From positions 630,001 to 694,000 of the forward strand of contig NZ_ACJX03000001.1 of assembly GCF_000160455.2 (NCBI RefSeq): a stretch of DNA of 64,000 bases, given 5' to 3'. Below the pieces are notes generated by a model. The model had not been told where the DNA came from. It saw nothing but the letters and a program-made list of their open reading frames with translations, and made no database searches. The stretch comes from Acetomicrobium hydrogeniformans ATCC BAA-1850. Its GTDB lineage: Bacteria; Synergistota; Synergistia; Synergistales; Acetomicrobiaceae. A program made the position numbers and the translations under genes. Shown piece by piece: positions 1 through 64,000 of the stretch (position 1 is its first letter; every line of letters begins with the position of its first letter).

Positions 1-1087
1 AACATACTGTTCCGACGGGTTTATTAGGGCTTCCTCCCGATGGCCCAGCAATACCGGTAACAGAGACTGCATAGTCGGCTTTGAAAATTCTCATAGCACC
101 GCTCGCCATGGCAAGCGCACATTCCTCGCTAACTGCTCCAAAACTATCCAATATTTTCTCAGGGACTCCCAAAATGATCTTCTTAGCTAAATTGCTGTAA
201 CATACAGCACTTCCCGCAAAAACCGAAGACGCTCCCGGAATTCTTGTAATGGATTCTCCTACCATACCACCCGTACAAGATTCGGCAAAAGCTAAGCTTG
301 CGTTTAAATCTGACGCAAGTGCAATTATGGCTTCTTCTAAACAAGAAACATCGTCGAGAAGCACGTCATCCTCGAGAATTGTTTTAATTTCGCACAGAAG
401 AGCGGACGTTAATTCCTCAGATCCCTTTATGACCAAAGTCACTACATTGGGTTCCGGCAAAAACATAATATAGTGGGGAAACTTTTTAACTAGGTCGCCT
501 AGAGCTTCCTTCAGTTCACTTTCAGGCCATCCTACGACCTTGCATAAAGCAAGGCGTATGGAGGCACCCTTTTTCAGGCCACTCAGATATTGCTGCGCCA
601 TAGCCTTAAATTCCATCGGCACTCCCGGTAGGGCTAAAATTTCGGTTTTCCCAGCGTGGATCAAAAAACCTAGAGCAGATCCCACAGGGTTAAAAATCGC
701 CTTTGAACCCAACGGAATGGATGCCTGCTTATCGCGACATCCTTCTAGATTTTTTCTAGATTCCAACGAATGCCGGGCAATGATGCTATCGTAAGTTTCA
801 TCATCCCTCACCAGAGGAACCTCTAGAAACTTGGCTACAGCTGCTCTCGTCCTGTCATCGTGTGTGGGCCCAAGACCGCCTGAAATAACAATGAGGTCCA
901 CTTTACCAACCCAATAATTCAGTAATTCTATAAGAATTTCCTCTTCGTCTCTAATGACTTCTAAAGCTCTTACATCATAATCTATAAGGGCCAACTCACT
1001 GGAGAGCCATGAAACATTGTCTTCCCTTTTAAGTCCTAAAACGAGCTCATCTCCAATAGCCACCAACAACGCCTTTTTTTTCAACAT
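1..1087 (-). CDS. cinA: CinA family protein (nicotinamide-nucleotide amidohydrolase / competence-damage protein), 3' end cut by window
   Basis: Partial gene: the ATG at 1085-1087 is present and the C-terminus runs off the left edge. The N-terminal half is a MoaB/molybdopterin-binding-like domain, with the GDELVLG start and the VISGGLGPTHDD motif near residue 70. The C-terminal half begins the CinA amidohydrolase domain (AESCTGG motif). Known members hydrolyse NMN to nicotinate mononucleotide in pyridine-nucleotide salvage, and the N-terminal domain can act as ADP-ribose pyrophosphatase. It starts 7 bp after the pgpA stop, so it is the promoter-distal gene of a rodZ-like/rimO/pgpA/cinA run, an arrangement also common in Firmicutes. 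Family assignment is firm; the exact enzymatic activity is inferred. Confidence 0.93.
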   Translation of the reverse strand, partial: MLKKKALLVAIGDELVLGLKREDNVSWLSSELALIDYDVRALEVIRDEEEILIELLNYWVGKVDLIVISGGLGPTHDDRTRAAVAKFLEVPLVRDDETYDSIIARHSLESRKNLEGCRDKQASIPLGSKAIFNPVGSALGFLIHAGKTEILALPGVPMEFKAMAQQYLSGLKKGASIRLALCKVVGWPESELKEALGDLVKKFPHYIMFLPEPNVVTLVIKGSEELTSALLCEIKTILEDDVLLDDVSCLEEAIIALASDLNASLAFAESCTGGMVGESITRIPGASSVFAGSAVCYSNLAKKIILGVPEKILDSFGAVSEECALAMASGAMRIFKADYAVSVTGIAGPSGGSPNKPVGTVC

Positions 1088-1093
1088 ACTTTC

Positions 1094-1561
1094 CTACCTC
1101 GCTAATATGCTTACAAAACCACCATCAAAATAAAGCCACTTAACGGCACATAATATAAGATTGGCCATTACGCCACCCACAAAATCATCGGCCATTATAC
1201 CCCAACCGCCGGGTGCTTTTTCGCTCCAGGAAATAGGAAATGGCTTGAATATATCAAGGACTCTGAAGAGAAAAAGGCCTGCTATTACATAACCGGTGGG
1301 GTGTCCATACAATGCTATCCAAGTACCTATGACCTCATCTATGACAACTTCCTTTGGGTCTTTCTCTTTTATCCTTTTGGAATATCGATCGGAGGCGATA
1401 ACTCCAGCCAGCGCAATAACAATTATCAGCCACCAGGAAGGCCTTACAATAACAAAAACAGCTGCGGCTACGCATGATGCCAGAGTGCCAGGCATCGACG
1501 ATACTCTACCTACTCCCCACAAAACAGCAGCTTCTTCAAATAAATTACCCTTCATCGACAA
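1094..1561 (-). CDS. pgpA: Phosphatidylglycerophosphatase A
   Basis: A 155-residue integral membrane protein of the PgpA family, which dephosphorylates phosphatidylglycerol-phosphate in phospholipid synthesis. Visible family features: an SMPGTLAS segment near residue 22, an acidic DEVIGTW motif near 74, a FRVLDIFKPFPI stretch and a GGWGIMADD segment that carries catalytic acidic residues. About four hydrophobic segments are present. The start overlaps the end of rimO by 17 bp, so translation is probably coupled, and cinA follows closely. Length and motifs match the family. Confidence 0.93.
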   Translation of the reverse strand: MSMKGNLFEEAAVLWGVGRVSSMPGTLASCVAAAVFVIVRPSWWLIIVIALAGVIASDRYSKRIKEKDPKEVVIDEVIGTWIALYGHPTGYVIAGLFLFRVLDIFKPFPISWSEKAPGGWGIMADDFVGGVMANLILCAVKWLYFDGGFVSILAR

Positions 1562-2852
1562 CTACCTCGGCTTCCATATCGTGTTCTGTAACTGCATTAA
1601 TTCTCACGTTTAGAAAGTCCCCACAAGGTACATCCTTCACTCCCTTTATTGCAATAACGCCATCAACCTCTGGAGCTTCTCTAAAGGACCTTCCTAATAC
1701 ACAATCCTCGTAGTTTCTTTCTTCTACGATGACCTTTAGCCTGCGACCTAAAAAGCGTTCCTGTCGGCTCAATGATATATCTGCCTGCAACTCCATCAAC
1801 ATGTCTAACCTTTTCCTTTTGACCTCGTCAGAAACCTGTTTCTTTATGCCAGCTGCCTTGGTGCCCTCTTCCGGCGAATACAAAAAGGCTCCAACTCTGT
1901 CTATCTCCATATCCTCGAGAAAGCGCAGAACTTTTTTAAATTTAACATTATCTTCTCCCGGAAAACCAACAATTATAGTAGTTCTCAGTGCAAAATCCGG
2001 ATCTATTTTTCTTGCGTAGGAAAATATCCTTCGTAAATCCGATTCGGTCACATTTCTATTCATACACGAAAGAATCTCATCATCGACATGTTGGATTGGG
2101 ATGTCAAGGTATCTTAGGACATTTTTATAGCTGGCGATGCGCTCTAGAAATTTTTCATTAACACGCATCGGATGAAGATATAAAGGCCTAATCCACATAC
2201 CGTCGGGCACATGTTTTTCCAACAAATCAAGCAACTCAACTAAATGAGAGGAACCGTCCCAATCCATGCCATAGGCAGTCAAATCTTGTCCCACTAGGCA
2301 AATCTCCTTTGCTCCCTGCAAAACGAGATTTTCCGCTTCTTCTAAAATTTCATCAACAGGCCTGCTTCTCAGATGACCCCTAATAGAGGGTATGGTGCAA
2401 TAGCTGCAGCAATTATTGCATCCTTCCGTTATCTTTAGATACCTGCTCCACGTTGTCGTCTCCGGAATAAAACCCCGCGAACAAGGCGAAAAGCTCGTGT
2501 CGTTTACGCCGAGACAGCTCAAAACATGTTCCCATTCTTCCGACCTTGCCCATATGTCTACCGTTGGGAACTCCCTTTTTAAGTCGTCACCATACCGGTT
2601 CAAGAGACAGCCTAAAACGCCAATTTTTTTAACCTTTCCCAAACCTTTAAGCTCTTCCAGGTGCAGGATGACATCGATACTCTCCTTAACTGCAGGCCCA
2701 ATGAAGGCGCAGGTGTTCACGAGTATGATGTCGGCTGACTCGAAATCTTCCGCAAACCCAAATCCCTTTGAAGTCATTGCCCCGGCAAGCTTTTCGCTAT
2801 CTACCTGATTTTTTGCACACCCTAAACTTACTATGAAAACTCTTTCTTTCAT
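1545..2852 (-). CDS. rimO: Ribosomal protein S12 methylthiotransferase RimO
   Basis: A radical-SAM methylthiotransferase of 435 residues. The N-terminal UPF0004 domain carries the first cluster ligands Cys12, Cys48 and Cys82. The radical-SAM CxxxCxxC motif is Cys145, Cys149 and Cys152, followed by a C-terminal TRAM domain. RimO modifies an aspartate of ribosomal protein S12; the related MiaB modifies tRNA. The SLGCAKNQVDSE start and total length favour RimO over MiaB. The start at 2852 is chosen because MKERVF begins the domain directly and its ATG overlaps the upstream stop by one base (TAATG). A longer reading frame to 2939 lies wholly inside the rodZ-like gene. Confidence 0.93.
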   Translation of the reverse strand: MKERVFIVSLGCAKNQVDSEKLAGAMTSKGFGFAEDFESADIILVNTCAFIGPAVKESIDVILHLEELKGLGKVKKIGVLGCLLNRYGDDLKREFPTVDIWARSEEWEHVLSCLGVNDTSFSPCSRGFIPETTTWSRYLKITEGCNNCCSYCTIPSIRGHLRSRPVDEILEEAENLVLQGAKEICLVGQDLTAYGMDWDGSSHLVELLDLLEKHVPDGMWIRPLYLHPMRVNEKFLERIASYKNVLRYLDIPIQHVDDEILSCMNRNVTESDLRRIFSYARKIDPDFALRTTIIVGFPGEDNVKFKKVLRFLEDMEIDRVGAFLYSPEEGTKAAGIKKQVSDEVKRKRLDMLMELQADISLSRQERFLGRRLKVIVEERNYEDCVLGRSFREAPEVDGVIAIKGVKDVPCGDFLNVRINAVTEHDMEAEVVVDEG

Positions 2853-3757
2853 TAATCCGCCTTCACGACCTTCCCGTCTGCCTGATAAAGGACTGTAACC
2901 ACGGAACCTCTGGGCATCTCTACCTTTGTTCCCATCCACGTTACATCCACTGCAGCCACGTTGCCAAAACGCACCTTGATAGGCTCACCAGTGGTCTCAA
3001 AGGTCTTCGTCTCGTTTAGCTGAAGAGTTCCTTCGTATATTTTTTCATCTCCCCTTGAAACTCGCACCCAACACCTTCCTCTGGAAGCCTTGATCTCCAA
3101 TATCTTAGAAATTTCCTTTGCGGTTTCCTCTTTCTCTTTTTCTTGTGCTTTCATCGCTTCCCCGCCCTCGACGTGAGGCAATGTGGCTTGTAAAGAAACA
3201 TCTTCATCTTGTCTTTCAACAATAATGGATTGTTCTTGATTATCTTCAAAGCCGTTTATTACAGCTAGGATATCCTCCGGCGAGGCGTCTGCGCCAACCC
3301 CCGTCTCCACTGACACGACATTTCTCGGCTGTTTAATTATATCTATAACATGCTCCCTGCGAAGATAGAGCAAACTCCCGCTTGCCCCCAAAAGCAAGAT
3401 CAAGACAGCATATATCCACCACCTTGAGGTTGCCTTGAACCCTTTAGGCGGGGGGGAATAAGTACCCAGAACAGATGATATTTCGACCTGCTCGTCCATT
3501 GGAAGAAACGAATCATATTGAGACCACAACTCCGAAAGTCCGAGGTAGCTCAAATACTCCTTAATAAAGAAACGGGCAAATATCCTTCCTGGCAATCGAT
3601 CCATTTCTCCGCTTTCAATAGCTAACAGATGACTGCGGGGTATTTTGGTATCCTTGGCTACGTCGTCCAAAGATAACCCCCTTTCCTCTCGCGTGCGTCG
3701 AAGAATATCGCCTAATTCCGAGATACTTTTGCTCTTGAGATCTTTATCCTTCGCCAC
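2852..3757 (-). CDS. RodZ-like membrane protein (cytoplasmic HTH, one TM segment, DUF4115-like C-terminus)
   Basis: A 301-residue protein with a Cro/C1-type HTH_25 domain at about residues 12-75, one transmembrane helix at about 113-132 and an extracytoplasmic part ending in a beta-rich DUF4115-like domain (about 225-300). This is the architecture of RodZ/YmfM, which links MreB filaments to the cell-wall synthesis machinery. The middle region (about 150-220) is acidic and Glu/Lys-rich, as expected of a linker. It starts with GTG at 3755-3757, immediately after the rpe stop, and its own stop shares a base with the rimO start. The family is clear; the role in cell shape is inferred. Confidence 0.85.
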   Translation of the reverse strand: MAKDKDLKSKSISELGDILRRTREERGLSLDDVAKDTKIPRSHLLAIESGEMDRLPGRIFARFFIKEYLSYLGLSELWSQYDSFLPMDEQVEISSVLGTYSPPPKGFKATSRWWIYAVLILLLGASGSLLYLRREHVIDIIKQPRNVVSVETGVGADASPEDILAVINGFEDNQEQSIIVERQDEDVSLQATLPHVEGGEAMKAQEKEKEETAKEISKILEIKASRGRCWVRVSRGDEKIYEGTLQLNETKTFETTGEPIKVRFGNVAAVDVTWMGTKVEMPRGSVVTVLYQADGKVVKAD

Positions 3758-4432
3758 CTATTGGAACACCTCCATTATCTTATCCCGCATGGTTTTTAAA
3801 GCAAAGGCAGGATCGCTATGGCCAAATACGGCGTTCCCGGCTACAATCACATCACAACCGTAGCGCACTGCGGTATGTACATTTTCCAGTCCTAATCCTC
3901 CATCCATCTCTATTAAAAAGTTAAAATTTTTAACTGCCCGTTCTCTGTAGAGCCATCCTGCCTTTTCCAAAACCTGCGGAATGAACTTTTGACCTCCAAA
4001 CCCCGGATTTACTGACATAACCAAAACCATGTCCAGGAAAGGAAGGAGCGGAGCAACCCACTCCACAGGTGTTCCGGGATTAAGGGCAATACCACATTTT
4101 ACACCGCTGTCTCTTATGCGTTGTAAAACTCTATGAGCGTGAGGGGTTGCCTCTATCTGTACCGTCAGGTAGTCGACACCTAGGGGAAGAAATAAATCTA
4201 TAAAACATTCAGGCGGTTCGACCATAAGATGCACATCGATAGGAAGAGAAATGTTTTCATCACTTCTAAGTGCAGCCACCAAATTTGGCCCATAGGCCAA
4301 ATTTGGCACAAAATGACCATCCATCACATCAATATGCAACCAGTCGCACTGCCCTTTAATTTTTTCAATATCACCCGCTATATCGAGCGGGTTAGCCGAC
4401 AAAAGAGATGGAGCTAAAATAACTTTTCTCAA
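3758..4432 (-). CDS. rpe: Ribulose-phosphate 3-epimerase
   Basis: A 224-residue TIM-barrel enzyme interconverting ribulose 5-phosphate and xylulose 5-phosphate in the pentose phosphate pathway. Visible: the LAPSLLSAN start, the HIDVMDGHFVPNLAYG metal/substrate motif near residue 34, the MSVNPGFGGQKF loop near 138 and the EMDGGL motif near 175. The start is TTG at 4430-4432, inside a TTGA overlap with the stop of the upstream PASTA gene, which indicates translational coupling. Its position beside rsmB and a PASTA protein recalls the Firmicute rsmB-prpC-prkC-rsgA-rpe cluster. Confidence 0.95.
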   Translation of the reverse strand: MRKVILAPSLLSANPLDIAGDIEKIKGQCDWLHIDVMDGHFVPNLAYGPNLVAALRSDENISLPIDVHLMVEPPECFIDLFLPLGVDYLTVQIEATPHAHRVLQRIRDSGVKCGIALNPGTPVEWVAPLLPFLDMVLVMSVNPGFGGQKFIPQVLEKAGWLYRERAVKNFNFLIEMDGGLGLENVHTAVRYGCDVIVAGNAVFGHSDPAFALKTMRDKIMEVFQ

Positions 4433-5568
4433 AAATACCTCTCCTCCCAGACAAACTCTCCTCCTAAGTATATAGTTACGACCAACTGCTCCGTGTACGG
4501 AATGTCGAGCGTTATATATTCGTTACCCTTTACCTCTTTACTCAAAATAGTGCGTTCTCCTCTTTTATCGGTTGCCTTAATGACTAACTCCAAAGGCCGC
4601 GATAAAGGAGGAACGGGATATCTAACTTTGGCCTGTTTCGTCTCCGCTTGCTGCTCATCGGTTCCTTTTTGTCCGGAAACATCTGCAGGTTTAGGTTGCG
4701 GTTTCTCGGTTTTTACCTCCTCTTGTTGTGTTCTTTCGCCTTCAGGTTTTGCCGGTTCCTTGGCTGCAGGTTTAGGGGGCAAAGCAACGACATCTTGAGA
4801 AACCGCAGCTCCAGGAACTCTGACTACTTCCTGAGAAGGTTGTTTTTGAGGAGCTTTCCCGCTGGATACTATCAAAGTGACTTGGCTCCCCCTCGCCACT
4901 TGCGTTCCGTCTCTAGGCTTGGTCGACATTACAACTCCCTGTTGAGTCGAAATTGTATCTACATATTCTATATTTTTTGCAAATAAGCCCACTTCGCTCA
5001 ACACTTTTTTGGCCTCTTCAACGTTCATTCCCGTAACGTTGGGCAAGGGAAAAACGTTATTGTCGCCAACGTTAGGGCCAAGGCTGACCAACACGTTGAC
5101 ACGGGTTTTTGGCGGCACCCTGGCAGGAGCTGCAGGACTTTGGGCAATAACAACTCCAGGAGGAACATTGCTATCGTAAATGCGCAAGACATCTCCAGCA
5201 ATAAAGCCCGATTCTTCTAGCTTACTCAATGCACTTTCATACTGCATTCCCCTGACATCAGGAAGTGCATGACGCTCGCCACCGCTACTCACTCGCAATA
5301 TAACAACTCTGCCGCGTTTCACTTTATCTCCTGCTTCGGGCAATTGCCCCAAGACCACTCCAGGCATTTGATAGGAACCGACTTCCTCCACCTTGGGCAA
5401 CAACCCCAATTGCTGTAGATTTTCCATTGCCACGATGGCACTTTTCCCTACTAAATCAGGCATCGTTACACTACTCCCACCGAAGAAGACAAAATAGAGC
5501 ATGGTCAAACCGCTACAAACTAATACCAATAAGACAATCAGTAAAGAGAGGCTAATCCATCGCCTCAT
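4429..5568 (-). CDS. PASTA-domain membrane protein without kinase domain
   Basis: A 379-residue protein with an N-terminal transmembrane helix (about 7-28) and three PASTA domains (about 36-95, 98-165 and 170-238). A Pro/Lys/Glu/Gln-rich linker (about 240-315) leads to a conserved C-terminal beta domain. PASTA domains bind peptidoglycan fragments or beta-lactam-like ligands. The domain order matches the extracellular half of PrkC/Stk1 Ser/Thr kinases, but the cytoplasmic part is only a few residues, so no kinase is encoded. It lies between rsmB (13 bp upstream) and rpe (4-nt overlap), exactly where Firmicutes carry prkC. A role in cell-wall sensing or assembly is inference. Confidence 0.9.
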   Translation of the reverse strand: MRRWISLSLLIVLLVLVCSGLTMLYFVFFGGSSVTMPDLVGKSAIVAMENLQQLGLLPKVEEVGSYQMPGVVLGQLPEAGDKVKRGRVVILRVSSGGERHALPDVRGMQYESALSKLEESGFIAGDVLRIYDSNVPPGVVIAQSPAAPARVPPKTRVNVLVSLGPNVGDNNVFPLPNVTGMNVEEAKKVLSEVGLFAKNIEYVDTISTQQGVVMSTKPRDGTQVARGSQVTLIVSSGKAPQKQPSQEVVRVPGAAVSQDVVALPPKPAAKEPAKPEGERTQQEEVKTEKPQPKPADVSGQKGTDEQQAETKQAKVRYPVPPLSRPLELVIKATDKRGERTILSKEVKGNEYITLDIPYTEQLVVTIYLGGEFVWEERYF

Positions 5569-5580
5569 TTCTTTCCCCCC

Positions 5581-6903
5581 TCAGCGTTTCATTAAAATAC
5601 ATAAAAAGAAACCATCCACCCAAGGACTCCCGGGCAACAAGTAATAACCAAAGGGTCGCCCCCTCTGTAAAGGGAACCCTCCTCCCTCTATCTCAATTTC
5701 TATGATATCGGGGTTAGAGCAAAGGGCCTCGCCTATTACCCTTTCGTTTTCTTCTCTAAAGACGCTACAGGTGCTGTAAACGACAATTCCCCCGGTAGTT
5801 ACCATGCCGATAGCACGTTCCAACAAATCCCTTTGAAGATCCGAATATGAGGATAACTTTCCCGGAGAAAGCCTCCATTTGCCTTCCGGATGCCTGCCCC
5901 AAGTCCCGCTTCCGGAGCAGGGAGCATCCAACAACACTATTTCGGGTGCCTCTTCTGGCGCTAATTTGAGAGAATCTCCAACCTTCCATATGGATCTGTT
6001 CTGCACGCCCAACCTCCGAAGCTCTCTGCGTCCCGCATATACTCTGTTTTTTGAAAGATCCCAGGCTTCGATTGTCACGTCTTGCGCTCTTTCCAAAATA
6101 TGTCCTGCTTTTATGCCCCGTCCGGCACACATGTCCAATATCTTCCTTTTCCCCAGCGACGAAGACAGAGACAGCACTTTATCGGAAACAAAAATTGACG
6201 ATTCAGTTTGAGGCGTCCACAGGCCCTCGTTGTAGCCTAGCATCGAAGGAGGATGTCCAAAAGAATTGCTTCTGAGAACATAGTTAAAATATGGAGACCT
6301 CCAGCTTTTCACACCCTCTTCAAAAAACTTCTCGCCCATTTCCCCAGGATCAGTCCGAGGAGACAACCTAAAAGAGAGATAGGGTTTTATCAGCTGTGAT
6401 ACAAATAGCTTCTTGGCCAGATCCTGCCCCCAACTCTCCATCCATCGCCTAGCTATCCATTGCGGTAAACCCCAGAATAAAGCCTGATTTATTTGGTTTG
6501 GGCTATTTTTCAACTCCTCTAACTTCTCTCTGCCATCGGATGCAATCTTGCGAAGGACGGCGTTGACTAGAGCGGCATCGGCCGGATTCTTCTTTTTAGT
6601 CGCCTCCACAAAGGCATTTACCAATGACTGCGGAACGAAGTGTTTAATCTCCAACAAACCGGCACAACCCAAGATTAAGATGTCACGAGTTTCAGCCTGC
6701 AAAGTCTCAAAGGGCCTTCTCAAAAAGGATCTTAGTATCTCTACCCAAAGATTGTAGCGGCGCATTGCACAATAGACCAATGTAGAAGCCAACTTGCGTT
6801 CACCTTCAGGCAAATCTTCCCCGAATCGTCTCAGAACCTGTGAGAGAAACAAGCCTTTACGAGTTTCCTCCCATATCGCTAAGGCCGCCTCAACACCCTT
6901 CAC
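5581..6903 (-). CDS. rsmB: 16S rRNA (cytosine-967-C5)-methyltransferase RsmB
   Basis: A 440-residue protein with an N-terminal NusB-like RNA-binding domain (about 1-135) and a C-terminal SAM-dependent m5C methyltransferase domain. Motif IV (DAPCSGSGTWGRHPEGKW) and motif VI (YSTCSVFREENE) contain the two cysteines used for base release and catalysis. It starts with GTG at 6901-6903, sharing one base with the stop of the upstream membrane-protein gene (TAGTG). It forms an operon with the zinc metallopeptidase and membrane-protein genes upstream and the PASTA/rpe genes downstream, a conserved neighbourhood in Firmicutes and relatives. Confidence 0.93.
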   Translation of the reverse strand: MKGVEAALAIWEETRKGLFLSQVLRRFGEDLPEGERKLASTLVYCAMRRYNLWVEILRSFLRRPFETLQAETRDILILGCAGLLEIKHFVPQSLVNAFVEATKKKNPADAALVNAVLRKIASDGREKLEELKNSPNQINQALFWGLPQWIARRWMESWGQDLAKKLFVSQLIKPYLSFRLSPRTDPGEMGEKFFEEGVKSWRSPYFNYVLRSNSFGHPPSMLGYNEGLWTPQTESSIFVSDKVLSLSSSLGKRKILDMCAGRGIKAGHILERAQDVTIEAWDLSKNRVYAGRRELRRLGVQNRSIWKVGDSLKLAPEEAPEIVLLDAPCSGSGTWGRHPEGKWRLSPGKLSSYSDLQRDLLERAIGMVTTGGIVVYSTCSVFREENERVIGEALCSNPDIIEIEIEGGGFPLQRGRPFGYYLLPGSPWVDGFFLCILMKR

Positions 6904-7598
6904 TAATCCACCACCTCAACGCTTAGGCCATCTTCCGGCTGTCTCGTCGAAATAAACAGCTCCGAAGGCATCATAAATTTCATCCCCAAAAAATTCACCG
7001 GATTTGACCTAACCTCTATCCCATCTATCGTCATGCCACTGACGTCTTGACTTGTTGTAATATAATATTGTGCAATTTTGCTAAAAAAAGCACCAAATGC
7101 ATGGGCACAAAGTATTGCCAACAATATCGAAAACAAACTTAAATGCCCGGTAAGGAAAAGAAATCCAACAAATACGGCAGCAGCCACTGTGTTCGTCACA
7201 ACGATAGTTGTCCCACACCTTGGATGCACGGCCAATTTTCTCTCGCCACGACTCATCCTGTACAACCCTTCCCTCGCTGCTGCCAACACTAAATGAGGAT
7301 CCATAACGCCTTTCAAGGTAAATCCGTTCTCATAAGCCATCCCCGCAATATTGGTTGGACCATAATTCTCTTCAATGACGTTAACGGTGGCATGTTCCAG
7401 GGCATGGTTTCGCCTGACTTTTTTGTTAAACAATATACGCAACAACTGTCCCGGGCCCACGATTAACCATATAAAAGATTGAGCGGCAAAACCCAGGGGA
7501 ATAAATACCAATAGAAATATGAGGAAAAAAACCAACAATAACCCAAAAGCCCAGGGAGCCACGAACAACAATATTAAAAATAACAATAAAATCGGCAT
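6903..7598 (-). CDS. DUF6391-like membrane protein
   Basis: About 231 residues from the ATG at 7596-7598, preceded by GGAGG at a good distance. The reading frame could extend to 7679, but that extension crosses a 17-bp perfect hairpin and lacks a better start. A very hydrophobic N-terminus (two helices in the first ~55 residues) is followed by a RRNHALEHATVNV motif and a second hydrophobic pair near residues 140-175. The motif recalls the DUF6391 family; its spaced His/Glu/His could bind a metal, which is my inference. Function is unknown. It lies between a zinc metallopeptidase gene and rsmB and is probably co-transcribed with them. Confidence 0.75.
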   Translation of the reverse strand: MPILLLFLILLFVAPWAFGLLLVFFLIFLLVFIPLGFAAQSFIWLIVGPGQLLRILFNKKVRRNHALEHATVNVIEENYGPTNIAGMAYENGFTLKGVMDPHLVLAAAREGLYRMSRGERKLAVHPRCGTTIVVTNTVAAAVFVGFLFLTGHLSLFSILLAILCAHAFGAFFSKIAQYYITTSQDVSGMTIDGIEVRSNPVNFLGMKFMMPSELFISTRQPEDGLSVEVVD

Positions 7599-7617
7599 GA
7601 CCAGATCCTCCGCGTCG

Positions 7618-7655
7618 GATAATATAAGGGGTGGCAAACCACCCCTTATATTATC
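7618..7655. repeat. 17-bp perfect inverted repeat between the metallopeptidase and DUF6391-like genes
   Basis: The arms 7618-7634 and 7639-7655 are exactly complementary over 17 bp with a 4-nt loop. On the minus strand the hairpin lies after the metallopeptidase stop (7691) and ends about 20 nt before the next gene's ribosome site. No T-run follows, so it looks less like a terminator than an mRNA-stabilising, processing or translation-modulating element. That reading is inference. Confidence 0.7.
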
Positions 7656-7690
7656 ACAAATTAATTGCGATAAGCCCAAGAAAAGAAGAC

Positions 7691-8386
7691 TTACCTTCTG
7701 TCCACCATATTCCTAAAAGCCAACAGACGCAAAAGCTGAGCCATCGCCATTACAGTAGCTGCCACATAGGTCAAAGCAGCCGCATTTAAAACAGCTCGTG
7801 CACCGCCAACTTCGTCTTGCGCCAACAACCCAGTATCGGTTAGGTAGCGCAAGGCCCTTGCGCTGGCATCGAACTCGACAGGCAGGGTGACAAGATGAAA
7901 TATAATCACAGCGACGAAAAACAGAATGCCTATATCCATCAATACGGGCGCTCTAAAAAGCAACCCTATAAAAAAGAGCGGAAATGCTAAACCTGTACCC
8001 AAATTCGCCACCGGGACTATCGCATTTCGAACTTTCAATGGTTTGTAAGCATTGGCATCCTGTATTGCATGTCCAACCTCGTGAGCTGCCACTCCTATCG
8101 CTGCAATGCTTGGACTCGAGTAAACGCTCTCGGATAAACGCAACACCTTAGTCCTAGGATCGTAATGATCGGTTAGCGATCCAGATATTCTCTCTATAGG
8201 AACGTTTGAAAGCCCGAAACGATCCAATAGCGCCCTCGCGGCTTCGTAGGCCCTTACTCCCTTTCGTGAATATACCTTCGAAAATTGATTGAAGGCACCC
8301 TGTACTTTTATTTGTGCCCATATCGCCAAAAGAAGCGCAGGTATCAGAATTATAAAAGTTGGATCGAAAAACAACGGGAAATACAT
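7691..8386 (-). CDS. Membrane-bound zinc metallopeptidase (YugP-like)
   Basis: A 231-residue protein with an N-terminal hydrophobic segment (about 1-25), the HEVGHAIQ zinc-binding HExxH motif near residue 101 and three hydrophobic stretches near 120-150, 155-175 and 205-225. This matches the neutral zinc metallopeptidase/YugP family, whose substrates are unknown. The ATG at 8386 has an excellent GGAGGAGGTG site. In many Firmicutes this gene lies beside fmt and rsmB, and here it heads a run leading to rsmB and rpe. Confidence 0.88.
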   Translation of the reverse strand: MYFPLFFDPTFIILIPALLLAIWAQIKVQGAFNQFSKVYSRKGVRAYEAARALLDRFGLSNVPIERISGSLTDHYDPRTKVLRLSESVYSSPSIAAIGVAAHEVGHAIQDANAYKPLKVRNAIVPVANLGTGLAFPLFFIGLLFRAPVLMDIGILFFVAVIIFHLVTLPVEFDASARALRYLTDTGLLAQDEVGGARAVLNAAALTYVAATVMAMAQLLRLLAFRNMVDRR

Positions 8387-8458
8387 TATCGTTCACCTCC
8401 TCCGCGAACCAGTTCCCCCTCAGATATTATAATGGAAGATGTCATATACCACACCTCG

Positions 8459-9592
8459 CTAATTACTCCTGTAAAATTTAGCCATCGTATCCACAACGTA
8501 TTCTTGCTCCTCAGGCAATAATTCCGGATACATCGGCAAAGATAAACTGTTTTTGCTCAACGCTTCGGCTTGGGGAAAATCTCCCATTTTGTATCCCAAA
8601 GAGCTGAATGCCGGTTGCAAATGTAAGGGCAAAGGATAATAAACCCTTGTCCCAACCCCATTTTCCGTAAGATATTTCATCAACTCGTCCCTCTTGTCGC
8701 ATCTGACCACATATTGATGAAATACGTGATATCCGTCAGTGTCTTCATGGGGACTTTTAACGAACTCTGAAATGCCATATGTATCGAACAATATTCGATA
8801 TCGCTCCGCTATGATCCTGCGTTGTTTGTTCCACTCGTCAACATGAGGCAACCTGCATCTTAAAATAGCGGCTTGGATTGCATCTAAACGACTGTTCATG
8901 CCCAATTCCTCGTGAACATATTCACCGCATAAACCATGAACTCTTAACTTTCTAATCCTGTCTGCAAGGTAATCATCATTGGTAGTTACTAAACCGCCAT
9001 CACCATATCCGCCCAGATTTTTCGTAGGATAAAAGGAAAAACACCCAAAGGTCCCAATAGTCCCACAATACCTGATATCGTCGTCTATCTTGCGCCATGC
9101 TCCAAAGGATTGCGCGCAATCTTCTATTAAATAAATCCTTTTATCGCGCAAAAGGCCCTCAATTTTCTCGACCTGAGCCATATGACCAAACAAATGAACC
9201 ACTATAACCGCTTTCGTCTTAGGTGTAATATGATCGTATATTTTGTCGATATCTATGTTGTAGGTTACAGGATCGATATCGACAAAGACGGGCCTGGCAC
9301 CAAGCCTGGAAACCACACTAGCAGTTGCAAAAAAAGTATAGGGCGTCGTAATAACTTCATCACCTTCTCTTATTCCCAAAGCCATAAGAGAAAGCAGCAG
9401 GGCATCGGTACCGGAAGCACATCCCAGGGCATTACTTACGCCCAGATAAGAGGCAACTTCTCTTTCAAAACCCTCAACCTCTTCTCCCAATATAAACCTT
9501 TGTGATTCTAATACTCTGTTAACAGCATCTTTCAGCTCATCCTTCAACATTTCATAATTTCTTTTTAAATCAAAGGCCGGCACATTCATCAT
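8459..9592 (-). CDS. DegT/DnrJ/EryC1/StrS family sugar aminotransferase
   Basis: A 377-residue PLP-dependent aminotransferase of the type that aminates nucleotide-linked keto-sugars for polysaccharide or LPS sugars. Motifs: GCASGTDAL near residue 57, the EDCAQSFGA segment near 157 and the PLP Schiff-base lysine near 191 (FYPTKNLGGYGDGG). The C-terminal substrate loops are complete. The ATG at 9592 has an AGGAG site about 11 nt upstream; a second ATG follows immediately. The GntR regulator gene lies 30 bp upstream on the same strand. The exact sugar cannot be told. Confidence 0.88.
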   Translation of the reverse strand: MMNVPAFDLKRNYEMLKDELKDAVNRVLESQRFILGEEVEGFEREVASYLGVSNALGCASGTDALLLSLMALGIREGDEVITTPYTFFATASVVSRLGARPVFVDIDPVTYNIDIDKIYDHITPKTKAVIVVHLFGHMAQVEKIEGLLRDKRIYLIEDCAQSFGAWRKIDDDIRYCGTIGTFGCFSFYPTKNLGGYGDGGLVTTNDDYLADRIRKLRVHGLCGEYVHEELGMNSRLDAIQAAILRCRLPHVDEWNKQRRIIAERYRILFDTYGISEFVKSPHEDTDGYHVFHQYVVRCDKRDELMKYLTENGVGTRVYYPLPLHLQPAFSSLGYKMGDFPQAEALSKNSLSLPMYPELLPEEQEYVVDTMAKFYRSN

Positions 9593-9621
9593 GTATTTAT
9601 TATCTCCTTCCCAATATGAAA

Positions 9622-10287
9622 TTAAACCATCTTTTTCCCATATGAAAATAAGAAATTTGACGTATTGATCATATGTTCCTCCATATTTTTTTCGGCCTTA
9701 GATACATCCCTTTCCCTGATCGCTTCCAATATTTTCTTGTGCTCGGAAAGGCTGGACTCCAGGATTTCATGTATTGGAGAATCGATGATAGCAGTATATA
9801 TACTAATCCGCGCTATGCAGTTCTTTATAAAACTTTCTAAGACTTCATTGCCGCTAAGATGAGCTATTATGCGATGAAAGTCTTCATTCACTGCAAGATA
9901 TTCTTCAAACTCGCCTCTCCGGATCGCCTTTTCTTCTTGCGCGATAACCTCTTCCAACTCTTCCAGGTTTGTTTCATCCATATTCTGTAAGGCAAACCTT
10001 ATTGCCGTTGTTTCCAAAACACTACGCACTTTAAAGGTATCCTCGACATCCTTTTGAGATGGCGATACCAATCGGGCACCAACGTTCGGAATTATTTCCA
10101 ACAGGCCTTGGCTTGCCAATCTGCGCAGAGCCTCTCTTACAGGAGTTCTGCTCACACCTAAGGCAACGGCGAGATTAACCTCAGCTAGGCGCTCTCCCGG
10201 CTTCATCTGTCTCATCAATATCTTATGAAGCAATTCGTCATACACATAATCCGATGATGTGGTATAAAGTTTTTCTTCTCTCAACAT
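9622..10287 (-). CDS. GntR family transcriptional regulator with FCD domain
   Basis: A 221-residue regulator with an N-terminal winged helix (about residues 10-75, with the VSRTPVREALRRL recognition helix) and a C-terminal all-helical FCD ligand-binding domain. FCD acid-, metal- and histidine-ligand positions are suggested by NEDFHRIIAHLSGN and SLSEHKKILEAI. Regulators of this subgroup usually respond to carboxylic acids or sugar acids. The ATG at 10285-10287 is preferred because GGGAGG precedes it; a start nine codons upstream is possible. An 11-bp inverted repeat in its promoter region is a candidate operator. Confidence 0.9.
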   Translation of the reverse strand: MLREEKLYTTSSDYVYDELLHKILMRQMKPGERLAEVNLAVALGVSRTPVREALRRLASQGLLEIIPNVGARLVSPSQKDVEDTFKVRSVLETTAIRFALQNMDETNLEELEEVIAQEEKAIRRGEFEEYLAVNEDFHRIIAHLSGNEVLESFIKNCIARISIYTAIIDSPIHEILESSLSEHKKILEAIRERDVSKAEKNMEEHMINTSNFLFSYGKKMV

Positions 10288-10325
10288 GGTTAATTCCTCC
10301 CAATTTGGATCCAAGATATACGAGA

Positions 10326-10388
10326 TTGCATTATACGATAAACTAAATAGAAATGGACATATCGCCCGCCCTTTACTGTATAATGCAA
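10326..10388. promoter_or_regulatory. Divergent promoter/operator region with 11-bp inverted repeat
   Basis: TTGCATTATAC at 10326-10336 and its exact complement at 10378-10388 face each other across 41 bp. Each arm contains a TATAAT box. One points left toward the GntR gene (box 10335-10330) and one points right toward the small membrane ORF (box 10379-10384). A TGGACA at 10354-10359 could be the rightward -35 at a long 19-bp spacing. Symmetric placement over two -10 boxes suggests autoregulation by the GntR protein; this is inference. Confidence 0.5.
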
Positions 10389-10466
10389 CCGAAATCCGAG
10401 ATTTACCGTATTGTATCAGAGTTTTGAAATGTACACAACCCTGTATTTGAATAAGGAGAGCTGAAT

Positions 10467-10688
10467 GTGAGGCAAATAATCTTAATTTTATCTATAGCTG
10501 CAACGTTCTTTATCGGTTATGCCGTGGCTGGCATAAGCACCTTTTTATATGGTTCCGGCAGAAGGGATCTGATTTTGATAGGATTATTGGGCGGAATTTC
10601 ATGCGGCACCCTTGCCTTAATGCTGTGGAAGAAGCTCGTCATTCCAAGAACTACAGAGAATAGAGAGGACAAAAGAAATATCCGATAG
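10467..10688 (+). CDS. Small hypothetical membrane protein
   Basis: A 73-residue ORF starting GTG at 10467 behind an AAGGAG site, with two hydrophobic segments (about 1-25 and 36-53) joined by a short GSGRRD loop and a basic, charged tail. Its last 72 bp overlap, tail to tail, the 3' end of the MocR-like gene on the other strand. A TATAAT box about 80 bp upstream is placed to express it. I recognise no family. The hydrophobicity, start context and promoter support it, but the overlap lowers confidence. Confidence 0.5.
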   Translation: MRQIILILSIAATFFIGYAVAGISTFLYGSGRRDLILIGLLGGISCGTLALMLWKKLVIPRTTENREDKRNIR

Positions 10689-11990
10689 CCTTAAAGAGCT
10701 GACAGAAAGCCTGACTGCTTCCACATCTTCCCCTTTAACCGAAAACGCAACCCCGGGGACAACTGAAACTCCTTGGGCCACCGCTTTGAGAGCCGCCTTG
10801 CTACCTTTAAGGCTTGGCAAATTAAGCCATAGGTAAATACCGCCTAAGGGCATCTCAAAAAGGGCTTGAGGCAGCATTTTCCTAAAGCCCTCGCACAACG
10901 ATCTCATTCGCATGGAGATTTGATTTCGAACAAATTCCAGCGTTTCATACAACCCCCCTTCTTCAAGAAATGTAAGCACGAAATATTGGACCAAAGATGA
11001 AACAGAGCCGTAAAAAATCCTTTTTATGTCGAGGCAACTTTTCATCAAATTTTCAGGCAAAAGGAGGTAACTCATTCTGAAACCCGGGAAAAGCACTTGG
11101 CTGAAGGATCCCAAATATGCTATCTTTTCGGCATTTTCCATGGCCTTCAAAGCGGGCACGCTCTCCTTGCCGTACCTCAATTCCCCATAGGTATCATCTT
11201 CTATTATCAAAAGCGACTTCCTTTTTGCGATTTCCAATATCGAACTTCGCGTCTCTAAAGAAAGCGTGCGCCCCGTAGGATTGTGGAAACTCGGTATCAG
11301 ATAAAGAACATCGCCCTCGGAGGCATCTTTTAAACTGTAGGCCGGATCGTTCAAAGATATGCAACAAACTTGCATTTTATTCTTCGTGGCCAACTCTACG
11401 ACAGGAGAGTAGGTTAGTTCTTCGACAAATATATTTCTTACGCCCTGTTCTTTAATCGCTGCAATCAAAATGGCAAGTGCCTCCAATCCGCCGGCAGTAA
11501 CCAGCACTTCATCAGATCGTGCTGGAATCCCCCTTAAAGCGGCATGCTTGACCAGTGCCCTTCTAAGTTCGGGAACTCCGGCCAAAGGCGCCGGCAAAAT
11601 CAAATCTTTACCTACATTCAAAGACAGGTCTTTCAACATCTTGGACAAAAAACGTGTCGCAATCAGACTTTTATCGGGTAATCCAGAAGCTAGGTCCCAT
11701 ATAACTTTTTCTGAGCACATCACTTTTTCTCTTGATACACCGGCAACATTTTTGCGGCGGACATAACACCCGCTCTTTTTCTTCAACTCGACATAGCCCT
11801 CTGCTTCCAGAAGATGCATGGCTTCATTTACGGTAGTCCTGCTTACGCTCAAATCCTCGGCCAATTGGCGCGTTCCCGGCAGTTTATACCCCTCTGGAAG
11901 CGTACCGCTTTCGATCATGCGCTTCAGATGAAACGCTATCTGGTGATAAATAGGAGTTTTAGACCCGCGCTCCAGAGGTATCTCCAACAT
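10617..11990 (-). CDS. MocR/PdxR-type GntR regulator with aminotransferase-like domain, PLP lysine replaced by Gln
   Basis: A 457-residue protein with an N-terminal GntR winged helix (about 1-70, with LPGTRQLAEDLSVSRTTV) fused to a class I aminotransferase fold, as in PdxR, GabR and TauR. These regulators normally bind PLP through a lysine in a GTFSK-x-L-x-PG-x-R motif. Here the motif reads GSFSQVLFPGFRM, with the glutamine codon at 11097-11099, so no Schiff base can form there. The ATG at 11988-11990 has an AAGGGG site. It is divergent from the HAD phosphatase gene, with an inverted repeat between them. The regulated target is unknown; it may bind an amino compound or PLP non-covalently. Confidence 0.87.
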   Translation of the reverse strand: MLEIPLERGSKTPIYHQIAFHLKRMIESGTLPEGYKLPGTRQLAEDLSVSRTTVNEAMHLLEAEGYVELKKKSGCYVRRKNVAGVSREKVMCSEKVIWDLASGLPDKSLIATRFLSKMLKDLSLNVGKDLILPAPLAGVPELRRALVKHAALRGIPARSDEVLVTAGGLEALAILIAAIKEQGVRNIFVEELTYSPVVELATKNKMQVCCISLNDPAYSLKDASEGDVLYLIPSFHNPTGRTLSLETRSSILEIAKRKSLLIIEDDTYGELRYGKESVPALKAMENAEKIAYLGSFSQVLFPGFRMSYLLLPENLMKSCLDIKRIFYGSVSSLVQYFVLTFLEEGGLYETLEFVRNQISMRMRSLCEGFRKMLPQALFEMPLGGIYLWLNLPSLKGSKAALKAVAQGVSVVPGVAFSVKGEDVEAVRLSVSSLRLSDISFVLSILCSSWNDELLPQH

Positions 11991-12085
11991 AACAACCATC
12001 CCCTTGAATAAATCGCCTGTCGATGTCAAACTAATTATGCTTGGAAGTATGATCTCTTAGATATAGCGACATTATATGTTTAATC

Positions 12086-12110
12086 ATGCGATTCTCTCAA
12101 TATATCGCAT
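12086..12110. promoter_or_regulatory. Candidate operator: inverted repeat between divergent MocR-like and HAD genes
   Basis: ATGCGAT at 12086-12092 and ATCGCAT at 12104-12110 form a perfect 7-bp inverted repeat with an 11-bp spacer in the 150-bp divergent gap. A TAAAAT box at 12110-12115 could be the -10 of the HAD gene. Placement suggests a binding site for the adjacent regulator; this is inference. Confidence 0.4.
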
Positions 12111-12142
12111 AAAATATATAACACCAAGACATGGGAGGAAAT

Positions 12143-12982
12143 ATGGACAAATTAAAAAAAATTCACGATGCCCTTATTTTCGACATGGATGGCGTGCTCA
12201 TTGATGCAACCTTCTCTTATCCAATGGTCATAAGAATGGCTGTACAATGGGGGTGGCGCTACCTGCTCGGCAATGACGTAGATTGTACCGCCTTTTCTTA
12301 TGGACATTTCTACATCAGCAAGACACATCCGGCCTTTAACGATGACTACGATATTGCATGGATTTTATTGTCCCTTGCAGCTTCAAAGGGAATAAGATCT
12401 TTAAAAAAGGCTTTTCCCACCCCAAAACAGTGGGAAGAAATTCTGCAAAATTTCAATGGCGACGATCCTTCGCTACTGCTTTCTGACAATTTTAACAATA
12501 TCGTTCCCAGATCATCTGTGAGACAGTTATGCGAGGAGATCTACTTCGGTCGTGAGGAATACATTTCTTTACAGGGCAAAGAACCCAAATGGTACAAAGG
12601 AAAGGGACTTTGGCGAAGAGAAAGGGCTCTCATCGATGTGCATTGGAAAGATCTTCCCTTGCCCGTCTGCATTTTCACAGGAAGGTCGCGGAAAGAGTGT
12701 CTTCTTGGGCTAAAGCTTCTTGGCTGGGAAGACCTTCCAATGGAGAGGATATTCACTTTAGAGGACGGTATGCCTAAGCCTTCCCCCGAAGGCTTAGAAG
12801 TCTTGTCCGCAAGGGTGGGTGCCAAAAATCCGATATTTTTCGGAGATACGAGCAGCGATTTGGAATCGGCTAAAAGATTTGGCAGAGGAAAGTTCGTATA
12901 TGTCGGCAAAACCCCTAAGGACTTACCTTTGGTCTTTAAAGATGCGCAAAAGGCACTGTCCGAACTGGGGTTTATCGATTAA
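12143..12982 (+). CDS. HAD-superfamily phosphatase
   Basis: A 279-residue HAD hydrolase. Motif I is FDMDGVLID near residue 13, motif II lies in the CIFTGRSRKE segment, and motif III/IV are the lysine of PKPSPEGL and FFGDTSSDLESAKRFG. An unusual ~110-residue helical insertion follows motif I, so it is a subfamily I (C1 cap) member, perhaps the group described as HAD-SF-IA-hyp1. The ATG at 12143 is chosen because GGGAGG lies just upstream; a start four codons earlier would place the ribosome site inside the gene. It abuts rfaE1 tail to tail with a single base between the stops. The substrate is unknown. Confidence 0.83.
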   Translation: MDKLKKIHDALIFDMDGVLIDATFSYPMVIRMAVQWGWRYLLGNDVDCTAFSYGHFYISKTHPAFNDDYDIAWILLSLAASKGIRSLKKAFPTPKQWEEILQNFNGDDPSLLLSDNFNNIVPRSSVRQLCEEIYFGREEYISLQGKEPKWYKGKGLWRRERALIDVHWKDLPLPVCIFTGRSRKECLLGLKLLGWEDLPMERIFTLEDGMPKPSPEGLEVLSARVGAKNPIFFGDTSSDLESAKRFGRGKFVYVGKTPKDLPLVFKDAQKALSELGFID

Positions 12983-12983
12983 A

Positions 12984-13955
12984 TCATTGGCCTCCGTCGA
13001 AATAGGGCTTTAACTTTTCCCACTCGGGAGAATTCTCTATTTCTTCCGGAGTAACAGTGGCGGTACCCATCTTTTGTACGACCAGCCCGGCTGTCAAAGT
13101 AGCAAATTCACAAGCTACACGCCAAGGCAGCCTCAATCCAAGAGCAACGGCTATAGATGCGACTACCGTATCACCAGCCCCGGAAACATCGTAAACCTCC
13201 CTTGCACGGGCCGGGAAATGGATCAATTCATCCTTTGCGGCAAGTACCATACCCTGGTCTCCAAGGGTGATGACAACAGCCTCCATGGAAAGACGTTCCC
13301 TAAGCAACTGAGCACCCTCCAGAGGAGTGAAATTCCCATCAAAGACACGCCCTAAAAGCATTTCCGCTTCCAATTTATTGGGAGTCATAACAGTCGCTCC
13401 TATATACCGTTCTTTATGTTGCGGTTTAGGGTCGACTATAACGGGAATACCCCTTCCTTTGGCCCAATTGATGGACCCACTAGCCACTTTTTCGCTTACA
13501 GTACCCTTCGCGTAATCTGAAATGACCAATACATCGGCATCAAGAGTAGACAAAACTTTTAAAATATCTTTCGAAATATCGCATAAACGATCATCAATAT
13601 AGTTATCCCAATCTACTCGTACAATCTGCTGAGAACGGGCAAGAATCCTCGTCTTACGTATCGTCGGCATGTTTAAAGTTATTGGAGAACATATGGCAAC
13701 CCTTGTCTTATTCAGCAGAGACTCCAACAGGTCCCAGTAAATATCCTGCCCCTTGGGGGCCACTAAAACAGCATCGAATCCGAAAGCAGCAACGTTATTA
13801 GCCACATTAGCCGCTCCACCCGGCCGATAATCCTCCTCGATAACTTCAACTACCGGAACGGGGGCTTCAGGCGACAATCTGCTCGCACGACCAATGATAT
13901 AATGGTCGAGCATAACATCCCCCACTACGGCAACTTTGCATCGCTTCGCTTTCAC
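12984..13955 (-). CDS. rfaE1: D-glycero-beta-D-manno-heptose-7-phosphate kinase (RfaE domain I)
   Basis: A 323-residue PfkB-family sugar kinase. Signatures: VVGDVMLDHYIIGRASRLSPE at the N-terminus, GGAANVANNVAAFG near residue 46 and the catalytic DVSGAGDTVVA anion hole near 265. RfaE1/HldA phosphorylates heptose-7-phosphate at C1 for ADP-heptose, the LPS inner-core sugar donor. The adenylyltransferase domain of bifunctional HldE is absent, so that activity must be encoded elsewhere. It starts GTG at 13955 with a GGGGAG site, 11 bp after the acyl-CoA ligase stop. It is the best local evidence for a diderm envelope. Confidence 0.92.
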   Translation of the reverse strand: MKAKRCKVAVVGDVMLDHYIIGRASRLSPEAPVPVVEVIEEDYRPGGAANVANNVAAFGFDAVLVAPKGQDIYWDLLESLLNKTRVAICSPITLNMPTIRKTRILARSQQIVRVDWDNYIDDRLCDISKDILKVLSTLDADVLVISDYAKGTVSEKVASGSINWAKGRGIPVIVDPKPQHKERYIGATVMTPNKLEAEMLLGRVFDGNFTPLEGAQLLRERLSMEAVVITLGDQGMVLAAKDELIHFPARAREVYDVSGAGDTVVASIAVALGLRLPWRVACEFATLTAGLVVQKMGTATVTPEEIENSPEWEKLKPYFDGGQ

Positions 13956-13965
13956 GGATACTCCC

Positions 13966-15447
13966 CTATCCTTCTCGCAATGCTGATCTTTTGGCCTTCC
14001 CCAGGGCAGTTTTGGGCAGGTTATCTACAAATTCGATGATCTTTGGGATTTTATAAGAGGCCAAAAGCCGTCTGCAATGAGACCATATATCTCTTTTTGC
14101 CGGCTGCTTATCTAATTTAGGCACTATAAAAGCTTTAACGATTTGTCCGCTCATGCTCTGGTTTACTCCAATAACGGCAGCTTCTTTTACTGATGGGTGT
14201 TTCAGAAGGATCTCTTCGACTTCTTCCGGAAATACTTTGAAGCCTCCAACCATAATTACATCGCTCTCACGAGAGTGAAGCCTTATGTAACCATCGTCAT
14301 CGATCGACACTATATCCCCCGTATTAAACCAACCGTCTTTGAAGAAAGCGCCAGTCAACCCGTCGTCTTCGAAGTAGCCATCCGCTACTGAGGCGCCTCT
14401 AATCCAAAGCACGCCCTCATGCTCTTTGGGCAATTCCTTTCCCTCATGATCACATACTTTGGTTTCTACTATCGGAAGGGCAGGGCCTACAGTGCCAAGT
14501 TTTCTCGCAGAATAAGACCTATTAACGGCTACCACCGGCGATGCTTCCGTCAAACCATACCCCTCCAGCACGCCGATCCCTAAATACTTTTCGAGAATTT
14601 CGTCCAAAGCAAAGGGGAACTTATCTCCACCGGAGATTGCAGCTTTGATACGCCTTGGCAAGCTTTCTCCCTTTGATAGAGCTGATGTTATGAATTGATA
14701 CATCATTGGCACGCCGACTAATACATTGGCCTCGGAGCTTCTAATCGCTTCCAATACGTTTTTTACGGGCATAAAACTGGACAACATGCATTGAGAAAGG
14801 TTTAACAGCAGTGGCAATAGACCACATATTGAAAATCCGAGAACGTGAGAATTGGGAAGAGCGTTAAGAAGTATATCCCCATCCTTTATGGGTTCTACTT
14901 GATCAATGCAACTTATGGCGTTCATATATAAAGATAAGTGACTTAATGGCACGGCTTTCGGCTTACCACCTGTCCCAGAAGTATAAAATATGACGGCGAC
15001 GCCTTCTTGTCCGGGGTATTCAGGTAAGGCCTGAACGGATTCCTTAAAAGGTGCATCGTATAGGGCCAGCCCCCAAGGGATATGCTCACGATTCAGCTCG
15101 TCAACCAAATTGGAACGCTCTTTAGACAAGACGACCATAGAAACCTTTGCATGTTTCAAGGCACTTGTAACGGCATTTACCGGCTCGCGATGATTATATG
15201 GAACTACAGCACCCCCTAAACGCCATGCTGCCAAAACGTGGGCCCAAAAGGAGGGGCAGTTCGGCATCACTAAACCCAAATGCATCCCCGATTTAAATCC
15301 ACTGTCGTAAAGCTTTTCCGTAACAGCTTCCACCAAACCCCAGAACGCTCCGCGAGACCACCAAACCCCATTAAACCAAATTGCTCTGTCCCAAGGAAAT
15401 CTACGGCAGATGGATTCTATCTCTTTATCCAATCTATCCAATCTCAT
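13966..15447 (-). CDS. AMP-forming acyl-CoA synthetase / ligase
   Basis: A 493-residue adenylate-forming enzyme. Motifs in order: the P-loop FYTSGTGGKPKAVP near residue 150, the GYGLTEASPVVAVN motif near 300, the hinge region near GYIRLHSRESD, and the C-terminal catalytic lysine in LPKTALGKAKR. It activates a carboxylic acid to acyl-AMP and then acyl-CoA; the chain length cannot be read. The start at 15447 lies within the 3' end of the M20 gene (14-bp overlap) behind a GGGGGAAG site. A longer frame to 15576 would overlap much more and has hydrophobic junk at its start. It is in an operon with M20 upstream and rfaE1 downstream. Confidence 0.88.
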   Translation of the reverse strand: MRLDRLDKEIESICRRFPWDRAIWFNGVWWSRGAFWGLVEAVTEKLYDSGFKSGMHLGLVMPNCPSFWAHVLAAWRLGGAVVPYNHREPVNAVTSALKHAKVSMVVLSKERSNLVDELNREHIPWGLALYDAPFKESVQALPEYPGQEGVAVIFYTSGTGGKPKAVPLSHLSLYMNAISCIDQVEPIKDGDILLNALPNSHVLGFSICGLLPLLLNLSQCMLSSFMPVKNVLEAIRSSEANVLVGVPMMYQFITSALSKGESLPRRIKAAISGGDKFPFALDEILEKYLGIGVLEGYGLTEASPVVAVNRSYSARKLGTVGPALPIVETKVCDHEGKELPKEHEGVLWIRGASVADGYFEDDGLTGAFFKDGWFNTGDIVSIDDDGYIRLHSRESDVIMVGGFKVFPEEVEEILLKHPSVKEAAVIGVNQSMSGQIVKAFIVPKLDKQPAKRDIWSHCRRLLASYKIPKIIEFVDNLPKTALGKAKRSALREG

Positions 15448-16681
15448 CTTCCCCCATAGAGAGCATGTTAGACAAACAAAAAGCAAGATAGGCTTCCAAA
15501 CCTGCGGCAAAAGGAAGCAGGTCTTCCGGTACATCGTACTTCGGATGATGCAACCAATATTTACCTCCAGTCCCAAACAGAAGAAAACATGACGGAATGA
15601 CTTGCGTGTAAAAAGCGAAATCTTCGCCGGCCATCAATGGTCTATCCAAAATCTCCAAGTTCTCGTCTCCAAAAGAGTCACGGGCAATCCTTAAAACTAA
15701 ACTTGTAAGCCTTTCATCGTTTATAACCTGAGGGTAGTTACGATGATATTTAATAGTGCCAAGCCCCCTAAAGGTTTTTGCCAATAAAGGAACCATTTCC
15801 TCCAATCTGTTTTGAAGAAAATCGCGAACCTCTACGTTCAATGCCCTCAGAGAGCCCCACAGGTCTATTTGTTCGGGAATAACATTATGCGCTTCTCCTG
15901 CTTCCAGGTGCCCAAAGGAAATAACGGCGCTTTCCGTAGGGTCTATTTCCCTACCCACTAACGCCTGAGCAGCGAGTATTACATGGGCAATGATCGTCCA
16001 AGGATCTACCGCAAGATGGGGGGCAGCAGCATGGCCACCGACACCTTGAATAGATATGTGAAACCTGTCGGAAAGGGCAGTCATAATTCCGGGCTTCAAC
16101 AATAATTTGCCGTACCCGTATTTGGGCCAAAAATGAAAACCCAAAGCATAATCAATATTATAGCTGTCCAAAAGACCCGCATCAATCAACCGTTTTGCCC
16201 CACCAAGACCTTCTTCGGCTGGCTGAAACACTAACACCACGGATCTGTCGAGCATCTCCCTTCTTTTGGATAAAAGGAGGGCCACGCCCAACAACACCGC
16301 CATGTGGGCATCATGACCACAACCGTGCATTACCCCAGGGATACACGAAGCAAATGTAAGATCGGTTTCCTCTTGAAGAGGCAGGGCGTCCATAGGACAC
16401 CTGATCATTATTGCCCTTCCTTCCCTTTTGCCACTTATTTTTCCTATGACGGCGGTGGTTTCTCCAAAGGCCTGGGTAACTTCAACACCGGGCATGCTTT
16501 TGAGGATTTGGAAAACTCTGGAAGATGTTACCCTTTCCTCAAAGGCCAACTCGGGAAAAACGTGAAATCCTCTTCTCCATTCGACCAATTGATCGTAAAT
16601 ATTGGTTGCTTCTTCAAAAAGATCTTCTTTTGTCTTGAGCCTCTCTTGCTTCGATATTCCCACAACCATCACCGTCGTCAA
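15434..16681 (-). CDS. M20 family amidohydrolase / peptidase
   Basis: A 415-residue zinc-dependent amidohydrolase like N-acyl-amino-acid amidohydrolases, hippurate hydrolase and the indole-acetyl-amino-acid hydrolase group. Metal and catalytic motifs: MHGCGHDAHMAVLLG near residue 112, PAEEGLGGAK near 150, and a dimerisation (lid) domain about 190-305 with GVGGHAAAPH. It probably releases amino acids from N-acylated compounds, in keeping with an amino-acid-fermenting lifestyle. The start is TTG at 16679-16681, which forms a TTGA overlap with the upstream CobB-like gene; ATG at 16669 is an alternative. Confidence 0.9.
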   Translation of the reverse strand: MTTVMVVGISKQERLKTKEDLFEEATNIYDQLVEWRRGFHVFPELAFEERVTSSRVFQILKSMPGVEVTQAFGETTAVIGKISGKREGRAIMIRCPMDALPLQEETDLTFASCIPGVMHGCGHDAHMAVLLGVALLLSKRREMLDRSVVLVFQPAEEGLGGAKRLIDAGLLDSYNIDYALGFHFWPKYGYGKLLLKPGIMTALSDRFHISIQGVGGHAAAPHLAVDPWTIIAHVILAAQALVGREIDPTESAVISFGHLEAGEAHNVIPEQIDLWGSLRALNVEVRDFLQNRLEEMVPLLAKTFRGLGTIKYHRNYPQVINDERLTSLVLRIARDSFGDENLEILDRPLMAGEDFAFYTQVIPSCFLLFGTGGKYWLHHPKYDVPEDLLPFAAGLEAYLAFCLSNMLSMGEDEIG

Positions 16682-18054
16682 CTAAACATTTTTAGCATAA
16701 TTTCGGGATTGCTCCAAAACTCCGGCTTCACCGCAAAGGCCGAAGCATTTCCATACACCCAACCGTCTTCCATCGGAGCTTGAGAACCCTCCTGCTTTAC
16801 AATCCACGTCGGCATGCAATTAAAACCCTTCACCTCAAGCTTAACCCAGGCAGGCCAATATCCTCTCAATGATTTCCCGGTGCGTTTTTCGGAAGATATA
16901 TGTTCGATATTGACTTTATGGCATGGGCCTGAACTCTCTGCATAATAACCCTTGAAAGGGAAAAATGACAAGCCCCTTATCTGATCCCCATTGGGAAGGG
17001 AAAAGGATTCTCCGAATATTGGAGATGATCCCCCTTCGATTAAGAGTTTTCCCTTAACGAGAACAGACGAGAAAGCTTTTGCTAAAGAGCGATTTTCAAC
17101 GAGATCTTTCATAAACACATATCCTATGCCATGGGGAACATATATGAAGTCTAAGTCACTATAATTCGTTATTTCATCATATGGAAGTGATATTACGTCA
17201 TATCCTAGGGCCACCAGCAACTTTTCGTTATTGTCCCCTCCCAAAGCAAGAGCAGGATGATGCACAACTCCAACCTTTCTCTTATCGGAACGATAGCTTA
17301 TATCAAACTCCAACATTTCCACGTTCAATTGTGGTGCGCTACGAGCATGAGCCACAATTACCTCCCACTCGATTTGTCTTTCCATCGCAATGAGCCGAGC
17401 GGCTGAAGTTTTCAACGACAGCAAGGAACGGTTGCCCGACAATTGGCCAACTATGGACAAAAAATCTGGTTTTTGCTTGAAAATAAAACCCGGTATATAA
17501 CCCAAAGCCGTCCATGGAAGATCTCTGCCAACAGATATTTCTAGAAGTTGATACTCCCTAGGGTTTAAGACGGAAGAGAAGGCGACAGCTTTTATCAAAT
17601 TTGAAATGGAGTTAGGCAATTGCCGCGCAAACTCCAAAACGCGCCTTGCAGTTATGGCAGAAGAACCGCTGGAAAAAAACACGGGAATAATAGGGCATTT
17701 CAATTGCTCAGCCACAGACGCCAAAACAGGGTTAACTTTGAGTTTCTCCTCGCTACAACTTCCGAGGGAAGCAAAGAGTATATTTAAACAATCTTCCCGT
17801 GCCGCTGTGACGAACAGTTGTTTCAAGCGGTGTATATTTTCAAGCAAAAGCGAATCCAATACGGTTGCGGGCTCACCGAAAAGGACATACAGCAAAGCTG
17901 CCATATGCTCGTCGATGCCCACTACGAAGGGTTTTATCTTATAACCTGCTTGTTGCAACGCAATGGCCATAATTACACCTGGAGGGATCAACGATTCATC
18001 TCGTTCGTCTGCAAATATAACTCTTGGCATCGAAAAGGTTTTATTGTCACTCAT
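16678..18054 (-). CDS. CobB/CbiA-like protein with lost catalytic motifs (probable pseudoenzyme)
   Basis: A 458-residue protein that aligns along its length with cobyrinate a,c-diamide synthase. An N-terminal dethiobiotin-synthetase-like domain is followed by a class I glutamine-amidotransferase-like domain (about 255-455). The nucleotide P-loop expected after PRVIFA reads DERDESLIPPGV and lacks GKT. The amidotransferase nucleophile position (normally YAECGG) reads LIEGGSSPIFG, with no cysteine. The C-terminal His-x-His after GNASA is also absent, although FWSNPE is retained. No glutamine-dependent amidation is expected. It heads an operon with the M20 amidohydrolase. The role is unknown, possibly ligand binding or regulation. 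Confidence 0.72.
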   Translation of the reverse strand: MSDNKTFSMPRVIFADERDESLIPPGVIMAIALQQAGYKIKPFVVGIDEHMAALLYVLFGEPATVLDSLLLENIHRLKQLFVTAAREDCLNILFASLGSCSEEKLKVNPVLASVAEQLKCPIIPVFFSSGSSAITARRVLEFARQLPNSISNLIKAVAFSSVLNPREYQLLEISVGRDLPWTALGYIPGFIFKQKPDFLSIVGQLSGNRSLLSLKTSAARLIAMERQIEWEVIVAHARSAPQLNVEMLEFDISYRSDKRKVGVVHHPALALGGDNNEKLLVALGYDVISLPYDEITNYSDLDFIYVPHGIGYVFMKDLVENRSLAKAFSSVLVKGKLLIEGGSSPIFGESFSLPNGDQIRGLSFFPFKGYYAESSGPCHKVNIEHISSEKRTGKSLRGYWPAWVKLEVKGFNCMPTWIVKQEGSQAPMEDGWVYGNASAFAVKPEFWSNPEIMLKMFS

Positions 18055-18060
18055 GGATAA

Positions 18061-18088
18061 AGTTTATCACACTTGCCATAACTGACAA
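18061..18088 (-). promoter_or_regulatory. Candidate sigma-70 promoter for the CobB-like operon
   Basis: On the minus strand TTGTCA (18088-18083), a 16-bp spacer and TAAACT (18066-18061) lie directly in front of the ATG at 18054. The expected transcription start falls within a few bases of the start codon, so the mRNA would be leaderless or nearly so. This agrees with the lack of a visible ribosome-binding site. Confidence 0.45.
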
Positions 18089-18142
18089 ACTCTTCAAAAT
18101 TAGATGGCGAATTGCAGATCAGAATTACACTTTTAAAAGAAT

Positions 18143-18187
18143 AAAAAAACCATGGCCCACGAAATTATTATCTTTAGTGGGCCATGG
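18143..18187 (-). terminator. Rho-independent terminator after the HesB-like selenoprotein gene
   Basis: The 11-bp stem 18150-18160 / 18177-18187 (CCATGGCCCAC and its complement) is followed on the minus strand by seven T residues (A-run 18143-18149). It lies 11 bp after the selenoprotein stop and ends the apgM/PPDK-like/RluA/selenoprotein run. Confidence 0.85.
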
Positions 18188-18197
18188 TATCGACAAT

Positions 18198-18524
18198 TTA
18201 TTTACAGCCCGAGCATCCTGAAGTTGGAAGCATTGCAGACTTTACTATTAGTTTCGACCCCCAAATGGAACGCATTACTTGTATGTCTATGGTATCACTT
18301 TGAAAGGCCATGCCCTTAGGAACCCATAAATCGATATCCCCATCCTTAACCTCAAAGTAATCTTCGAGATTGACCGGCTTCCCGCCCTCAACGAGGGCCG
18401 CATAATAGGAAGATCAACCCCCTCCTATTCTTTTCACCGTAATGTATCCTTCGTTGCCCAACTCTTTTAGCTTTTTGCGAGCACCTTCAGATATAGAAAC
18501 ACCCAATTTAACTATATTTTCCAC
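18198..18524 (-). CDS. HesB/IscA-like selenoprotein (in-frame TGA read as selenocysteine)
   Basis: Reading GTG 18524 to TAA 18198 gives 108 codons with one internal TGA at 18416-18414 (codon 37). The product follows the A-type iron-sulfur protein pattern: a VKLGVSISEGARKKLKELG start, and then GGGU-SSYYAALVEGG where IscA has its first ligand (GCSG). Next come a DGDIDLWVPKG/DTIDIQV segment and a C-terminal GCSGC like the IscA CGC. The TGA replaces the first conserved Cys. Just downstream in the mRNA, GCCCTC-GTT-GAGGGC (18398-18384) nests inside CTTCC/GGAAG, a SECIS-like hairpin at the right distance with a small G/U loop. A GGGGGTG site precedes the GTG. An in-frame nonsense pseudogene is the alternative. 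Confidence 0.8.
18378..18416 (-). promoter_or_regulatory. SECIS-like hairpin in the HesB-like gene
   Basis: Starting at the UGA (18416), the mRNA forms an outer stem 18412-18408 / 18382-18378 and an inner perfect 6-bp stem 18398-18393 / 18389-18384 closing a GUU loop about 22 nt after the UGA. Bacterial SECIS elements have this position, with a G/U in a small apical loop, and recruit SelB. The asymmetric internal bulge is larger than ideal, so computed folding should decide. Confidence 0.6.
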
Positions 18525-18566
18525 TAAATTTCACCCCCAGCAAGTATCTCATACAATATAAAACTA

Positions 18567-19490
18567 TTATAGCATACCTATTATGGTATCTAAGGATAAA
18601 TCAAAAAGATTTATCACAGCTGCCAGATCAGCCGGTAATGGAGCGCAAAATTTTTTGCCCGCCAAATAACTCAAATCATTCCCAAAAATTTCCAGAGAGT
18701 AGGCGTGCAGCATTGGCCTTCTTGCTTCTTTGCCGCTGTCGCCGTACTTGACATCGCCAACGATAGGATGCCCGATGTGCGATAGATGAACCCTAAGTTG
18801 ATGGGATCTTCCGGTAATCGGCTCCAATGCCACCAAAGAGGCATGATTTCCTGCCGACAAAGACATGTATCGCGTGGCAGACCTCTTGCCTGCCCCTTTG
18901 TTTACCACCGTCTTGAGGAAACGTTCGTCCCTTTCAAGGGGAGCTTCTATTACGCCTTCTCCGGTTAGACGCCCCCTTACAACGGCCAAATATTTCTTGG
19001 CAACCCTCCTGTTTCTGAACATAGCTGTCAGTGCTCTTAAAGAACGAAAATTTAAGGCTAGGGCCATTACCCCGGATATATTTCGGTCTAGCCTGTGTGC
19101 CGGGGTCGGAATAAAACCTCCCTTAGTTTTATTGATCAAATTGAGTGCTCTATTAACGACCGAGTCATCCTCATTGGATGCCGGTTGGCTCAAAAGCCCT
19201 GCAGGCTTGTTTATTATCAAAACATTTTCATCCATAAATATAACTTCCAAAGGTTTATCCGCTACATTTAGCGAGGGCTTTAGTTTCGCAGGATCTTCAA
19301 AGGGTACGCTGACTTCGTCTCCCCTATATAAACGATAAGAGGGGTCTGTTTTTTCTCCGTTTACGGTGACCCTTCCTTTTCTGATTGCGCGCATAATGGC
19401 ACCCAGGGGTACCTCGCTATATTTCTTTCGCAGGAATCTATCCAGCCTCACGCAATCGTAATCTTCATCTATCTTCCATATTTTCGCCAT
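18567..19490 (-). CDS. RluA family pseudouridine synthase
   Basis: A 307-residue protein with an N-terminal S4 RNA-binding domain (about 10-70) and a RluA-type catalytic domain. The HRLDRNISG motif near residue 130 holds the catalytic aspartate, followed by GRSHQLRVHLSHIGHPIVGD near 220. RluC/RluD-like enzymes make pseudouridines in 23S rRNA; which site is modified is not readable. The ATG at 19488-19490 is chosen as the natural domain start; it overlaps the upstream PPDK-like gene by 26 bp. The selenoprotein gene follows 42 bp downstream. Confidence 0.9.
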   Translation of the reverse strand: MAKIWKIDEDYDCVRLDRFLRKKYSEVPLGAIMRAIRKGRVTVNGEKTDPSYRLYRGDEVSVPFEDPAKLKPSLNVADKPLEVIFMDENVLIINKPAGLLSQPASNEDDSVVNRALNLINKTKGGFIPTPAHRLDRNISGVMALALNFRSLRALTAMFRNRRVAKKYLAVVRGRLTGEGVIEAPLERDERFLKTVVNKGAGKRSATRYMSLSAGNHASLVALEPITGRSHQLRVHLSHIGHPIVGDVKYGDSGKEARRPMLHAYSLEIFGNDLSYLAGKKFCAPLPADLAAVINLFDLSLDTIIGML

Positions 19491-21255
19491 CGCACGTACC
19501 TTTTCTGACGGCAACAATTCCTATATTTCTTGCACAGTCCATATATACATCAAAGGACCCTTTGTATATTTTGATCCCCAGATCTTGCATTTTCTCGCAA
19601 CATGTCGATTCAAACCACTCCTCCCTGAAGACATTCCCCTTCTCCCCTGCGAAGACCGGCATATAGAGAACGTTATCTATTTCCAGATCGGAGTAAAAAT
19701 GGGTACCATAGGAAAGTTCGGGCATAAATCCCAACACGGGAATCCCAACCTCTACGATGCACTTACAGTTGGTTAATTCGCTATATTGAACAGGGATTCC
19801 TAAGGCAGGATTGCTCGATCCAACTCTACCGGGTGCCACCAAAATATAGGAATTAGGATACAACTTCTTATTGATCTCTCCTATGGCTCTCGCAATTTCA
19901 TGCTTATTAGCCGCCGTCACGTATATTTTATGATCAACATATACTAGATATGGCACGTTCTCAAGCTGTCCGTCGGTGACCATTCTGTCTGCCTTGAGAA
20001 TTACAAGCTTACCCTCCAGGTCCCTTTCATCAAATTTCGACTCACAGCAACCCGTCCAAAGAGGCCTGGCCTGCAGCAACTCCAATTTCCTTTCGCTCGG
20101 TTCGTAGGCAAACTCTATATCCACAGGGGCACCCATGGAATCTTCCAAATGCTTAAGAAGTTTTTGCATTCTTGTAAAGAAGTCAGGGTTGTGTCTCGTA
20201 AACCTTTCAAAGGTAATACAAACCTTGCTGTCGTCCTCCTGTTGCCTGAAATAAGATAAATCGAGGTTTTCCCAATAACCGTTACCGTCATCTTCACGAT
20301 ATACCTGGGCATACTCTCCAAGCTCTCTTCCGTAATGCGTCAACAAATAATCTAATATTCCCTTGTCGTTTATGTTATAAGTTACTATGTCTCCTCTATC
20401 TCCATCGATCATTTGAAAGCTCTCCTGGGAATGTCTCATTACGTTGTAAGGATGATTACCCTCCGGCCTAAGATTTGGATTGGAAAGCGAAAAAATTCTA
20501 GCGTAACCACGCCTAGTGCTCATTGTTCCAAGGCCAAATACCAGCCGCAATAAGCCATCTTCTACGTTCAGGCGAGTGCACCACCTTCTCAAGTTTAATG
20601 AATATCCGACTCCTGCTGTAGTTGGGAAATAATAGCGACCCTTCCATTTACCTGAGGCTCGCATGACAATTATTCCCATTTTGTCATCGCCCAATTTGTG
20701 TTTGTTGCGGTATTCCACAGCCGTTGGGAAAAAGGTCCTGGCGTATATTCGCTTTATTTCGTTCTCGATCGCCAAAACTCGTTCGTTTAAGTCTCCGCTG
20801 GCGTGCAGCAGCCGTGATCTGTATTTTCCGGCGAAGGAATATTTGAGCGAATCTTCCAGCATGGACGATGAACGTACTGCAATGGGGGAATCGATACATT
20901 CAAGAAATGAAGCTATACGTTCCCTTACATAACTGGGCAATTCAGCATCAAGAAACCTTTGCTCTATTCTTTCGGGCTCACCCTCCAAGACGTTGTCCAA
21001 ATCATCTATTTGGCTTAAAAATTTATCGAAGGCCTCGATGCTTATAAAAATAGATTCCGGCATCTCCGTAGAAACAAGTTCATCGAAACCACTTTCGAGA
21101 AGGGATTTCATCCCAAAAAGAAGGGACCTTCCCTTTCCGCCGATATGACCGGCTCCCACGATCGAGCTTGCAAAACGATCATCGTTACATGGGTCCCAAG
21201 AAAAATAGCTTGCCAATTTATCCTCTCGCACTCTGCCAGAAACTTCAGAACCCAC
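19465..21255 (-). CDS. PEP/pyruvate-binding (PPDK N-terminal-like) protein, paralog 2
   Basis: A 596-residue protein with a pyruvate-phosphate-dikinase/PEP-synthase ATP-grasp domain. GGKGRSLLFGMKSL lies near residue 40 and the nucleotide motif AVRSSSMLEDSLKYSFAGKY near 120; YAYEPSERKLELLQARPL ends the domain near 395. A conserved C-terminal domain (about 400-590) follows instead of the phosphohistidine and PEP-binding domains of true PPDK, so it cannot be a complete dikinase. It starts GTG at 21255 behind AAAGGAGG, 14 bp after its paralog. Function is unknown; phosphoryl transfer to another partner is one possibility. Confidence 0.85.
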   Translation of the reverse strand: MGSEVSGRVREDKLASYFSWDPCNDDRFASSIVGAGHIGGKGRSLLFGMKSLLESGFDELVSTEMPESIFISIEAFDKFLSQIDDLDNVLEGEPERIEQRFLDAELPSYVRERIASFLECIDSPIAVRSSSMLEDSLKYSFAGKYRSRLLHASGDLNERVLAIENEIKRIYARTFFPTAVEYRNKHKLGDDKMGIIVMRASGKWKGRYYFPTTAGVGYSLNLRRWCTRLNVEDGLLRLVFGLGTMSTRRGYARIFSLSNPNLRPEGNHPYNVMRHSQESFQMIDGDRGDIVTYNINDKGILDYLLTHYGRELGEYAQVYREDDGNGYWENLDLSYFRQQEDDSKVCITFERFTRHNPDFFTRMQKLLKHLEDSMGAPVDIEFAYEPSERKLELLQARPLWTGCCESKFDERDLEGKLVILKADRMVTDGQLENVPYLVYVDHKIYVTAANKHEIARAIGEINKKLYPNSYILVAPGRVGSSNPALGIPVQYSELTNCKCIVEVGIPVLGFMPELSYGTHFYSDLEIDNVLYMPVFAGEKGNVFREEWFESTCCEKMQDLGIKIYKGSFDVYMDCARNIGIVAVRKGTCDGENMEDR

Positions 21256-21269
21256 AACCTAAACCTCCT

Positions 21270-22982
21270 TTAGGTCTCGTCGACAATGACTCCTATTTCC
21301 CTTTCCCCATTTAAATACACTCCGAAATTTCCTTCGTAGATCCTTACGGCTTCATGTTCGCCCACAAAGAAGGGTGTCTTCTCAAACCACTGCTCGTTGC
21401 AAATATTGCCATGCTCTCCGCAAAAAACGGGCAAATAAAGTATCTTGTCTGTGTCGAGGTCAAGGAAGAAGTGAGATCCATAGGACAATTCAGGCACAAC
21501 TCCGGCACTGGGGATACTTACTTCCACTATGCAGCCACATCCCGATATTTCTCCGTATGATACGGGTACTCCAAGCAAAGGATTTGTGCTGCCCCATCTT
21601 CCGGGGCCTACCAATATATACCTTTCTCCCGAAAGCTTTTCGTTTGCCTTCCCTACGGCTCGCGCAATCTGAACGAATTCCCTCATTTCCATATATAGTT
21701 TGGGGTCGACATAGACGAGATGGCGAACACCCATCAACTTTCCGTTGGAAATCATTCTGTTTCCTCGCAATACTATCCGTTCAGACGGTATTTGGGGAAT
21801 CTCCACATCACCCCACTCTTCAAAAGTAGCAAGAGGCCTCATTTGCACTAAAGCGAGCCGATCATCTTCGGTCTCGTACGTAAACTCCAAATCCACAGCA
21901 AGTCCCGCTTTTTCCTCCATCAGCTTCAACAGGCAACATATTTTTTCAAAAAATGTGGAGAATCTGCGAGGAAAGTTGGAGAAAGTCATAACAGGCCACA
22001 TTTTTTGAATATCAGAAACAATACCGCCATGCAGCATATAAAACATCTCTCCGTCGCTCAATTCCAAAAAGGAATAGGCATTTTTGTGGTGAGTAACTAT
22101 GTGGTCTAAGGCCATATCTATTCTGTTGCTTAAAAAGAAACCTCTTTTTAAATCGATATAATCGAATTCGTCTTGAGCATGAGCGATGATATCGCTGGCC
22201 CTGTTGCCCTCGACTCTAAGTCCCGGCAGGCTTAAGTAAAAAACCTTGGCATTAGCCCTTGCTACGGCCCTGGTGCCAAGGCCAAAACACAGTCGCAACA
22301 AGCCCTCCTCTCTTTTTACTCTAGGGCTTGGGCGACGATATACCTTTGAGAAGGCTACTCCGGCTAACTCGGGGTAATACAATTGGCCTCGCTCTCTACC
22401 TACAATTGGCTGTATTATTATGGCCATCCTTTCCTGTGCCAGTTTAATACCGTGTCTTCTGCGATACTCCTTGGCAGATGGGTTGAAAGTGGATGCGTAA
22501 ACTAATTTTATTGCCCTTTCAAACCTGTGAAGTCTGTACTCCAGATCTCCGCTATTTCCAAAAAACCTCGTCGAGTATTTGCCGGCAAAGGAAAAGGCAA
22601 GATCGTCTTCCAGAACTGACGAAGACCTGACTGCCACTGGAGTATCGATATCAAGCAAAATGTTAACAAGGGTATCGCGCAAGCTCTCAGAAAAATTGGC
22701 CGCTTCAAAAGCCCTCTCGATCTCCTCAAAATTTTCGGCACTTCTAACGACGGGCTCTAAATTATTGCGCACCATGAAGTCATTAAATACTTCTGTGGTA
22801 AGAACATAGGACACCCTGGGAAAATCTATACACTTCCCCAAAGGGTTGGTCTGAAGGGCTTCAGCAGCAAAAGCTACTCCCTTTGCCTTGCCCCCTATCT
22901 CACCTTCCCCTATGGACCATTTTTTTGATCGATAGAAGGATGCGCCTTCATAATGTGCATACGGTGCGCTTACCATTGACAT
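21270..22982 (-). CDS. PEP/pyruvate-binding (PPDK N-terminal-like) protein, paralog 1
   Basis: A 570-residue paralog of the next gene with the same architecture. GGKAKGVAFAAEAL lies near residue 30, the VRSSSVLEDDLAFSFAGKY motif near 118, and FTYETEDDRLALVQMRPL closes the ATP-grasp region near 390. The same C-terminal domain follows (GPGRWGSTNPLLGVPVSYGE, ELSYGSHFFLDL). The phosphohistidine swivelling domain is missing. It follows apgM by 26 bp. The pair shares the conserved C-terminal GPGR and SYGxHF motifs, so both halves are under constraint. Function is unknown. Confidence 0.85.
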   Translation of the reverse strand: MSMVSAPYAHYEGASFYRSKKWSIGEGEIGGKAKGVAFAAEALQTNPLGKCIDFPRVSYVLTTEVFNDFMVRNNLEPVVRSAENFEEIERAFEAANFSESLRDTLVNILLDIDTPVAVRSSSVLEDDLAFSFAGKYSTRFFGNSGDLEYRLHRFERAIKLVYASTFNPSAKEYRRRHGIKLAQERMAIIIQPIVGRERGQLYYPELAGVAFSKVYRRPSPRVKREEGLLRLCFGLGTRAVARANAKVFYLSLPGLRVEGNRASDIIAHAQDEFDYIDLKRGFFLSNRIDMALDHIVTHHKNAYSFLELSDGEMFYMLHGGIVSDIQKMWPVMTFSNFPRRFSTFFEKICCLLKLMEEKAGLAVDLEFTYETEDDRLALVQMRPLATFEEWGDVEIPQIPSERIVLRGNRMISNGKLMGVRHLVYVDPKLYMEMREFVQIARAVGKANEKLSGERYILVGPGRWGSTNPLLGVPVSYGEISGCGCIVEVSIPSAGVVPELSYGSHFFLDLDTDKILYLPVFCGEHGNICNEQWFEKTPFFVGEHEAVRIYEGNFGVYLNGEREIGVIVDET

Positions 22983-23008
22983 TCACCAACTCCCGCTCAC
23001 AAAAAGGT

Positions 23009-24217
23009 TTAGGCGCCGTACTTTGACAGTCTCAACCCGTGAGCCAACATTAAACCCATGAGATGATGGGCGGGCATAATTCCAAGCGCCCCCTTGGCAC
23101 ACTCCCTTTCGCCAAAGCCAGAGCAATTGCCGTAGCGAACGTATGGACTAACCAACAAAACAGGCACAGGATGCCAGGAATGGCTTTTTAATTGACTTGG
23201 GGTACTATGATCTCCGGTTACTACCAAGACATCGGGCTTAAGCTCCAATACCTTTGGTATCAAGGAATCAAGTTTTTCCAAAACTTCCTTTTTAGCCTCA
23301 TAATTACCATCTTCGCCGAAGCTGTCGCTATACTTTACGTGGACGTAAAAGAAATCGTATTTGTCCCATTGAGAGGAAAGGACTTCGAAAAGTTCCTCTA
23401 ACCCTCTGTCAGCCTCAACCACTTCCATGCCAACCAGACGGGCAATGCCTTTATACATGGGATAGGTGGCGATTGCGACGGGATTTATCTTATAGAGCTG
23501 AGATAAAGAAGGCATATGGGGAGCTTGTGAAAAACCTCTCAACAAACAACCGTTGGCCTGTTCTTCCTCCGCCAGCAACTCTCTAACCCTCTTTATAAAT
23601 TCGTTCGCTACGCTCGCCATCAGATTTCCCCTTGAAGATGAAGGTTCTGCCCACCTCATAGGAAGACCATTCTTCTGGGGGTCAGCGTCCTCGACTTCCT
23701 CCGACAGGCCGTCACCGGAGAATACAGCCACGAATCTATGTTCTTCCCCAGGGTAAAGTTTTACTTTTACTCCCTTTATTTCCTCTATGTTTTTCGAAAG
23801 AAAGGCTATTAGCTCCCTGTTTTTTTCCGTGGATATACGACCAGCCCTTCTGTCGACAATAACATCGTCGGGGCCCCATGTAGCGAAGTTCCCCCTCACG
23901 CATACATCCTGTGGTGCTACTTTAGCCCCTACGCCCAAAGCTTCGAGGATTCCTCTTCCAATACGAAAGTCCAAGGGATCATAGCCGAATAAGGCCAGAT
24001 GCCCGGGACCGCTGCCCGGAGTAATTCCCGGTTCTACCATCTGCAGCAATCCGGCTTCGCCCTTAGAGGCCAACTTATCAAGGTTAGGAGTCGAGGCGGC
24101 CTCTAACTCCGTTTTGCCGTTCTCCCCCGGCAAACCTCCTAGCCCGTCTATCACCAGTAATAATAGTTTTGTTTGGTTTTCCAGCACCAACTCGCTCAAC
24201 AGATCTATTCTTTTCAT
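23009..24217 (-). CDS. apgM: 2,3-bisphosphoglycerate-independent phosphoglycerate mutase, archaeal type (ApgM)
   Basis: A 402-residue metalloenzyme of the alkaline-phosphatase superfamily interconverting 3- and 2-phosphoglycerate in glycolysis. Visible: LLVIDGLGGLPG at residue 19, the phosphoserine region TPGSGPGHLALFGYDP near 67, the cation-binding SDSFGEDGNYEAK segment near 300 and VVTGDHSTPSQLKSHSWHPVP near 330. It is the archaeal type, which is also common in anaerobic bacteria. The ATG at 24217 has a GGAGGTGAC site. It leads a run with the two PPDK-like genes. Confidence 0.93.
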   Translation of the reverse strand: MKRIDLLSELVLENQTKLLLLVIDGLGGLPGENGKTELEAASTPNLDKLASKGEAGLLQMVEPGITPGSGPGHLALFGYDPLDFRIGRGILEALGVGAKVAPQDVCVRGNFATWGPDDVIVDRRAGRISTEKNRELIAFLSKNIEEIKGVKVKLYPGEEHRFVAVFSGDGLSEEVEDADPQKNGLPMRWAEPSSSRGNLMASVANEFIKRVRELLAEEEQANGCLLRGFSQAPHMPSLSQLYKINPVAIATYPMYKGIARLVGMEVVEADRGLEELFEVLSSQWDKYDFFYVHVKYSDSFGEDGNYEAKKEVLEKLDSLIPKVLELKPDVLVVTGDHSTPSQLKSHSWHPVPVLLVSPYVRYGNCSGFGERECAKGALGIMPAHHLMGLMLAHGLRLSKYGA

Positions 24218-24315
24218 GTGCCAAAGTCACCTCCTGCAATATTTGCATCCTATGTTTGTTTATGATATTTTACACCAATTTTATTATGCATGACGGTGCG
24301 AGCAGCAAAAAATCT

Positions 24316-24345
24316 TTGAGCATTCACTAGATTGCATGCTATAAT
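24316..24345 (+). promoter_or_regulatory. Sigma-70 promoter for the aminotransferase gene
   Basis: TTGAGC (24316-24321) and a perfect TATAAT (24340-24345) are separated by 18 bp, about 50 bp in front of the ATG at 24394. Confidence 0.65.
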
Positions 24346-24393
24346 ATAATTACATTTTGTGGCAGGACTAACAAAAGTAGGAGGCGAGAGATA

Positions 24394-25605
24394 ATGAGCG
24401 TTTGGGAAAAACTGTACAGCGAAAAGGTAAGTACTTTGAGGCCTTCGCCAATAAGGGAAATGCTGCACGTGATAAGGCAACCGGGAATGATCTCTTTTGC
24501 AGGCGGTAATCCTGACCCCCAAAGCTTTCCGGTGGATTTGTTCTATGAGTCTGCCAGTATTTTAAAAGAGCAAGGAAAAGACGTGCTCCAATACGGAACC
24601 ACTGAGGGATATCCTCCACTCAAAAGCTTTCTCTGTTCTTGGCTTAAACCCAGATTGGGCAGGGCCATCGCGGAAGATGAACTTTTAATAACGACGGGAT
24701 CCACTCAAGTGGTAGATCTCCTTTGTTGGGCAATTTTGGACAAGGGCGACTTGATCATAACGGAAGAACCCACCTTCGTAGGGACTACACTGACCATGCA
24801 CAATCATGGCGCTCAATTTCTAACCATACCATGTGACGCCAATGGAATGCTTGTGGATCAGCTACCCGAAAAGATAGAAAAAGCCCTATCTCAGGGCAAG
24901 CGGATAAAGTTTATTTACACTATACCCAACTTCCACAACCCCCTTGGTTGCACTATGTCTTTAGAAAGAAGGAAGAAACTGGTCGAAATAGCCAACAAAT
25001 ACGAGATCCCCATCCTCGAAGACGACCCTTACGCATACATACGCTTTGAGGGCGAAGACCTGCCCACGCTCTTTTCATTAGATCAGTCCGGCCTTGTAGT
25101 CCATGCCTGCACTTTTTCCAAGATCCTGGCTCCCGGAACGCGCGTTGCTTGGGCTGTAGGCAACAAGGAAATAATAAGAAAAATGGCGATCTTCAAACAA
25201 GGCATCGATTTATGCTCAAGTGTAGTAGCCCAAGCGTTGGTATATGAATATTGCAGAAAGGGACACCTCGACAGCTACTTACCCAATATCGTTGATCATT
25301 ATCGCAAGAAAAGAGACAACATGGAGGAATGTCTTAAAAAATACCTCCCCCTGGAAGAAGTTTCCTGGGTAAAGCCAATGGGAGGGTTTTTTTACTGGCT
25401 TGAGATGAAAAATTTAAAGACTGCCGATCTTTATGAGAAGGCCTTGCAAAAGAAGGTAGCTTTTGTGCCTGGCGAATCCTTTTACCCAAATCAAAACGGC
25501 GGCAAAAACTGCTTCAGAATGTGCTTCACCTTCGCTTCCCCAAGCGACATGGACGAAGGCATCAAACGTCTAGGAGAGGCTATGAAAGAGCTTTTGAAGT
25601 CCTAG
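24394..25605 (+). CDS. PLP-dependent class I/II aminotransferase (2-aminoadipate/aromatic type)
   Basis: A 403-residue aminotransferase. It resembles LysN/Aro8-like 2-aminoadipate and broad-range amino-acid transaminases: ISFAGGNPDPQSFP near residue 35, the YTIPNFHNPLGCTMSLERR stretch near 172, and the Schiff-base lysine in CTFSKILAPGTRVAW near 240. There is no DNA-binding domain, unlike the MocR-type gene at 10.6-12.0 kb. An AGGAGG site and a good promoter precede the ATG. A role in amino-acid catabolism or synthesis is likely; the substrate is not readable. Confidence 0.88.
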   Translation: MSVWEKLYSEKVSTLRPSPIREMLHVIRQPGMISFAGGNPDPQSFPVDLFYESASILKEQGKDVLQYGTTEGYPPLKSFLCSWLKPRLGRAIAEDELLITTGSTQVVDLLCWAILDKGDLIITEEPTFVGTTLTMHNHGAQFLTIPCDANGMLVDQLPEKIEKALSQGKRIKFIYTIPNFHNPLGCTMSLERRKKLVEIANKYEIPILEDDPYAYIRFEGEDLPTLFSLDQSGLVVHACTFSKILAPGTRVAWAVGNKEIIRKMAIFKQGIDLCSSVVAQALVYEYCRKGHLDSYLPNIVDHYRKKRDNMEECLKKYLPLEEVSWVKPMGGFFYWLEMKNLKTADLYEKALQKKVAFVPGESFYPNQNGGKNCFRMCFTFASPSDMDEGIKRLGEAMKELLKS

Positions 25606-25618
25606 CGAAAACAACTGC

Positions 25619-25647
25619 CCTCTCTTTCTGTTCCAAGAAAGAAGAGG
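25619..25647. terminator. Hairpin after the aminotransferase gene
   Basis: CCTCT/AGAGG and CTTTCT/AGAAAG pair (25619-25629 with 25636-25647, one bulged A) around a 6-nt loop, 14 bp after the stop. No T-run follows; TATAAT (25648-25653), a possible -10 for mnmE, begins right after it. It may be a weak terminator, or the hairpin may overlap the mnmE promoter. Confidence 0.4.
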
Positions 25648-25687
25648 TATAATTGTACGATCTTTTGGACAAGGGAAAGAATAACTG

Positions 25688-27076
25688 GTGTTGGAAAAAA
25701 GTTTTTTAAACTTAGATGACACTATCGCATCTATATCTACAGCTTGGGGTGAAGCCGGAATAGCCATAGTAAGACTTTCCGGCCCCCAAGCTCTTGATAT
25801 TGCAGAAAAGGCATTTAGAGGAATCAAACCCCTTAAAGACACGCCCCCCAGATATATGCGAAACGGATTCCTACTCGACGAAAGGGGTGCCCCAATAGAT
25901 GAGGTGTTGGGAGTTTGGTTTCGCGCGCCAAAAAGCTATACGGGCGAAGATGTGGTAGAGATCCACTGTCATGGCGGCTTGCTTGTTGCCTCAAAATGTC
26001 TCGAGCTCCTGACTGCTCAGGGTGCCCGCCTTGCTGAGCCTGGAGAATTTACACAGAGGGCTTTTCTGAACGGAAGAATAGATTTGACCCAGGCTGAAGC
26101 AGTGCTTGGTGTGATAAGGGCCAAAAGTGACGAAGCGCTCCTTTCTGCTGCAAGAACCTTGCGTGGAGAGCTGTCCGCCAGGGTCAATGGTATATACGAT
26201 TCCTTGCTCAATATTTCTGCAACTTTAGAGGCTAACCTCGATTTTCCCGAGGAAGATATACCATATCTATCTCAAGATGATCTCTTCCAAAGTTTGAAAG
26301 CAATAGCTTTAAATCTCCAAGATGTGATATATCGCTGCAAAGTTGGCAAAGCGCTCAGAGACGGAATAAAGGTAGCAATAGTCGGCCGCCCTAATGTGGG
26401 GAAATCTTCCATATTTAACGCCCTTTTAGAGGAAACGCGAGCTATTGTAACTCCTATACCAGGCACAACAAGAGACATCATAGAAGGAAGCATAGTGCAC
26501 AGAGGAATTCCCATCATATTTATGGATACAGCAGGCTTGAGGGCAACGGATGACCTAGTAGAAACAATTGGCGTAAGCATGGCTCAAAAGGCTTTAAGAG
26601 AGGCCGACTTGAGGCTATGGATAATAGATGGGAGCGAGCAACTCACCAAAGAAGAGATCGACATGGCAATGGAGCTTAAAAATCACTCCCATATCGTGGC
26701 GATCAATAAAGCCGATATCCCCCAAGTAATTTCACTTGAAGACGTTAAGCAAATGCTTCCAGAAAGCGAAATCATGGTCCTCTCCTCTTATGACAAAGAA
26801 GCCATAGGGGAATTAAAGGAACGAATTGTCAAGAAACTGTTCAAAGATTCGGCAATAAACGAGGGTTTCAACGCAACGGCAAGGCAAATAGAGACCCTAA
26901 AAAGCGTGTTGTCCTGTGTTGAAAATTCCATATCCTCCCTAGCATCCGGAGAGCCGCAAGATCTCGTCGCCTCCAATTTGCTCGAGGCGAGATACTATAT
27001 TGACAGATTATTGGGACGTAATTTCGACGAAGACCTGATTCATTTGATTTTTAGCCAGTTTTGCGTGGGGAAATAA
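25688..27076 (+). CDS. mnmE: tRNA uridine-5-carboxymethylaminomethyl modification GTPase MnmE
   Basis: A 462-residue GTPase that, with MnmG, modifies U34 of tRNAs. It has an N-terminal folate-binding domain (DTIASISTAWGEAGIAIVRLSG start), a helical domain and an inserted G domain. G1 is GRPNVGKSSIFNALL near residue 235, followed by TPIPGTTRD, DTAGLRATDD and NKAD. The C-terminal CVGK contains the invariant catalytic cysteine. The start is GTG at 25688 with an AAGGGAAAG site. Its 5-formyl-/methylene-tetrahydrofolate requirement shows the cell also uses folate C1 carriers, beside the methanopterin operon that converges on it. Confidence 0.96.
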   Translation: MLEKSFLNLDDTIASISTAWGEAGIAIVRLSGPQALDIAEKAFRGIKPLKDTPPRYMRNGFLLDERGAPIDEVLGVWFRAPKSYTGEDVVEIHCHGGLLVASKCLELLTAQGARLAEPGEFTQRAFLNGRIDLTQAEAVLGVIRAKSDEALLSAARTLRGELSARVNGIYDSLLNISATLEANLDFPEEDIPYLSQDDLFQSLKAIALNLQDVIYRCKVGKALRDGIKVAIVGRPNVGKSSIFNALLEETRAIVTPIPGTTRDIIEGSIVHRGIPIIFMDTAGLRATDDLVETIGVSMAQKALREADLRLWIIDGSEQLTKEEIDMAMELKNHSHIVAINKADIPQVISLEDVKQMLPESEIMVLSSYDKEAIGELKERIVKKLFKDSAINEGFNATARQIETLKSVLSCVENSISSLASGEPQDLVASNLLEARYYIDRLLGRNFDEDLIHLIFSQFCVGK

Positions 27077-27168
27077 TTAATACAGAGGTCATTAAGAAAC
27101 GCCTTTCGTCGCTCGGAAATTCCCTCTTCGGTGATCGGATAAAATTACCAATTCACTGCCTCGACAAA

Positions 27169-28065
27169 CTACCAGCGTGTGACGAGATCTCTCATAAGGC
27201 CGCGATGAATGGCGTCCAGGAAATACAAAAAAATCCCCGATACCACCAAATCTGCCGTCGTGCCTGGATTTCTTTTATTTCCTTTTTTACGGAGGAAGTT
27301 ATCGAAATTATGAATAGATTTTCTTCCTCTTTCGGTCATAACCCCTCCCCTCTCCAAAACCTCGAAGGCCTTTCCGGAAATCTCTACCGCTTCCTCCCAT
27401 CCCAGCTTGCGGAATATCAAAGTATCGGGAACCTTGGAAAGAATTGTCAAAAAGGCTTGCACAGCAGCATCTCGCAATCTCAACCCCCTCTCCAGCGCGT
27501 CGGCAAAGGATGGCAAGGAGAGCTCGAAGGTAATGGAAAAATCGGTCACGTATTCCCTTGCTATAGAATCTCTATCCGAAGCAGCAGCCATTGCTTCTCT
27601 CAAAGTGATTCCCTGAGGCATCTCATTTACGTCATATAGGTCCACCCGACCCATACCGCCTGCGCCCGACATCCTTATGGCTTCATATGTCTTGACGGCG
27701 TCGCTTTCGCTTAGACTGCCAAGAACACCTCTTAAGGAATTGCGAATAGCTTCGGTATCAGAATCGTTATCGCAACATAGGGCAGCTTTAGAAAGGGGAG
27801 CCAATAGCAATATAATGCCTAAATTCACATTTGCAGAGGTGAGCTTTGCTCTTGCTTTAATGCTTTCCAAAACGATTTCTCCCACGGACAATCTGTCAAG
27901 CTCTTGAAAGGCCGAACCCAGTGCGACAGCCCCTGCAAAAAAATCAAAGGGGTTAGTGTCGTGAAAAGATCTGTTTATATGAACGTTGCCAGGTTTCTTT
28001 GAGCATACTTCAACGATTGAAGCTAATTGAGCGGCCCAGATAATCTCGTCTATAGCATACATCAT
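27169..28065 (-). CDS. CitG/MdcB-like triphosphoribosyl-dephospho-CoA synthase family protein
   Basis: A 298-residue CitG-family protein (KPGNVHINRSFHDTNPFDFF near residue 24; NVNLGIILLLAPLSKAAL near 77). Classical members make the prosthetic-group precursor of citrate or malonate lyase, but no lyase genes are here. CitG-like genes are regular members of the methanopterin C1 gene sets of methylotrophs (orf5 type) and occur in methanogens. A role in methanopterin or methanofuran cofactor assembly is therefore more likely, by inference. It is the last gene of the C1 operon, 14 bp after the ATP-grasp gene, and converges with mnmE. Confidence 0.85.
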   Translation of the reverse strand: MMYAIDEIIWAAQLASIVEVCSKKPGNVHINRSFHDTNPFDFFAGAVALGSAFQELDRLSVGEIVLESIKARAKLTSANVNLGIILLLAPLSKAALCCDNDSDTEAIRNSLRGVLGSLSESDAVKTYEAIRMSGAGGMGRVDLYDVNEMPQGITLREAMAAASDRDSIAREYVTDFSITFELSLPSFADALERGLRLRDAAVQAFLTILSKVPDTLIFRKLGWEEAVEISGKAFEVLERGGVMTERGRKSIHNFDNFLRKKGNKRNPGTTADLVVSGIFLYFLDAIHRGLMRDLVTRW

Positions 28066-28079
28066 GTTTAATCACTCTA

Positions 28080-28937
28080 TCATAATATAGCATCGACAAT
28101 GGTCGATGCTATATCCGATCGCGCAACCTGCTGGAGCCCTCTCCAACCCGGTATTCCGTTAACCTCCAATAAGTAAAGCTCTCCTTCTTTAGAGGGCAAA
28201 ATATCAACTCCTGCATAAAATGCTCCAACGGCCTCGACAGCGCGTAGGCTTAAATCGACTATACTGGTGTCCGGATCCAAAGGGCTAACCTCTGCTCCTA
28301 GGGCCACATTGCACCTCCAATCAGAGGAGTGCCTCTTCATCGCTGCTATAACACGCCCATTTATCACGAAGACCCTTATATCATTACCTTCGTGGGGAAT
28401 GAACCTTTGAAGATAGTATACATATCTACATTGATATAATGCCATAAATACTCTATGAGCAGTCTCGGGATCCGTCACCCTTATCATACCTCTGCCTTCC
28501 GAACCAAAGAGAGGCTTAACCACTACATCACAGCCCAATTCCTTAAAGGCAGTCATGGCATCTTCATATCTTTCAGTAATGTAAGTCTCCGGAACTTTCA
28601 ATCCTGCCCGAGAGAGCAAGGCTGTAGTATACATCTTGTCCACAGTCCTCTCCAAAGCCCGAGGGGAATTCACAATCTCTACGTCCTTAACTTCCCCCAG
28701 CACATGAAGCAAGTCCACCCTAAATATCACCTGTTCCAACGAACCTCCAGGCAAGGAACGTACTAAAACCACATCTCCAATATCTGTCCCAACGCCCGGA
28801 CAAGCTATATCATCCTTTATAAAAGCCTTCATTTCTTTGGCGCGAAGAACGTTAACGACAACACCTCTTTTTTGAAATGCCCCTATCAGTGCCTCAACAT
28901 GCCAGGCGTTTTCCGATCCCAATATCGTTACCTTCAT
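28080..28937 (-). CDS. RimK-type ATP-grasp ligase, probable methanopterin glutamate ligase (MptN-like)
   Basis: A 285-residue ATP-grasp enzyme. RimK-like features include VVKPLFGSEGRGMIRV near residue 140, the DIRVFVINGRVIAAMKRHS stretch near 195 and the metal-binding LLEVNGIPGW near 262. MptN in archaea adds alpha-glutamate to tetrahydromethanopterin, giving tetrahydrosarcinapterin; homologs accompany C1 gene clusters in bacterial methylotrophs. The ATG sits in an ATGA overlap with mch. The exact acceptor (pterin or furan cofactor) is inferred from context. Confidence 0.83.
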   Translation of the reverse strand: MKVTILGSENAWHVEALIGAFQKRGVVVNVLRAKEMKAFIKDDIACPGVGTDIGDVVLVRSLPGGSLEQVIFRVDLLHVLGEVKDVEIVNSPRALERTVDKMYTTALLSRAGLKVPETYITERYEDAMTAFKELGCDVVVKPLFGSEGRGMIRVTDPETAHRVFMALYQCRYVYYLQRFIPHEGNDIRVFVINGRVIAAMKRHSSDWRCNVALGAEVSPLDPDTSIVDLSLRAVEAVGAFYAGVDILPSKEGELYLLEVNGIPGWRGLQQVARSDIASTIVDAIL

Positions 28938-29878
28938 TGTTCAAACCATTCGCGCCTCAGAAGCTCGAGGTTTTCTCTTCCGAAGTTCTGCCAACGCCCT
29001 GTAGCAATATTGTTTATTGATACGCTTGCCGGACTGAAAAGCATGGGATCTACTTGGTAAAAGTCGTAATTATATCTTTTAAAAAGCTCCGAAAAGGGTA
29101 AACCATAATCTTTAGAAGATGCGGAGGGCAGTTTTTCGGCGATGGAATCGATCGCAGAATCTTTGTCGCAGAGCGTAAACCACACCTTGCCACCATATAA
29201 TACCGCATCGTTAGTCCAACCCATAGCAGTCATAAAATCTCCTGGTGTCGGGGAAATGGGGCAAATTCCGTAACCGTGGATGAGCATCGTCGTATCGTAA
29301 CCTAGTTCGAATAGTTTATGAACCCCTGTTTCAACTACTCTCGATACGATCTGAACGGCTCCTGCCAAGGAATTGGTAGGTGCCACCAAAACGTACAGGT
29401 CCCTCGGATCGACGTCGCATTTTCTTGATATCGAATCCAATAAGCTTTCAGGGGGAAGTATAGATGATTCGATCGCCAGCACGGCAACGGGTGAAGTTTC
29501 TTTGTATTCAAGCACAGAATACAAGGGCTCGTTGCAGTAAAGCGACCTGGCGGGGCCGGAACCCAGTGCGAAAAAATCTCCCTCTTTCAGGGCCCAACCA
29601 GCATATTGCGAAGCAAGGCAGGCAACTGCAGGATTTGCAACCTGCACTGTAACGCTAGGGATCGATAATCCGGGATAGACGCCGAAACTCACCTCTCCAA
29701 AGCCTCCCATACAGGCCTCTGCGAAAAGTCTGCCCGCCTCATAAGAACCATTCGAACCTATGCCAACATCTAAAACTGTCGATCCTGTCTTTGTCTTAAT
29801 AACGGATATGCCCAATTCATGAGATTTTTCGATCATTTCGCTTACGCGTTCATACGCTCCCTCATTAAGAGTTTTCAA
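28934..29878 (-). CDS. mch: Methenyltetrahydromethanopterin cyclohydrolase
   Basis: A 314-residue cyclohydrolase interconverting methenyl-H4MPT and N5-formyl-H4MPT. Family features: a VLDVGIGSNGSYEAGRLFAEACMGG segment near residue 34, GSGPARSL near 107, and SPTPGDFMTAMGWTNDAVLYGG near 210. It is the Mch family of methanogens and methylotrophs, unrelated to folate FolD. The TTG start at 29878 overlaps the fmdC 3' end by 14 nt. With mtdB, ftr and fmdABCD it gives the complete methylene-H4MPT to CO2 segment in one operon. Confidence 0.95.
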   Translation of the reverse strand: MKTLNEGAYERVSEMIEKSHELGISVIKTKTGSTVLDVGIGSNGSYEAGRLFAEACMGGFGEVSFGVYPGLSIPSVTVQVANPAVACLASQYAGWALKEGDFFALGSGPARSLYCNEPLYSVLEYKETSPVAVLAIESSILPPESLLDSISRKCDVDPRDLYVLVAPTNSLAGAVQIVSRVVETGVHKLFELGYDTTMLIHGYGICPISPTPGDFMTAMGWTNDAVLYGGKVWFTLCDKDSAIDSIAEKLPSASSKDYGLPFSELFKRYNYDFYQVDPMLFSPASVSINNIATGRWQNFGRENLELLRREWFEQ

Positions 29879-30731
29879 GGATCAAAATCTCCCCCTTCCC
29901 CAGCGAAGACATATCTCCAACATGCCTTCTGTAAAGACCGTTAAAAATTTCATCGGTAATGGGAAAACCTCTATCCCATAAATACTTAAAATAAAGCTTC
30001 AGGTATGTGGGCGAATAAAGGCAACTATAGCCAAACGTTGAAAGCACTCTATCGGTTCCTCCTATCGATACTATGCTCCCCCTCTTCATGCCACCACCTG
30101 CGTTGAGCCCCATTTTTCCAAATACTACAATCGTGCCTGCTATCATGTTGGCTCCGGCAAAATCTCCGGCATCTCCCGTCACTGCTATGAGGCCTCTCCT
30201 CATCCCCTCTCCAACCCTGTTTCCAACAGAGCCGAAGACCATGATCATACCACCTCTCATGCCCTTGCTGTTTCCTGGAAGAGGAGAGCCTAGCATGGCC
30301 TTCGCATTGCCCTTTACGATTACCGTCCCGCCCGACATCTCACAACAGCACCGTGGCTCTAAATTACCATTAACGACAATCGTTCCGCCTTTCATACGTT
30401 GGCCCAAGTGCATGCCTGCATCTCCCTCGACCATGATCAGGCCCGATGTCATCCCTTCACCAATTCCTTTGACGTGTTTTAGTTCGCCCTCAAATATCAG
30501 CGCTTCGTCACCCTCGTATTTCACTTCAAAGACATCACCAAGGTCTGCGGACTCATTGCCAACGAATACTTTGAAGGAGGCGATTTCAACCGGCTCCTTG
30601 CCCAATACCGACTCAGGCAAAATCCCGTCCACCTCTATGGGAATTGCCACGCTTTTCTTTAAACTTAAGGTAACTCCCTTCACCTTTCCTGAGTAAGCCT
30701 TCCCCAACGTACAAAGGGCACAACTATGCAT
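29865..30731 (-). CDS. fmdC: Formylmethanofuran dehydrogenase subunit C
   Basis: A 288-residue subunit whose C-terminal half is a beta-helix of GxxGxxxG-type repeats (about 90-250: GTIVVNG, GTVIVKG, GMIMVFG, GLIAVTG, GTIVVFG), related to the glutamate synthase alpha C-terminal domain. FmdC is a structural subunit that positions FmdA and FmdB. The ATG at 30729-30731 follows a GAGGTG site; a longer frame to 30803 would overlap the chemoreceptor gene. It is separated from the other fmd genes by cofactor genes and an MCP gene, yet remains in the same operon. Confidence 0.93.
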   Translation of the reverse strand: MHSCALCTLGKAYSGKVKGVTLSLKKSVAIPIEVDGILPESVLGKEPVEIASFKVFVGNESADLGDVFEVKYEGDEALIFEGELKHVKGIGEGMTSGLIMVEGDAGMHLGQRMKGGTIVVNGNLEPRCCCEMSGGTVIVKGNAKAMLGSPLPGNSKGMRGGMIMVFGSVGNRVGEGMRRGLIAVTGDAGDFAGANMIAGTIVVFGKMGLNAGGGMKRGSIVSIGGTDRVLSTFGYSCLYSPTYLKLYFKYLWDRGFPITDEIFNGLYRRHVGDMSSLGKGEILILENS

Positions 30732-30759
30732 TCTCTTCACCTCGGCACTCTGTGTAAAC

Positions 30760-32067
30760 TTACTGTAACTTATCCCCCTCCCAAAGCCTAAACTGTCCGA
30801 CAAGGCTTCGAAGGGTTAATGCTAGTTCTTCCATATTGTTCGATTTGTCGCTCAACTGCGAGGCCGATTCGGCAAGGTCCGTCATAGCTTTCTTCGCTTC
30901 TACGACGAAGTCCTTTATCCTTTCCACCTCTCTAGATATGCTTTGTAGGGTGGCAGATATCTCTTCTGATGATGCAGCCTGTTCCTGAGAGACCGAAGAC
31001 AAATCGTTCGCGGCAGAAGATATCTTTCTAAGGTATTCTAAGATATCTTCTATTACCTTCATGGTCGCCTGAGCCTTCTCGTTCGCATCTAAAGAGACAT
31101 CCGATCCGACCTTTACCGAATTTACGACACTGTCTAATTTAAATGACATATCATTCATTTGATGGGCTACGTTGCCAGCGACATCGTTTGATTCATAAGC
31201 CAACTTCCTAATCTCTTCTGCGACCACGGCAAATCCCTTCCCTCCTGCACCAGCTCTTGCTGCTTCTATCCCTGCATTGAGGGCTAACATGTTCGTCCTG
31301 GTCGCTATTTTTGAGATGTTTTCCAAAAGCAAATTGATTTCTTCGATCTTTTGCACCAGTTCGTTTACTGTGTCTATATTCTTGATAGATTCCTGGGCTG
31401 CCTCCTTGATCTTTTCTCTCATCACCTGAATAACCCCTAGCCCTCTTTCCGCCGACCGTGAAGCATCAGCAATCTCCTGAGCTATATCCATAGTCCTCGA
31501 TGCCGCTAATTGATTTCCAGAGGCTACTTCTTGAATTCCCTCGGTGATGGCATTCATATCGGAGACAAACCTCTCAACCATGTCCGACAATTTTGTAATT
31601 TCATTAAGAAGGTTACCTGCTACTCGATCATCTTTGTTTGCCATTTCGTGTACTATTTTGGATACATTTTCTATCTCAGTGGAGGAGTTGGATATTACTC
31701 CTATTAGGTCCTGAATACGATCTAGGAATTCATAGGTCGACTTGCCCACTTCGGCCATCTCATCGCGAGACCAAACATCGTATTCGAGGGTAAAATCTAA
31801 TGTTTCCTTTAACTTTTTTAAAAATTTCCTATATTCGTCTATTGGAAGGGTTATAGAGAACAAGAGGGTTAAGCCACCTATTATTGTAAATAGAATTAAT
31901 ATCGTGATGAAAATTATCAAAAGATCAAAGGACTCCACGACATTTAAATGCACATACCCTATTGCACATTCAAACACTAAAAGTATTGTTAAAAAGACCA
32001 TAATACGTGATTTTATCGATATTTTTCTTAATAACTTCGAAATTTTCACGATCAACCACCCAATCAC
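30760..32067 (-). CDS. Methyl-accepting chemotaxis protein embedded in the C1 operon
   Basis: A 435-residue chemoreceptor with two closely spaced transmembrane helices (about 22-45 and 50-72) and almost no periplasmic domain. A coiled-coil signalling region follows. The signalling tip is [33 protein letters not shown] at about residues 255-290 (stated in two overlapping parts: [18 protein letters not shown] and [15 protein letters not shown]). With no extracytoplasmic sensor it probably senses membrane, cytoplasmic or redox state. It starts with GTG in a GTGA overlap with ftr, 28 bp ahead of fmdC, so it is transcribed with the pathway. A link between C1 metabolism and taxis is inference. Confidence 0.92.
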
Positions 32068-32954
32068 ATATTCTTTAAAATTTCTAGCAAGTGGAATTTA
32101 TATTGTCCCAGGTTTCCCCCATAATTTCCTGCAGTTATCGAAATTACGTTGCATGAAGTTGCAGCTAAAAGGCCGTAGCCCATCGCATCTCTTACAGACT
32201 TTTCATCCAAACCGTCTATGACTATTTCATAAACGGCATTCACTTCCTCTGACAACGAAGTCTTTACTTGCCTTTTCAGGGTGGGACAAAAAGAAACATT
32301 AGTGGAAGCGTTCAAAAAAGGGTATGTAGAGCTAACTTTACTACCGCTTCGGACGATACCGCCGGGAAAGGGAAGAATTATCCCTGGCACTTTCTTCATG
32401 GACTTTACGGCCCTTTGGGCAGCTTCGAGACAAGAGGTAACGTCTTTAGCCAAAATCAACAAGTTCCCGCCACCCACGCCTTTCTTCACGCAAAACTTTT
32501 GCTCGACCAAAAACTCCCCATCCATTACGGGAATCCTCCAAAATCTCCTCTTGTCGAGAAATTTGCTCGATTGATAAGAATCCCCGAAATATCTGAGTTT
32601 TCCGCCAACGTCTATCTGCTCTCCCTCATCAAGTCCGTTGTAGCAGGCCGTAGTGGGACAGGTCATTATGGATTGGCCTATTCTAGAGATGAGCTGAGAC
32701 TCCAAAGCTGACTTGGAAACGCCAAAGATCAAAATGCTTGTTCCGGGACGGCCGTCCGGTGTCTGAGTGCTATTCAACTCCGCCTCTATTCCCGCCTCAC
32801 AGCCACAACCAATGACGGATGTGGCAAATCCCGTGGCAGACACCGCTGCCGTCATGGCCCATTCAGGGGTATCTGCCGTAACTACGAGCCGGCTTCCCCA
32901 CATTGAAAATGCCTCTGCGTAAGTATCTTCGACATTAACTCCATTATAAATCAT
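32064..32954 (-). CDS. ftr: Formylmethanofuran--tetrahydromethanopterin formyltransferase
   Basis: A 296-residue enzyme (called FhcD in methylotrophs) moving the formyl group between methanofuran and H4MPT. Recognisable features: [15 protein letters not shown] at the N-terminus, an [18 protein letters not shown] stretch near residue 40, TPDGRPG near 68, [11 protein letters not shown] near 98, and [13 protein letters not shown] at the C-terminus. The ATG overlaps the mptG stop by 11 nt. Its presence with mch and fmdABC identifies the carrier pair as methanofuran plus a methanopterin-type pterin. Confidence 0.95.
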
Positions 32955-33912
32955 TAAATCGATCCCCTCTCACTTCCACGCATGCCCCTTCCTGCGCACA
33001 GGAAGTAACAAATATCAACGAGCCATCTCCAAATGTGTCTTTAAGCTTCGCGCAAATAACTCGTGCAGTCCCTTGATCTTGTGTTATGCCGTAAACTGTT
33101 GGCCCCCACGAACTTTGCCCGATGCCTACAGCTCCTTCTTTTTTCATACAAAGCGCCATGTCCTCAGACAGTTGCGAGTTGAAATTCCCCCCTTGTGCTT
33201 TAGAAAAACAACGGCCAATCAAATCCTGTATTCCTGTAACAGCTTCACCGAAGCCACAGATTTCTTTTTCTACAATGGAAGGCAACAGTTTCATCAATGT
33301 AATTCGACATATATTTGAAGACAACTCCTCGTGTATGCTTAGGGATCGAAATTTTTCGTCCTCTTCAGCACCGCTTATTCCTTTAAGAAACAAAGGTATT
33401 GCAACGACAAAGGCCCACTCGCGCGGAAGCAGGCTGTGAAAGAGCAAAGGAGGAAAACCTGTTCCGCCCCACCTTTTGTGCCCCCCATCCAAGACAAACC
33501 CTCCTCTTTCAAACGTTACGGTACCGACACTTGACCTTTTGCTTCTTCCCATTATGCCTGCCAAATCCTTCACCGATACGTCTATCCCAAAGAGGACAGA
33601 AAGGGCCCTGCCTACTGCTAAGGCCAATCGCGTTCCCGATCCCAGCCCGACGTGGGAGGGTATGGAGGAAATGATTTTTATGTCGACACCCCCTTGAATG
33701 CCGAAGAAAGACAAAAACTTCTCTGCGTATTGCAATGCCCTTTCAGCATCCGGTCCCTCTACTGTCAAAATGTCGTTCAAGGAGACATCCAGCACTACCT
33801 TTGGCTCGTTTATGCCCACGCCTATGCCGCCGAAAATTCTTCCAAGGCTCCCGTTTAAATCAAGAAAACCAAAATGCAGTCTGGCGCCTGTTTCGACGTG
33901 AACAACCCTCAA
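32944..33912 (-). CDS. mptG: Beta-ribofuranosylaminobenzene 5'-phosphate synthase (beta-RFAP synthase)
   Basis: A 322-residue GHMP-kinase-fold enzyme that condenses 4-hydroxybenzoate or 4-aminobenzoate with PRPP, the first committed step to the methanopterin aryl-ribose unit. Motifs: ETGARLHFGFLDLNGSLGR at the N-terminus, IPSHVGLGSGTRLALAVGRAL near residue 85 (the GHMP glycine-rich loop) and GQSSWGPTVYGI near 270. It is the most diagnostic methanopterin biosynthesis gene. The TTG start is in a TTGA overlap with the DUF447 gene. Confidence 0.93.
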   Translation of the reverse strand: MRVVHVETGARLHFGFLDLNGSLGRIFGGIGVGINEPKVVLDVSLNDILTVEGPDAERALQYAEKFLSFFGIQGGVDIKIISSIPSHVGLGSGTRLALAVGRALSVLFGIDVSVKDLAGIMGRSKRSSVGTVTFERGGFVLDGGHKRWGGTGFPPLLFHSLLPREWAFVVAIPLFLKGISGAEEDEKFRSLSIHEELSSNICRITLMKLLPSIVEKEICGFGEAVTGIQDLIGRCFSKAQGGNFNSQLSEDMALCMKKEGAVGIGQSSWGPTVYGITQDQGTARVICAKLKDTFGDGSLIFVTSCAQEGACVEVRGDRFNDL

Positions 33913-34460
33913 CTAAATACCCCCTTAAGATAATTATCTATGACGGCAAGCGCTTCCATTTCCCGCTCTCCTCCAGTCTTTTCTACTATGATCTTCGCCT
34001 CGAATATGCACCTATCAAAAAAACTCTTTTTATAAAATTGATATCTTGTTGCTGCTATCAAAAGTTCCATAATTGAACATTTAGCTCTATTATAGCCCTT
34101 AAAGGGACGCCCTATTCCATAATAAAGAACGGAACAGAGAAAGCTTCCTCTATCTGTCTCTTCGCTCACCTCGAAGGCTTCAAATTCAATCCAGGAACAA
34201 ACATCTACATATACAAACCCGGCTATTTTTTGAGCTTGTCGGCATTGAAGATCAGGATCATCCAGGGCGCTAAGGCAAAAGGATAAAATGTCATCTGTGA
34301 TATTGGCTACAAAATAGCCAAATCTCAATAGATTTCTGTATGTATGGCTGGATTTATAGGGATACAAAAAATATCGACCTTCACTTTCTTTTAAGCCCAT
34401 GGGTGCCCAATTGGGAGATCCGTCGGCATTCAAGGTGGAAACTATAACTTCATAAATCAT
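33909..34460 (-). CDS. DUF447-family protein (flavin-reductase-like fold)
   Basis: A 183-residue protein of the DUF447 family: IYEVIVSTLNADGSPNWAPMG at the start, a YKSSHTYRNLL segment near 37, and a conserved RAKCSIMELLIAATR stretch near 125. DUF447 genes recur in the methanopterin C1 clusters of methylotrophs and in methanogens. Their biochemical role is not established; cofactor synthesis is inferred from co-occurrence. The ATG overlaps the end of the DHPS-like gene by 11 nt. Confidence 0.85.
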   Translation of the reverse strand: MIYEVIVSTLNADGSPNWAPMGLKESEGRYFLYPYKSSHTYRNLLRFGYFVANITDDILSFCLSALDDPDLQCRQAQKIAGFVYVDVCSWIEFEAFEVSEETDRGSFLCSVLYYGIGRPFKGYNRAKCSIMELLIAATRYQFYKKSFFDRCIFEAKIIVEKTGGEREMEALAVIDNYLKGVFS

Positions 34461-35778
34461 CGTCTGACAAATAGCCCCAGTCCAAGGGGCGCTCCTGCAT
34501 ATATTTTTTGCCCAATTTCGCGGCCAAAAAAGCTTTTTCGAGCTCTCTCCCTAAATAAAAGGCATGACCCGGATCGTTAACACCGATGGATTGAAAAAGC
34601 ATATTAATATCTTTGCCCTTCAAAAATATCGAATTGTTGAAAATATATATATACCCATCTGCTACAAAAATACGGAAGTTTTTATCCGTTACTTTTTTAT
34701 GAATGTCGATTATCTCCTCTTCGCTATAGACCTCGAAAGGAGTATCCTTGGCTGTCACTAATCCCAGGTTAAAACCCTTGGGCAACATCCCCGATTCCCT
34801 TGCACTTTCGTGCATTAAGCTCGCCAGGTATGTTTCCCTTACTGCACCCCTAGCCCAACTTGTCACTTCAGTTGTCAAGACATAATTGATCTCAAGCTCC
34901 GCACAAATTCCCAAAAGAATGGCATTTATTCCGGTAGAGTCTGCTTCCGTAAGTTCTGTCAAATTTCCGATCCCCATAAGCATCTCATCATCAGGGAAGC
35001 GTCTTCTGTATTCTACGTAGCGTCCGATCGACTCGGAAAGGCCAAAGGGAAGGGGGTCAAGAATTGGATCAACCAGATATTTCTTGCCTCTATCCCTTAA
35101 TCTGGCCACGTTCCTTTCCAATGAATTAAGGTTTTTGTCTTCAAAATCGGGTATTACAACCACCGGACATGACAGCCTGAAGGCAAGATCTATGTTGAAA
35201 CTGTTGACACTCAAATAAAGGTCGATGCCGAATTTATCAGCTTCTAGGGCTGTCTTTTCGTCAAATGTGTCAAGGCTAACGCATAAGTTCAACTCCTTTA
35301 AAACCGATACAATGTCGCCAATGTTGGGGATAGACCCCTTATTTGGTCCGCCAATGTCAATTATCGTTGCTCCCTTGGCTTTGTAATCAAGTGCTTTATT
35401 GACAATTTCATTTAGCGTCATTTTATGAGCATCAACTATCTCGGCCAATATCCTTATATTGGGCTTTGTCTTTTTCAAATGCGTCGAAAAACCGAAAAAG
35501 CCGGGGAGGTCTTTTAGATCCTTAGGACCCCTCTTGACTTCCACGCCCAACGCTTCGGCAAGAACCTTCTCATCGCCCTGACACAAGCCTGGCAAAATGA
35601 CGACATCAGCATCCCCTGCGCTCCTCAGCTGCGACATAACCCAGGTAACGTTCATAAGAGCCGCAACGGAGATAGGCAAAACGGACACTTCATAAGAAAA
35701 AGGAGGGTCCATGTTCTTCAGGATATTAAGCAAGGCGTTATGGGCTAACCTGCCAGTTACAAATAAAATCTTAGACAA
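34450..35778 (-). CDS. Dihydropteroate-synthase-like protein of the methanopterin type
   Basis: A 442-residue protein of the DHPS-related family found in methanogens and methylotroph C1 clusters (DUF6513/TIGR00284-like). An N-terminal region (about 1-110) precedes a TIM-barrel pterin-binding-like domain with KGATIIDIGGPNKGSIPN near 135 and CVSLDTFDEKTA near 165. It probably couples 7,8-dihydropterin-6-methyl diphosphate to beta-RFAP in methanopterin synthesis; that role is inferred. The TTG start overlaps the flavoprotein gene by 22 nt. Confidence 0.85.
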   Translation of the reverse strand: MSKILFVTGRLAHNALLNILKNMDPPFSYEVSVLPISVAALMNVTWVMSQLRSAGDADVVILPGLCQGDEKVLAEALGVEVKRGPKDLKDLPGFFGFSTHLKKTKPNIRILAEIVDAHKMTLNEIVNKALDYKAKGATIIDIGGPNKGSIPNIGDIVSVLKELNLCVSLDTFDEKTALEADKFGIDLYLSVNSFNIDLAFRLSCPVVVIPDFEDKNLNSLERNVARLRDRGKKYLVDPILDPLPFGLSESIGRYVEYRRRFPDDEMLMGIGNLTELTEADSTGINAILLGICAELEINYVLTTEVTSWARGAVRETYLASLMHESARESGMLPKGFNLGLVTAKDTPFEVYSEEEIIDIHKKVTDKNFRIFVADGYIYIFNNSIFLKGKDINMLFQSIGVNDPGHAFYLGRELEKAFLAAKLGKKYMQERPLDWGYLSDDDL

Positions 35779-36278
35779 TCTTTCAACTCCCTGAGATCAT
35801 TTGCTACCCCTACTCCCGGAAAAGTCTTCAGAGTCCGGAGGTGTTGCAAATCGATGGGCCTGGGGTACACCATAATTTTTCTTCCCGTTGGCGTAAGAGA
35901 CTCTATCCTTGGAGATACGTCGCTTGGTAAAACCAATATCGGGACTTTTGATTTTCCAGCCTGGGAAAATAGATTTGACGGAAGGGAATCGGCTATCCCT
36001 AAAGCGCACTTAGCCACTGTATTCGAGGTCGCAGGCGCTATGACCAAAAGATCGTATCTTCCGGCAGCAAATGCTCCACAGGATGGCGAGCTCGACTTGT
36101 AGTCTTTTACTATGTTGATATCCCTACGTTCTAAGAAATCGCCGTATTTGTACATCTTTATTACTTCAATGCCGGCGCATGATAAAAAAAGGTCTATTTT
36201 GTCTTTGTTTTTTTCGACAATTTCCAAACATTCTTTTAGAAAATGTCCTGCCCCGGTAACAACCCATGCGACTTTCAT
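35757..36278 (-). CDS. Archaeoflavoprotein/DmrB-like flavoprotein (probable dihydromethanopterin reductase)
   Basis: A 173-residue flavoprotein with WVVTGAGHFLKE at the N-terminus, SSPSCGAFAAGRYDLLVIAPATSNTVAK near 75 and SDVSPRIESLTPTGRK near 125. This is the fold of Dfp/AfpA/DmrB. DmrB reduces dihydromethanopterin to tetrahydromethanopterin. The ATG at 36276-36278 forms an ATGA overlap with the upstream FolK-MptA fusion; a frame to 36314 would run further into that gene. Confidence 0.83.
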   Translation of the reverse strand: MKVAWVVTGAGHFLKECLEIVEKNKDKIDLFLSCAGIEVIKMYKYGDFLERRDINIVKDYKSSSPSCGAFAAGRYDLLVIAPATSNTVAKCALGIADSLPSNLFSQAGKSKVPILVLPSDVSPRIESLTPTGRKIMVYPRPIDLQHLRTLKTFPGVGVANDLRELKDCLRFYL

Positions 36279-37741
36279 AGCTTCAACCACTCTTCCAAAG
36301 TAACACTTGAACATAAGATATCATCTTTTAAGCGTATTTCACCTCTTATATCGCCCAGTAATCCGCTTCTTTCCGCAAAGGCATTATGTTGATGGATGCT
36401 TTCCAAGCTCTCCTCTCTAGCCAATACAAAAGTATCATCGGGAAGATCGGGGTAAACTTCCACTAAATTCAACAGCATATGCCTAACAACGTCCTCAGCA
36501 AACCTGGCATTTTGATGAGCTTTATTGACAACAAAAAACTCATCAGGCCTCTTAAGCAGTTCATATGTCTCGGAACTCATTGATGCCTCTATAATATGTA
36601 CCAGATGCTCCGCTCGAACGGACATGTCAGAACCGACGAGCAGCGTCCCCCTTGCCCTCTGATTATGAGTGGCCATCGGGATCAAACTGACGATCTTTGC
36701 TGCTTCCTCTGAAGTATAACCTGCTTCCTTAAGCAACATCCTCGAATGTGAAGCCATCATGTCTTGAGCGCAGGGACAGGCAGTCATCCCTTCAACTTCT
36801 ACGCCAATAACCCTGCGAGACATTTTGCCGTCAGTGGATGCGATACCTATAAATGTAAATAATTCCTCGGTCTTCTTGGCCGAAATCGGAGTCACCCTTT
36901 CCATTGGATACTTCGCTTTTATCCGCACCTCAGCTTTCTTAGCTCTCTGAGACTGAACAACCTGAAGGGCAAGCCTCTCGGCAAGGCTTTCAATATCCGG
37001 AGAAGGTTCCAGGGAAATCTCTTCTACTATGCCTTCCAATACATCTGTAAATCTTGACATGTGCACACCTGCTTTGTATGGATCGAGGTAGGCAAAAAAA
37101 TCAAGCGTGGCGTAAAAAAGCTCCGCCTTACCCTTAACCCCCAACCTTATTACCCTATTCAAATTTGTAATGCCCACCCTGGACAAGCCGACATTAATAG
37201 AGGGTCGACCACCCTGTATATCGCTTTCCAGTTTGAATTTAAGGCTTCTGTCTACCTTTTTCACAGTTGAAGCATCTATTTTTTGAGACATATCTTTTAT
37301 CGTCTCGTTTGTAAGGGGGTGAACGTAGTCTGGAGCTATTTCCGCCAAGGGAATTAGAGTAAAAGCTCTTTCCTGCATTCTAGGATGAGGTATCCATATA
37401 TCACTTTCCTTTATTATGAGATCATCGTAAAATAAAAGATCTATATCTATGGGTCTGGGGGCATTTCTCTCAGCAAAGGTGCGTCCCATCCTCCTCTCTA
37501 TCCACTTCAAAAAAGCCAACAGGTCTTTAGGCGAATCGTCGGTGGTAATTTGACAAGCCATATTCAGGTACTTCGGCTGGTCACTTCCGTCTAACGGCTC
37601 CGTTTCGTAGAAAGAAGATACCCTTTCTACTTTCGCTCTTACCTGGATATATTGAAGCGCCTGCAAAATATTGCTTTGTCTGTCGCCTAAGTTGGCTCCT
37701 AAAAGGATAAAGGCAACGTGTCTCTGTTCCTGTAAGTTCAC
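36275..37741 (-). CDS. folK-mptA: Bifunctional HPPK (FolK) - GTP cyclohydrolase MptA/FolE2 fusion
   Basis: A 488-residue fusion. Residues about 8-165 are a complete 6-hydroxymethyl-dihydropterin pyrophosphokinase (FILLGANLGD, RTFAERNAPRPIDIDLLFYDD and HPRMQERAFTLIPLAEIAPD). Residues about 178-488 are a COG1469 GTP cyclohydrolase (MptA/FolE2) with His227 in VHMSRF, MTACPCAQ (Cys322, Cys324) and THNQRAR (His359). The reading frame through the linker is clean. MptA makes 7,8-dihydroneopterin 2',3'-cyclic phosphate for methanopterin; FolE2 makes dihydroneopterin triphosphate for folate. Context favours methanopterin. GTG start in a GTGA overlap with fmdA. Confidence 0.9.
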   Translation of the reverse strand: MNLQEQRHVAFILLGANLGDRQSNILQALQYIQVRAKVERVSSFYETEPLDGSDQPKYLNMACQITTDDSPKDLLAFLKWIERRMGRTFAERNAPRPIDIDLLFYDDLIIKESDIWIPHPRMQERAFTLIPLAEIAPDYVHPLTNETIKDMSQKIDASTVKKVDRSLKFKLESDIQGGRPSINVGLSRVGITNLNRVIRLGVKGKAELFYATLDFFAYLDPYKAGVHMSRFTDVLEGIVEEISLEPSPDIESLAERLALQVVQSQRAKKAEVRIKAKYPMERVTPISAKKTEELFTFIGIASTDGKMSRRVIGVEVEGMTACPCAQDMMASHSRMLLKEAGYTSEEAAKIVSLIPMATHNQRARGTLLVGSDMSVRAEHLVHIIEASMSSETYELLKRPDEFFVVNKAHQNARFAEDVVRHMLLNLVEVYPDLPDDTFVLAREESLESIHQHNAFAERSGLLGDIRGEIRLKDDILCSSVTLEEWLKL

Positions 37742-39399
37742 TGGCAGGCCACCCCTTTAGTGTCTTTTAAGTACTCTTCCTGGACGGGATAGTTATCAAA
37801 AGAAAGGGTATAATATCTCTCAAAATCTTCTCTTATTTTATCTACGATTAGCCCGTCATAAGAAGGATTCACCCTATATACCACCCCGGGGATATCCCTT
37901 AAAATCGCACCATCCCTCACGACTATTTCTCCACCCTTTATAACCCATGACGGAAAATCAAGGGCTCGGCGACAAGGTTTAAAGCTGCAGAGACACTTTC
38001 TTTTTCCGAACTGATTAGGATCATATACCGCCACGTCTCCATCGGCTCCAATGCCCAGATGTCCCTTTTCCGCCAAGCCTAATATCTTTGCTGGAGCAGC
38101 TCTCGTTATTATCGCTATTTCATAAAGAGTATACTCTCGATTCAATTCCCTCAAGACCGACCCCCTGAAGGCCTTCGGAGGCAATAAGCTTATAAAGTGA
38201 TCCCTGTAATCTTTATCCATCAAAAGCCTTACAACTTGAGGATAACAGAAGAAAGGCCCTGCATTGGGATGATCTGTCGTGAGAGCCAACTGCCACGGAT
38301 CTTTAGTCAGTAAAAAAAGCTCCATACCAGTAATCCATTGAACTGCCGACGAGACCGATTTAATTTTATATTCCAAAGGAACTATTCCGCCACCGGTCTC
38401 ACACTCCACATCATCATTACACCACTTATGGCCCGTCATTTTTTGTATTCTATACTCAAGAGGTCCATCGGACGTCATAGTGACGGCATTGCCGAAAACG
38501 ATCTGGCCGACGTCCATTGTCACGTTGGGATGCCCATTTAAAACTTCGGCAACAGCCCCGGCGCCACTGCGTAGCCCACCTTTTTTGTTCCTTCCATAGC
38601 TCATAAACTGCAGGTGACAGAGGTGAAGTCTGCCGGGGATATCTTTTATGATCTCCACTGTCGTATCGGCGTTTCCGGGCAACCCCAAGTTTATTCCGTG
38701 TAGATGTACCGAATGGGGGAGGTTGAGTTCATCAACTATAGTGACTAGACTATTTATCAATTTTCTCGATGTAATGCCAAAATGTCGCACTTCGTCATCC
38801 CAACTTTCCACATTACCTCCCCACTTCCAGTTCTCAACTCCGCCTGGATTTACTACTTTAACGCCATAACCTCCAGTCGATTTCAGCAGCCAGGCCACGA
38901 TATCTCTTGCTTCGTCGATTTTGCCCTGCGAAATCCTGTCCATCAAAATTTCGTTATTACCCATGGTAATTAATATCGCTTTATCCAAAGAAGGCATGTC
39001 TCTTAACTCTTCGTGAGCATGACGTGTCACCAGGGGGGCAGATGCAGCCTCTACAACCGTAGTGTACCCCATCTCGACATATCTGTAGGCAGTCATGAAT
39101 GTCGTAGGCACTCTGGAGCCGACGCCGGACCTCAATCCCCTTTCGGCAATCCTAAAATGCTCATAATGATCTTCAGGACAAAGCTTTCTGCCCATATTAA
39201 CTTTGGACCCTGCAATATGTGCATGCATATCAATACCGCCCGGCATCACAATCATGCCGTCTGCATCTATTGATATTGCATCTTTAGGGATGTGATCGGG
39301 CTTTTCAACAATCTTGCCGCCTTCAATGTAAATGTCCCTAACTTCTCCGTCTATATCGTTTATTGGGTCATACACCTGACCGTTTTTTATAACTAACAT
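37738..39399 (-). CDS. fmdA: Formylmethanofuran dehydrogenase subunit A
   Basis: A 553-residue amidohydrolase-fold subunit that hydrolyses or forms the formamide bond between formate and methanofuran at a binuclear metal site. Seen: GGIDMHAHIAGSKVNMGR (His59, His61), a YGVKVVNPGGVENWKWGG stretch near residue 180 for the carboxylated-lysine region, VHLHGINLGLPGN near 233 and LTTDHPNAGPF near 375. Length and motifs match FwdA/FmdA/FhcA. It overlaps the fmdB stop by 7 nt. The metal ligands appear intact, so an active site is expected. Confidence 0.95.
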   Translation of the reverse strand: MLVIKNGQVYDPINDIDGEVRDIYIEGGKIVEKPDHIPKDAISIDADGMIVMPGGIDMHAHIAGSKVNMGRKLCPEDHYEHFRIAERGLRSGVGSRVPTTFMTAYRYVEMGYTTVVEAASAPLVTRHAHEELRDMPSLDKAILITMGNNEILMDRISQGKIDEARDIVAWLLKSTGGYGVKVVNPGGVENWKWGGNVESWDDEVRHFGITSRKLINSLVTIVDELNLPHSVHLHGINLGLPGNADTTVEIIKDIPGRLHLCHLQFMSYGRNKKGGLRSGAGAVAEVLNGHPNVTMDVGQIVFGNAVTMTSDGPLEYRIQKMTGHKWCNDDVECETGGGIVPLEYKIKSVSSAVQWITGMELFLLTKDPWQLALTTDHPNAGPFFCYPQVVRLLMDKDYRDHFISLLPPKAFRGSVLRELNREYTLYEIAIITRAAPAKILGLAEKGHLGIGADGDVAVYDPNQFGKRKCLCSFKPCRRALDFPSWVIKGGEIVVRDGAILRDIPGVVYRVNPSYDGLIVDKIREDFERYYTLSFDNYPVQEEYLKDTKGVACQ

Positions 39400-40664
39400 T
39401 CTTTCACGCCCTCAAAGATAGCTTCCAAAACCTCTTCGTCACTCTTTCTCTGTCGTTCCAAAGGAGCTTTCAAACGCAATGGCACACTGTCCATTCTATA
39501 TGCAGTACCTTCGCAGTCTACTCCATACATAGCAGTCGGAAAATAAACAGTAGCGATTTTCGCGGTCAAGCTCTCCACTGGATCTATCACTATGGATGGA
39601 ATTTTCTCGATATGTCTTGTCGCCCCGGCAGGAAAATGTGCAACCGGATCTGATGCTATGACCAGCAAAGCGTCTGCCTCCCCGCCGGACAATAGATCGA
39701 CAGCGGTAAATTCGCCGGGGCCGTACCTGGGATACCCCTTTGAAAAGTTGATGGCAAAAGGAAACCCGCATAGCCAGGACATAACCTGATCCGCTCCGGT
39801 CACGTTACCGTGACCTCGCATCGGCAAAGCAGAAAATCTCGTATAATTATTCAACTCCCTGACCAGAGAAAAGACCTCGCGAACGTTTAAATCCCTACCT
39901 TTCGTCATGGTCAAACCCATTCCGAAAAAGATGACACCATAACGACATGACTTCATTGTATGAACAAATTGTTGTAATAGTTCTGTCGGAACCCCTCCAA
40001 CCTCGGTTGCGCTTATAGCCTTACCTTTTACAAGGGCCTTTATCGCTAAAAGAACTTCGTAGTCATATCCTTGCCTTATTTGTATAAATAGGTCTGCCGC
40101 CTTGGCCGTCTCTGAACGACGGACATCAACGACTACAACTTTGCGGTCTTTCCTCCCTTCTGAGATAAAACGCCCCTTGGGCATGGCTGAATACCTGGCA
40201 AAGTGTCTGCTATGAGATACAAGGGGGTTGCAACCCCAAAATACGAGCAAATCTGCCCTATTTTTTATCTCCCCCAAGGTGCAGGTCGGCTCTCCAACGG
40301 ATTGCATGGCCAAACCCGTGGGCCCATGGCATACAGAAGAAGTAGAATCTATTGAAGCACCGATAGTTTCTGCGAGCTGCACCGAGATGCGTTGCGCTTC
40401 GATCGATGTGGAAGATAAACCATATATTAACGGATACTTAGCAGAGGAGAGGATGTTCGAGGCTTCTTTTATCGCCTCAAGAAAGGTAACCTCCTTTCCG
40501 TTAACTCGAGGCGCACGGAAATGAGGATCGTAACCCTCGAACAAACCTCTTCCGTTGGCACATGCCTTCTCGACCTTGGTTATGTTGTTGTTCTCAATAG
40601 TTAGGGTTATATCGTCACACAGACAACCGCAAAAGGTGCATACGACGTTCTTCTCGATCTTCAT
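39393..40664 (-). CDS. fmdB: Formylmethanofuran dehydrogenase subunit B (Mo/W-pterin catalytic subunit)
   Basis: A 423-residue molybdopterin-oxidoreductase-type subunit. The N-terminal CxxCxxxC (Cys9, Cys12, Cys16) plus Cys35 form a [4Fe-4S] site. The metal ligand position is Cys112 in SVCHGPTG, where some methanogens have selenocysteine. Both features are intact, unlike what has been described for the Methylobacterium FhcB homolog, so CO2/formate redox chemistry is expected. The ATG is in an ATGA overlap with fmdD, which supplies the C-terminal dinucleotide-binding domain as a separate chain. Confidence 0.95.
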   Translation of the reverse strand: MKIEKNVVCTFCGCLCDDITLTIENNNITKVEKACANGRGLFEGYDPHFRAPRVNGKEVTFLEAIKEASNILSSAKYPLIYGLSSTSIEAQRISVQLAETIGASIDSTSSVCHGPTGLAMQSVGEPTCTLGEIKNRADLLVFWGCNPLVSHSRHFARYSAMPKGRFISEGRKDRKVVVVDVRRSETAKAADLFIQIRQGYDYEVLLAIKALVKGKAISATEVGGVPTELLQQFVHTMKSCRYGVIFFGMGLTMTKGRDLNVREVFSLVRELNNYTRFSALPMRGHGNVTGADQVMSWLCGFPFAINFSKGYPRYGPGEFTAVDLLSGGEADALLVIASDPVAHFPAGATRHIEKIPSIVIDPVESLTAKIATVYFPTAMYGVDCEGTAYRMDSVPLRLKAPLERQRKSDEEVLEAIFEGVKEC

Positions 40665-41017
40665 AGCGCCTTGTCGACCTCCACCTTTAAGCCCTTAAAG
40701 GATGGCATACCCGTTCCCTCGGTCTCAGGTCCTACCAGAAGGTTAACCATTGGGCCCATGGGCATGAAAACTACATCTTCGGGCAATCCCATGTCTGCGC
40801 ACGTCTTTACCCGCACACTTCCATAGGGAGTCGTCAATAAAATCTCCTCTCCCTCGCTTAAACCAAGTTTTTCCAGAAGCAGGGGCGATAAAAAGGCCTT
40901 TTCAACTGCTTTTTTATAGCCGTCACTATTTTTACCGCCATGCATGCCCTTGGCCTGCTCCAGCGTCCGTCCGGATATCAAAGTACAAACTTGCACATCA
41001 ATCTTTCCGCCTTTCAT
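40661..41017 (-). CDS. fmdD: Formylmethanofuran dehydrogenase subunit D (molybdopterin dinucleotide-binding)
   Basis: A 118-residue double-psi beta-barrel protein of the molydopterin-dinucleotide-binding family: VCTLISGRTLEQAKGMHGGKNSDGY near the start, LGLSEGEEILLTTPYGSVRVK near 53 and VFMPMGPMVNLLVG near 83. In methanogens FmdD completes the pterin site with FmdB; bacterial methylotroph Fhc complexes usually lack it. Its 5' end overlaps the ATP-grasp gene by 20 nt. Its presence supports a redox-active formylmethanofuran dehydrogenase. Confidence 0.92.
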   Translation of the reverse strand: MKGGKIDVQVCTLISGRTLEQAKGMHGGKNSDGYKKAVEKAFLSPLLLEKLGLSEGEEILLTTPYGSVRVKTCADMGLPEDVVFMPMGPMVNLLVGPETEGTGMPSFKGLKVEVDKAL

Positions 41018-42137
41018 GATAAACGTCGCTTCTTAACTCTCGATATATCTCATTTGCCCTTTCATATAAATGAAAAAGGCAGCCTTCTTCGCTTATACCT
41101 CTACCAAATACGCTACATACAGGAGAACTTTTGGGGATGCTCTCGCCGGGAAAGGGAATGTCGGCATGCACCCCGAGCCAACTGGATGTATCGGGGGTCA
41201 TTGAATCTGCTTTGGCATAAACTATGCCTTTAGAAACGATTTCAGACGGATTGACCAAGGATACCTCTTCCAGCTTGCCCTCGCAGGCCAATTTGTGGAG
41301 AGAGAGTAAGGGCATGTTGACATAGGGTTCAATCAGCTCCATAGAAGCTGTGTATCGAGGATTGATCTCCACTAAACAGGGCCTTTCGTCTCCGCCTAAT
41401 ATAAAATCTATACCGAACAGGCCTTTCAGGCCAAAATGACCCACCATTTTCTCTCCCCATTGTGATATCACATCTGCCAGACCAGCAAAATCAGGCGAAA
41501 GGGGAAACACGTTGCCGCACCACTTAAAGCCAGAACCCCCAAGCAATTCATCACCTATAAGCTGTCGTGTCATGCCTAGAAGTCGACAGCCCTTTCCGTC
41601 AGACAAGAAAGACGCTGAGGCAGGAAGACCTGACACAAACTTTTGAACATAAAATCCTTCTCCTATTTCCTCCCCCTCATAAAAACGGATACCAAAACCG
41701 CTTCCACCATACACCGGTTTCATCAACCATCTTTCATTAAGATCCATATTGCTCGTTTCATCGGGCAGCAAGGTCGTTGGGAAATTAATCCCCATTGTGT
41801 GACAGGCGTCGCGCAATGTTACAGGATCTCTAATGTCGCGCAAAACTTCGGAATCGTTGCCCAACAATAACTTGTCTTTCGAAATAAAATGTATAAGAGA
41901 GGGCTTGATATCTGCTCCCCCGGTGTAGATAACAGCATCATATTCGATCAAGGAACAAACTTTAATGATCGACTCCTCGCTAAAAGGAAGACCAAAATCC
42001 CTTCCTACTGCCAAACTGGGAATTATGAGCCTTTGATCAAGATCTCCGAAGTAGTCTACAGCAATAATCTTTAAGTCCGCCTTTAACGCAGACTGCGCTA
42101 AAGCCCTTGTGCTCACTCCTACGAGTAGGACCCTCAA
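40998..42137 (-). CDS. ATP-grasp protein of methanopterin/methanofuran gene clusters
   Basis: A 379-residue ATP-grasp protein (VLLVGVSTRALAQSALKA at the N-terminus, WLMKPVYGGSGFGIRFY near 140, and the metal-binding PCLVEINPRYTASMELIE near 265). Similar proteins (orf17 type, related to MfnD-like enzymes) accompany H4MPT clusters in methylotrophs and methanogens. An amide-forming role, such as glutamylation of methanofuran or the pterin, is inferred. Start TTG at 42137, directly after the mtdB stop. Confidence 0.83.
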   Translation of the reverse strand: MRVLLVGVSTRALAQSALKADLKIIAVDYFGDLDQRLIIPSLAVGRDFGLPFSEESIIKVCSLIEYDAVIYTGGADIKPSLIHFISKDKLLLGNDSEVLRDIRDPVTLRDACHTMGINFPTTLLPDETSNMDLNERWLMKPVYGGSGFGIRFYEGEEIGEGFYVQKFVSGLPASASFLSDGKGCRLLGMTRQLIGDELLGGSGFKWCGNVFPLSPDFAGLADVISQWGEKMVGHFGLKGLFGIDFILGGDERPCLVEINPRYTASMELIEPYVNMPLLSLHKLACEGKLEEVSLVNPSEIVSKGIVYAKADSMTPDTSSWLGVHADIPFPGESIPKSSPVCSVFGRGISEEGCLFHLYERANEIYRELRSDVYHERRKD

Positions 42138-42995
42138 TTAAGAAAGCTCCTTGGCCATCTCTAATATCGATTTTGCGTCAAAGACAATGTCGTTTTTCTC
42201 GAAAAGTTTTGCAACGCATGCCCTGTGCACTCTCATCTTGAGTCCGCCGATTCCCATAGAACCAAATAATACCTTCCCCTCTACCACTTCTCCGTTGAAA
42301 GAAGATTTCATCCCCTCCACGCCAAGGGGTGGCACAGCGTTGACGTCCCCAAGGACTCGCAAAGTAGGATGACCCTTCCACAACTCCTCCCCGATTAAAG
42401 TAACTCCGGGCGCTCCGGTGCAAAGAGCGGCTACAGCACCATCCAGGGCTTCTTTCGTGCTTTCATCGTCGAAGGCGGCACATGCGTTTACTTCCAAACC
42501 AAACATAGCCTTTATCTCTTCCGCAGACCTTTTTGCCTTTTCCAGCTTCCTGGATGTAACAAAGACCTTTGCCCCTTCTATGGCAAACATCGCTGCAGCC
42601 CGTTGTCCTACGGGACCGGTACCCGCCAACACAACTACCTTTTGCCCCTTGACGTCGCATTCTTTGGTCATCTTTGCAACTGCAGCAGCAGCTGTGGTAT
42701 TGCAACCGCTGGGATCGAACATTACAGAATTCCTCACGTTACCGAAAAATGTACTTTTGACTATTTCAAGTATTTCAGCAGCCTCAATCACCTTGGAACC
42801 GCCTATAAAAATGGCGCTGAATTTTAAATTGTCTCCTCCGCGGGTAAACATAACTCCATAAACTAAATCTCTGACGTTTTCTTTCGTTACATTTCCATAT
42901 TGCAGGACGATATCAGCTCCGGCGTCATAAGCTGTTACGGCATCGAAAACGCTGGGCAAAGAATCGCAATCCAATTGAAGCAGGATTTTTTTCAA
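42138..42995 (-). CDS. mtdB: NAD(P)-dependent methylene-tetrahydromethanopterin dehydrogenase
   Basis: A 285-residue enzyme of the MtdB/MtdA family. The methylene-H4MPT dehydrogenase N-terminal domain (LLQLDCDSLPSVFDAVTAYDAGAD) is followed by a Rossmann domain with VVLAGTGPVGQRAAAMFAIEG near residue 118. It oxidises methylene-H4MPT to methenyl-H4MPT with NAD(P), as in methylotrophic bacteria, instead of the F420- or H2-dependent enzymes of methanogens. TTG start with a GGGGGT site. It follows the DUF2193-like gene by 69 bp, across a hairpin. Confidence 0.94.
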   Translation of the reverse strand: MKKILLQLDCDSLPSVFDAVTAYDAGADIVLQYGNVTKENVRDLVYGVMFTRGGDNLKFSAIFIGGSKVIEAAEILEIVKSTFFGNVRNSVMFDPSGCNTTAAAAVAKMTKECDVKGQKVVVLAGTGPVGQRAAAMFAIEGAKVFVTSRKLEKAKRSAEEIKAMFGLEVNACAAFDDESTKEALDGAVAALCTGAPGVTLIGEELWKGHPTLRVLGDVNAVPPLGVEGMKSSFNGEVVEGKVLFGSMGIGGLKMRVHRACVAKLFEKNDIVFDAKSILEMAKELS

Positions 42996-43020
42996 GACAT
43001 TTACCCCCTTTGCATATTAA

Positions 43021-43047
43021 GGGGGCCGGAATTTCTCCGAACCCCCC
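43021..43047 (-). promoter_or_regulatory. Intercistronic hairpin between the DUF2193-like gene and mtdB
   Basis: On the minus strand a GGGGG/CCCCC stem extended by CGG/CCG (43047-43021) lies in the only sizeable gap near the start of the C1 operon, and is followed by TTAATA rather than a T-run. It could act as a partial terminator or RNA-processing site giving the first gene higher expression. This is inference. Confidence 0.5.
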
Positions 43048-43064
43048 ATTCTACAAGACTCTAG

Positions 43065-44600
43065 CTAAACAGCTCTATACCATTCACAGTATCCGCAGGG
43101 GCCTGCCCCTTCGCCTTTGACGTAGGGGACGTTTCTCTTGATGAGCTTCGTCACGGCACATCCTTTGCAGGCTCTAACAGGAGCACCGGGCATACCGGGA
43201 TTCTTGGCCACGATGTTTGTCATCAAAGTGGCGGTAGTGCATTCGGGTGTCAAGTAGCACGGAAAATCTGCCAGTGCCATCAAAGCAGCAAACCTCTGAG
43301 TTATAGCGCAGGCAGGATAGGTGTACCTTTGAGGATTGCTCACTATTTCGTGTTTGTCAATTGGCGAAAGGTCTACCTCGATTCCCTTAATTTTACCACC
43401 TGCTCCAAGGGGACTGATATCCAAAATTTCTTCCCCTCTCAATATTACGTCCATGAAATCCACGTTGTGGAGTTCGTCGGCCTCCCCTCTCTTCGGGTTC
43501 ATGGCACAATAGTTATAGAACCGCTTTGTAAGAAGGTCAATTACCATAGGAACAGTGAAGCTATCAAGCCATAGGGTATAAGCCACGGCGCATGCCGGGG
43601 CCCCAGTAGCGACTGCCAAAACGTCCCACTCGCTTTTGAAAGCCCCTTCTTTCAAACCCTTCTTAAGGGTATTTTCAAAGACCTGCATTACAGCATCGTA
43701 TATCCCAAAGACCATGTCGTTTTTAAACATATTGTACGCCGATTGTGAAATGTGATGTCCCACATCGCCGACACAATAAGCCGGAACAGCCGTTATGTTG
43801 GCCGGATGCACGCCGGCCTTCAAGGCAGCCACAACATAGGGACGCATTCTTTCTTTATATTGTGCCATATACTTTCTCACATCGAAGGAGCTGTGAGGAC
43901 CGTGTCCACCTAAGTTATGAGTCTCCATGAGCCTTGCCTGAGCTTCCACAGGTTCCTTATATATGAACTGGAACTGTTTTACCTCTGCATCTTCCGCCTC
44001 GGCAGCCGATTTCCCTGCCTCAATGGCAGCTCGAAAGGCAGCACCAAAGCCATAGGATGTATTCATGCCCCAGGATTTGCAAGCAAGGATTGTCTTTTTG
44101 TCTTTGTCCGGAATATCTAATCCGAGTAAAATTTTGTTCACAAGATTAGGCACGGAACCTACGGACATCGCAAAATCAACAACACATGTAGGGCCGTACA
44201 TGCCGCCATATCTGCGAGCCGCTTCGCGCCCTATCAATGCCCTGTTTTCGCCGATAGCCTCGATGAACTTGTCCATTGATTTTTTGAAATCGGGGTCTTC
44301 CTCATAGAGTATTTCGAGTATGGGCGGGGTTTGATAATGTTCCACAAAGGGATCATCTTCCGGCCGAATATAATCGGTCAGCCCTTTTAAAATTTCGTAA
44401 TGGGCATTGACCGACTGGACGTGAAGATCGATGACTTCCTTGCACTGACCCTCGCCTACGGACATCTTGTTGACCGCATCGACATAGGGCTTGCAGTCAT
44501 CCAGCCTAAACTGACCACCGCGTTTTTCTTTTATCACAAGAAAAACGGACTTCGTGGCATCAATTGCTTCATTAAGCATCTTTTCAATTAAAGTAACCAT
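43065..44600 (-). CDS. DUF2193-like protein, first gene of the C1 operon
   Basis: A 511-residue soluble protein with no transmembrane segment. From memory it resembles DUF2193, a methanogen-associated family of unknown function; I could not verify this. The C-terminus carries two CxxC pairs (Cys478/Cys481 and Cys502/Cys505) plus further Cys in YPACAITQR and LTPECTTATL, a likely metal or Fe-S site. Several His/Asp-rich conserved-looking stretches (NLGGHGPHSSFD near 230; CVGDVGHHISQSAYN near 282) suggest an enzyme. The ATG has GGAGG/GGAAGG upstream and a strong promoter about 125-150 bp ahead. Its place before mtdB suggests it feeds or senses the C1 pathway; this is inference. Confidence 0.75.
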   Translation of the reverse strand: MVTLIEKMLNEAIDATKSVFLVIKEKRGGQFRLDDCKPYVDAVNKMSVGEGQCKEVIDLHVQSVNAHYEILKGLTDYIRPEDDPFVEHYQTPPILEILYEEDPDFKKSMDKFIEAIGENRALIGREAARRYGGMYGPTCVVDFAMSVGSVPNLVNKILLGLDIPDKDKKTILACKSWGMNTSYGFGAAFRAAIEAGKSAAEAEDAEVKQFQFIYKEPVEAQARLMETHNLGGHGPHSSFDVRKYMAQYKERMRPYVVAALKAGVHPANITAVPAYCVGDVGHHISQSAYNMFKNDMVFGIYDAVMQVFENTLKKGLKEGAFKSEWDVLAVATGAPACAVAYTLWLDSFTVPMVIDLLTKRFYNYCAMNPKRGEADELHNVDFMDVILRGEEILDISPLGAGGKIKGIEVDLSPIDKHEIVSNPQRYTYPACAITQRFAALMALADFPCYLTPECTTATLMTNIVAKNPGMPGAPVRACKGCAVTKLIKRNVPYVKGEGAGPCGYCEWYRAV

Positions 44601-44720
44601 GAAACCCTTCCCCCTCCTCAGTTTTTAAATTTCTCTCTAACAGAATATGGGCCCAATTTTATCTCCCATTTCTCACCCCCTCTGTTTTGAATGAATTAAT
44701 AGACATACTGCCTTATTTTA

Positions 44721-44749
44721 ATTCTCGCAGGGCATCCCTACTTTGTCAA
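44721..44749 (-). promoter_or_regulatory. Promoter of the methanopterin C1 operon
   Basis: On the minus strand a perfect TTGACA (44749-44744) is spaced 17 bp from GAGAAT (44726-44721, 4 of 6 consensus), about 120 bp in front of the first operon gene. The 5' leader that follows contains a possible 10-codon mini-ORF (44669-44637) with a strong GGGGGTG site. The whole run from 44600 down to 27169 shows no other convincing promoter. Confidence 0.6.
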
Positions 44750-44794
44750 GAAGTGCTAATGAAATGATATATCCATTTGTTATTCAGTGCTCTC

Positions 44795-46012
44795 TTACCT
44801 GGCGGTCTCGCGGGCAAAGATGTGAAAAACACAGGCTATACATATAACAAATGAAGCGTTCAAAAGTATCGGTGTCGAAAAACCTCCCCTATCGGCAAGC
44901 CAACCCAACATAACCGGCCCAACCACGAAGCCAATATCGCTTATTGCCCTATACAATCCCATACCTATCCCGTATTCCTCCCGCGACAGGGTATCTGCCA
45001 CGTAAGCAGATATAACGGGTCCCGCTAAGCCTATGCCGGTACCCATAACCATAGCACTAACGATTAACGACCAATAGCTTCTGCTGAAGGCCACCAATGC
45101 CAATCCTATGCCCAAAGCAACGCTCCCGGGCGTTATTAAAATTTTCCTGGGAAGTCTGGCGGATAACCTGCCAGCGACAAGCAGTGCCAAAAACTGAAAA
45201 ATTGTTACCACAGTCAAAACTGTACCTATAAGCGAGGCCGAAAGGTCCAATCTATCTGCTCCAAGCAAGGGTATGAGTTGGTTTTGCGTGCCGGTACGGG
45301 TGAAAAATATACCGAAGGTCACAAGCGAACCAAGCAGGAATTCTTTCTTTTCAAATAACTTCAATATGCTTCCCATAAACGTTGCTCCAGGCCTGGCATC
45401 TCCGCTTTCATCGATAGAAATGTCGTCGCAAATCTCCCTTACCGTCTTAGGGGACTTAGTTTCAGGTAGTTTAAAGTAAGCCCAGGCTGTAGCGAAAACC
45501 GCCATGAAGGCATAGACTATGAAGGGAGCTCGAATGCCCCATATATCAGCTATGTACCCCCCAAGAGTCGGACCAAGCCCTGCACCGATTAATATGGCGC
45601 CTTGATAAAAACTCATCATGGGACCTCTGGTCCTGACGTTGCTAATATCGGCAAGCATGACCATCGCGGCTGTTGTATATAAACCGGAGCCCAGACCCTG
45701 CAAAAATCTGAAAAACAACAGCTGCGGGTAGGTCTTGGCCAGGGCGCAAAAAAAGGACGCTCCCCCAAGTAAAGCAGGCCCGGCAATCAACATGGGCCGC
45801 CTTCCCAATACCTCGACCAATCTTCCGGCAGGAATATCCACCAAAATTCTTGCAACGCCAAATCCTGTAATCAAAAGTCCGACCATGGCGATATTTACTC
45901 CAAATGACCTCGCATAATGCGGTAATATAGGACTAACAATTCCAATACCTATCATCATGATTATCGCTATTGTACACAACACGATCAATACTTCTTTTCT
46001 CTTCCTCAACAT
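44795..46012 (-). CDS. Major facilitator superfamily transporter
   Basis: A 405-residue, 12-helix MFS protein of the drug:H+ antiporter-like type. The loop 2-3 signature reads GRLVEVLGRRPM near residue 63; FLQGLGSGLYTTAA and GAGLGPTLGGYIADIWG follow in the N-terminal half. The ATG at 46010-46012 has a perfect GGAGGTG site; an upstream start 14 codons earlier is unlikely. It is on the same strand as, and just upstream of, the C1 operon but separated by that operon's own promoter. The substrate is unknown. Confidence 0.88.
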   Translation of the reverse strand: MLRKRKEVLIVLCTIAIIMMIGIGIVSPILPHYARSFGVNIAMVGLLITGFGVARILVDIPAGRLVEVLGRRPMLIAGPALLGGASFFCALAKTYPQLLFFRFLQGLGSGLYTTAAMVMLADISNVRTRGPMMSFYQGAILIGAGLGPTLGGYIADIWGIRAPFIVYAFMAVFATAWAYFKLPETKSPKTVREICDDISIDESGDARPGATFMGSILKLFEKKEFLLGSLVTFGIFFTRTGTQNQLIPLLGADRLDLSASLIGTVLTVVTIFQFLALLVAGRLSARLPRKILITPGSVALGIGLALVAFSRSYWSLIVSAMVMGTGIGLAGPVISAYVADTLSREEYGIGMGLYRAISDIGFVVGPVMLGWLADRGGFSTPILLNASFVICIACVFHIFARETAR

Positions 46013-46085
46013 TACACCTCCATAAAATCTATCTATTCGCTTAAAAACAATCACATAAATAAATACAAAAAAATGTTTTTACCAC

Positions 46086-46115
46086 TTGACAATATTTATT
46101 AGGCCATGATAAATT
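46086..46115 (+). promoter_or_regulatory. Promoter of the trp operon
   Basis: A perfect TTGACA (46086-46091) is followed after 18 bp by TAAATT (46110-46115), giving a transcript start near 46122, about 25 nt before the leader-peptide ATG. The gap 46013-46386 otherwise holds only the divergent MFS upstream region and the trp leader. Confidence 0.7.
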
Positions 46116-46147
46116 CTACCCAACCTGACGAAAGGGGCAATAGCAAT

Positions 46148-46207
46148 ATGATAATACTTAATAATCACAATATAAAGAACAATAATTGGTGGTGGCAGGC
46201 TCGCTGA
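46148..46207 (+). CDS. trpL: trp operon leader peptide with three consecutive Trp codons
   Basis: ATG 46148 to TGA 46205-46207 encodes 19 residues ending NNNWWWQAR. The three adjacent TGG codons lie at 46187-46195. An AAAGGGG site precedes the ATG. In attenuation, a ribosome stalled at these codons when charged tRNA-Trp is scarce changes the folding of the downstream RNA. The Trp triplet sits in the 5' arm of the first hairpin, exactly as the model requires. Confidence 0.85.
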   Translation: MIILNNHNIKNNNWWWQAR

Positions 46208-46350
46208 GTCTGCCTGCCGCGGCCTAGATAAATTTTAGGGAGGGCCAGGGAGGCAGATCCCACAAGGATCAGTCTTCGTGGCCCTCTGTTTATATCCAAG
46301 TGTAATAAAACCGGAGGGCCCTCTAAAGAGGACTCTCCGGTTTTATTTTT
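46192..46350 (+). promoter_or_regulatory. trp attenuator (alternative RNA hairpins and terminator)
   Basis: Hairpin 1:2 pairs 46192-46200 with 46212-46220 and includes the last Trp codons. A middle hairpin pairs 46240-46247 with 46279-46286, with a nested GATCC/GGATC stem. The terminator pairs 46304-46316 with 46335-46347 (inner CCTC/GAGG), followed by a T-rich tract to 46350. Competing pairings are visible: 46210-46215 with 46251-46256, and GGCCCTC 46280-46286 with GAGGGCC 46314-46320, which would disrupt the terminator. This gives a ribosome-controlled switch ahead of trpE. Confidence 0.8.
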
Positions 46351-46386
46351 AGAGATTAATTTTACGAATATGAGGAGTGATGAGAA

Positions 46387-47763
46387 ATGTATGTGCAAAG
46401 AAAAAAGTCACTGGCGACAGTTTCAGACAATACAAACCTCAAATCACCATACGATAACTTAATAGTCGAAGATAAAAGGGGTTTATGCGAGATATTGAAA
46501 TACTACGAACCGTCTTTTTTGATGGAATTCAATGATTATATCGTTATTGGCACTTCTCCAAAAAGAATCTTTCAAGCTAAAAAAGACGAAACTATCGTAT
46601 TAGACCAGGATGGGCGAGAGAGCAAATTCCCCAAAAAGGACTTCTTCAAAATAGTCGATGAATACCTTAAAGAAAAGAGACCCTGTCCGAACAACTACGC
46701 GCCCTTCGACGGAGGACTTTTAGGATACATAGGATATGACATTATATCGGACTCGCGCTCATCTTCGCCCTTCCCCGATGCCTTTTTATTCGAGCCAGGG
46801 GTTTATTGCGTTGCAGATAAGACTACCGGAAAGATTATCTCTTCCAACCAAAGGGCGTTCTTCGATGAATTGCACTCTGAAACAGCCTTTGAAGCTCACG
46901 GATATGAAGATGTGCCTTTAGAGTTAGAGTCCATCCCGTCGAAGGAAGACTTCATCAGCATGGTTTCCGAAGTATTGGAACGAATAAAAAAGGGCGAGGC
47001 AACTCAGGTCGTCCTATCAAGACAAATCAAATCCAAAGACGTTTTTTGCCCTCTCTCGTTGTACAAAACATTAAAAACCGTTAACCCCTCCCCCTATATG
47101 TTCATCATGAATTTCGACGGGAAAAGTCTGATCGGGTCCTCTCCGGAACTTCTTTTAGGGATCAAGAATGGAGTCACCCTTACCAGACCGATAGCAGGCA
47201 CCAGGCGGCGGGGCAAAGATCTCGATGAAGACAATTTCTTCGAGATGGAGATGTTGTTTGACGACAAGGAACGGGAGGAACACATGCTTTTGTTGGATCT
47301 CTCGATGGAGGAGTTCAGAGGAATATGTCTGAAGGAAAGCATCAAAGTGTCTAAGTACTTTGAGGTGGAAAGGTACAGCAAGGTCATGCATCTCGTCTCT
47401 CAAGTAGAAGGTAGGCTCAGAACTGATATCAGCGCAATCCAGGCTCTGCAAGCCTCCTTTCCGGCAGGGACGGTAACGGGAACGCCTAAGGAAGTCGCCA
47501 TAAAAATTATAGGCGAGGCGGAGCCCTTTTCGAGAGGTCCCTATGGTGGCGCAATAGGATACATAGGGTTTAATGGTAACTTAGAGATGAGTATTGCCAT
47601 TAGGTCCTTCATGCAAACCGATGAAGGGCTGACAATTCAGGCCGGAGCAGGAATAGTCGCGGGTTCCGACCCGAAAAGAGAGTTTTTAGAAACGCAAAAC
47701 AAAGCAGCAGGCTTGATCGAAACTTTAAAAATTGCGAAAAACAGGAGGGATAACAATGCTTAA
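46387..47763 (+). CDS. trpE: Anthranilate synthase component I
   Basis: A 458-residue chorismate-binding enzyme making anthranilate. Visible: the N-terminal regulatory region, GGLLGYIGYD near residue 110, and the chorismate motifs SPELLLGIKNG, TRPIAGTRRRG near 258, MHLVSQVEG and FPAGTVTGTPK near 358. The ATG at 46387 has a GAGGAG site and lies after the attenuator. No glutamine-amidotransferase domain is fused and no trpG follows, so a TrpG/PabA subunit must come from elsewhere or ammonia is used. Confidence 0.95.
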   Translation: MYVQRKKSLATVSDNTNLKSPYDNLIVEDKRGLCEILKYYEPSFLMEFNDYIVIGTSPKRIFQAKKDETIVLDQDGRESKFPKKDFFKIVDEYLKEKRPCPNNYAPFDGGLLGYIGYDIISDSRSSSPFPDAFLFEPGVYCVADKTTGKIISSNQRAFFDELHSETAFEAHGYEDVPLELESIPSKEDFISMVSEVLERIKKGEATQVVLSRQIKSKDVFCPLSLYKTLKTVNPSPYMFIMNFDGKSLIGSSPELLLGIKNGVTLTRPIAGTRRRGKDLDEDNFFEMEMLFDDKEREEHMLLLDLSMEEFRGICLKESIKVSKYFEVERYSKVMHLVSQVEGRLRTDISAIQALQASFPAGTVTGTPKEVAIKIIGEAEPFSRGPYGGAIGYIGFNGNLEMSIAIRSFMQTDEGLTIQAGAGIVAGSDPKREFLETQNKAAGLIETLKIAKNRRDNNA

Positions 47764-48781
47764 AAACTATATTGAAAAACTTACCGTAGGAGAAAACCTA
47801 TCTTTCGAAGAGATGCACGAAGCCGTGATGGCAATCCTCAACGGCACCGCATCCCAAATAGAGTCTGCAGGTTTTTTAGTAGCTCTTAGGAGTAAAGGTG
47901 AAACCGTCGAAGAAATCACTGCCGCAGCAAAGGTAATGCGGGAAAAGGCAACTAAAGTCACCGCCCCCTCTACGGCCATAGACACCTGCGGCACGGGCGG
48001 AGATGGGATGGGCACGTTCAACATCTCAACTATCGCGTCTATCGTGGTAGCTGGCGCCGGCATTCCTGTGGCCAAGCACGGAAACCGCTCCGTTTCGAGT
48101 AAAAGCGGTAGCGCCGATTTGATTGAAGCTTTAGGAATTAAAATTTTGTCATTTCCCGAAATGATAAATGAAGCAATATCCAAGGTTAACTATGGGTTCC
48201 TTTTCGCTCCTAACTTTCACAGGGCTATGAAAAACGTGGCTAGAACCAGAAAGGAACTGGGTATCAGGACACTTTTCAACCTACTCGGCCCTTTAAGCAA
48301 CCCAGCCTTCGTAAACTACCAGATAATGGGCGTATACGACGACTCTCTGACTCGACCGATTGCAGAGGTCCTAATGAACCTGGGGCTTAAAAGCGGAATG
48401 GTGGTTCACGGCCATGGAGGACTGGACGAACTGTCTCTCAGCGGCCCGAATCACGTCGTCTATTTCAAGGGAGGACAAATGAAAGAATTTTACCTCGCTC
48501 CCGAAGACGTAGGATTGAAAAAAGCTCCCATAACAAGCTTATTGGCTAACTCGCCCCAGGAGAACGCAAAAATTGCGTTGGAGATCTTCAACGGCAAGGA
48601 ATGCGGCCCTAAAAGGGACGTAGTTACGCTGAATGCAGGTGCTGCCCTTTTCGTTGTCGGAGCAGCCGGCGATCTCGCCGAAGGAATAAGGCTCGCCGCA
48701 AATGTTATCGACGAGGGCCTTGCTGCAGATATACTTTACAGAATTGTTAAATTCACAAATAGCTTCGGTGAGGCTGCATGA
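47756..48781 (+). CDS. trpD: Anthranilate phosphoribosyltransferase
   Basis: A 341-residue enzyme joining anthranilate to PRPP. Motifs: DTCGTGGDGMGTFNISTI near residue 78, AKHGNRSVSSKSGSADLIEALG near 106 and RTLFNLLGPLSNPA near 165. The ATG at 47756 has a GGAGGG site and overlaps the trpE stop by 8 nt; a longer frame from 47732 lies inside trpE. No amidotransferase domain is fused to it. Confidence 0.95.
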   Translation: MLKNYIEKLTVGENLSFEEMHEAVMAILNGTASQIESAGFLVALRSKGETVEEITAAAKVMREKATKVTAPSTAIDTCGTGGDGMGTFNISTIASIVVAGAGIPVAKHGNRSVSSKSGSADLIEALGIKILSFPEMINEAISKVNYGFLFAPNFHRAMKNVARTRKELGIRTLFNLLGPLSNPAFVNYQIMGVYDDSLTRPIAEVLMNLGLKSGMVVHGHGGLDELSLSGPNHVVYFKGGQMKEFYLAPEDVGLKKAPITSLLANSPQENAKIALEIFNGKECGPKRDVVTLNAGAALFVVGAAGDLAEGIRLAANVIDEGLAADILYRIVKFTNSFGEAA

Positions 48782-49527
48782 TACTAAATCAAATTGCAAG
48801 AGAAAAAACTAAAGAACTGATAATTCTCAAAGCCCCTAAAAGATCGCTTTATGAAGCGTTGGACAAGCCTGGCATCTCAATAATTGCCGAGATCAAAAGG
48901 GCCTCGCCCAGCGCTGGCACGATCTTGGAAGATATCAATATTCCGTTGCGAGTCAACCAATACGAGATCGGAGGAGCAAGCGCTATTTCGGTAGTCACTG
49001 AAAGGCATTTTTTCAAGGGAAATATAGGCATGCTTAAAGAGGCCAAGAAGGCGACTCCCCTGCCAGTTCTCCGAAAGGACTTCATTATAGACAAAATCCA
49101 AGTCTATGAAAGCCTGTTTGCCGGGGCTGATGCCCTTCTTTTGATCATCTCTCTGATCGAAGAGGAGAAGAAATTAAGGGATTTGTTAAATCTAGCCTAT
49201 GAACTTGGAATGGAAGCTCTCGTGGAAGTCCACGACGAAGAAGAACTGATAACAGCCCTGAAATGCGATGCCAAGATCATAGGGTTTAACAACAGAAACT
49301 TGAAAACCATGACCGTTGACGTCAACCGATGCGAGCACCTTATGTCTTTTTTCAAAAAGCTCGACCCAAAAAGCAAGAGGAAGGTAGTGGCAGAAAGCGG
49401 GATGAAGACAAAGGAAGATGTAAAAAGGCTAAAGGAACTGAACTTCGACGGTCTTCTTATCGGCGAAACTTTGATGCGCTCTTCTTCTCCAGACAAGACC
49501 ATCAGGTCCTTACTAGGTGGGGAATAA
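48778..49527 (+). CDS. trpC: Indole-3-glycerol phosphate synthase
   Basis: A 249-residue TIM-barrel enzyme closing the indole ring. Conserved IIAEIKRASPSAGTI near residue 35, LPVLRKDFIIDKIQVYE near 98, GFNNRNLKTMTVD near 165 and VVAESGMKTKEDV near 203 carry the catalytic Lys and Glu residues. It starts in an ATGA overlap with trpD. Confidence 0.95.
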   Translation: MILNQIAREKTKELIILKAPKRSLYEALDKPGISIIAEIKRASPSAGTILEDINIPLRVNQYEIGGASAISVVTERHFFKGNIGMLKEAKKATPLPVLRKDFIIDKIQVYESLFAGADALLLIISLIEEEKKLRDLLNLAYELGMEALVEVHDEEELITALKCDAKIIGFNNRNLKTMTVDVNRCEHLMSFFKKLDPKSKRKVVAESGMKTKEDVKRLKELNFDGLLIGETLMRSSSPDKTIRSLLGGE

Positions 49528-49529
49528 CC

Positions 49530-50147
49530 ATGAGGGTAAAGATCTGCGGACTGACCAGAAAAAATGACGTAGAGGCCACTCTAAGGGCGGGAGTAGATGC
49601 AATCGGCTTTATATTGGCACAAAGTCCGAGGAAAGTAGATTTAGACACAGCCAAAAAACTGGCCTGCTGCATTCCGCCTTTCGTTTCAGTCGTAGCTGTA
49701 GTAAAAAATCCGACAATTGGATTTTTGGATGAAGTCATAAAGTCCAAAATCTTCGATATGGTCCAGTTTCACGGAGAAGAAGATCCAAACATCATATACG
49801 ATTGCCCCCTTAAGACGATTAAAGCCATACCCGTAAAAGATGAAAGAGACCTCCAAGCTATATCTCGTTATGTCCATGTTACTAATTTTTTTCTCTTCGA
49901 TGCTAAAGCGGGACCCTTTTCGGGAGGGACGGGCAAAACCTTCGATTGGCGAATAATCAAAGGCATTGACCCGGGTAAACCTTTTATACTGGCAGGCGGC
50001 ATAGGGCCAGAAAACATAGAAGAGGCCATCGAATTTGTAAATCCACATGCAATTGACGTTAACAGCGCCGTCGAATCTTCTCCGGGAATTAAAGACGAGA
50101 AGAAAATTTACGGACTCATGGAAAAGTTAAAAAAACTGGAAATATAA
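49530..50147 (+). CDS. trpF: Phosphoribosylanthranilate isomerase
   Basis: A 205-residue TIM-barrel isomerase. VKICGLTRKNDVEATLRAGVDAIGFI at the N-terminus contains the catalytic Cys; the second catalytic Asp lies in FLFDAKAGPFSGGTGKTFDW near residue 125; LAGGIGPENIEEAIE is near 155. The ATG at 49530 is two bases after the trpC stop with a GGTGGGG site. Longer frames upstream lie inside trpC. Confidence 0.95.
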   Translation: MRVKICGLTRKNDVEATLRAGVDAIGFILAQSPRKVDLDTAKKLACCIPPFVSVVAVVKNPTIGFLDEVIKSKIFDMVQFHGEEDPNIIYDCPLKTIKAIPVKDERDLQAISRYVHVTNFFLFDAKAGPFSGGTGKTFDWRIIKGIDPGKPFILAGGIGPENIEEAIEFVNPHAIDVNSAVESSPGIKDEKKIYGLMEKLKKLEI

Positions 50148-50165
50148 ATTTTAGGAGGGATAAAA

Positions 50166-51350
50166 TTGGATCTTAAAGGATATTTCGGAAGATTTGGAGG
50201 AAGGTTCGTACCGGAGACACTAATTCCGGCCCTGGAGGAATTGGAAGAGGCCTTTTATGAAGCCATAAACGACGAGGCCTTTATGGCACAATATCGATAT
50301 TTGTTGAAGGATTATTCCGGAAGACCGACGTCGCTTTATTTTGCCGATCGCCTCTCGAAGCACCTTAGCGACATCAAGCTTTACCTCAAGCGCGAGGATT
50401 TAAATCACACGGGAGCTCACAAGATCAACAACGTCCTTGGACAGATCCTTCTAGCTCTTCGCATGAACAAAAAAAGGATAATAGCCGAAACCGGCGCAGG
50501 ACAACACGGCCTGGCCACGGCCACGGCGGCGGCCAAGTTTGGCCTTGAATGTCACATCTACATGGGATTGGAAGACATGCATCGCCAAGCCCTAAACGTC
50601 TACAAGATGAGGACTTTGGGGGCCGAGGTCATACCGGTTACTTCAGGCACGATGACGCTCAAGGACGCCACCAACGAAGCCATCAGAGATTGGGTCACAA
50701 ACGTGTCGACCACTCACTACGTCATAGGCTCCGTCGTCGGCCCCCACCCCTATCCCATGATGGTGCGCGAGTTCCAACGCGTAATAGGAGATGAAACGAA
50801 AGAACAAATACTGCAAAAGGAGGGTCGCCTTCCCGACCTTTTGGTTGCCTGTGTCGGCGGGGGAAGCAACTCCATGGGAATGTTCTATCCCTTCGTAAAC
50901 GATAAAGATGTGAAGATGGTCGGAGTCGAAGCGGCAGGATACGGAATAGAGACAGGGCAGCACGCCGCAGCACTCACAGGAGGTAGCGTTGGCGTGTTGC
51001 ACGGATCGCGCTCTTATATCCTTCAGGATGAGAACGGCCAAATTGTTCCTGCAGTTTCCATATCGGCAGGCTTGGATTACCCGGGGGTAGGTCCTGAGCA
51101 CAGTTTTTATCATGAGACTGGCAGAGTTCACTATACCCATGCCACAGATGACGAGGCCATAGAAGCCTTCAAGCTCTTATGCGAAACGGAGGGCATAATC
51201 CCGGCGTTGGAAAGCGCCCATGCCCTTGCATTCTTAGTGAGAGAACACAAAAACATCGAGCCGGGAACGCTCGCAGTCCTATGCCTTTCCGGTAGAGGAG
51301 ACAAGGATATGGAAGCGATAAAGGGAAAACTTTTCGAGGAGGAGATGTAA
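50166..51350 (+). CDS. trpB: Tryptophan synthase beta chain
   Basis: A 394-residue PLP enzyme (TrpB1 type) joining indole and serine. Visible: [19 protein letters not shown] at the start, [15 protein letters not shown] with the PLP lysine near residue 83, ETGAGQHG near 105, the phosphate-binding GGGSNSMG near 228 and the VGVEAAG stretch. The start codon is TTG at 50166 behind GGAGGG; the sequence begins at the usual position for the family. Confidence 0.96.
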
Positions 51351-51352
51351 TT

Positions 51353-52150
51353 ATGAGGACATTAAGCGAGGCTTTCGATGCCGGCAAAATACTCATACCC
51401 TACATAGCAGCCGGCGACCCGGACCTTGATACGACTGCCGAGATCATAGGGGAGCTGGACAAATTAGGGGTGGGGATCATAGAAGTGGGTATGCCTTTCT
51501 CAGATCCGCTTGCAGACGGACCGATTATCCAGGCGGCATCCCAGCGCGCATTAGCCGGCGGAACTAATATATCGAGGATATTTGAGATGTTGGAAGAGTT
51601 AAGGGACGTCAAAACACCCATCGTCTTAATGGGATATTTTAACCCCATTATGAAGTATGGCGAAAAAAGCTTCATCGAAGATGCCCTCTCCTGCGGAGTC
51701 TCTGGCGTGCTAATACCAGATCTTCCCTTCGACGAAGGCAAAGAATTTTACGATATTTGCTCTGAAAAGGGCCTGTGCCCCATCTACATGGTAACGCCAA
51801 ACACCAAAGAAGAAAGGCTGTCTCAAATCGAAAGGAAAGCACGGGGATTCCTGTACTGCGTGTCTCTCCTTGGCATAACAGGAGATAAAAGAGGACCCAT
51901 AGAAGGGATAAAGTCCTACATGGAGAGAGTAAGAAGCCATGTCTCCGTCCCCCTTGCCTTGGGTTTCGGCATAGACAGCCCCGATAAAATAAGAGCAGTA
52001 AAGCCCTACGTCGACGGAATAGTAATAGGAAGCGCAATAGTGAATATCATCTCTGAAAAGGCTGATATGGGAAGAAAGGCCATCGTCAACGAAGTATCGG
52101 TCTTTACATCCGCACTCATCGATGCCCTGAGAACAGCTTTGCAACCTTAA
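51353..52150 (+). CDS. trpA: Tryptophan synthase alpha chain
   Basis: A 265-residue TIM-barrel subunit releasing indole from indole-glycerol phosphate. Catalytic Glu is in GIIEVGMPFSDPLADGP near residue 45 and catalytic Asp in LIPDLPFDEG near 120; the phosphate loop GFGIDSPDKI is near 205. Last gene of trpEDCFBA, two bases after trpB and followed by a strong terminator. Confidence 0.95.
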   Translation: MRTLSEAFDAGKILIPYIAAGDPDLDTTAEIIGELDKLGVGIIEVGMPFSDPLADGPIIQAASQRALAGGTNISRIFEMLEELRDVKTPIVLMGYFNPIMKYGEKSFIEDALSCGVSGVLIPDLPFDEGKEFYDICSEKGLCPIYMVTPNTKEERLSQIERKARGFLYCVSLLGITGDKRGPIEGIKSYMERVRSHVSVPLALGFGIDSPDKIRAVKPYVDGIVIGSAIVNIISEKADMGRKAIVNEVSVFTSALIDALRTALQP

Positions 52151-52189
52151 ACGCCTGATCATACCTAAAGACCCTTCTCTCCACACATT

Positions 52190-52224
52190 AAAAGGAGCGA
52201 GGATAAAAAGATCTCGCTCCTTTT
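52190..52224. terminator. Bidirectional terminator between trpA and the hydro-lyase gene
   Basis: A perfect 12-bp stem (52190-52201 / 52213-52224) with A-run and T-run on its two flanks can terminate both the trp operon and the convergent 5-oxoproline operon. Confidence 0.88.
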
Positions 52225-52233
52225 AAAAACTCC

Positions 52234-53031
52234 TTAAAATATGGCGTAATCGGAATCCTTTGGATCGCATACAAACATATGTCCAGGAGCATGAGTTATT
52301 GCAAAGGGAGGCTTGCTTGCCATTAAGGCTGCCTGAGGAGTAACGCCGCAGGCCCAAAAGACGGGTACCTCTCCTTGGTTTATAGGAACGGGATCGCCAA
52401 AATCGGGTCTGTTTATGTCTTTTATCCCTATGACAGAGGGCTCGCCAATGTGTATGGGAGATCCGTGAACTGCGGGAAAACGTCCCGTGGACAAGACGGC
52501 CTTTGGCACCTGATGAGCTGGAATTGGCCTCATGCTAACTACCATTGGGCCGGAAAGCCTCCCGGCCGGCACGCACTGGATGTTCGTTATGTACATCGAG
52601 ACGTTGCAGCCGCATTCGATATGACGCACAGGGATTCCGGCATCAAGCAAAGCGGATTCGAAGGTAAAGGAACAACCCAACAAAAAGGCAACAAGGTCAT
52701 CTCTCCAACAAGAGATAATATCTGTCGGTTCGTCAACTAATTCGCCTCTTTCCCAAACCCTATACTTGGGCAAATCGGTGCGAAGGTCGGCTCCCCTTGC
52801 TACAAGCTTGGGCTCGGGATCCCCAGGTTCCGTAATATCGAGTACAGGGCAAGGTTTCGGATTACGTTGTGCGAACACGAGAAAATCGAATGCCCAATCC
52901 TTCGGCAATATGACCAGATTTGCCTGCACGTGCCCCTTGGCCATCCCGGCAGTGGGACCCGTCCACTCCTTATTTCTGATCGCCTGTCTGACTTCTTTGG
53001 GGCTCTTTGAGGCGTAATCTATGGCTTTCAT
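52234..53031 (-). CDS. DUF1445 putative hydro-lyase (YcsI / D-glutamate cyclase-like)
   Basis: A 265-residue protein of the DUF1445 family: [14 protein letters not shown] near residue 30, [31 protein letters not shown] (given here as [13 protein letters not shown] and [16 protein letters not shown]) near 140, and [13 protein letters not shown] at the C-terminus. B. subtilis YcsI occupies the same operon as the YcsF/KipI/KipA 5-oxoprolinase. Related domains act as D-glutamate cyclase, so processing of D-glutamate/5-oxoproline is plausible. The ATG is in an ATGA overlap with pxpA. Confidence 0.85.
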
Positions 53032-53801
53032 CGTCTAATCACCTCTGATATGGGCATTATCTCTATACCTGCCGCCTCTAAACCTTTTCTGATTTCGGTG
53101 GCCATTTGAACGGCCTTGGGCGAATCTCCGTGCAAACATATGGAATGGGGCTTAAGGTCTATGACATGACCGTCTATGGTCTCGACTTTGCCTTCCTTAA
53201 CCATGCGAACTACCCTAGCCACTGCCAAGCTGACGTCATGTATCATAGAACCCTGGACCTTACGTGGCACCAACGTGCCATCCGCTTGATAAGCTCTATC
53301 GGCAAAGGCCTCCGCTGCATAGGGCACGCCAACTTCCGCTGCCGCCTTGTCGAATTCGGAATTAGCCAAACCAAGCAATATCAGTCCTTCTCCTGCATCC
53401 TTGACAGCCTGTGCTATGGCGACAGCGAGTGCACGATTTTTGGCCGCTTGGTTGTATAAAGCTCCATGGGCTTTTACGTGCTGCAGTTTAGCGCCGACGG
53501 CATGGCACGCTGCCTGCACGGCACCTATCTGGTACAGAGTGTAGGCATAGACTTCATCTGGCGTTACGTCCATATTTCTACGTCCAAAGCCAATTAAATC
53601 GGGATAACCGGGATGGGCTCCTATGGCCACATCCTTTTCTTTGGCAGCCCTCACTGTTGAAAGCAACACTACGGGATCCCCGGCATGAAAGCCGCAGGCT
53701 ATATTGGCAGAACTGACGAACTGCAACACAGCATCGTCATTACCCATCTTCCAGGCCCCAAAGCTTTCGCCAAGATCGCTGTTTAAATCTATGGCATACA
53801 T
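53028..53801 (-). CDS. pxpA: 5-oxoprolinase subunit A (LamB/YcsF family)
   Basis: A 257-residue LamB/YcsF protein. [18 protein letters not shown] at the N-terminus, [12 protein letters not shown] near residue 32, [14 protein letters not shown] near 107 and [12 protein letters not shown] near 220 are family signatures. With PxpB and PxpC it forms the ATP-dependent prokaryotic 5-oxoprolinase that opens pyroglutamate to glutamate. The ATG at 53801 is spaced well from GGAGGTG; an in-frame GTG lies inside that site. Confidence 0.93.
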
Positions 53802-53834
53802 GAAACACACCTCCTCAGAACATCTTTATAAAAT

Positions 53835-54894
53835 TCAATCGACCTCTTCAACGGTTACATCATAAGTCACTTCTTGAATCTTCAGCCTCATGCGATAAGC
53901 TTCTTTCCTGACCGTTCCCTCTCCCGGAAAAACCTTGCGAGTCCTGTAAGAAGCTCGAAGCCTTAAAAGCTCATCTATTTGTTCCCTTCCGACCTTCACG
54001 ACAGCTATGGATTCCTCAAGGGTTATAGACTTAAAACGTACCTTTTGTCCCGGCATTCGCTGCGCTAAATTGGCTATATCGGGGGTGCAAAGCACTGCTA
54101 TTTTTGCATAGCCTCCAGTAGTCTGTCTGTCGGCCAACATGCAGATAGGCTTGCCATGCCCGGGAACCTGAATTGCCCCTAAGGGGATGGCATCTGAGAT
54201 AATATCCGCTCCGGATTTGTGCTCTATAGTCTCTCCCTCAAGCCTATAACCCATTCTGTCCGCCTCGTTAGTTATGGTGTACTCCGATTCCAAAAAGGTC
54301 TTGATTCCCTTTTCCGTGAAGGCATCGTCTTGTGGCCCCAGGACCACGCGCAATGGAGAATCTTCGCTTCTGTCCGGTCTCAGATGCTCGGGGCATTGAA
54401 AATCAGCAGTCTGCCATGTCAAAGGTTTAAGAGGGCCCGTGGAAAGGGTGTCTTGTGCTTTAAGAGGGCGCCCTTCCAAGCCGCCTACTTTGATAGGTAG
54501 ATTTGCTTCCCATTACCACCGGGACATCGATGCCGCCCGATAAGCAAAGGTAGGCTCTGCAACCTCTTCCCTTGGGTGAAGCGACTAAAATTTCGTCACC
54601 GGATTTTATCCTAATCGATTGCCACATAGGCGCAGCGACACCGTTAATATTAAACCCCAGCTCCGCTCCAACTAAGGCAATCAGCCCTTCCCCTTCCGTC
54701 ACAATCAATTTAGGTCCCATGGCCGTAATCTCCAAAGCAGCTTCCTGAGGATTGTTTCCCACCAATATATTCCCTATCTGCAGGACCTGCGGATCCATTG
54801 CCCCCGCAACCGGCATCCCCTTTCCCTGATATCCCCATCGGCCTAAATCCTGAACGGTCGTCAGCAATCCCGGAGTTTGCACTTCCAATATCAT
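53835..54894 (-). pseudogene. pxpC: 5-oxoprolinase subunit C (KipA family), frameshifted
   Basis: Two overlapping frames make one PxpC. 54894-54460 encodes the N-terminal 144 residues (VQTPGLLTTVQDLGRWGYQG through GGIDVPVVMGSKSTY), then reads out of frame to a stop. 54479-53835 continues with EGRPLKAQDTL and the full carboxyltransferase C-terminal domain (EADRMGYRLEG, TTGGYAKIAV). Alignment with the family predicts that the frame changes near 54485-54500 (an extra base or two missing bases). ATGA overlap with pxpB at the 5' end. It may be a genuine pseudogene, an assembly error or recoding. The other pxp genes are intact, which favours a sequence error or a recent mutation. Confidence 0.82.
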
Positions 54895-55640
54895 GCTACA
54901 TCACCGCTTTTTTGCAATATTTCAGGCTTGTAAGTTCTCGAGGCTACTTCGGATGCAATTTCGTCGTATTCCTCCTTACCGATGCCTTTAAATCTAACCC
55001 ACATACCGGCATCGATCAAAAAAGGTTGTTCGCCTTGAGGATCAAAAAGCCTCAAGGGCGTCCTTCCAATCAGTTGCCATCCTCCAGGGCTATCTATGGG
55101 ATATATGCCGGTTTGCTTTCCCGCGATTCCCACACTCCCCGCGGGAATCACCTTTCGAGGCTCCTTCAACCTTGGAGTAGCGAGACTCTCGTCCATCCCT
55201 CCCAGATAGGAAAAGCCAGGCGTAAAACCCAACATATAACAATAGTAATCCGGAGCTGTATGTCTGCGTATAATTTCTTCTTCCGAAATCCCCGTATGGC
55301 TTGCAACATTTTCCATATCGGGCCCAAATTCCCCGCCGTAACAGACGGGAATTACTATGACAAGTCCTCCTTTGGAAACTTCTCCTTTGGTCCTTTGGGC
55401 CATACTTTTGAGCTTTTCAAAGAAGAGGCCTATATCGCCTACAGCAAGAGGATCAAAATAAATTGCCAGGGACCTGTATGTTGGGACCAGCTCTACAATG
55501 CCGTAAAGATGTGAGTTTTCAATGTATCGGCGAAGCTGTTGAACCCTGGCGTTTATTTTCATATCTATACTGTCCCCGAATTCAATAACTACTGCACTAT
55601 CACCGGCACACATGATCTTGGGTTCAAGATATTCGGCCAA
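54891..55640 (-). CDS. pxpB: 5-oxoprolinase subunit B (KipI family)
   Basis: A 249-residue carboxyltransferase-domain protein: AGDSAVVIEFGDSIDMKINARVQQL (in parts AGDSAVVIEFGDSI and DMKINARVQQL) near residue 12, an IPVCYGGEFGPDMENVA motif near 100, CYMLGFTPGFSYLGGMD near 140 and SPGGWQLIGRTP near 193. Partner of PxpC in the 5-oxoprolinase; KipI also inhibits sporulation kinase A in Bacillus. TTG start with AAGGGGTGT upstream; the stop overlaps pxpC by 4 nt. Confidence 0.93.
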   Translation of the reverse strand: MAEYLEPKIMCAGDSAVVIEFGDSIDMKINARVQQLRRYIENSHLYGIVELVPTYRSLAIYFDPLAVGDIGLFFEKLKSMAQRTKGEVSKGGLVIVIPVCYGGEFGPDMENVASHTGISEEEIIRRHTAPDYYCYMLGFTPGFSYLGGMDESLATPRLKEPRKVIPAGSVGIAGKQTGIYPIDSPGGWQLIGRTPLRLFDPQGEQPFLIDAGMWVRFKGIGKEEYDEIASEVASRTYKPEILQKSGDVA

Positions 55641-55669
55641 TTAAACACACCCCTTAATGCCCTAAAATA

Positions 55670-55702
55670 AAGGGCAGAAGGTGCTAATGGCCTTCTGCCC
55701 TT
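55670..55702 (-). terminator. Hairpin between the NRAMP-like gene and pxpB
   Basis: A perfect 12-bp stem (55670-55681 / 55691-55702) lies 7 bp after the NRAMP-like stop; on the minus strand it is followed by TATTTTA. It may be a partial terminator that reduces transcription into pxpB, or separate the two transcription units. Confidence 0.6.
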
Positions 55703-55709
55703 AACAATC

Positions 55710-56942
55710 CTATCCGAACATAGTAAATATTCTGCCCAGCGAAATAACGCCCATCCACAACGTGATGGCCACCATGAGGTACCCCGTAACGGTCAACCAT
55801 TTAGGATGTCGATACTCGCCAACTATATCCTTTCTGTGGGCGGCGAGCATGACCGACAACAAGGCCAAAGGAAGGATCAATCCGTTGACCGAACCGGCGA
55901 AGATCAACAGCGTCACGGGTTGACCTACTGTAATTAGAACTACAGTAGAAGTAACGATGAATCCTATGATCCACCAACGATTATTCTTCTGAATTCCTTT
56001 AAATAAAGTCTGCAAGAAAGATATGGACGTAAAAGAAGCGCCTACGACGGATGTGATCCCGGCAGCCCAAAGTACCACTCCAAAAATTCTATAGCCAATC
56101 TCGCCTGCCCCCAACCTAAAAGCAGAGGCCGGAGGATTTTGCGGATCTAAAGTGTGACCTGCCCATACAACGCCAAGGATTGCCAAAAACAGGAGTATCC
56201 TCATGATACCTGTTATAACAATACCGTTAGTTGCCCCTCTCGTCACGTCCTTTATATGCTCAACACCGCATATTCCGGCGTCCAAAAGCCTATGAGCCCC
56301 GGAAAAGGTGATATACCCGCCGACGGTGCCTCCGATTAACGTAATGATGACCATCCAATCAATTTGGGAGGGCATGAAAGCTTCTTTAACCGCTACCCCA
56401 ACAGGCGGTTTAGTAACAAAGACTGTATATAAGACCAAAGCTATCATGATAAAACCAAGTATTTTAGTGAACTGATCCATAGCTCGTCCCATTTCTCTGT
56501 ATAAGAATAACATGATGCCTATACTGGCACTAATAACTGCTCCCCATGCAATGGGTATCCCTGCTATTACATTTAAACCCATAGATGCTCCGGCAACGTT
56601 TCCTATGTTAAACACCAATCCACCCAAAGCAACTAAAAAGGCTATAAAATATCCTAGACCGGGAAAGACTTTGTTTGCCACGTCTTGGGCACGCATCTTA
56701 GATACGGCTAGTATTCGCCATACATTTAACTGGACTATCAAGTTAATAATAATGGAAATTAAAATTGCAAAGGCAAAAGAGGCTTTAAGCTGGTTAGTGA
56801 AGACCGCCGTTTGCGTAAGAAACCCCGGACCTATCGAGGATGTGGCCATCAAAAATGCGGCACCCAACAGTATGCTTAACGTCTCTTTTCTACTCCTTTG
56901 CCCTACATCGTCAATGCCATTTTGAGATTCTATCTGTGACAA
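55710..56942 (-). CDS. NRAMP-related transporter (YcsG-like), atypical substrate site
   Basis: A 410-residue protein with about 11 transmembrane helices and the NRAMP/APC fold. In metal-transporting NRAMP proteins helix 1 carries DPGN; here it reads SSIGPGFLTQTA, so the Asp and Asn metal ligands are missing. The helix 6 metal-binding Met region is also not evident. B. subtilis YcsG, in the ycsF-ycsG-ycsI-kipIA operon, has the same neighbours. Uptake of 5-oxoproline or a related organic substrate is more likely than Mn or Fe; this is inference. TTG start at 56942 with GGGAGGTGG upstream. Confidence 0.83.
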   Translation of the reverse strand: MSQIESQNGIDDVGQRSRKETLSILLGAAFLMATSSIGPGFLTQTAVFTNQLKASFAFAILISIIINLIVQLNVWRILAVSKMRAQDVANKVFPGLGYFIAFLVALGGLVFNIGNVAGASMGLNVIAGIPIAWGAVISASIGIMLFLYREMGRAMDQFTKILGFIMIALVLYTVFVTKPPVGVAVKEAFMPSQIDWMVIITLIGGTVGGYITFSGAHRLLDAGICGVEHIKDVTRGATNGIVITGIMRILLFLAILGVVWAGHTLDPQNPPASAFRLGAGEIGYRIFGVVLWAAGITSVVGASFTSISFLQTLFKGIQKNNRWWIIGFIVTSTVVLITVGQPVTLLIFAGSVNGLILPLALLSVMLAAHRKDIVGEYRHPKWLTVTGYLMVAITLWMGVISLGRIFTMFG

Positions 56943-56974
56943 TTAATCCACCTCCCAATAGTTTGCATAGCTTT

Positions 56975-57511
56975 TCAGGAAACTATTTCTTCTAGTGCTT
57001 CGGCAAAAACCTGATAGGGCTCATCTCCATATAGATATATGGCAATTTCTTTTAGCGATGTATCCTCTTCTTCTATGTAATACATCATTTCTTCCAACAT
57101 TGCCCTCGCACACGTCTCGTAGTCGATGGAACCAACGCCCGTACCCAAAGCCGGAAAGGCAACGCGCTCGATCTTCAATTCGTCACAACGCATTAGCGCG
57201 CTTTGAGTGGCCTCTCTTATCGACCGCTCATTTGTTTTAAGATCTTGATCCATCACCACAGCATGAATTACATAGTCAACTTTCAGTTTTCCGGCCCCGG
57301 TAACCACCGCTTCCCCCACTTTTACCGGCCCTTCGGAGACTGCTTCTTTCTCTATTGCGTCACCCCCTTTTTTCTTTATCGCTCCAGCAACCCCAGAACC
57401 CATCCAAAGGTGATTGTTCGCAGCATTGACTATGGCATCTCCATCGTATGAAGTTATATCTCCTTTATAAAGCCTTATCGTAACAGCTTTAACCTTTGCT
57501 TCTGTAAGCAT
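56975..57511 (-). CDS. Macrodomain (ADP-ribose-binding) protein
   Basis: A 178-residue single macrodomain: GDITSYDGDAIVNAANN near residue 17, LWMGSGVAGAIKKKGG near 35, and FPALGTGVGSIDYETCARAM near 120. Macrodomains bind or hydrolyse ADP-ribose conjugates and O-acetyl-ADP-ribose. The N and G loops needed for hydrolase activity appear present. ATG with a GGGGGGAG site; the gap to proS (about 150 bp) holds an AT-rich promoter-like region but no clear -35/-10 pair. Confidence 0.9.
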   Translation of the reverse strand: MLTEAKVKAVTIRLYKGDITSYDGDAIVNAANNHLWMGSGVAGAIKKKGGDAIEKEAVSEGPVKVGEAVVTGAGKLKVDYVIHAVVMDQDLKTNERSIREATQSALMRCDELKIERVAFPALGTGVGSIDYETCARAMLEEMMYYIEEEDTSLKEIAIYLYGDEPYQVFAEALEEIVS

Positions 57512-57664
57512 CTTTCTCCCCCCAAGGGAAATATTAGATAGTATTTAACTATATGATAGTACACACATGACAATAGACTCAATTATTATCGAAGCTCGCA
57601 ATAACTTTAAACTATATATAAAACATCTGCCGCCTATTGCACAGACAAAAATATTTCCATATAG

Positions 57665-59104
57665 CTAATAGGCCTTGGCAAATACGGCTAATTTGCCACC
57701 CTTTTTTTTCGTATAAAAACACGTCCCCTCAGTTGGCTCGTTTAACAGGAAACATCGTATGGTAGCGGTGGTTGCTTCCTTTATGGTCTTCTCATCCTCG
57801 GGAGAGCCAGCAAAGTATGCTTTGATAAACCCTCCTTTTTTGTTTAAGACCTCATTGAATTCCTCAAAGGAAGTCACGAGATAGGTGTTTTCCTCTCTGA
57901 AAGATCTTGCCCTCCGGTATAATGTGTTCTGTATATTTTCTAAAAGCCTGGGAACTTCTCTCTCTATTGCATCGAAGGATATGTTTACCACCTCACCCGT
58001 ATCCCGTCTTACAGCGCGCAAATGAGATGACTTCATCTCCGCTTCTCCCAACTCCAATCGCAGAGGAACGCCCTTTTGAAGATGATAAAAGAATCTATCG
58101 CCCGGACGCATATGAAATTGAGTATCCAAAATAACCCGATTTGCTCCTAAAATTTTCTTAAGTCTTTCCAAGATCTTTTGTGCTTCGGGCAATATTTTCT
58201 CCTGTAACAGATTTTGGTCAGGAGTTATCGGTAAAATTACAGTTTTAACGGGCGCAACATTTGGGGGCAATACCAGGCCATCGTTATCAGCATGAGTCAT
58301 GATAATTGCACCTATCAAACGCGTGGAAACACCCCAACTTGTTGTCCAGGCGTATTCCAATTCCCCATCCTTATTCTGAAATCTTATGTCGAAGGCCTTT
58401 GCAAAATTTTGGCCTAAAAAGTGGCTTGTTCCGGCCTGCAGTGCACGCTTATCTGTCATCATAGCCTCGCACGTATAAGTGTTTTCCGCTCCTGGAAATC
58501 TTTCTCCTTCCGACTTCTCGCCCGTCAGCACCGGAAGAGCCAGAACCTCTTCCATGAAAGAACGATAAACTTCCAACATTCGAAGAGTCTCTTCGAGGGC
58601 TTCTTCTCTCGTCGCATGGGCAGTGTGCCCCTCTTGCCACAAAAACTCAGAAGTGCGCAAAAACAGCCGCGGCCTTTTCTCCCAGCGAAGAACGTTACAC
58701 CATTGATTTATCAGGATGGGAAGATCTCTCCACGACTGTATCCATTTGCTGTACATGTGCCCAATTACCGTCTCCGACGTCGGCCTGATAACCAAAGGCT
58801 CTTCCAGCTCTTCGCCTCCGGCGTAAGTAACGACAGCGCACTCCGGGGAAAATCCCTCAACGTGTTTGGCTTCCTTCTCCAAGAAAGAACTGGGAATCAA
58901 GAGAGGAAAATAGGCATTTACGTGCCCCGTCTCCTTGAAGCGCTCGTCCAGTTGGCTTTGTATGGATTCCCATATTGCATACCCCGTAGGGCGGATGACC
59001 ATGCACCCCCTCACTGGGGCGTAGTCGGCCATTTCTGCAGCTTTTATTACATCCAGATACCACTGCGAATAATCTTTTTCTCGTGGTGTAATATTCCGAG
59101 CCAT
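57665..59104 (-). CDS. proS: Prolyl-tRNA synthetase, archaeal/eukaryal type
   Basis: A 479-residue class II synthetase charging tRNA-Pro. Motif 2 region RPTSETVIGHMYSKWIQSWRDLP near residue 105 and LRTSEFLWQEGHTAHAT near 150 (class II fold and Pro site) are visible, followed by an anticodon-binding domain (LPITPDQNLL near 290) and the C-terminal zinc-type domain ending KKGGKLAVFAKAY. It lacks the editing insertion of the bacterial type, as for ProS type 3 proteins found in many anaerobes. ATG at 59104 is spaced correctly from GGAGGG. Confidence 0.94.
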   Translation of the reverse strand: MARNITPREKDYSQWYLDVIKAAEMADYAPVRGCMVIRPTGYAIWESIQSQLDERFKETGHVNAYFPLLIPSSFLEKEAKHVEGFSPECAVVTYAGGEELEEPLVIRPTSETVIGHMYSKWIQSWRDLPILINQWCNVLRWEKRPRLFLRTSEFLWQEGHTAHATREEALEETLRMLEVYRSFMEEVLALPVLTGEKSEGERFPGAENTYTCEAMMTDKRALQAGTSHFLGQNFAKAFDIRFQNKDGELEYAWTTSWGVSTRLIGAIIMTHADNDGLVLPPNVAPVKTVILPITPDQNLLQEKILPEAQKILERLKKILGANRVILDTQFHMRPGDRFFYHLQKGVPLRLELGEAEMKSSHLRAVRRDTGEVVNISFDAIEREVPRLLENIQNTLYRRARSFREENTYLVTSFEEFNEVLNKKGGFIKAYFAGSPEDEKTIKEATTATIRCFLLNEPTEGTCFYTKKKGGKLAVFAKAY

Positions 59105-59128
59105 CTTCATTCCCTCCGCAATCTCGAT

Positions 59129-59377
59129 CTACAAATTGATTATCCCTTCGTCCTCTAGGAGGCTCAATAGACGATCTTTGTTGAAACCAACCACGAATTT
59201 GTCCCCTATTTGAACCACGGGCACAGCCAGCTGATGAGTTCGCCTGACAAGCTCCATAGCCGCATTTCTATCGCGACTAATATCCACCACCTCAAAACCT
59301 ATCCCCTTTTCAGATAAAACCTCCTTAACTTTTTCGCAAGCCGGACAGGATGGGCTCGTATAAACCTTGATATCCAT
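59129..59377 (-). CDS. Glutaredoxin-like thiol protein (NrdH/YruB type)
   Basis: An 82-residue thioredoxin-fold protein with the CPAC active site (Cys11, Cys14) and the cis-proline TVP-like segment (AVPVVQIGDKFVVGF near residue 48). Such small redoxins reduce disulfides or serve ribonucleotide reductase or AhpF-like partners. The ATG at 59375-59377 with GGGGAGTG upstream is chosen; a longer frame to 59428 runs into the AEC gene. Confidence 0.9.
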   Translation of the reverse strand: MDIKVYTSPSCPACEKVKEVLSEKGIGFEVVDISRDRNAAMELVRRTHQLAVPVVQIGDKFVVGFNKDRLLSLLEDEGIINL

Positions 59378-59406
59378 AAAAGTATCACTCCCCATTTGCC
59401 AATAAT

Positions 59407-60324
59407 TTAAAACAAAATAGCAACCCATAAAGGAATAGTTATTAACGAAACAAAAGTGCTAGTTGCGATAAGCCTGGCTGCATAGTCATGATCCATATTC
59501 ATGCCCTTGGCAACAATGAATGTGTTTACAGCAACAGGCATTGCAGAAACTAGTATAACAGCGTTTCTAACATTATGGCCAACCGGCCAAAAGGAAAATA
59601 AAAACATGAGCAAAAGAGGATAAACGGCGTTTTTCATCAGAGTGTCGATCCAAGTTTCTTTCAAAGATTCGCCCATTTCCCTCAAGCGTATGTTTGCTCC
59701 CAGGGCAAGCAACGCCAATCCTGTGGCCGAATTGCTTAATATCTTAAGGGATTCGTCAATCCACAAAGGTAAATTGATGCGAAATATTTCTGAACACACC
59801 ATAGCAAAAATACAAGAAATTATTAAGGGATTTTTTGCTAATTCCTTTAGCGTCTTTGAAACAGCGTTAAAGTTAAGTTTACCGTAAAGGCCGAGCTGTC
59901 CGCATGCAACGGAAAAAATATGGTAACCTACAAGCGATATCCCTAAATATTTGGATGCTGCCGTTACCCCTACCTTCCCCATAACCAAAGAAACAACGGG
60001 TATCCCCATATAAATGTTATTCGACCTCATGCAGGTCAGGAGGGAAACCCCCCGCCTTTGAGGATTTTTCTTCCACGGAGACATCACAAAAGAGACAGCG
60101 GGCATGATAATGAAAGAAACATACACAACATACAATAAATTTAGATCCTCTTTCGCAAATCCTCCTGAATAAAAGATGCTCCTGAAAAGAAGGGCCGGCA
60201 GTATTCCCCAATATAGAATGTTTTCCAAATTACCTACATCGCCTTTGATAACTTTTATGCGCCGCAAAAACCATCCCAATCCCATAATTGCAAATATGGG
60301 CAATACCACAGCTACATACTTCAC
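59407..60324 (-). CDS. AEC family auxin efflux carrier-like transporter
   Basis: A 305-residue protein with about 10 hydrophobic segments and the PIN-like inverted topology of the AEC family. Conserved LPALLFRSIFYSGG near residue 45, RSNNIYMGIPVV near 100 and TGLALLALGANIRL near 200 match it. AEC members export or import organic acids such as malate. GTG start at 60324 behind GAGGAG; glutaredoxin follows after 29 bp. Confidence 0.88.
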   Translation of the reverse strand: MKYVAVVLPIFAIMGLGWFLRRIKVIKGDVGNLENILYWGILPALLFRSIFYSGGFAKEDLNLLYVVYVSFIIMPAVSFVMSPWKKNPQRRGVSLLTCMRSNNIYMGIPVVSLVMGKVGVTAASKYLGISLVGYHIFSVACGQLGLYGKLNFNAVSKTLKELAKNPLIISCIFAMVCSEIFRINLPLWIDESLKILSNSATGLALLALGANIRLREMGESLKETWIDTLMKNAVYPLLLMFLFSFWPVGHNVRNAVILVSAMPVAVNTFIVAKGMNMDHDYAARLIATSTFVSLITIPLWVAILF

Positions 60325-60443
60325 AAGGCATCTACTCCTCTCAAAGAAAGACGCAGGGATCTCGAAAAATTATAAGCTACTTTTAGAAAAATTAATTACC
60401 GATCCTCTATCTAATGCTAAACTTTAATTGGAGGTGTATAAGC

Positions 60444-62717
60444 TTGGAAGCGCTCATGCACAAGAAAGATTTAACGGAATTTTTAAAAACACTTCAAATT
60501 CTTCCCGGGGAAATCGCTGCCTATGAAAAGATCCCCGCACAAGAGGCAAAATTTGGACCGTGGCCGAAAATCGACCCCAGACTTTCTGAATCCTTAAAAA
60601 AACTGGGCATAGAGAAACTATATACACACCAAACAAAGGCTATCGACCTTGCAATGGCCAATAAGCACCTAGTTGTCGTCACCCCAACTGCATCCGGAAA
60701 AACTCTATGTTACAACATACCGGTAATACATTCAATTTTACAGGACCAATCTTCAAGATCCCTTTACATATTTCCAACAAAGGCTTTAAGTCAAGATCAA
60801 TTAGCTGAGATTAACGCGATAACAGAGGGAATCGATGTTTCTATAGCGACCTATACATATGATGGAGATACTCCTCCAAACGAGAGATCGAGGATCAGGG
60901 CTGCGGGACACGTTGTAATAACAAATCCAGACATGCTGCACACAGCGATCTTGCCTCATCATACCAAATGGATAAAGCTCTTTGAGAATTTAAAATACGT
61001 GGTAATTGATGAACTTCACACATATAAAGGAATTTTCGGATCCCATCTGGCGAACGTGATAAGGCGACTTAAAAGGATTTGCGCTTTCTACGGATCACAT
61101 CCAACCTTCATTTTCTGTTCCGCCACCATTTCGAATCCCGGGCAATTGGCCGAAGGGCTGATCGAGGAACCCGTTGAGTTGATTGCCGAAAACGGGGCAC
61201 CGAGGGCAGAAAAACACGTAATGATTTACAACCCTCCACTGATCAACAAAGGGCTCGGGATAAGGGCGTCTTCTATTTCTGCAACGGCAGACATTGCAAC
61301 TCAGGCAATAGCCAATGGGATAAGCACTATAGTGTTCACCAGGTCAAGGATAAACGTTGAACTCTTGTTGACATATATCAGGGAAGGCCTCAAAAAGCTG
61401 CGTATAGACGAAAATCTCGTCAGTGGGTATCGTGGCGGATATTTGCCCAAGGAGCGAAGAAAGATTGAACGAAATCTCAAAAGCGGAAAAATTTTGGGCG
61501 TCGTTAGCACAAACGCCCTGGAGCTTGGGATAGATATAGGAAGCCTCTCTCTTGCCATAATACACGGCTATCCGGGCAGCATTTCTTCCGCTTGGCAACA
61601 GATCGGCAGAGCCGGCAGGCGTTTCGGGCATTCTGCGGCAATAGTAGTGGCCTCTTCCGGACCTCTTGATCAATTCATCGCCACAAAACCGAGTTACTTT
61701 TTTGGAGGATCACCCGAGTTGGCGAGGATTAATCCAAATAATTTATATATTTACGTCAATCACGTAAAATGTTCAGCTTTCGAGCTGCCCTTTTCCGAAG
61801 ATGAACCCTTTGGTTCAACGAAACCAAAAGAGGCGCTCGAATACCTGGCCCAATATGACATCTTACATAAAGCCGGGTCAAGATATTTTTGGCAAAGCGA
61901 TTCCTTTCCCGCACAGGATATTTCTCTAAGAAGCGCGACGAACGATAACTACACGATCATCGACATCACTGAAAAGCATAAGCCTAAAGTAATTGGAGAG
62001 GTAGACAGGCCAAGCGCGCCAATGCTGATCCACCCTGAGGCGATATATTTTCATGACGGAAAAAGCTATCAGGTAACCGAACTGGATACTAAGGGTTTGC
62101 GTTGCTATGTGAAAGGTGTATCTGTGGACTATTATACAGATGCAGATCTTGCTACGCGTTTGCAGGTTCTGGATATATTTAAGGAGGACGGCCATTGGGG
62201 TTTAGGCGAAGTTTTATTGAGCTTTAGACCTACGGTTTACAAAAAGATCAAGCTCATGACTCACGAAAATGTCGGATACGGACAAATTTACATGGACGAG
62301 GAAGAAATGCACACAACCGCATGTTGGTTTAAATTGGGAAAAGAATTCACAGACTCATTAAATGAAAGTTTCTTAAGTTCTGGACTTTTGGGTGTCTCCC
62401 ATCTGATGAGAGTTGTCGCACCTTTATTTTTAATGTGCGATCGAGGCGATATAAGAGTACATCACATGGTTCGAGATCCCTTTTTTGAAACACCCAGTAT
62501 ATATATTGCAGACAATGTTCCCGGCGGAGTTGGCTTAGCGGATGGAGCCTTTGCCTTAAAGAAAAAACTAATAGATGCGGCCTCTGAGGCAATATATAAT
62601 TGTCCCTGCGAGAATGGTTGTCCTGCCTGCACAGGCGCCTTGGGGGCAACAATGAATGCAAAATATGCCACCATCGCTTTGCTCGATATTTTAAACACAC
62701 AAGAGGGTTTAAGATGA
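60444..62717 (+). CDS. mrfA: DEAD/DEAH-box DNA helicase MrfA (YprA/Hrq1 family)
   Basis: A 757-residue superfamily 2 helicase: Q-motif GIEKLYTHQ near residue 60, Walker A TPTASGKTL near 85, DELHTY near 190, SATIS near 230, motif VI QIGRAGRRFGHSA near 390 and a C-terminal DUF1998 region with a four-Cys cluster (CPCENGCPAC) near 720. In B. subtilis MrfA with MrfB repairs mitomycin-C adducts; eukaryotic Hrq1 is related. The TTG at 60444 is preferred because GGAGGTG precedes it by 7 nt; ATG at 60456 is an alternative. Overlaps mrfB by ATGA. Confidence 0.92.
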   Translation: MEALMHKKDLTEFLKTLQILPGEIAAYEKIPAQEAKFGPWPKIDPRLSESLKKLGIEKLYTHQTKAIDLAMANKHLVVVTPTASGKTLCYNIPVIHSILQDQSSRSLYIFPTKALSQDQLAEINAITEGIDVSIATYTYDGDTPPNERSRIRAAGHVVITNPDMLHTAILPHHTKWIKLFENLKYVVIDELHTYKGIFGSHLANVIRRLKRICAFYGSHPTFIFCSATISNPGQLAEGLIEEPVELIAENGAPRAEKHVMIYNPPLINKGLGIRASSISATADIATQAIANGISTIVFTRSRINVELLLTYIREGLKKLRIDENLVSGYRGGYLPKERRKIERNLKSGKILGVVSTNALELGIDIGSLSLAIIHGYPGSISSAWQQIGRAGRRFGHSAAIVVASSGPLDQFIATKPSYFFGGSPELARINPNNLYIYVNHVKCSAFELPFSEDEPFGSTKPKEALEYLAQYDILHKAGSRYFWQSDSFPAQDISLRSATNDNYTIIDITEKHKPKVIGEVDRPSAPMLIHPEAIYFHDGKSYQVTELDTKGLRCYVKGVSVDYYTDADLATRLQVLDIFKEDGHWGLGEVLLSFRPTVYKKIKLMTHENVGYGQIYMDEEEMHTTACWFKLGKEFTDSLNESFLSSGLLGVSHLMRVVAPLFLMCDRGDIRVHHMVRDPFFETPSIYIADNVPGGVGLADGAFALKKKLIDAASEAIYNCPCENGCPACTGALGATMNAKYATIALLDILNTQEGLR

Positions 62718-63874
62718 ACGACTACATGCCGTTACACATGAAATTTCTGCTAGACAGCTCAAAGAAGAAAAATGAAGAAAGAAAAAGAACCCTTGTAAGA
62801 GGCCTCCCCCCGGGACGATTTTTGGACGATGAGGTATATTTTTGCGAGAGTAAGCATGAAATGTCGCCCTACAAAAACCGAGGTGAGTTGGAAAATCACT
62901 TACAAATCCTTTCTCATTGGGGAGCGAAAGAACCGTTGGTCTTTTTTGACCTGGAGACAACCGGGCTTTCCGGAGGTACCGGCACTTACGCTTTTTTAGC
63001 AGGAATAGGCATGCTCGATCAAGATCAATTTATCGTTCGTCAATTATTCTTGTGCTCACCAAGGGCCGAAGGAATCTGGCTCCAAAAACTTATGGAAATA
63101 ATTCCCTACAAACCTTCCTTCGTGACATATAACGGCAAAAATTTCGATCTTCCACTCATCAACACTCGCTTTATCCTATCAAGGATAGAACCTATTGAAC
63201 CGACAGGACATTTAGATCTACTCCACCTCGCAAGAAGACTTTGGAAAAAGCGGATAGGCTCGTGCACCCTATCCAATGTGGAAAAGCAAATTCTTGGCAT
63301 CGACAGAAAAACCGAGGATGTCCCGGGATTTCTCATACCTGAACTTTATGCTCAATTTCTTAAAACAGGAGACGCTTCAGGATTAAGTGGCGTATTTTAT
63401 CACAACGAGATGGATATTTTGTCGCTTTGCATGCTCTTCAATAAAGTGGCAATGACTCTTTCCGGAAGGAGCACCGATCCACACGAAATCGACATGGCCG
63501 GAGATGCTTGGTATAACTACGATTTAAATAAGGCCAGCCGCTTATGGGAAAAGGCATCCTTGCTAACTCCTCCTGCAAAAAACGCCATATGGAAGCTGGC
63601 AATTGAATACAAGAGGCAAGGAGATCATTGCGAAGCTTTGTCTCTCTTCAAAAAGTTATATGACATGGAATACAAAAAGATAGACGTCGCCGTTGAAATA
63701 TCCAAAATCTATGAACATCAACTCAAGAATGCAAAAGAAGCCCTACTTTGGGCCGAAAAAGCCATGGATAATTTTCTTAGGTATAGACCTTTCTTATCTT
63801 CGATAAGAAAGGGGAAAATGGCCGATCTAACTAAACGAACAGATCGGTTAAGAAATAAAATCCGCCTACGTTGA
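62714..63874 (+). CDS. mrfB: MrfB (YprB) RNase H-fold exonuclease with TPR-like C-terminus
   Basis: A 386-residue protein. An RNase-H/DnaQ-like nuclease domain (FFDLETTGLSGGTGTYAFLAG near residue 78, ligand Asp/Glu; VTYNGKNFDLPLI near 140; YHNEMDILSL near 230) is followed by a C-terminal helical repeat region (about 265-386) resembling TPRs. It is the partner of MrfA in mitomycin-C excision repair. The ATG overlaps the mrfA stop as ATGA. Confidence 0.92.
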   Translation: MNDYMPLHMKFLLDSSKKKNEERKRTLVRGLPPGRFLDDEVYFCESKHEMSPYKNRGELENHLQILSHWGAKEPLVFFDLETTGLSGGTGTYAFLAGIGMLDQDQFIVRQLFLCSPRAEGIWLQKLMEIIPYKPSFVTYNGKNFDLPLINTRFILSRIEPIEPTGHLDLLHLARRLWKKRIGSCTLSNVEKQILGIDRKTEDVPGFLIPELYAQFLKTGDASGLSGVFYHNEMDILSLCMLFNKVAMTLSGRSTDPHEIDMAGDAWYNYDLNKASRLWEKASLLTPPAKNAIWKLAIEYKRQGDHCEALSLFKKLYDMEYKKIDVAVEISKIYEHQLKNAKEALLWAEKAMDNFLRYRPFLSSIRKGKMADLTKRTDRLRNKIRLR

Positions 63875-63892
63875 TGCAAAACACTATAATTA

Positions 63893-63945
63893 CATACTTA
63901 AAGCCATTAAAGCCTTTGATAAAGGCTTTAATGGCTTTAAGTATG
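63893..63945. repeat. 25-bp perfect palindrome after mrfB
   Basis: Arms 63893-63917 and 63921-63945 are exactly complementary across a 3-nt GAT loop and contain a duplicated AAAGCC unit. It lies 19 bp after the mrfB stop. There is no T-run on either side, so it is not a standard terminator. It could be a bidirectional transcription end or a mobile-repeat remnant. The region after it to 64000 shows nothing else. Confidence 0.75.
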
Positions 63946-64000
63946 CAGTTGCTACATTAAATTAAACTTTCTTGCTTTTTACCTACCCTATTTATTAGTA

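Follow-up and report, generated by a model that had tools for sequence, protein, structure and literature searches.

A probable selenoprotein gene with a predicted IscA-type fold, hidden by an in-frame TGA, in Acetomicrobium hydrogeniformans and other Synergistota

The A-type iron-sulfur carriers IscA, SufA and ErpA share a first ligand cysteine, Cys35 in IscA. Small selenoproteins distantly related to IscA are described as HesB-like (TIGR01911), with the motif UxGP in PMC13188914; mutagenesis together with 75Se labelling revealed the one from Methanococcus maripaludis, the function of which is described as unclear (PMC11097638). PMC13188914 lists a further family, NF041239, as a predicted, hypothetical selenoprotein family with the motif CxxU, and we saw no statement there on its fold. 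Selenoproteins are frequent in the phylum concerned here: PMC5029168 describes the Synergistetes as selenoprotein-rich, with selenocysteine (Sec) used by 13 of 14 organisms, and the deep-Sep paper, which examined Aminobacterium sp. MB27-C1, reports 13 known and no new selenoprotein genes. The locus described below appears to encode a protein that keeps the position of the first ligand cysteine of the A-type carriers, with Sec instead of Cys.

The window that we analysed is the whole stretch of 64,000 nucleotides from Acetomicrobium hydrogeniformans ATCC BAA-1850 (contig NZ_ACJX03000001.1, positions 630,001 to 694,000). Its minus strand forms a single frame from a GTG at 18524-18522 to a TAA at 18200-18198. 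The sole interruption is one TGA, as the first-pass annotation of this DNA had claimed; read-through would give a product of 108 amino acids with no further stop. The list of open reading frames contains no minus-strand frame of at least 60 amino acids at 18198-18524, and the region appears as a gap between the genes on either side. We assigned the following features.

18201-18524, minus strand: coding sequence of a predicted 108-aa selenoprotein with an IscA-like fold, GTG start and one Sec codon (frame, conservation, predicted fold, profile alignment)
18414-18416, minus strand: in-frame TGA, codon 37, probably read as selenocysteine (alignment of homologues)
18384-18398, minus strand: apical stem-loop of the putative SECIS element, GCCCUC-GUU-GAGGGC (folding, conservation, covariation)
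18366-18419, minus strand: longer hairpin holding the UGA and the apical stem-loop (-21.9 kcal/mol, z -2.4)
18198-18200, minus strand: TAA, end of the gene (frame reading)
18143-18188, minus strand: predicted intrinsic terminator, its stem at 18188-18149 being followed by a T run (-25 kcal/mol and z -6.2; none of 200 shuffles did as well)
18567-19517, minus strand: RluA-family pseudouridine synthase, directly upstream (TIGR00005 over cut-off; conserved neighbour)
16678-18054, minus strand: 458-aa protein distantly like CobB, past the terminator (behind the gene in only a subset of relatives)

The terminator right after the gene had also been proposed beforehand and is borne out by its folding energy; a consensus terminator scan did not list this stem on the minus strand. 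A promoter scan was not clearly above chance, with 6 found against 3.7 in shuffles (sd 1.7). Searches of the window with Rfam (nothing at gathering score) and for tRNAs (empty) are uninformative here, because the tRNA-Sec gene sits elsewhere in the genome.

Homologues were found by protein search in 27 of 41 genomes (that of A. hydrogeniformans and 40 relatives), the other 14 being without any match, and profile A1 matches 73 of 185 genomes of the phylum Synergistota. We read the DNA at the site selectively, in 70 of the 107 matches listed for this profile. TGA was present in 55 of these 70 copies, spread over ten families; the remaining 15 comprised two copies with Cys, five syntenic copies with Ser or Arg and eight further copies without TGA. 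In alignment A1, 29 of the 30 rows have TGA at the site and one has Cys (L026, genome G007). The first-pass annotation had suggested comparing homologues with Cys or Sec at this position, and had named scattered stops or frameshifts in relatives as a reason for doubt; the relatives keep the same single TGA. The sequence after it is 93-94% identical to that of close relatives and 64-65% identical to that of two others of the genus. In 9 of 12 pairs compared, dN/dS after the TGA was 0.043-0.196, the other three being saturated or without synonymous change and giving no usable estimate. Before the TGA the ratio was noisy, ranging from 0.28 to 1.85 in the four closest f1 pairs, which have few changes. 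The ratios after the TGA indicate purifying selection on that part of the frame. Some relatives have a second TGA near the C terminus; since TAA closes the frame at this point in close relatives, we took it for the normal stop.

The standard code terminates at codon 37, so that the TGA of the window could be an ordinary stop, left in a pseudogene, separating two unrelated short frames or arising from a sequencing error. We reject this reading as exceedingly improbable: the same TGA recurs across ten families, selection is maintained behind it, a conserved hairpin follows it and, over the 185 genomes, its presence is associated with selA.

This association was seen in the best copy of each genome. 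A selA match was present in 55 of the 58 genomes whose best copy has TGA and in 82 of the 127 others (Fisher p 3.7e-6 over 185 genomes, a value uncorrected for common descent). The three genomes with the TGA form and no selA match, G002, G034 and G040, are 80, 83 and 56% complete; G002 has tRNA-Sec and a C-terminal piece of SelB, and G040 has tRNA-Sec. We observed neither selA nor selB over cut-off in G034, an assembly of 350 contigs, and a marginal tRNA-Sec of 47.4 bits. In the genome of A. hydrogeniformans itself, selB (374 bits) adjoins selA (574 bits), and both selD (330 bits) and tRNA-Sec (79.7 bits) are present; the absence of selB or selC that had been raised as a possible objection is not what we found. 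Its selD (L041, G000:C1:1573181-1574113) also contains one in-frame TGA, consistent with a Sec-containing SelD.

Just downstream of the TGA, where a SECIS-like hairpin had been predicted, the stem-loop at 18398-18384 begins its loop 21 nt after the UGA. The bacterial SECIS model, as given in PMC13188914, has a loop of 3-9 nt, a stem of 4-16 bp, a G in the first two loop bases, a distance of 16-37 nt from the UGA and an energy of at most -7.5 kcal/mol. The hairpin of the window agrees with all of these (loop GUU, 6 bp, 21 nt, -9.1 kcal/mol). Of the 55 TGA copies 43 passed the model, and of 787 control codons, taken from five genes nearby, 52 did, as judged by one script that applied the stem minimum of 4 bp and no 16-bp maximum to copies and controls alike. 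When the offset was fixed at 21 nt, at least four of five pairs formed in 50 of 55 copies, compared with 215 of 2381 control codons. For the longer hairpin (18419-18366), whose energy is modest, 6 of 200 shuffles were equally good. The shorter piece at 18416-18370, on which a fold check had been proposed, has a weak energy (z only -1.2), so that folding energy alone is unconvincing. It is conservation and covariation that convince, and the concern that no stable hairpin might form is answered by them.

The protein motif ALVEG overlaps the stem, and protein conservation alone may therefore explain part of the conservation of the hairpin. For this reason, signs at the codon level are more telling. 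Pair 20-30, formed by position 3 of the first codon in the stem and position 1 of the fifth, covaries at this wobble base: among 53 distinct rows it is C-G in 30, U-A in 19, G-C in 2 and other in 2. The stem Leu codon is CTC in 43 of 47 rows, compared with 21% of 428 Leu codons elsewhere in the same genes; both Cys copies, only two in number, have CTG there. Pairing was 0.88 with the partner arm in place and no higher than 0.63 when the arm was slid along; all 2000 shuffles of the arm stayed below the observed pairing, a lenient test given that the rows are related.

Full-length protein would also result if read-through of the UGA inserted some other amino acid with no Sec system involved, but the complete Sec machinery, the covariation of the SECIS element and the replacement of UGA by Cys in two orthologues leave this explanation with next to no credibility. 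The frame, its conservation, the Sec machinery, the conserved hairpin and the predicted fold are what the analysis establishes, insertion of Sec is inferred, and the locus is almost certainly a functional selenoprotein gene in which TGA encodes selenocysteine.

The best family match of the protein is NCBIfam NF041239 (residues 9-95 of 108, E 6.1e-9, 35.9 bits), labelled as a CC/Se motif family (seleno)protein and as a 'hypothetical protein predicted in Moorella thermoacetica'. Every one of the 30 A1 members has a match to it with an E value of 1 or better. Its curated cut-off of 40 bits is not reached by the window protein and is exceeded in 3 of 41 genomes, and in place of the CxxU motif the window protein has R-I-G-G-G before U37 (GGGU-SS), with no Cys at -3. 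Because the score is under the cut-off and the motif is different, we place the protein on a divergent branch beside NF041239, not within it.

The first-pass annotation had called the gene HesB/IscA-like, and the two halves of this name fared differently. TIGR01911 gave no match to the window protein up to E 10, NCBIfam returning NF041239 only, and the protein has USSY where HesB-like selenoproteins have UxGP. NF038090 (IscA_HesB_Se) was found in 0 of 41 genomes and matched 3 of 30 family members weakly (best E 0.036). We therefore ruled out a classical HesB-like selenoprotein, the likeness being that of a small Sec protein distantly related to IscA. By contrast, the IscA-type assignment was upheld. 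An AlphaFold2 model of the 108-aa protein (pLDDT 84.5, pTM 0.73) retrieved SufA and IscA among ranks 1-10 of a Foldseek search of the PDB (probability 0.89-1.00, with E between 1.1e-3 and 5.5e-2); the other entries among the 50 listed had probabilities <=0.13. Four of the ten, 1nwb, 2apn, 9a4q and 2k4z, we take to be A-type relatives. VIA gave Z 7.2 to SufA and 7.0 to IscA, values that, being below 8, are middling by VIA's own note. In an hhalign profile comparison with E. coli IscA, SufA and ErpA (E 6e-6), Sec37 fell on IscA Cys35, in line with the earlier claim that the TGA lies exactly at the first conserved Cys of A-type proteins. The analogy with IscA therefore holds at the level of fold and key residue, and the modelled protein very probably has an IscA-type fold.

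The window protein has no match to PF01521 (Fe-S_biosyn), so that the Pfam gathering score is not reached, a difference from the A-type carriers; PF01521 weakly matches 10 of 30 family members (E <=1, best 2.3e-5). A PDB sequence search with profile A1 gave two matches only, both at chance level (E 0.78 and 1.5). Overall, we consider it highly likely that the locus encodes a selenoprotein and that this selenoprotein is of IscA-type fold.

In a search for canonical A-type carriers (PF01521), none of the 41 genomes gave one, while 9 of 14 control genomes did. The NifU_N (IscU-type) scaffold is present in 40 of the 41 and SufBD in 27. Two genomes, G031 and G038, have a divergent NifU_N protein and three SufBD matches, unlike most relatives.

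Of the 70 copies read, 44 lie downstream of a gene for an RluA-family pseudouridine synthase with the same orientation. This holds for 25 of the 27 best copies (L001-L027); the sequence available upstream of one of the remaining two is just 29 nt long, and the other (G021) has no RluA neighbour. In many copies a YhaM-like exoribonuclease gene precedes the RluA gene. This order could mean that the selenoprotein serves the upstream synthase and not Fe-S delivery, for instance by acting as a redox or metal partner when RNA is modified. Conserved order may reflect nothing more than a shared operon, however, and exported-looking paralogues occur without an RluA neighbour. RluA enzymes are not known to need a metal or redox partner, which also counts against such a role, and we regard it as improbable. 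On the other side of the terminator, the 458-aa protein bears a distant likeness, far short of the cut-off, to CobB cobyrinic acid a,c-diamide synthase and adjoins the selenoprotein gene in f1 and f6 genomes. Elsewhere in the window, two similar-looking proteins (596 and 570 aa) are encoded next to each other at 19465-22982 on the minus strand; the 596-aa protein matches the PPDK_N domain.

The paralogues without an RluA neighbour, found in several genomes, have an N-terminal hydrophobic, signal-like stretch. Some carry TGA at the site (L028, L029, L030, L102, L124-L127 and L129-L131) and others Cys (L113, L114 and L116-L119). A structure model of one of them placed IscA-type entries first, weakly (E 0.04 to 0.3). 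These paralogues are possibly exported IscA-fold selenoproteins.

The tail of the protein proved more variable than the Sec site. The first-pass annotation had cited two C-terminal Cys (GCSGC) as evidence for IscA. They are indeed present in this species, but GCSGC is not conserved in the family: unlike in the A-type carriers, the C-terminal Cys vary, and 8 of the 36 complete Sec orthologues have no Cys in the tail. The 44 syntenic copies, read by eye, divide into 37 with Sec, two with Cys and five with Ser or Arg at the site. Among the 37, tail Cys are present in 28 and absent in eight, and one copy is cut. The two Cys copies and the four complete Ser/Arg copies all have at least four Cys in the last 24 residues, and every complete syntenic copy without tail Cys has Sec. 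These few events suggest that tail Cys may compensate where Sec has been lost. One genome (G127; L097, G127:C1:2135207-2138960) carries tandem copies, one with TGA and one (copy b) with TGC, encoding Cys, at the Sec site. In genus g17 (G038, G130, G129, G031 and G131; L108-L111 and L115), syntenic orthologues have Ser or Arg at the site despite the presence of selA, and Sec is therefore dispensable there.

These observations suggest a mechanism. A SECIS hairpin in the mRNA just past codon 37 would allow SelB to bring Sec-tRNA to the UGA, and the product would be a 108-residue protein of A-type (IscA/SufA) fold with Sec at the place of IscA Cys35. The selenolate, aided in most species by the Cys-containing tail, could hold iron, some other soft metal or an Fe-S cluster as a thiophilic ligand, which would then be handed on, making the protein an A-type-like carrier in a phylum sample in which no canonical one was found. 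A role as a metal or Fe-S carrier or chaperone with a selenolate ligand is the reading that we favour over a redox enzyme or an RluA-operon function, and we put it forward with some reserve. The lack of conservation of the second Cys motif and the 14 of 41 genomes without a match argue against a full A-type role, and the latter means that the protein is not a universal carrier.

Alternatively, the selenoprotein may be a redox enzyme, its selenol reducing a peroxide, a disulfide or a selenium or sulfur compound and a tail or neighbouring Cys resolving the product where present. PMC13188914 deems most uncharacterised selenoproteins likely to be redox proteins. Within A1, moreover, the Sec site is invariant (Sec or Cys) while tail Cys vary, and some members have UC or CU pairs. 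However, the structure model is IscA-like and not thioredoxin-like, and neither UxxC nor CxxU occurs in the window protein; we consider a redox function possible, if somewhat doubtful. Returning to the carrier reading, its broadest form would be that Synergistota replaced the canonical A-type carrier by a selenoprotein of the same fold, with Sec as metal or cluster ligand and related Sec proteins exported, a scenario that we regard as speculative and rather unlikely. We found no earlier description of a selenolate-ligated Fe-S or metal carrier of IscA fold in the papers that we read.

Selenoproteins are expected in Synergistota, and the gene alone is therefore a modest surprise. More interesting are the predicted placement of Sec on a ligand position, the constancy of the locus, the natural occurrence of Cys and Ser/Arg versions and the existence of relatives that look exported. 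Many genomes of one phylum thereby gain a hidden gene, and the wobble-base covariation provides a clean SECIS signal that could aid annotation. It also links a family listed only as hypothetical (NF041239, in PMC13188914) to a predicted IscA fold with Sec on the ligand site. With natural Cys and Ser/Arg versions at the same locus, and with the tandem copies of G127, the role of Sec becomes directly testable. If Sec binds a cluster or metal, the family would present selenocysteine as a metallochaperone ligand rather than a redox catalyst.

Follow-up and report, generated by a model that had tools for sequence, protein, structure and literature searches.

The H4MPT/methanofuran (MFR) gene set of Acetomicrobium hydrogeniformans is an already known trait: The 2018 genome announcement for strain OS1 names formylmethanofuran dehydrogenase A–E, Mch, and Ftr and proposes lateral transfer of the H4MPT/MFR genes (PMC6025917), and Synergistetes, with FwdD and Afp, appear in Chistoserdova's 2016 list of H4MPT/MFR bacteria (PMC5020050). 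The gene set analyzed here is that same set, with the same Fmd, Mch, and Ftr listed. A sequence-only reading that preceded this analysis had taken the trait to be undescribed; this was mistaken, as the organism was already known to have the pathway, and the novelty of the trait falls because both papers record it. The operon, MtdB, the cofactor genes, the absence of FolD, and DUF2193 all go undescribed in the OS1 announcement, and we found no published account of a genome in which, among the families tested, an MtdB-like enzyme is the sole methylene-pterin dehydrogenase, or of DUF2193 co-occurring with Mch. What these genes do in bacteria outside the methanogens and methylotrophs has been called enigmatic (PMC5020050). 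That enigma becomes directly testable in a cultured, sequenced fermenter with no FolD, both cofactor pathways encoded, and defined C1 sources. A. hydrogeniformans probably has a complete H4MPT/methanofuran C1 oxidation segment, which would take serine/glycine methylene groups to CO2 with electrons passing to H2.

Six-frame open reading frames and Pfam/NCBIfam searches of the window—the whole 64,000-nucleotide stretch of A. hydrogeniformans DNA analyzed—confirmed a real operon, a 17-gene minus-strand run at 27169–44600 (Table 1). Its genes, read 5'→3', are DUF2193, MtdB-like, ATP-grasp_3, FmdD, FmdB, FmdA, FolK-MptA, flavoprotein, DHPS-like, DUF447, MptG, Ftr, MCP, FmdC, Mch, RimK/MptN-like, and CitG-family. 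Junctions are mostly −4 to −44 nt, with longer spacers between DUF2193 and MtdB (69 nt) and ahead of CitG (14 nt); the FmdC start is probably the ATG at 30731, behind a GAGGTGA site, rather than the TTG at 30803. Much of the sequence-only reading carries over: The open reading frames and overlaps lie where it had put them, its Synergistota host is correct (A. hydrogeniformans OS1), and family matches bear out a methylene-H4MPT-to-CO2 segment with cofactor genes. Every gene that it named was recovered by Pfam/NCBIfam (FmdA by FwdA structures), but its inventory left the MCP and DUF2193 genes unnamed.

Table 1. Genes of the H4MPT/methanofuran operon, with window coordinates and the matches behind each assignment
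Gene product	Coordinates	Strand	Evidence
DUF2193 protein, heading the operon	43065..44600	-	PF09959 3.9e-233
Predicted MtdA/MtdB-type NAD(P) methylene-H4MPT (possibly also -H4F) dehydrogenase	42138..42995	-	PF09176; 1lu9 2e-77
ATP-grasp protein, weakly MfnD-like (tyramine-glutamate ligase family)	40998..42137	-	ATP-grasp_3; NF040722 3.5e-07, far below cut-off
FmdD, molybdopterin dinucleotide-binding subunit	40661..41017	-	PF01568 (Molydop_binding) 2e-14
FmdB, catalytic formylmethanofuran dehydrogenase subunit	39393..40664	-	TIGR03129 548 bits (cut-off 328); FwdB 5t5i/8rja 1e-126
FmdA, formyl-MFR amidohydrolase subunit	37738..39399	-	FwdA structures 4.8e-146
FolK-MptA fusion (HPPK + GTP cyclohydrolase)	36275..37741	-	TIGR00294 284 bits, folK 125 bits, both above cut-off
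AfpA/DmrB-like flavoprotein, candidate dihydromethanopterin reductase	35757..36314	-	TIGR02699 2.6e-33, TIGR02700 1e-30, both below cut-off
Dihydropteroate-synthase-like protein	34450..35778	-	DUF6513 + DUF4346; TIGR00284 202 bits, below cut-off 257
DUF447 protein	33909..34460	-	PF04289 + PF20766
MptG, beta-RFA-P synthase family	32944..33912	-	TIGR00144 185 bits, above cut-off 113.5
Ftr, formyl-MFR:H4MPT formyltransferase	32064..32954	-	PF01913/PF02741 (FTR + FTR_C); 6s6y_D 7e-95
Short methyl-accepting chemotaxis protein (MCP)	30760..32067	-	PF00015 1.6e-32
FmdC (GXGXG)	29865..30731	-	TIGR03122 252 bits, above cut-off
Mch, methenyl-H4MPT cyclohydrolase	28934..29878	-	PF02289 5.7e-118; TIGR03120 above cut-off; 1qlm 1.7e-83
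RimK-type ATP-grasp, best match MptN (H4MPT:glutamate ligase)	28080..28937	-	NF040720 230 bits, below equivalog cut-off 350
CitG-family protein, ending the operon	27169..28065	-	PF01874 4e-66; far below CitG/MdcB equivalog cut-offs

The operon is not a chance arrangement, since its gene order is repeated in other Synergistota. Within the phylum, 23 of 188 genomes carry Mch, spread over 11 of 63 genera—thus not in one odd organism—and mostly within a cluster of strongly conserved order. Comparable clusters were found in Chloroflexota, Caldisericota, and Actinomycetota MAGs (named genome records). These uncultivated lineages have the same gene set in partly shared order, with DUF2193 at or near the head; unlike Acetomicrobium, several of their genomes carry CdhC, and four of the Chloroflexota carry Fae. 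In an Mch tree of non-proteobacterial bacterial sequences, Synergistota do not form one clade, and deep support is weak. Foreign base composition was dropped as an indication, the operon's GC content (45.8%) being close to that of the remaining window (45.4%). The window has zero Rfam matches, and its promoter and terminator matches do not exceed those in shuffles. The MCP gene between Ftr and FmdC looks like a lineage-variable passenger: It is found in OS1 and one other Acetomicrobium only and is absent from a same-species assembly (G015) and from G013 and G014.

The enzymes combine features of two described systems, a mixture that the sequence-only reading had fairly called chimeric. With the M. 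extorquens H4MPT module (MtdA/MtdB, Mch, and Fhc, with FchA and FtfL on the folate side), the locus shares an MtdA/B-type dehydrogenase, Mch, and Ftr, and the likeness extends to the folate side, where FchA and Fhs accompany an absent FolD. The MtdB-like protein has an Mpt_N domain and full-length similarity to M. extorquens MtdA, its nearest PDB match, and the operon gene is the genome's one PF09176 copy. Ftr is slightly nearer M. extorquens FhcD (6s6y_D, 321 bits) than archaeal FTRs (278–287 bits; 1e-82 to 1e-84). Acetomicrobium differs from M. extorquens in being an anaerobic fermenter with no Fae and in having redox-type FmdB and FmdD in place of the Fhc hydrolase. FmdA, B, C, and D are shared with the archaeal W/Mo Fwd/Fmd enzymes (5t5i, 8rja), and FmdB aligns with archaeal FwdB over its full length, keeping the Mo/W-ligand Cys and catalytic His (C112-H113, aligned to SVCHGP of FwdB) and the N-terminal 4Fe-4S cysteines (C9, C12, C16, and C35). 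The M. extorquens FhcB chain (6s6y_B), by comparison, matches FmdB at only 8.4e-15 over residues 239–345, about a quarter of the query. Judged by these alignments, FmdB belongs with the genuine redox formylmethanofuran dehydrogenases and not with the methylotroph hydrolase; they rule out a formyltransferase/hydrolase of the Fhc kind, with a non-redox, truncated FhcB. In FmdA the dinuclear metal-site motifs (HxH, the Lys of VKVVNP, HLH, and TTD) align to 5t5i_A, and the molybdopterin-binding subunit FmdD is present. The operon departs from the archaeal enzymes in lacking the FwdF/FwdG ferredoxin subunits, which are part of methanogen complexes; Pfam searches of the operon found no such subunit among its genes. 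Bacterial FwdABCD without FwdE/F/G has been reported too (PMC7325909).

Both C1 carriers are plausibly made, since H4MPT genes lie in the operon and MfnB, MfnE, MfnF, and an MfnD-like ATP-grasp protein are grouped elsewhere in the genome (G000:C1:64079-67520). The operon appears to encode most H4MPT-synthesis genes: MptA and beta-RFA-P synthase score above cut-off, and the MptN, DHPS-like, AfpA, and MfnD-like assignments all fall below curated cut-offs. Among the methanofuran genes, TIGR03123 (MfnF) and PF04476 exceed cut-off, and MfnE and the MfnD-like protein are below the equivalog cut-off. A search for MfnB across 24 Synergistota genomes turned up just 4 with the gene, so methanofuran for the other clusters may be made by another route.

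The folate side suggests why the pathway is kept. None of the six Acetomicrobium genomes has FolD over cut-off. Among the families tested, the MtdB-like enzyme is therefore the sole dehydrogenase for methylene-pterins and, like M. extorquens MtdA, may work in the folate branch as well; without FolD, methylene-H4F from glycine/serine lacks that route to formyl-H4F. The operon may be retained because it supplies the one dehydrogenase seen. FTHFS (formate-THF ligase) is present in five of the six genomes, with two copies in OS1, one of them adjoined by SHMT as read from the sequence. GcvT was confirmed by profile, and the neighboring GCS T/H/P1/P2 cluster is otherwise a sequence reading; MTHFR is present, adjoined by a MetH-like gene, and an FTCD_C/FchA gene sits in an apparent histidine-degradation operon. 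FolD is missing from 6 of 13 MCH+ genomes vs. 9 of 103 MCH− genomes (high-quality genomes, MCH− counted from listings; Fisher P = 0.002, kinship ignored). The link is not general, because some MCH+ Synergistota families keep FolD, and plain FolD replacement across the phylum was rejected: 11 of 23 MCH+ genomes retain FolD above cut-off, and one genome (G002) has neither FolD nor Mch.

From gene content, residue conservation, synteny, and presence/absence patterns we infer a flux direction, an electron acceptor, a C1 entry step, and dual pterin use. Methylene groups of serine and glycine, released through SHMT and glycine cleavage, would arrive on H4MPT, where the MtdB-like enzyme would oxidize methylene- to methenyl-H4MPT with NAD(P)+; the enzyme may double for the folate branch. 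Mch would then yield formyl-H4MPT, and Ftr would transfer the formyl group to methanofuran. Within FmdABCD, formyl-MFR would be hydrolyzed at the FmdA metal site and the formate oxidized to CO2 at the FmdB Mo/W site, reducing ferredoxin whose electrons would leave as H2; NAD(P)H from the MtdB-like step would likewise feed H2. The OS1 announcement records hydrogenases, formate dehydrogenases, and a yield of almost 4 H2 per glucose (PMC6025917), and an A. mobile-like MAG expressed glycine-cleavage genes (PMC11201294). Reverse flux, from CO2 to methylene groups with glycine/serine being made, would need the same genes.

A mainly reductive pathway, running from CO2 through formyl-MFR to methylene-H4MPT for glycine/serine and other biosynthesis as an H4MPT-based counterpart of the reductive glycine route, fits the reversible-type redox chemistry of FmdB, the presence of GCS and SHMT in the genome, and published discussion of reductive glycine genes in Acetomicrobium (PMC9347119, PMC11201294). 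We nevertheless consider it unlikely, given that Fhs and FchA already permit formate assimilation to formyl- and methenyl-H4F, that the NAD(P)-linked MtdA/B enzymes of methylotrophs work oxidatively, and that the lifestyle is fermentative and H2-producing. A methylotroph-type module for formaldehyde oxidation or detoxification would account for the MtdA match of the MtdB-like protein and for the FhcD-leaning Ftr, but FmdB is not of the Fhc hydrolase form, and no Fae (PF08714) was detected in the 24 Synergistota genomes tested; formaldehyde entry through Fae is rejected on that absence, and the module as a whole is very improbable. The same cluster does occur in CdhC-bearing genomes (Chloroflexota, an Actinomycetota MAG, and Dethiosulfatarculus), as would suit the methyl branch of an H4MPT-type Wood–Ljungdahl pathway in acetogenesis or acetate oxidation. 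CdhC, however, is missing from all six Acetomicrobium genomes and from most MCH+ Synergistota, and the A. mobile-like MAG has no CODH (PMC11201294); with CODH/ACS missing, this role is disfavored and highly improbable.

The oxidative pathway may have a further component in DUF2193, which follows the H4MPT pathway across several bacterial phyla. Among DUF2193-bearing Synergistota genomes, 19 of 20 also have Mch (hypergeometric 3e-21, kinship ignored), and all 11 further DUF2193 loci lie in Mch genomes; GBS-1 was already in the Synergistota set, leaving 10 of 10 independent loci from other phyla. The protein is 69–82% identical across phyla, compared with roughly 30–60% for most other cluster proteins, and its gene usually adjoins the H4MPT cluster, Dethiosulfatarculus being an exception. 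DUF2193 is not a universal H4MPT partner, as M. jannaschii and a 97%-complete genome (G019) have Mch without it, and a shared transporter was discarded as a substrate clue, the neighbors varying among MFS, SSF, amino acid permease, pterin-binding protein, and transposase. A structural model from 23 sequences is all-helical (pLDDT 78, pTM 0.83) and gave no PDB match at E ≤ 0.001 in Foldseek. A new fold is possible at most, because parts of the model, including residues 133–149, are low-confidence.

The searched literature held one passing mention of DUF2193: A methanogen proteomics study reports that it is more abundant in pyrite-grown Methanococcus voltae and proposes labile Fe-S binding by the protein (PMC9431491), a rival role for the family. 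It is conceivable, if on balance doubtful, that DUF2193 is an unrecognized, dedicated H4MPT C1 component with an unseen fold, perhaps the missing C1-loading step in genomes without Fae, and that the operon dehydrogenase has replaced FolD in Acetomicrobium. Seven cysteines and eight histidines of the modeled protein are invariant. The analysis yields a concrete functional lead, that DUF2193 may act in C1 loading onto H4MPT or in looking after a metal or an intermediate of the pathway.

No FolD scored above the cut-off in any Acetomicrobium genome, yet the whole genome of strain OS1 encodes FTHFS, SHMT, GcvT, FTCD_C, and MTHFR. In G002, a genome in which neither Mch (methenyl-H4MPT cyclohydrolase) nor FolD was found, an MtdA-like gene of family PF09176 may encode a folate dehydrogenase in an organism lacking the H4MPT cluster.

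The OS1 genes for methanofuran biosynthesis form a cluster apart from the main C1 operon; MfnB, when looked for, did not turn up in most other Synergistota having Mch. Within the operon, FmdC likely begins at window position 30731, a start that places a CALC motif at the N-terminus, before the TIGR03122 domain. The first operon gene encodes DUF2193, an uncharacterized and extremely conserved protein that accompanies Mch in five or more phyla of bacteria. Inside the operon there is also a gene for a methyl-accepting chemotaxis protein; its counterpart in the Acetomicrobium genome G011 has the same position and is 69% identical, and the gene is missing from the operon in G013, G014, and the same-species assembly G015.

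Elsewhere in the window, sequence reading delineated two further clusters, with Pfam support in the tryptophan operon for the trpE family only. The gene preceding the G002 MtdA-like gene is similar to window 52234-53031.

Coordinates of the features discussed
Feature	Location	Strand
DUF2193	window 43065-44600	
Chemotaxis protein	window 30760-32067	
FmdC	window 29865-30803	
MfnD-like, MfnF, MfnE, MfnB	L085:6079-9520 (OS1 locus) = G000:C1:64079-67520	
MtdA-like PF09176 gene	L089:7077-7970 (G002 locus)	
Tryptophan operon (trpE, D, C, F, B, A)	window 46387-52150	plus
Putative 5-oxoprolinase PxpA/B/C, DUF1445-like protein, transporter	window 52234-56942	minus
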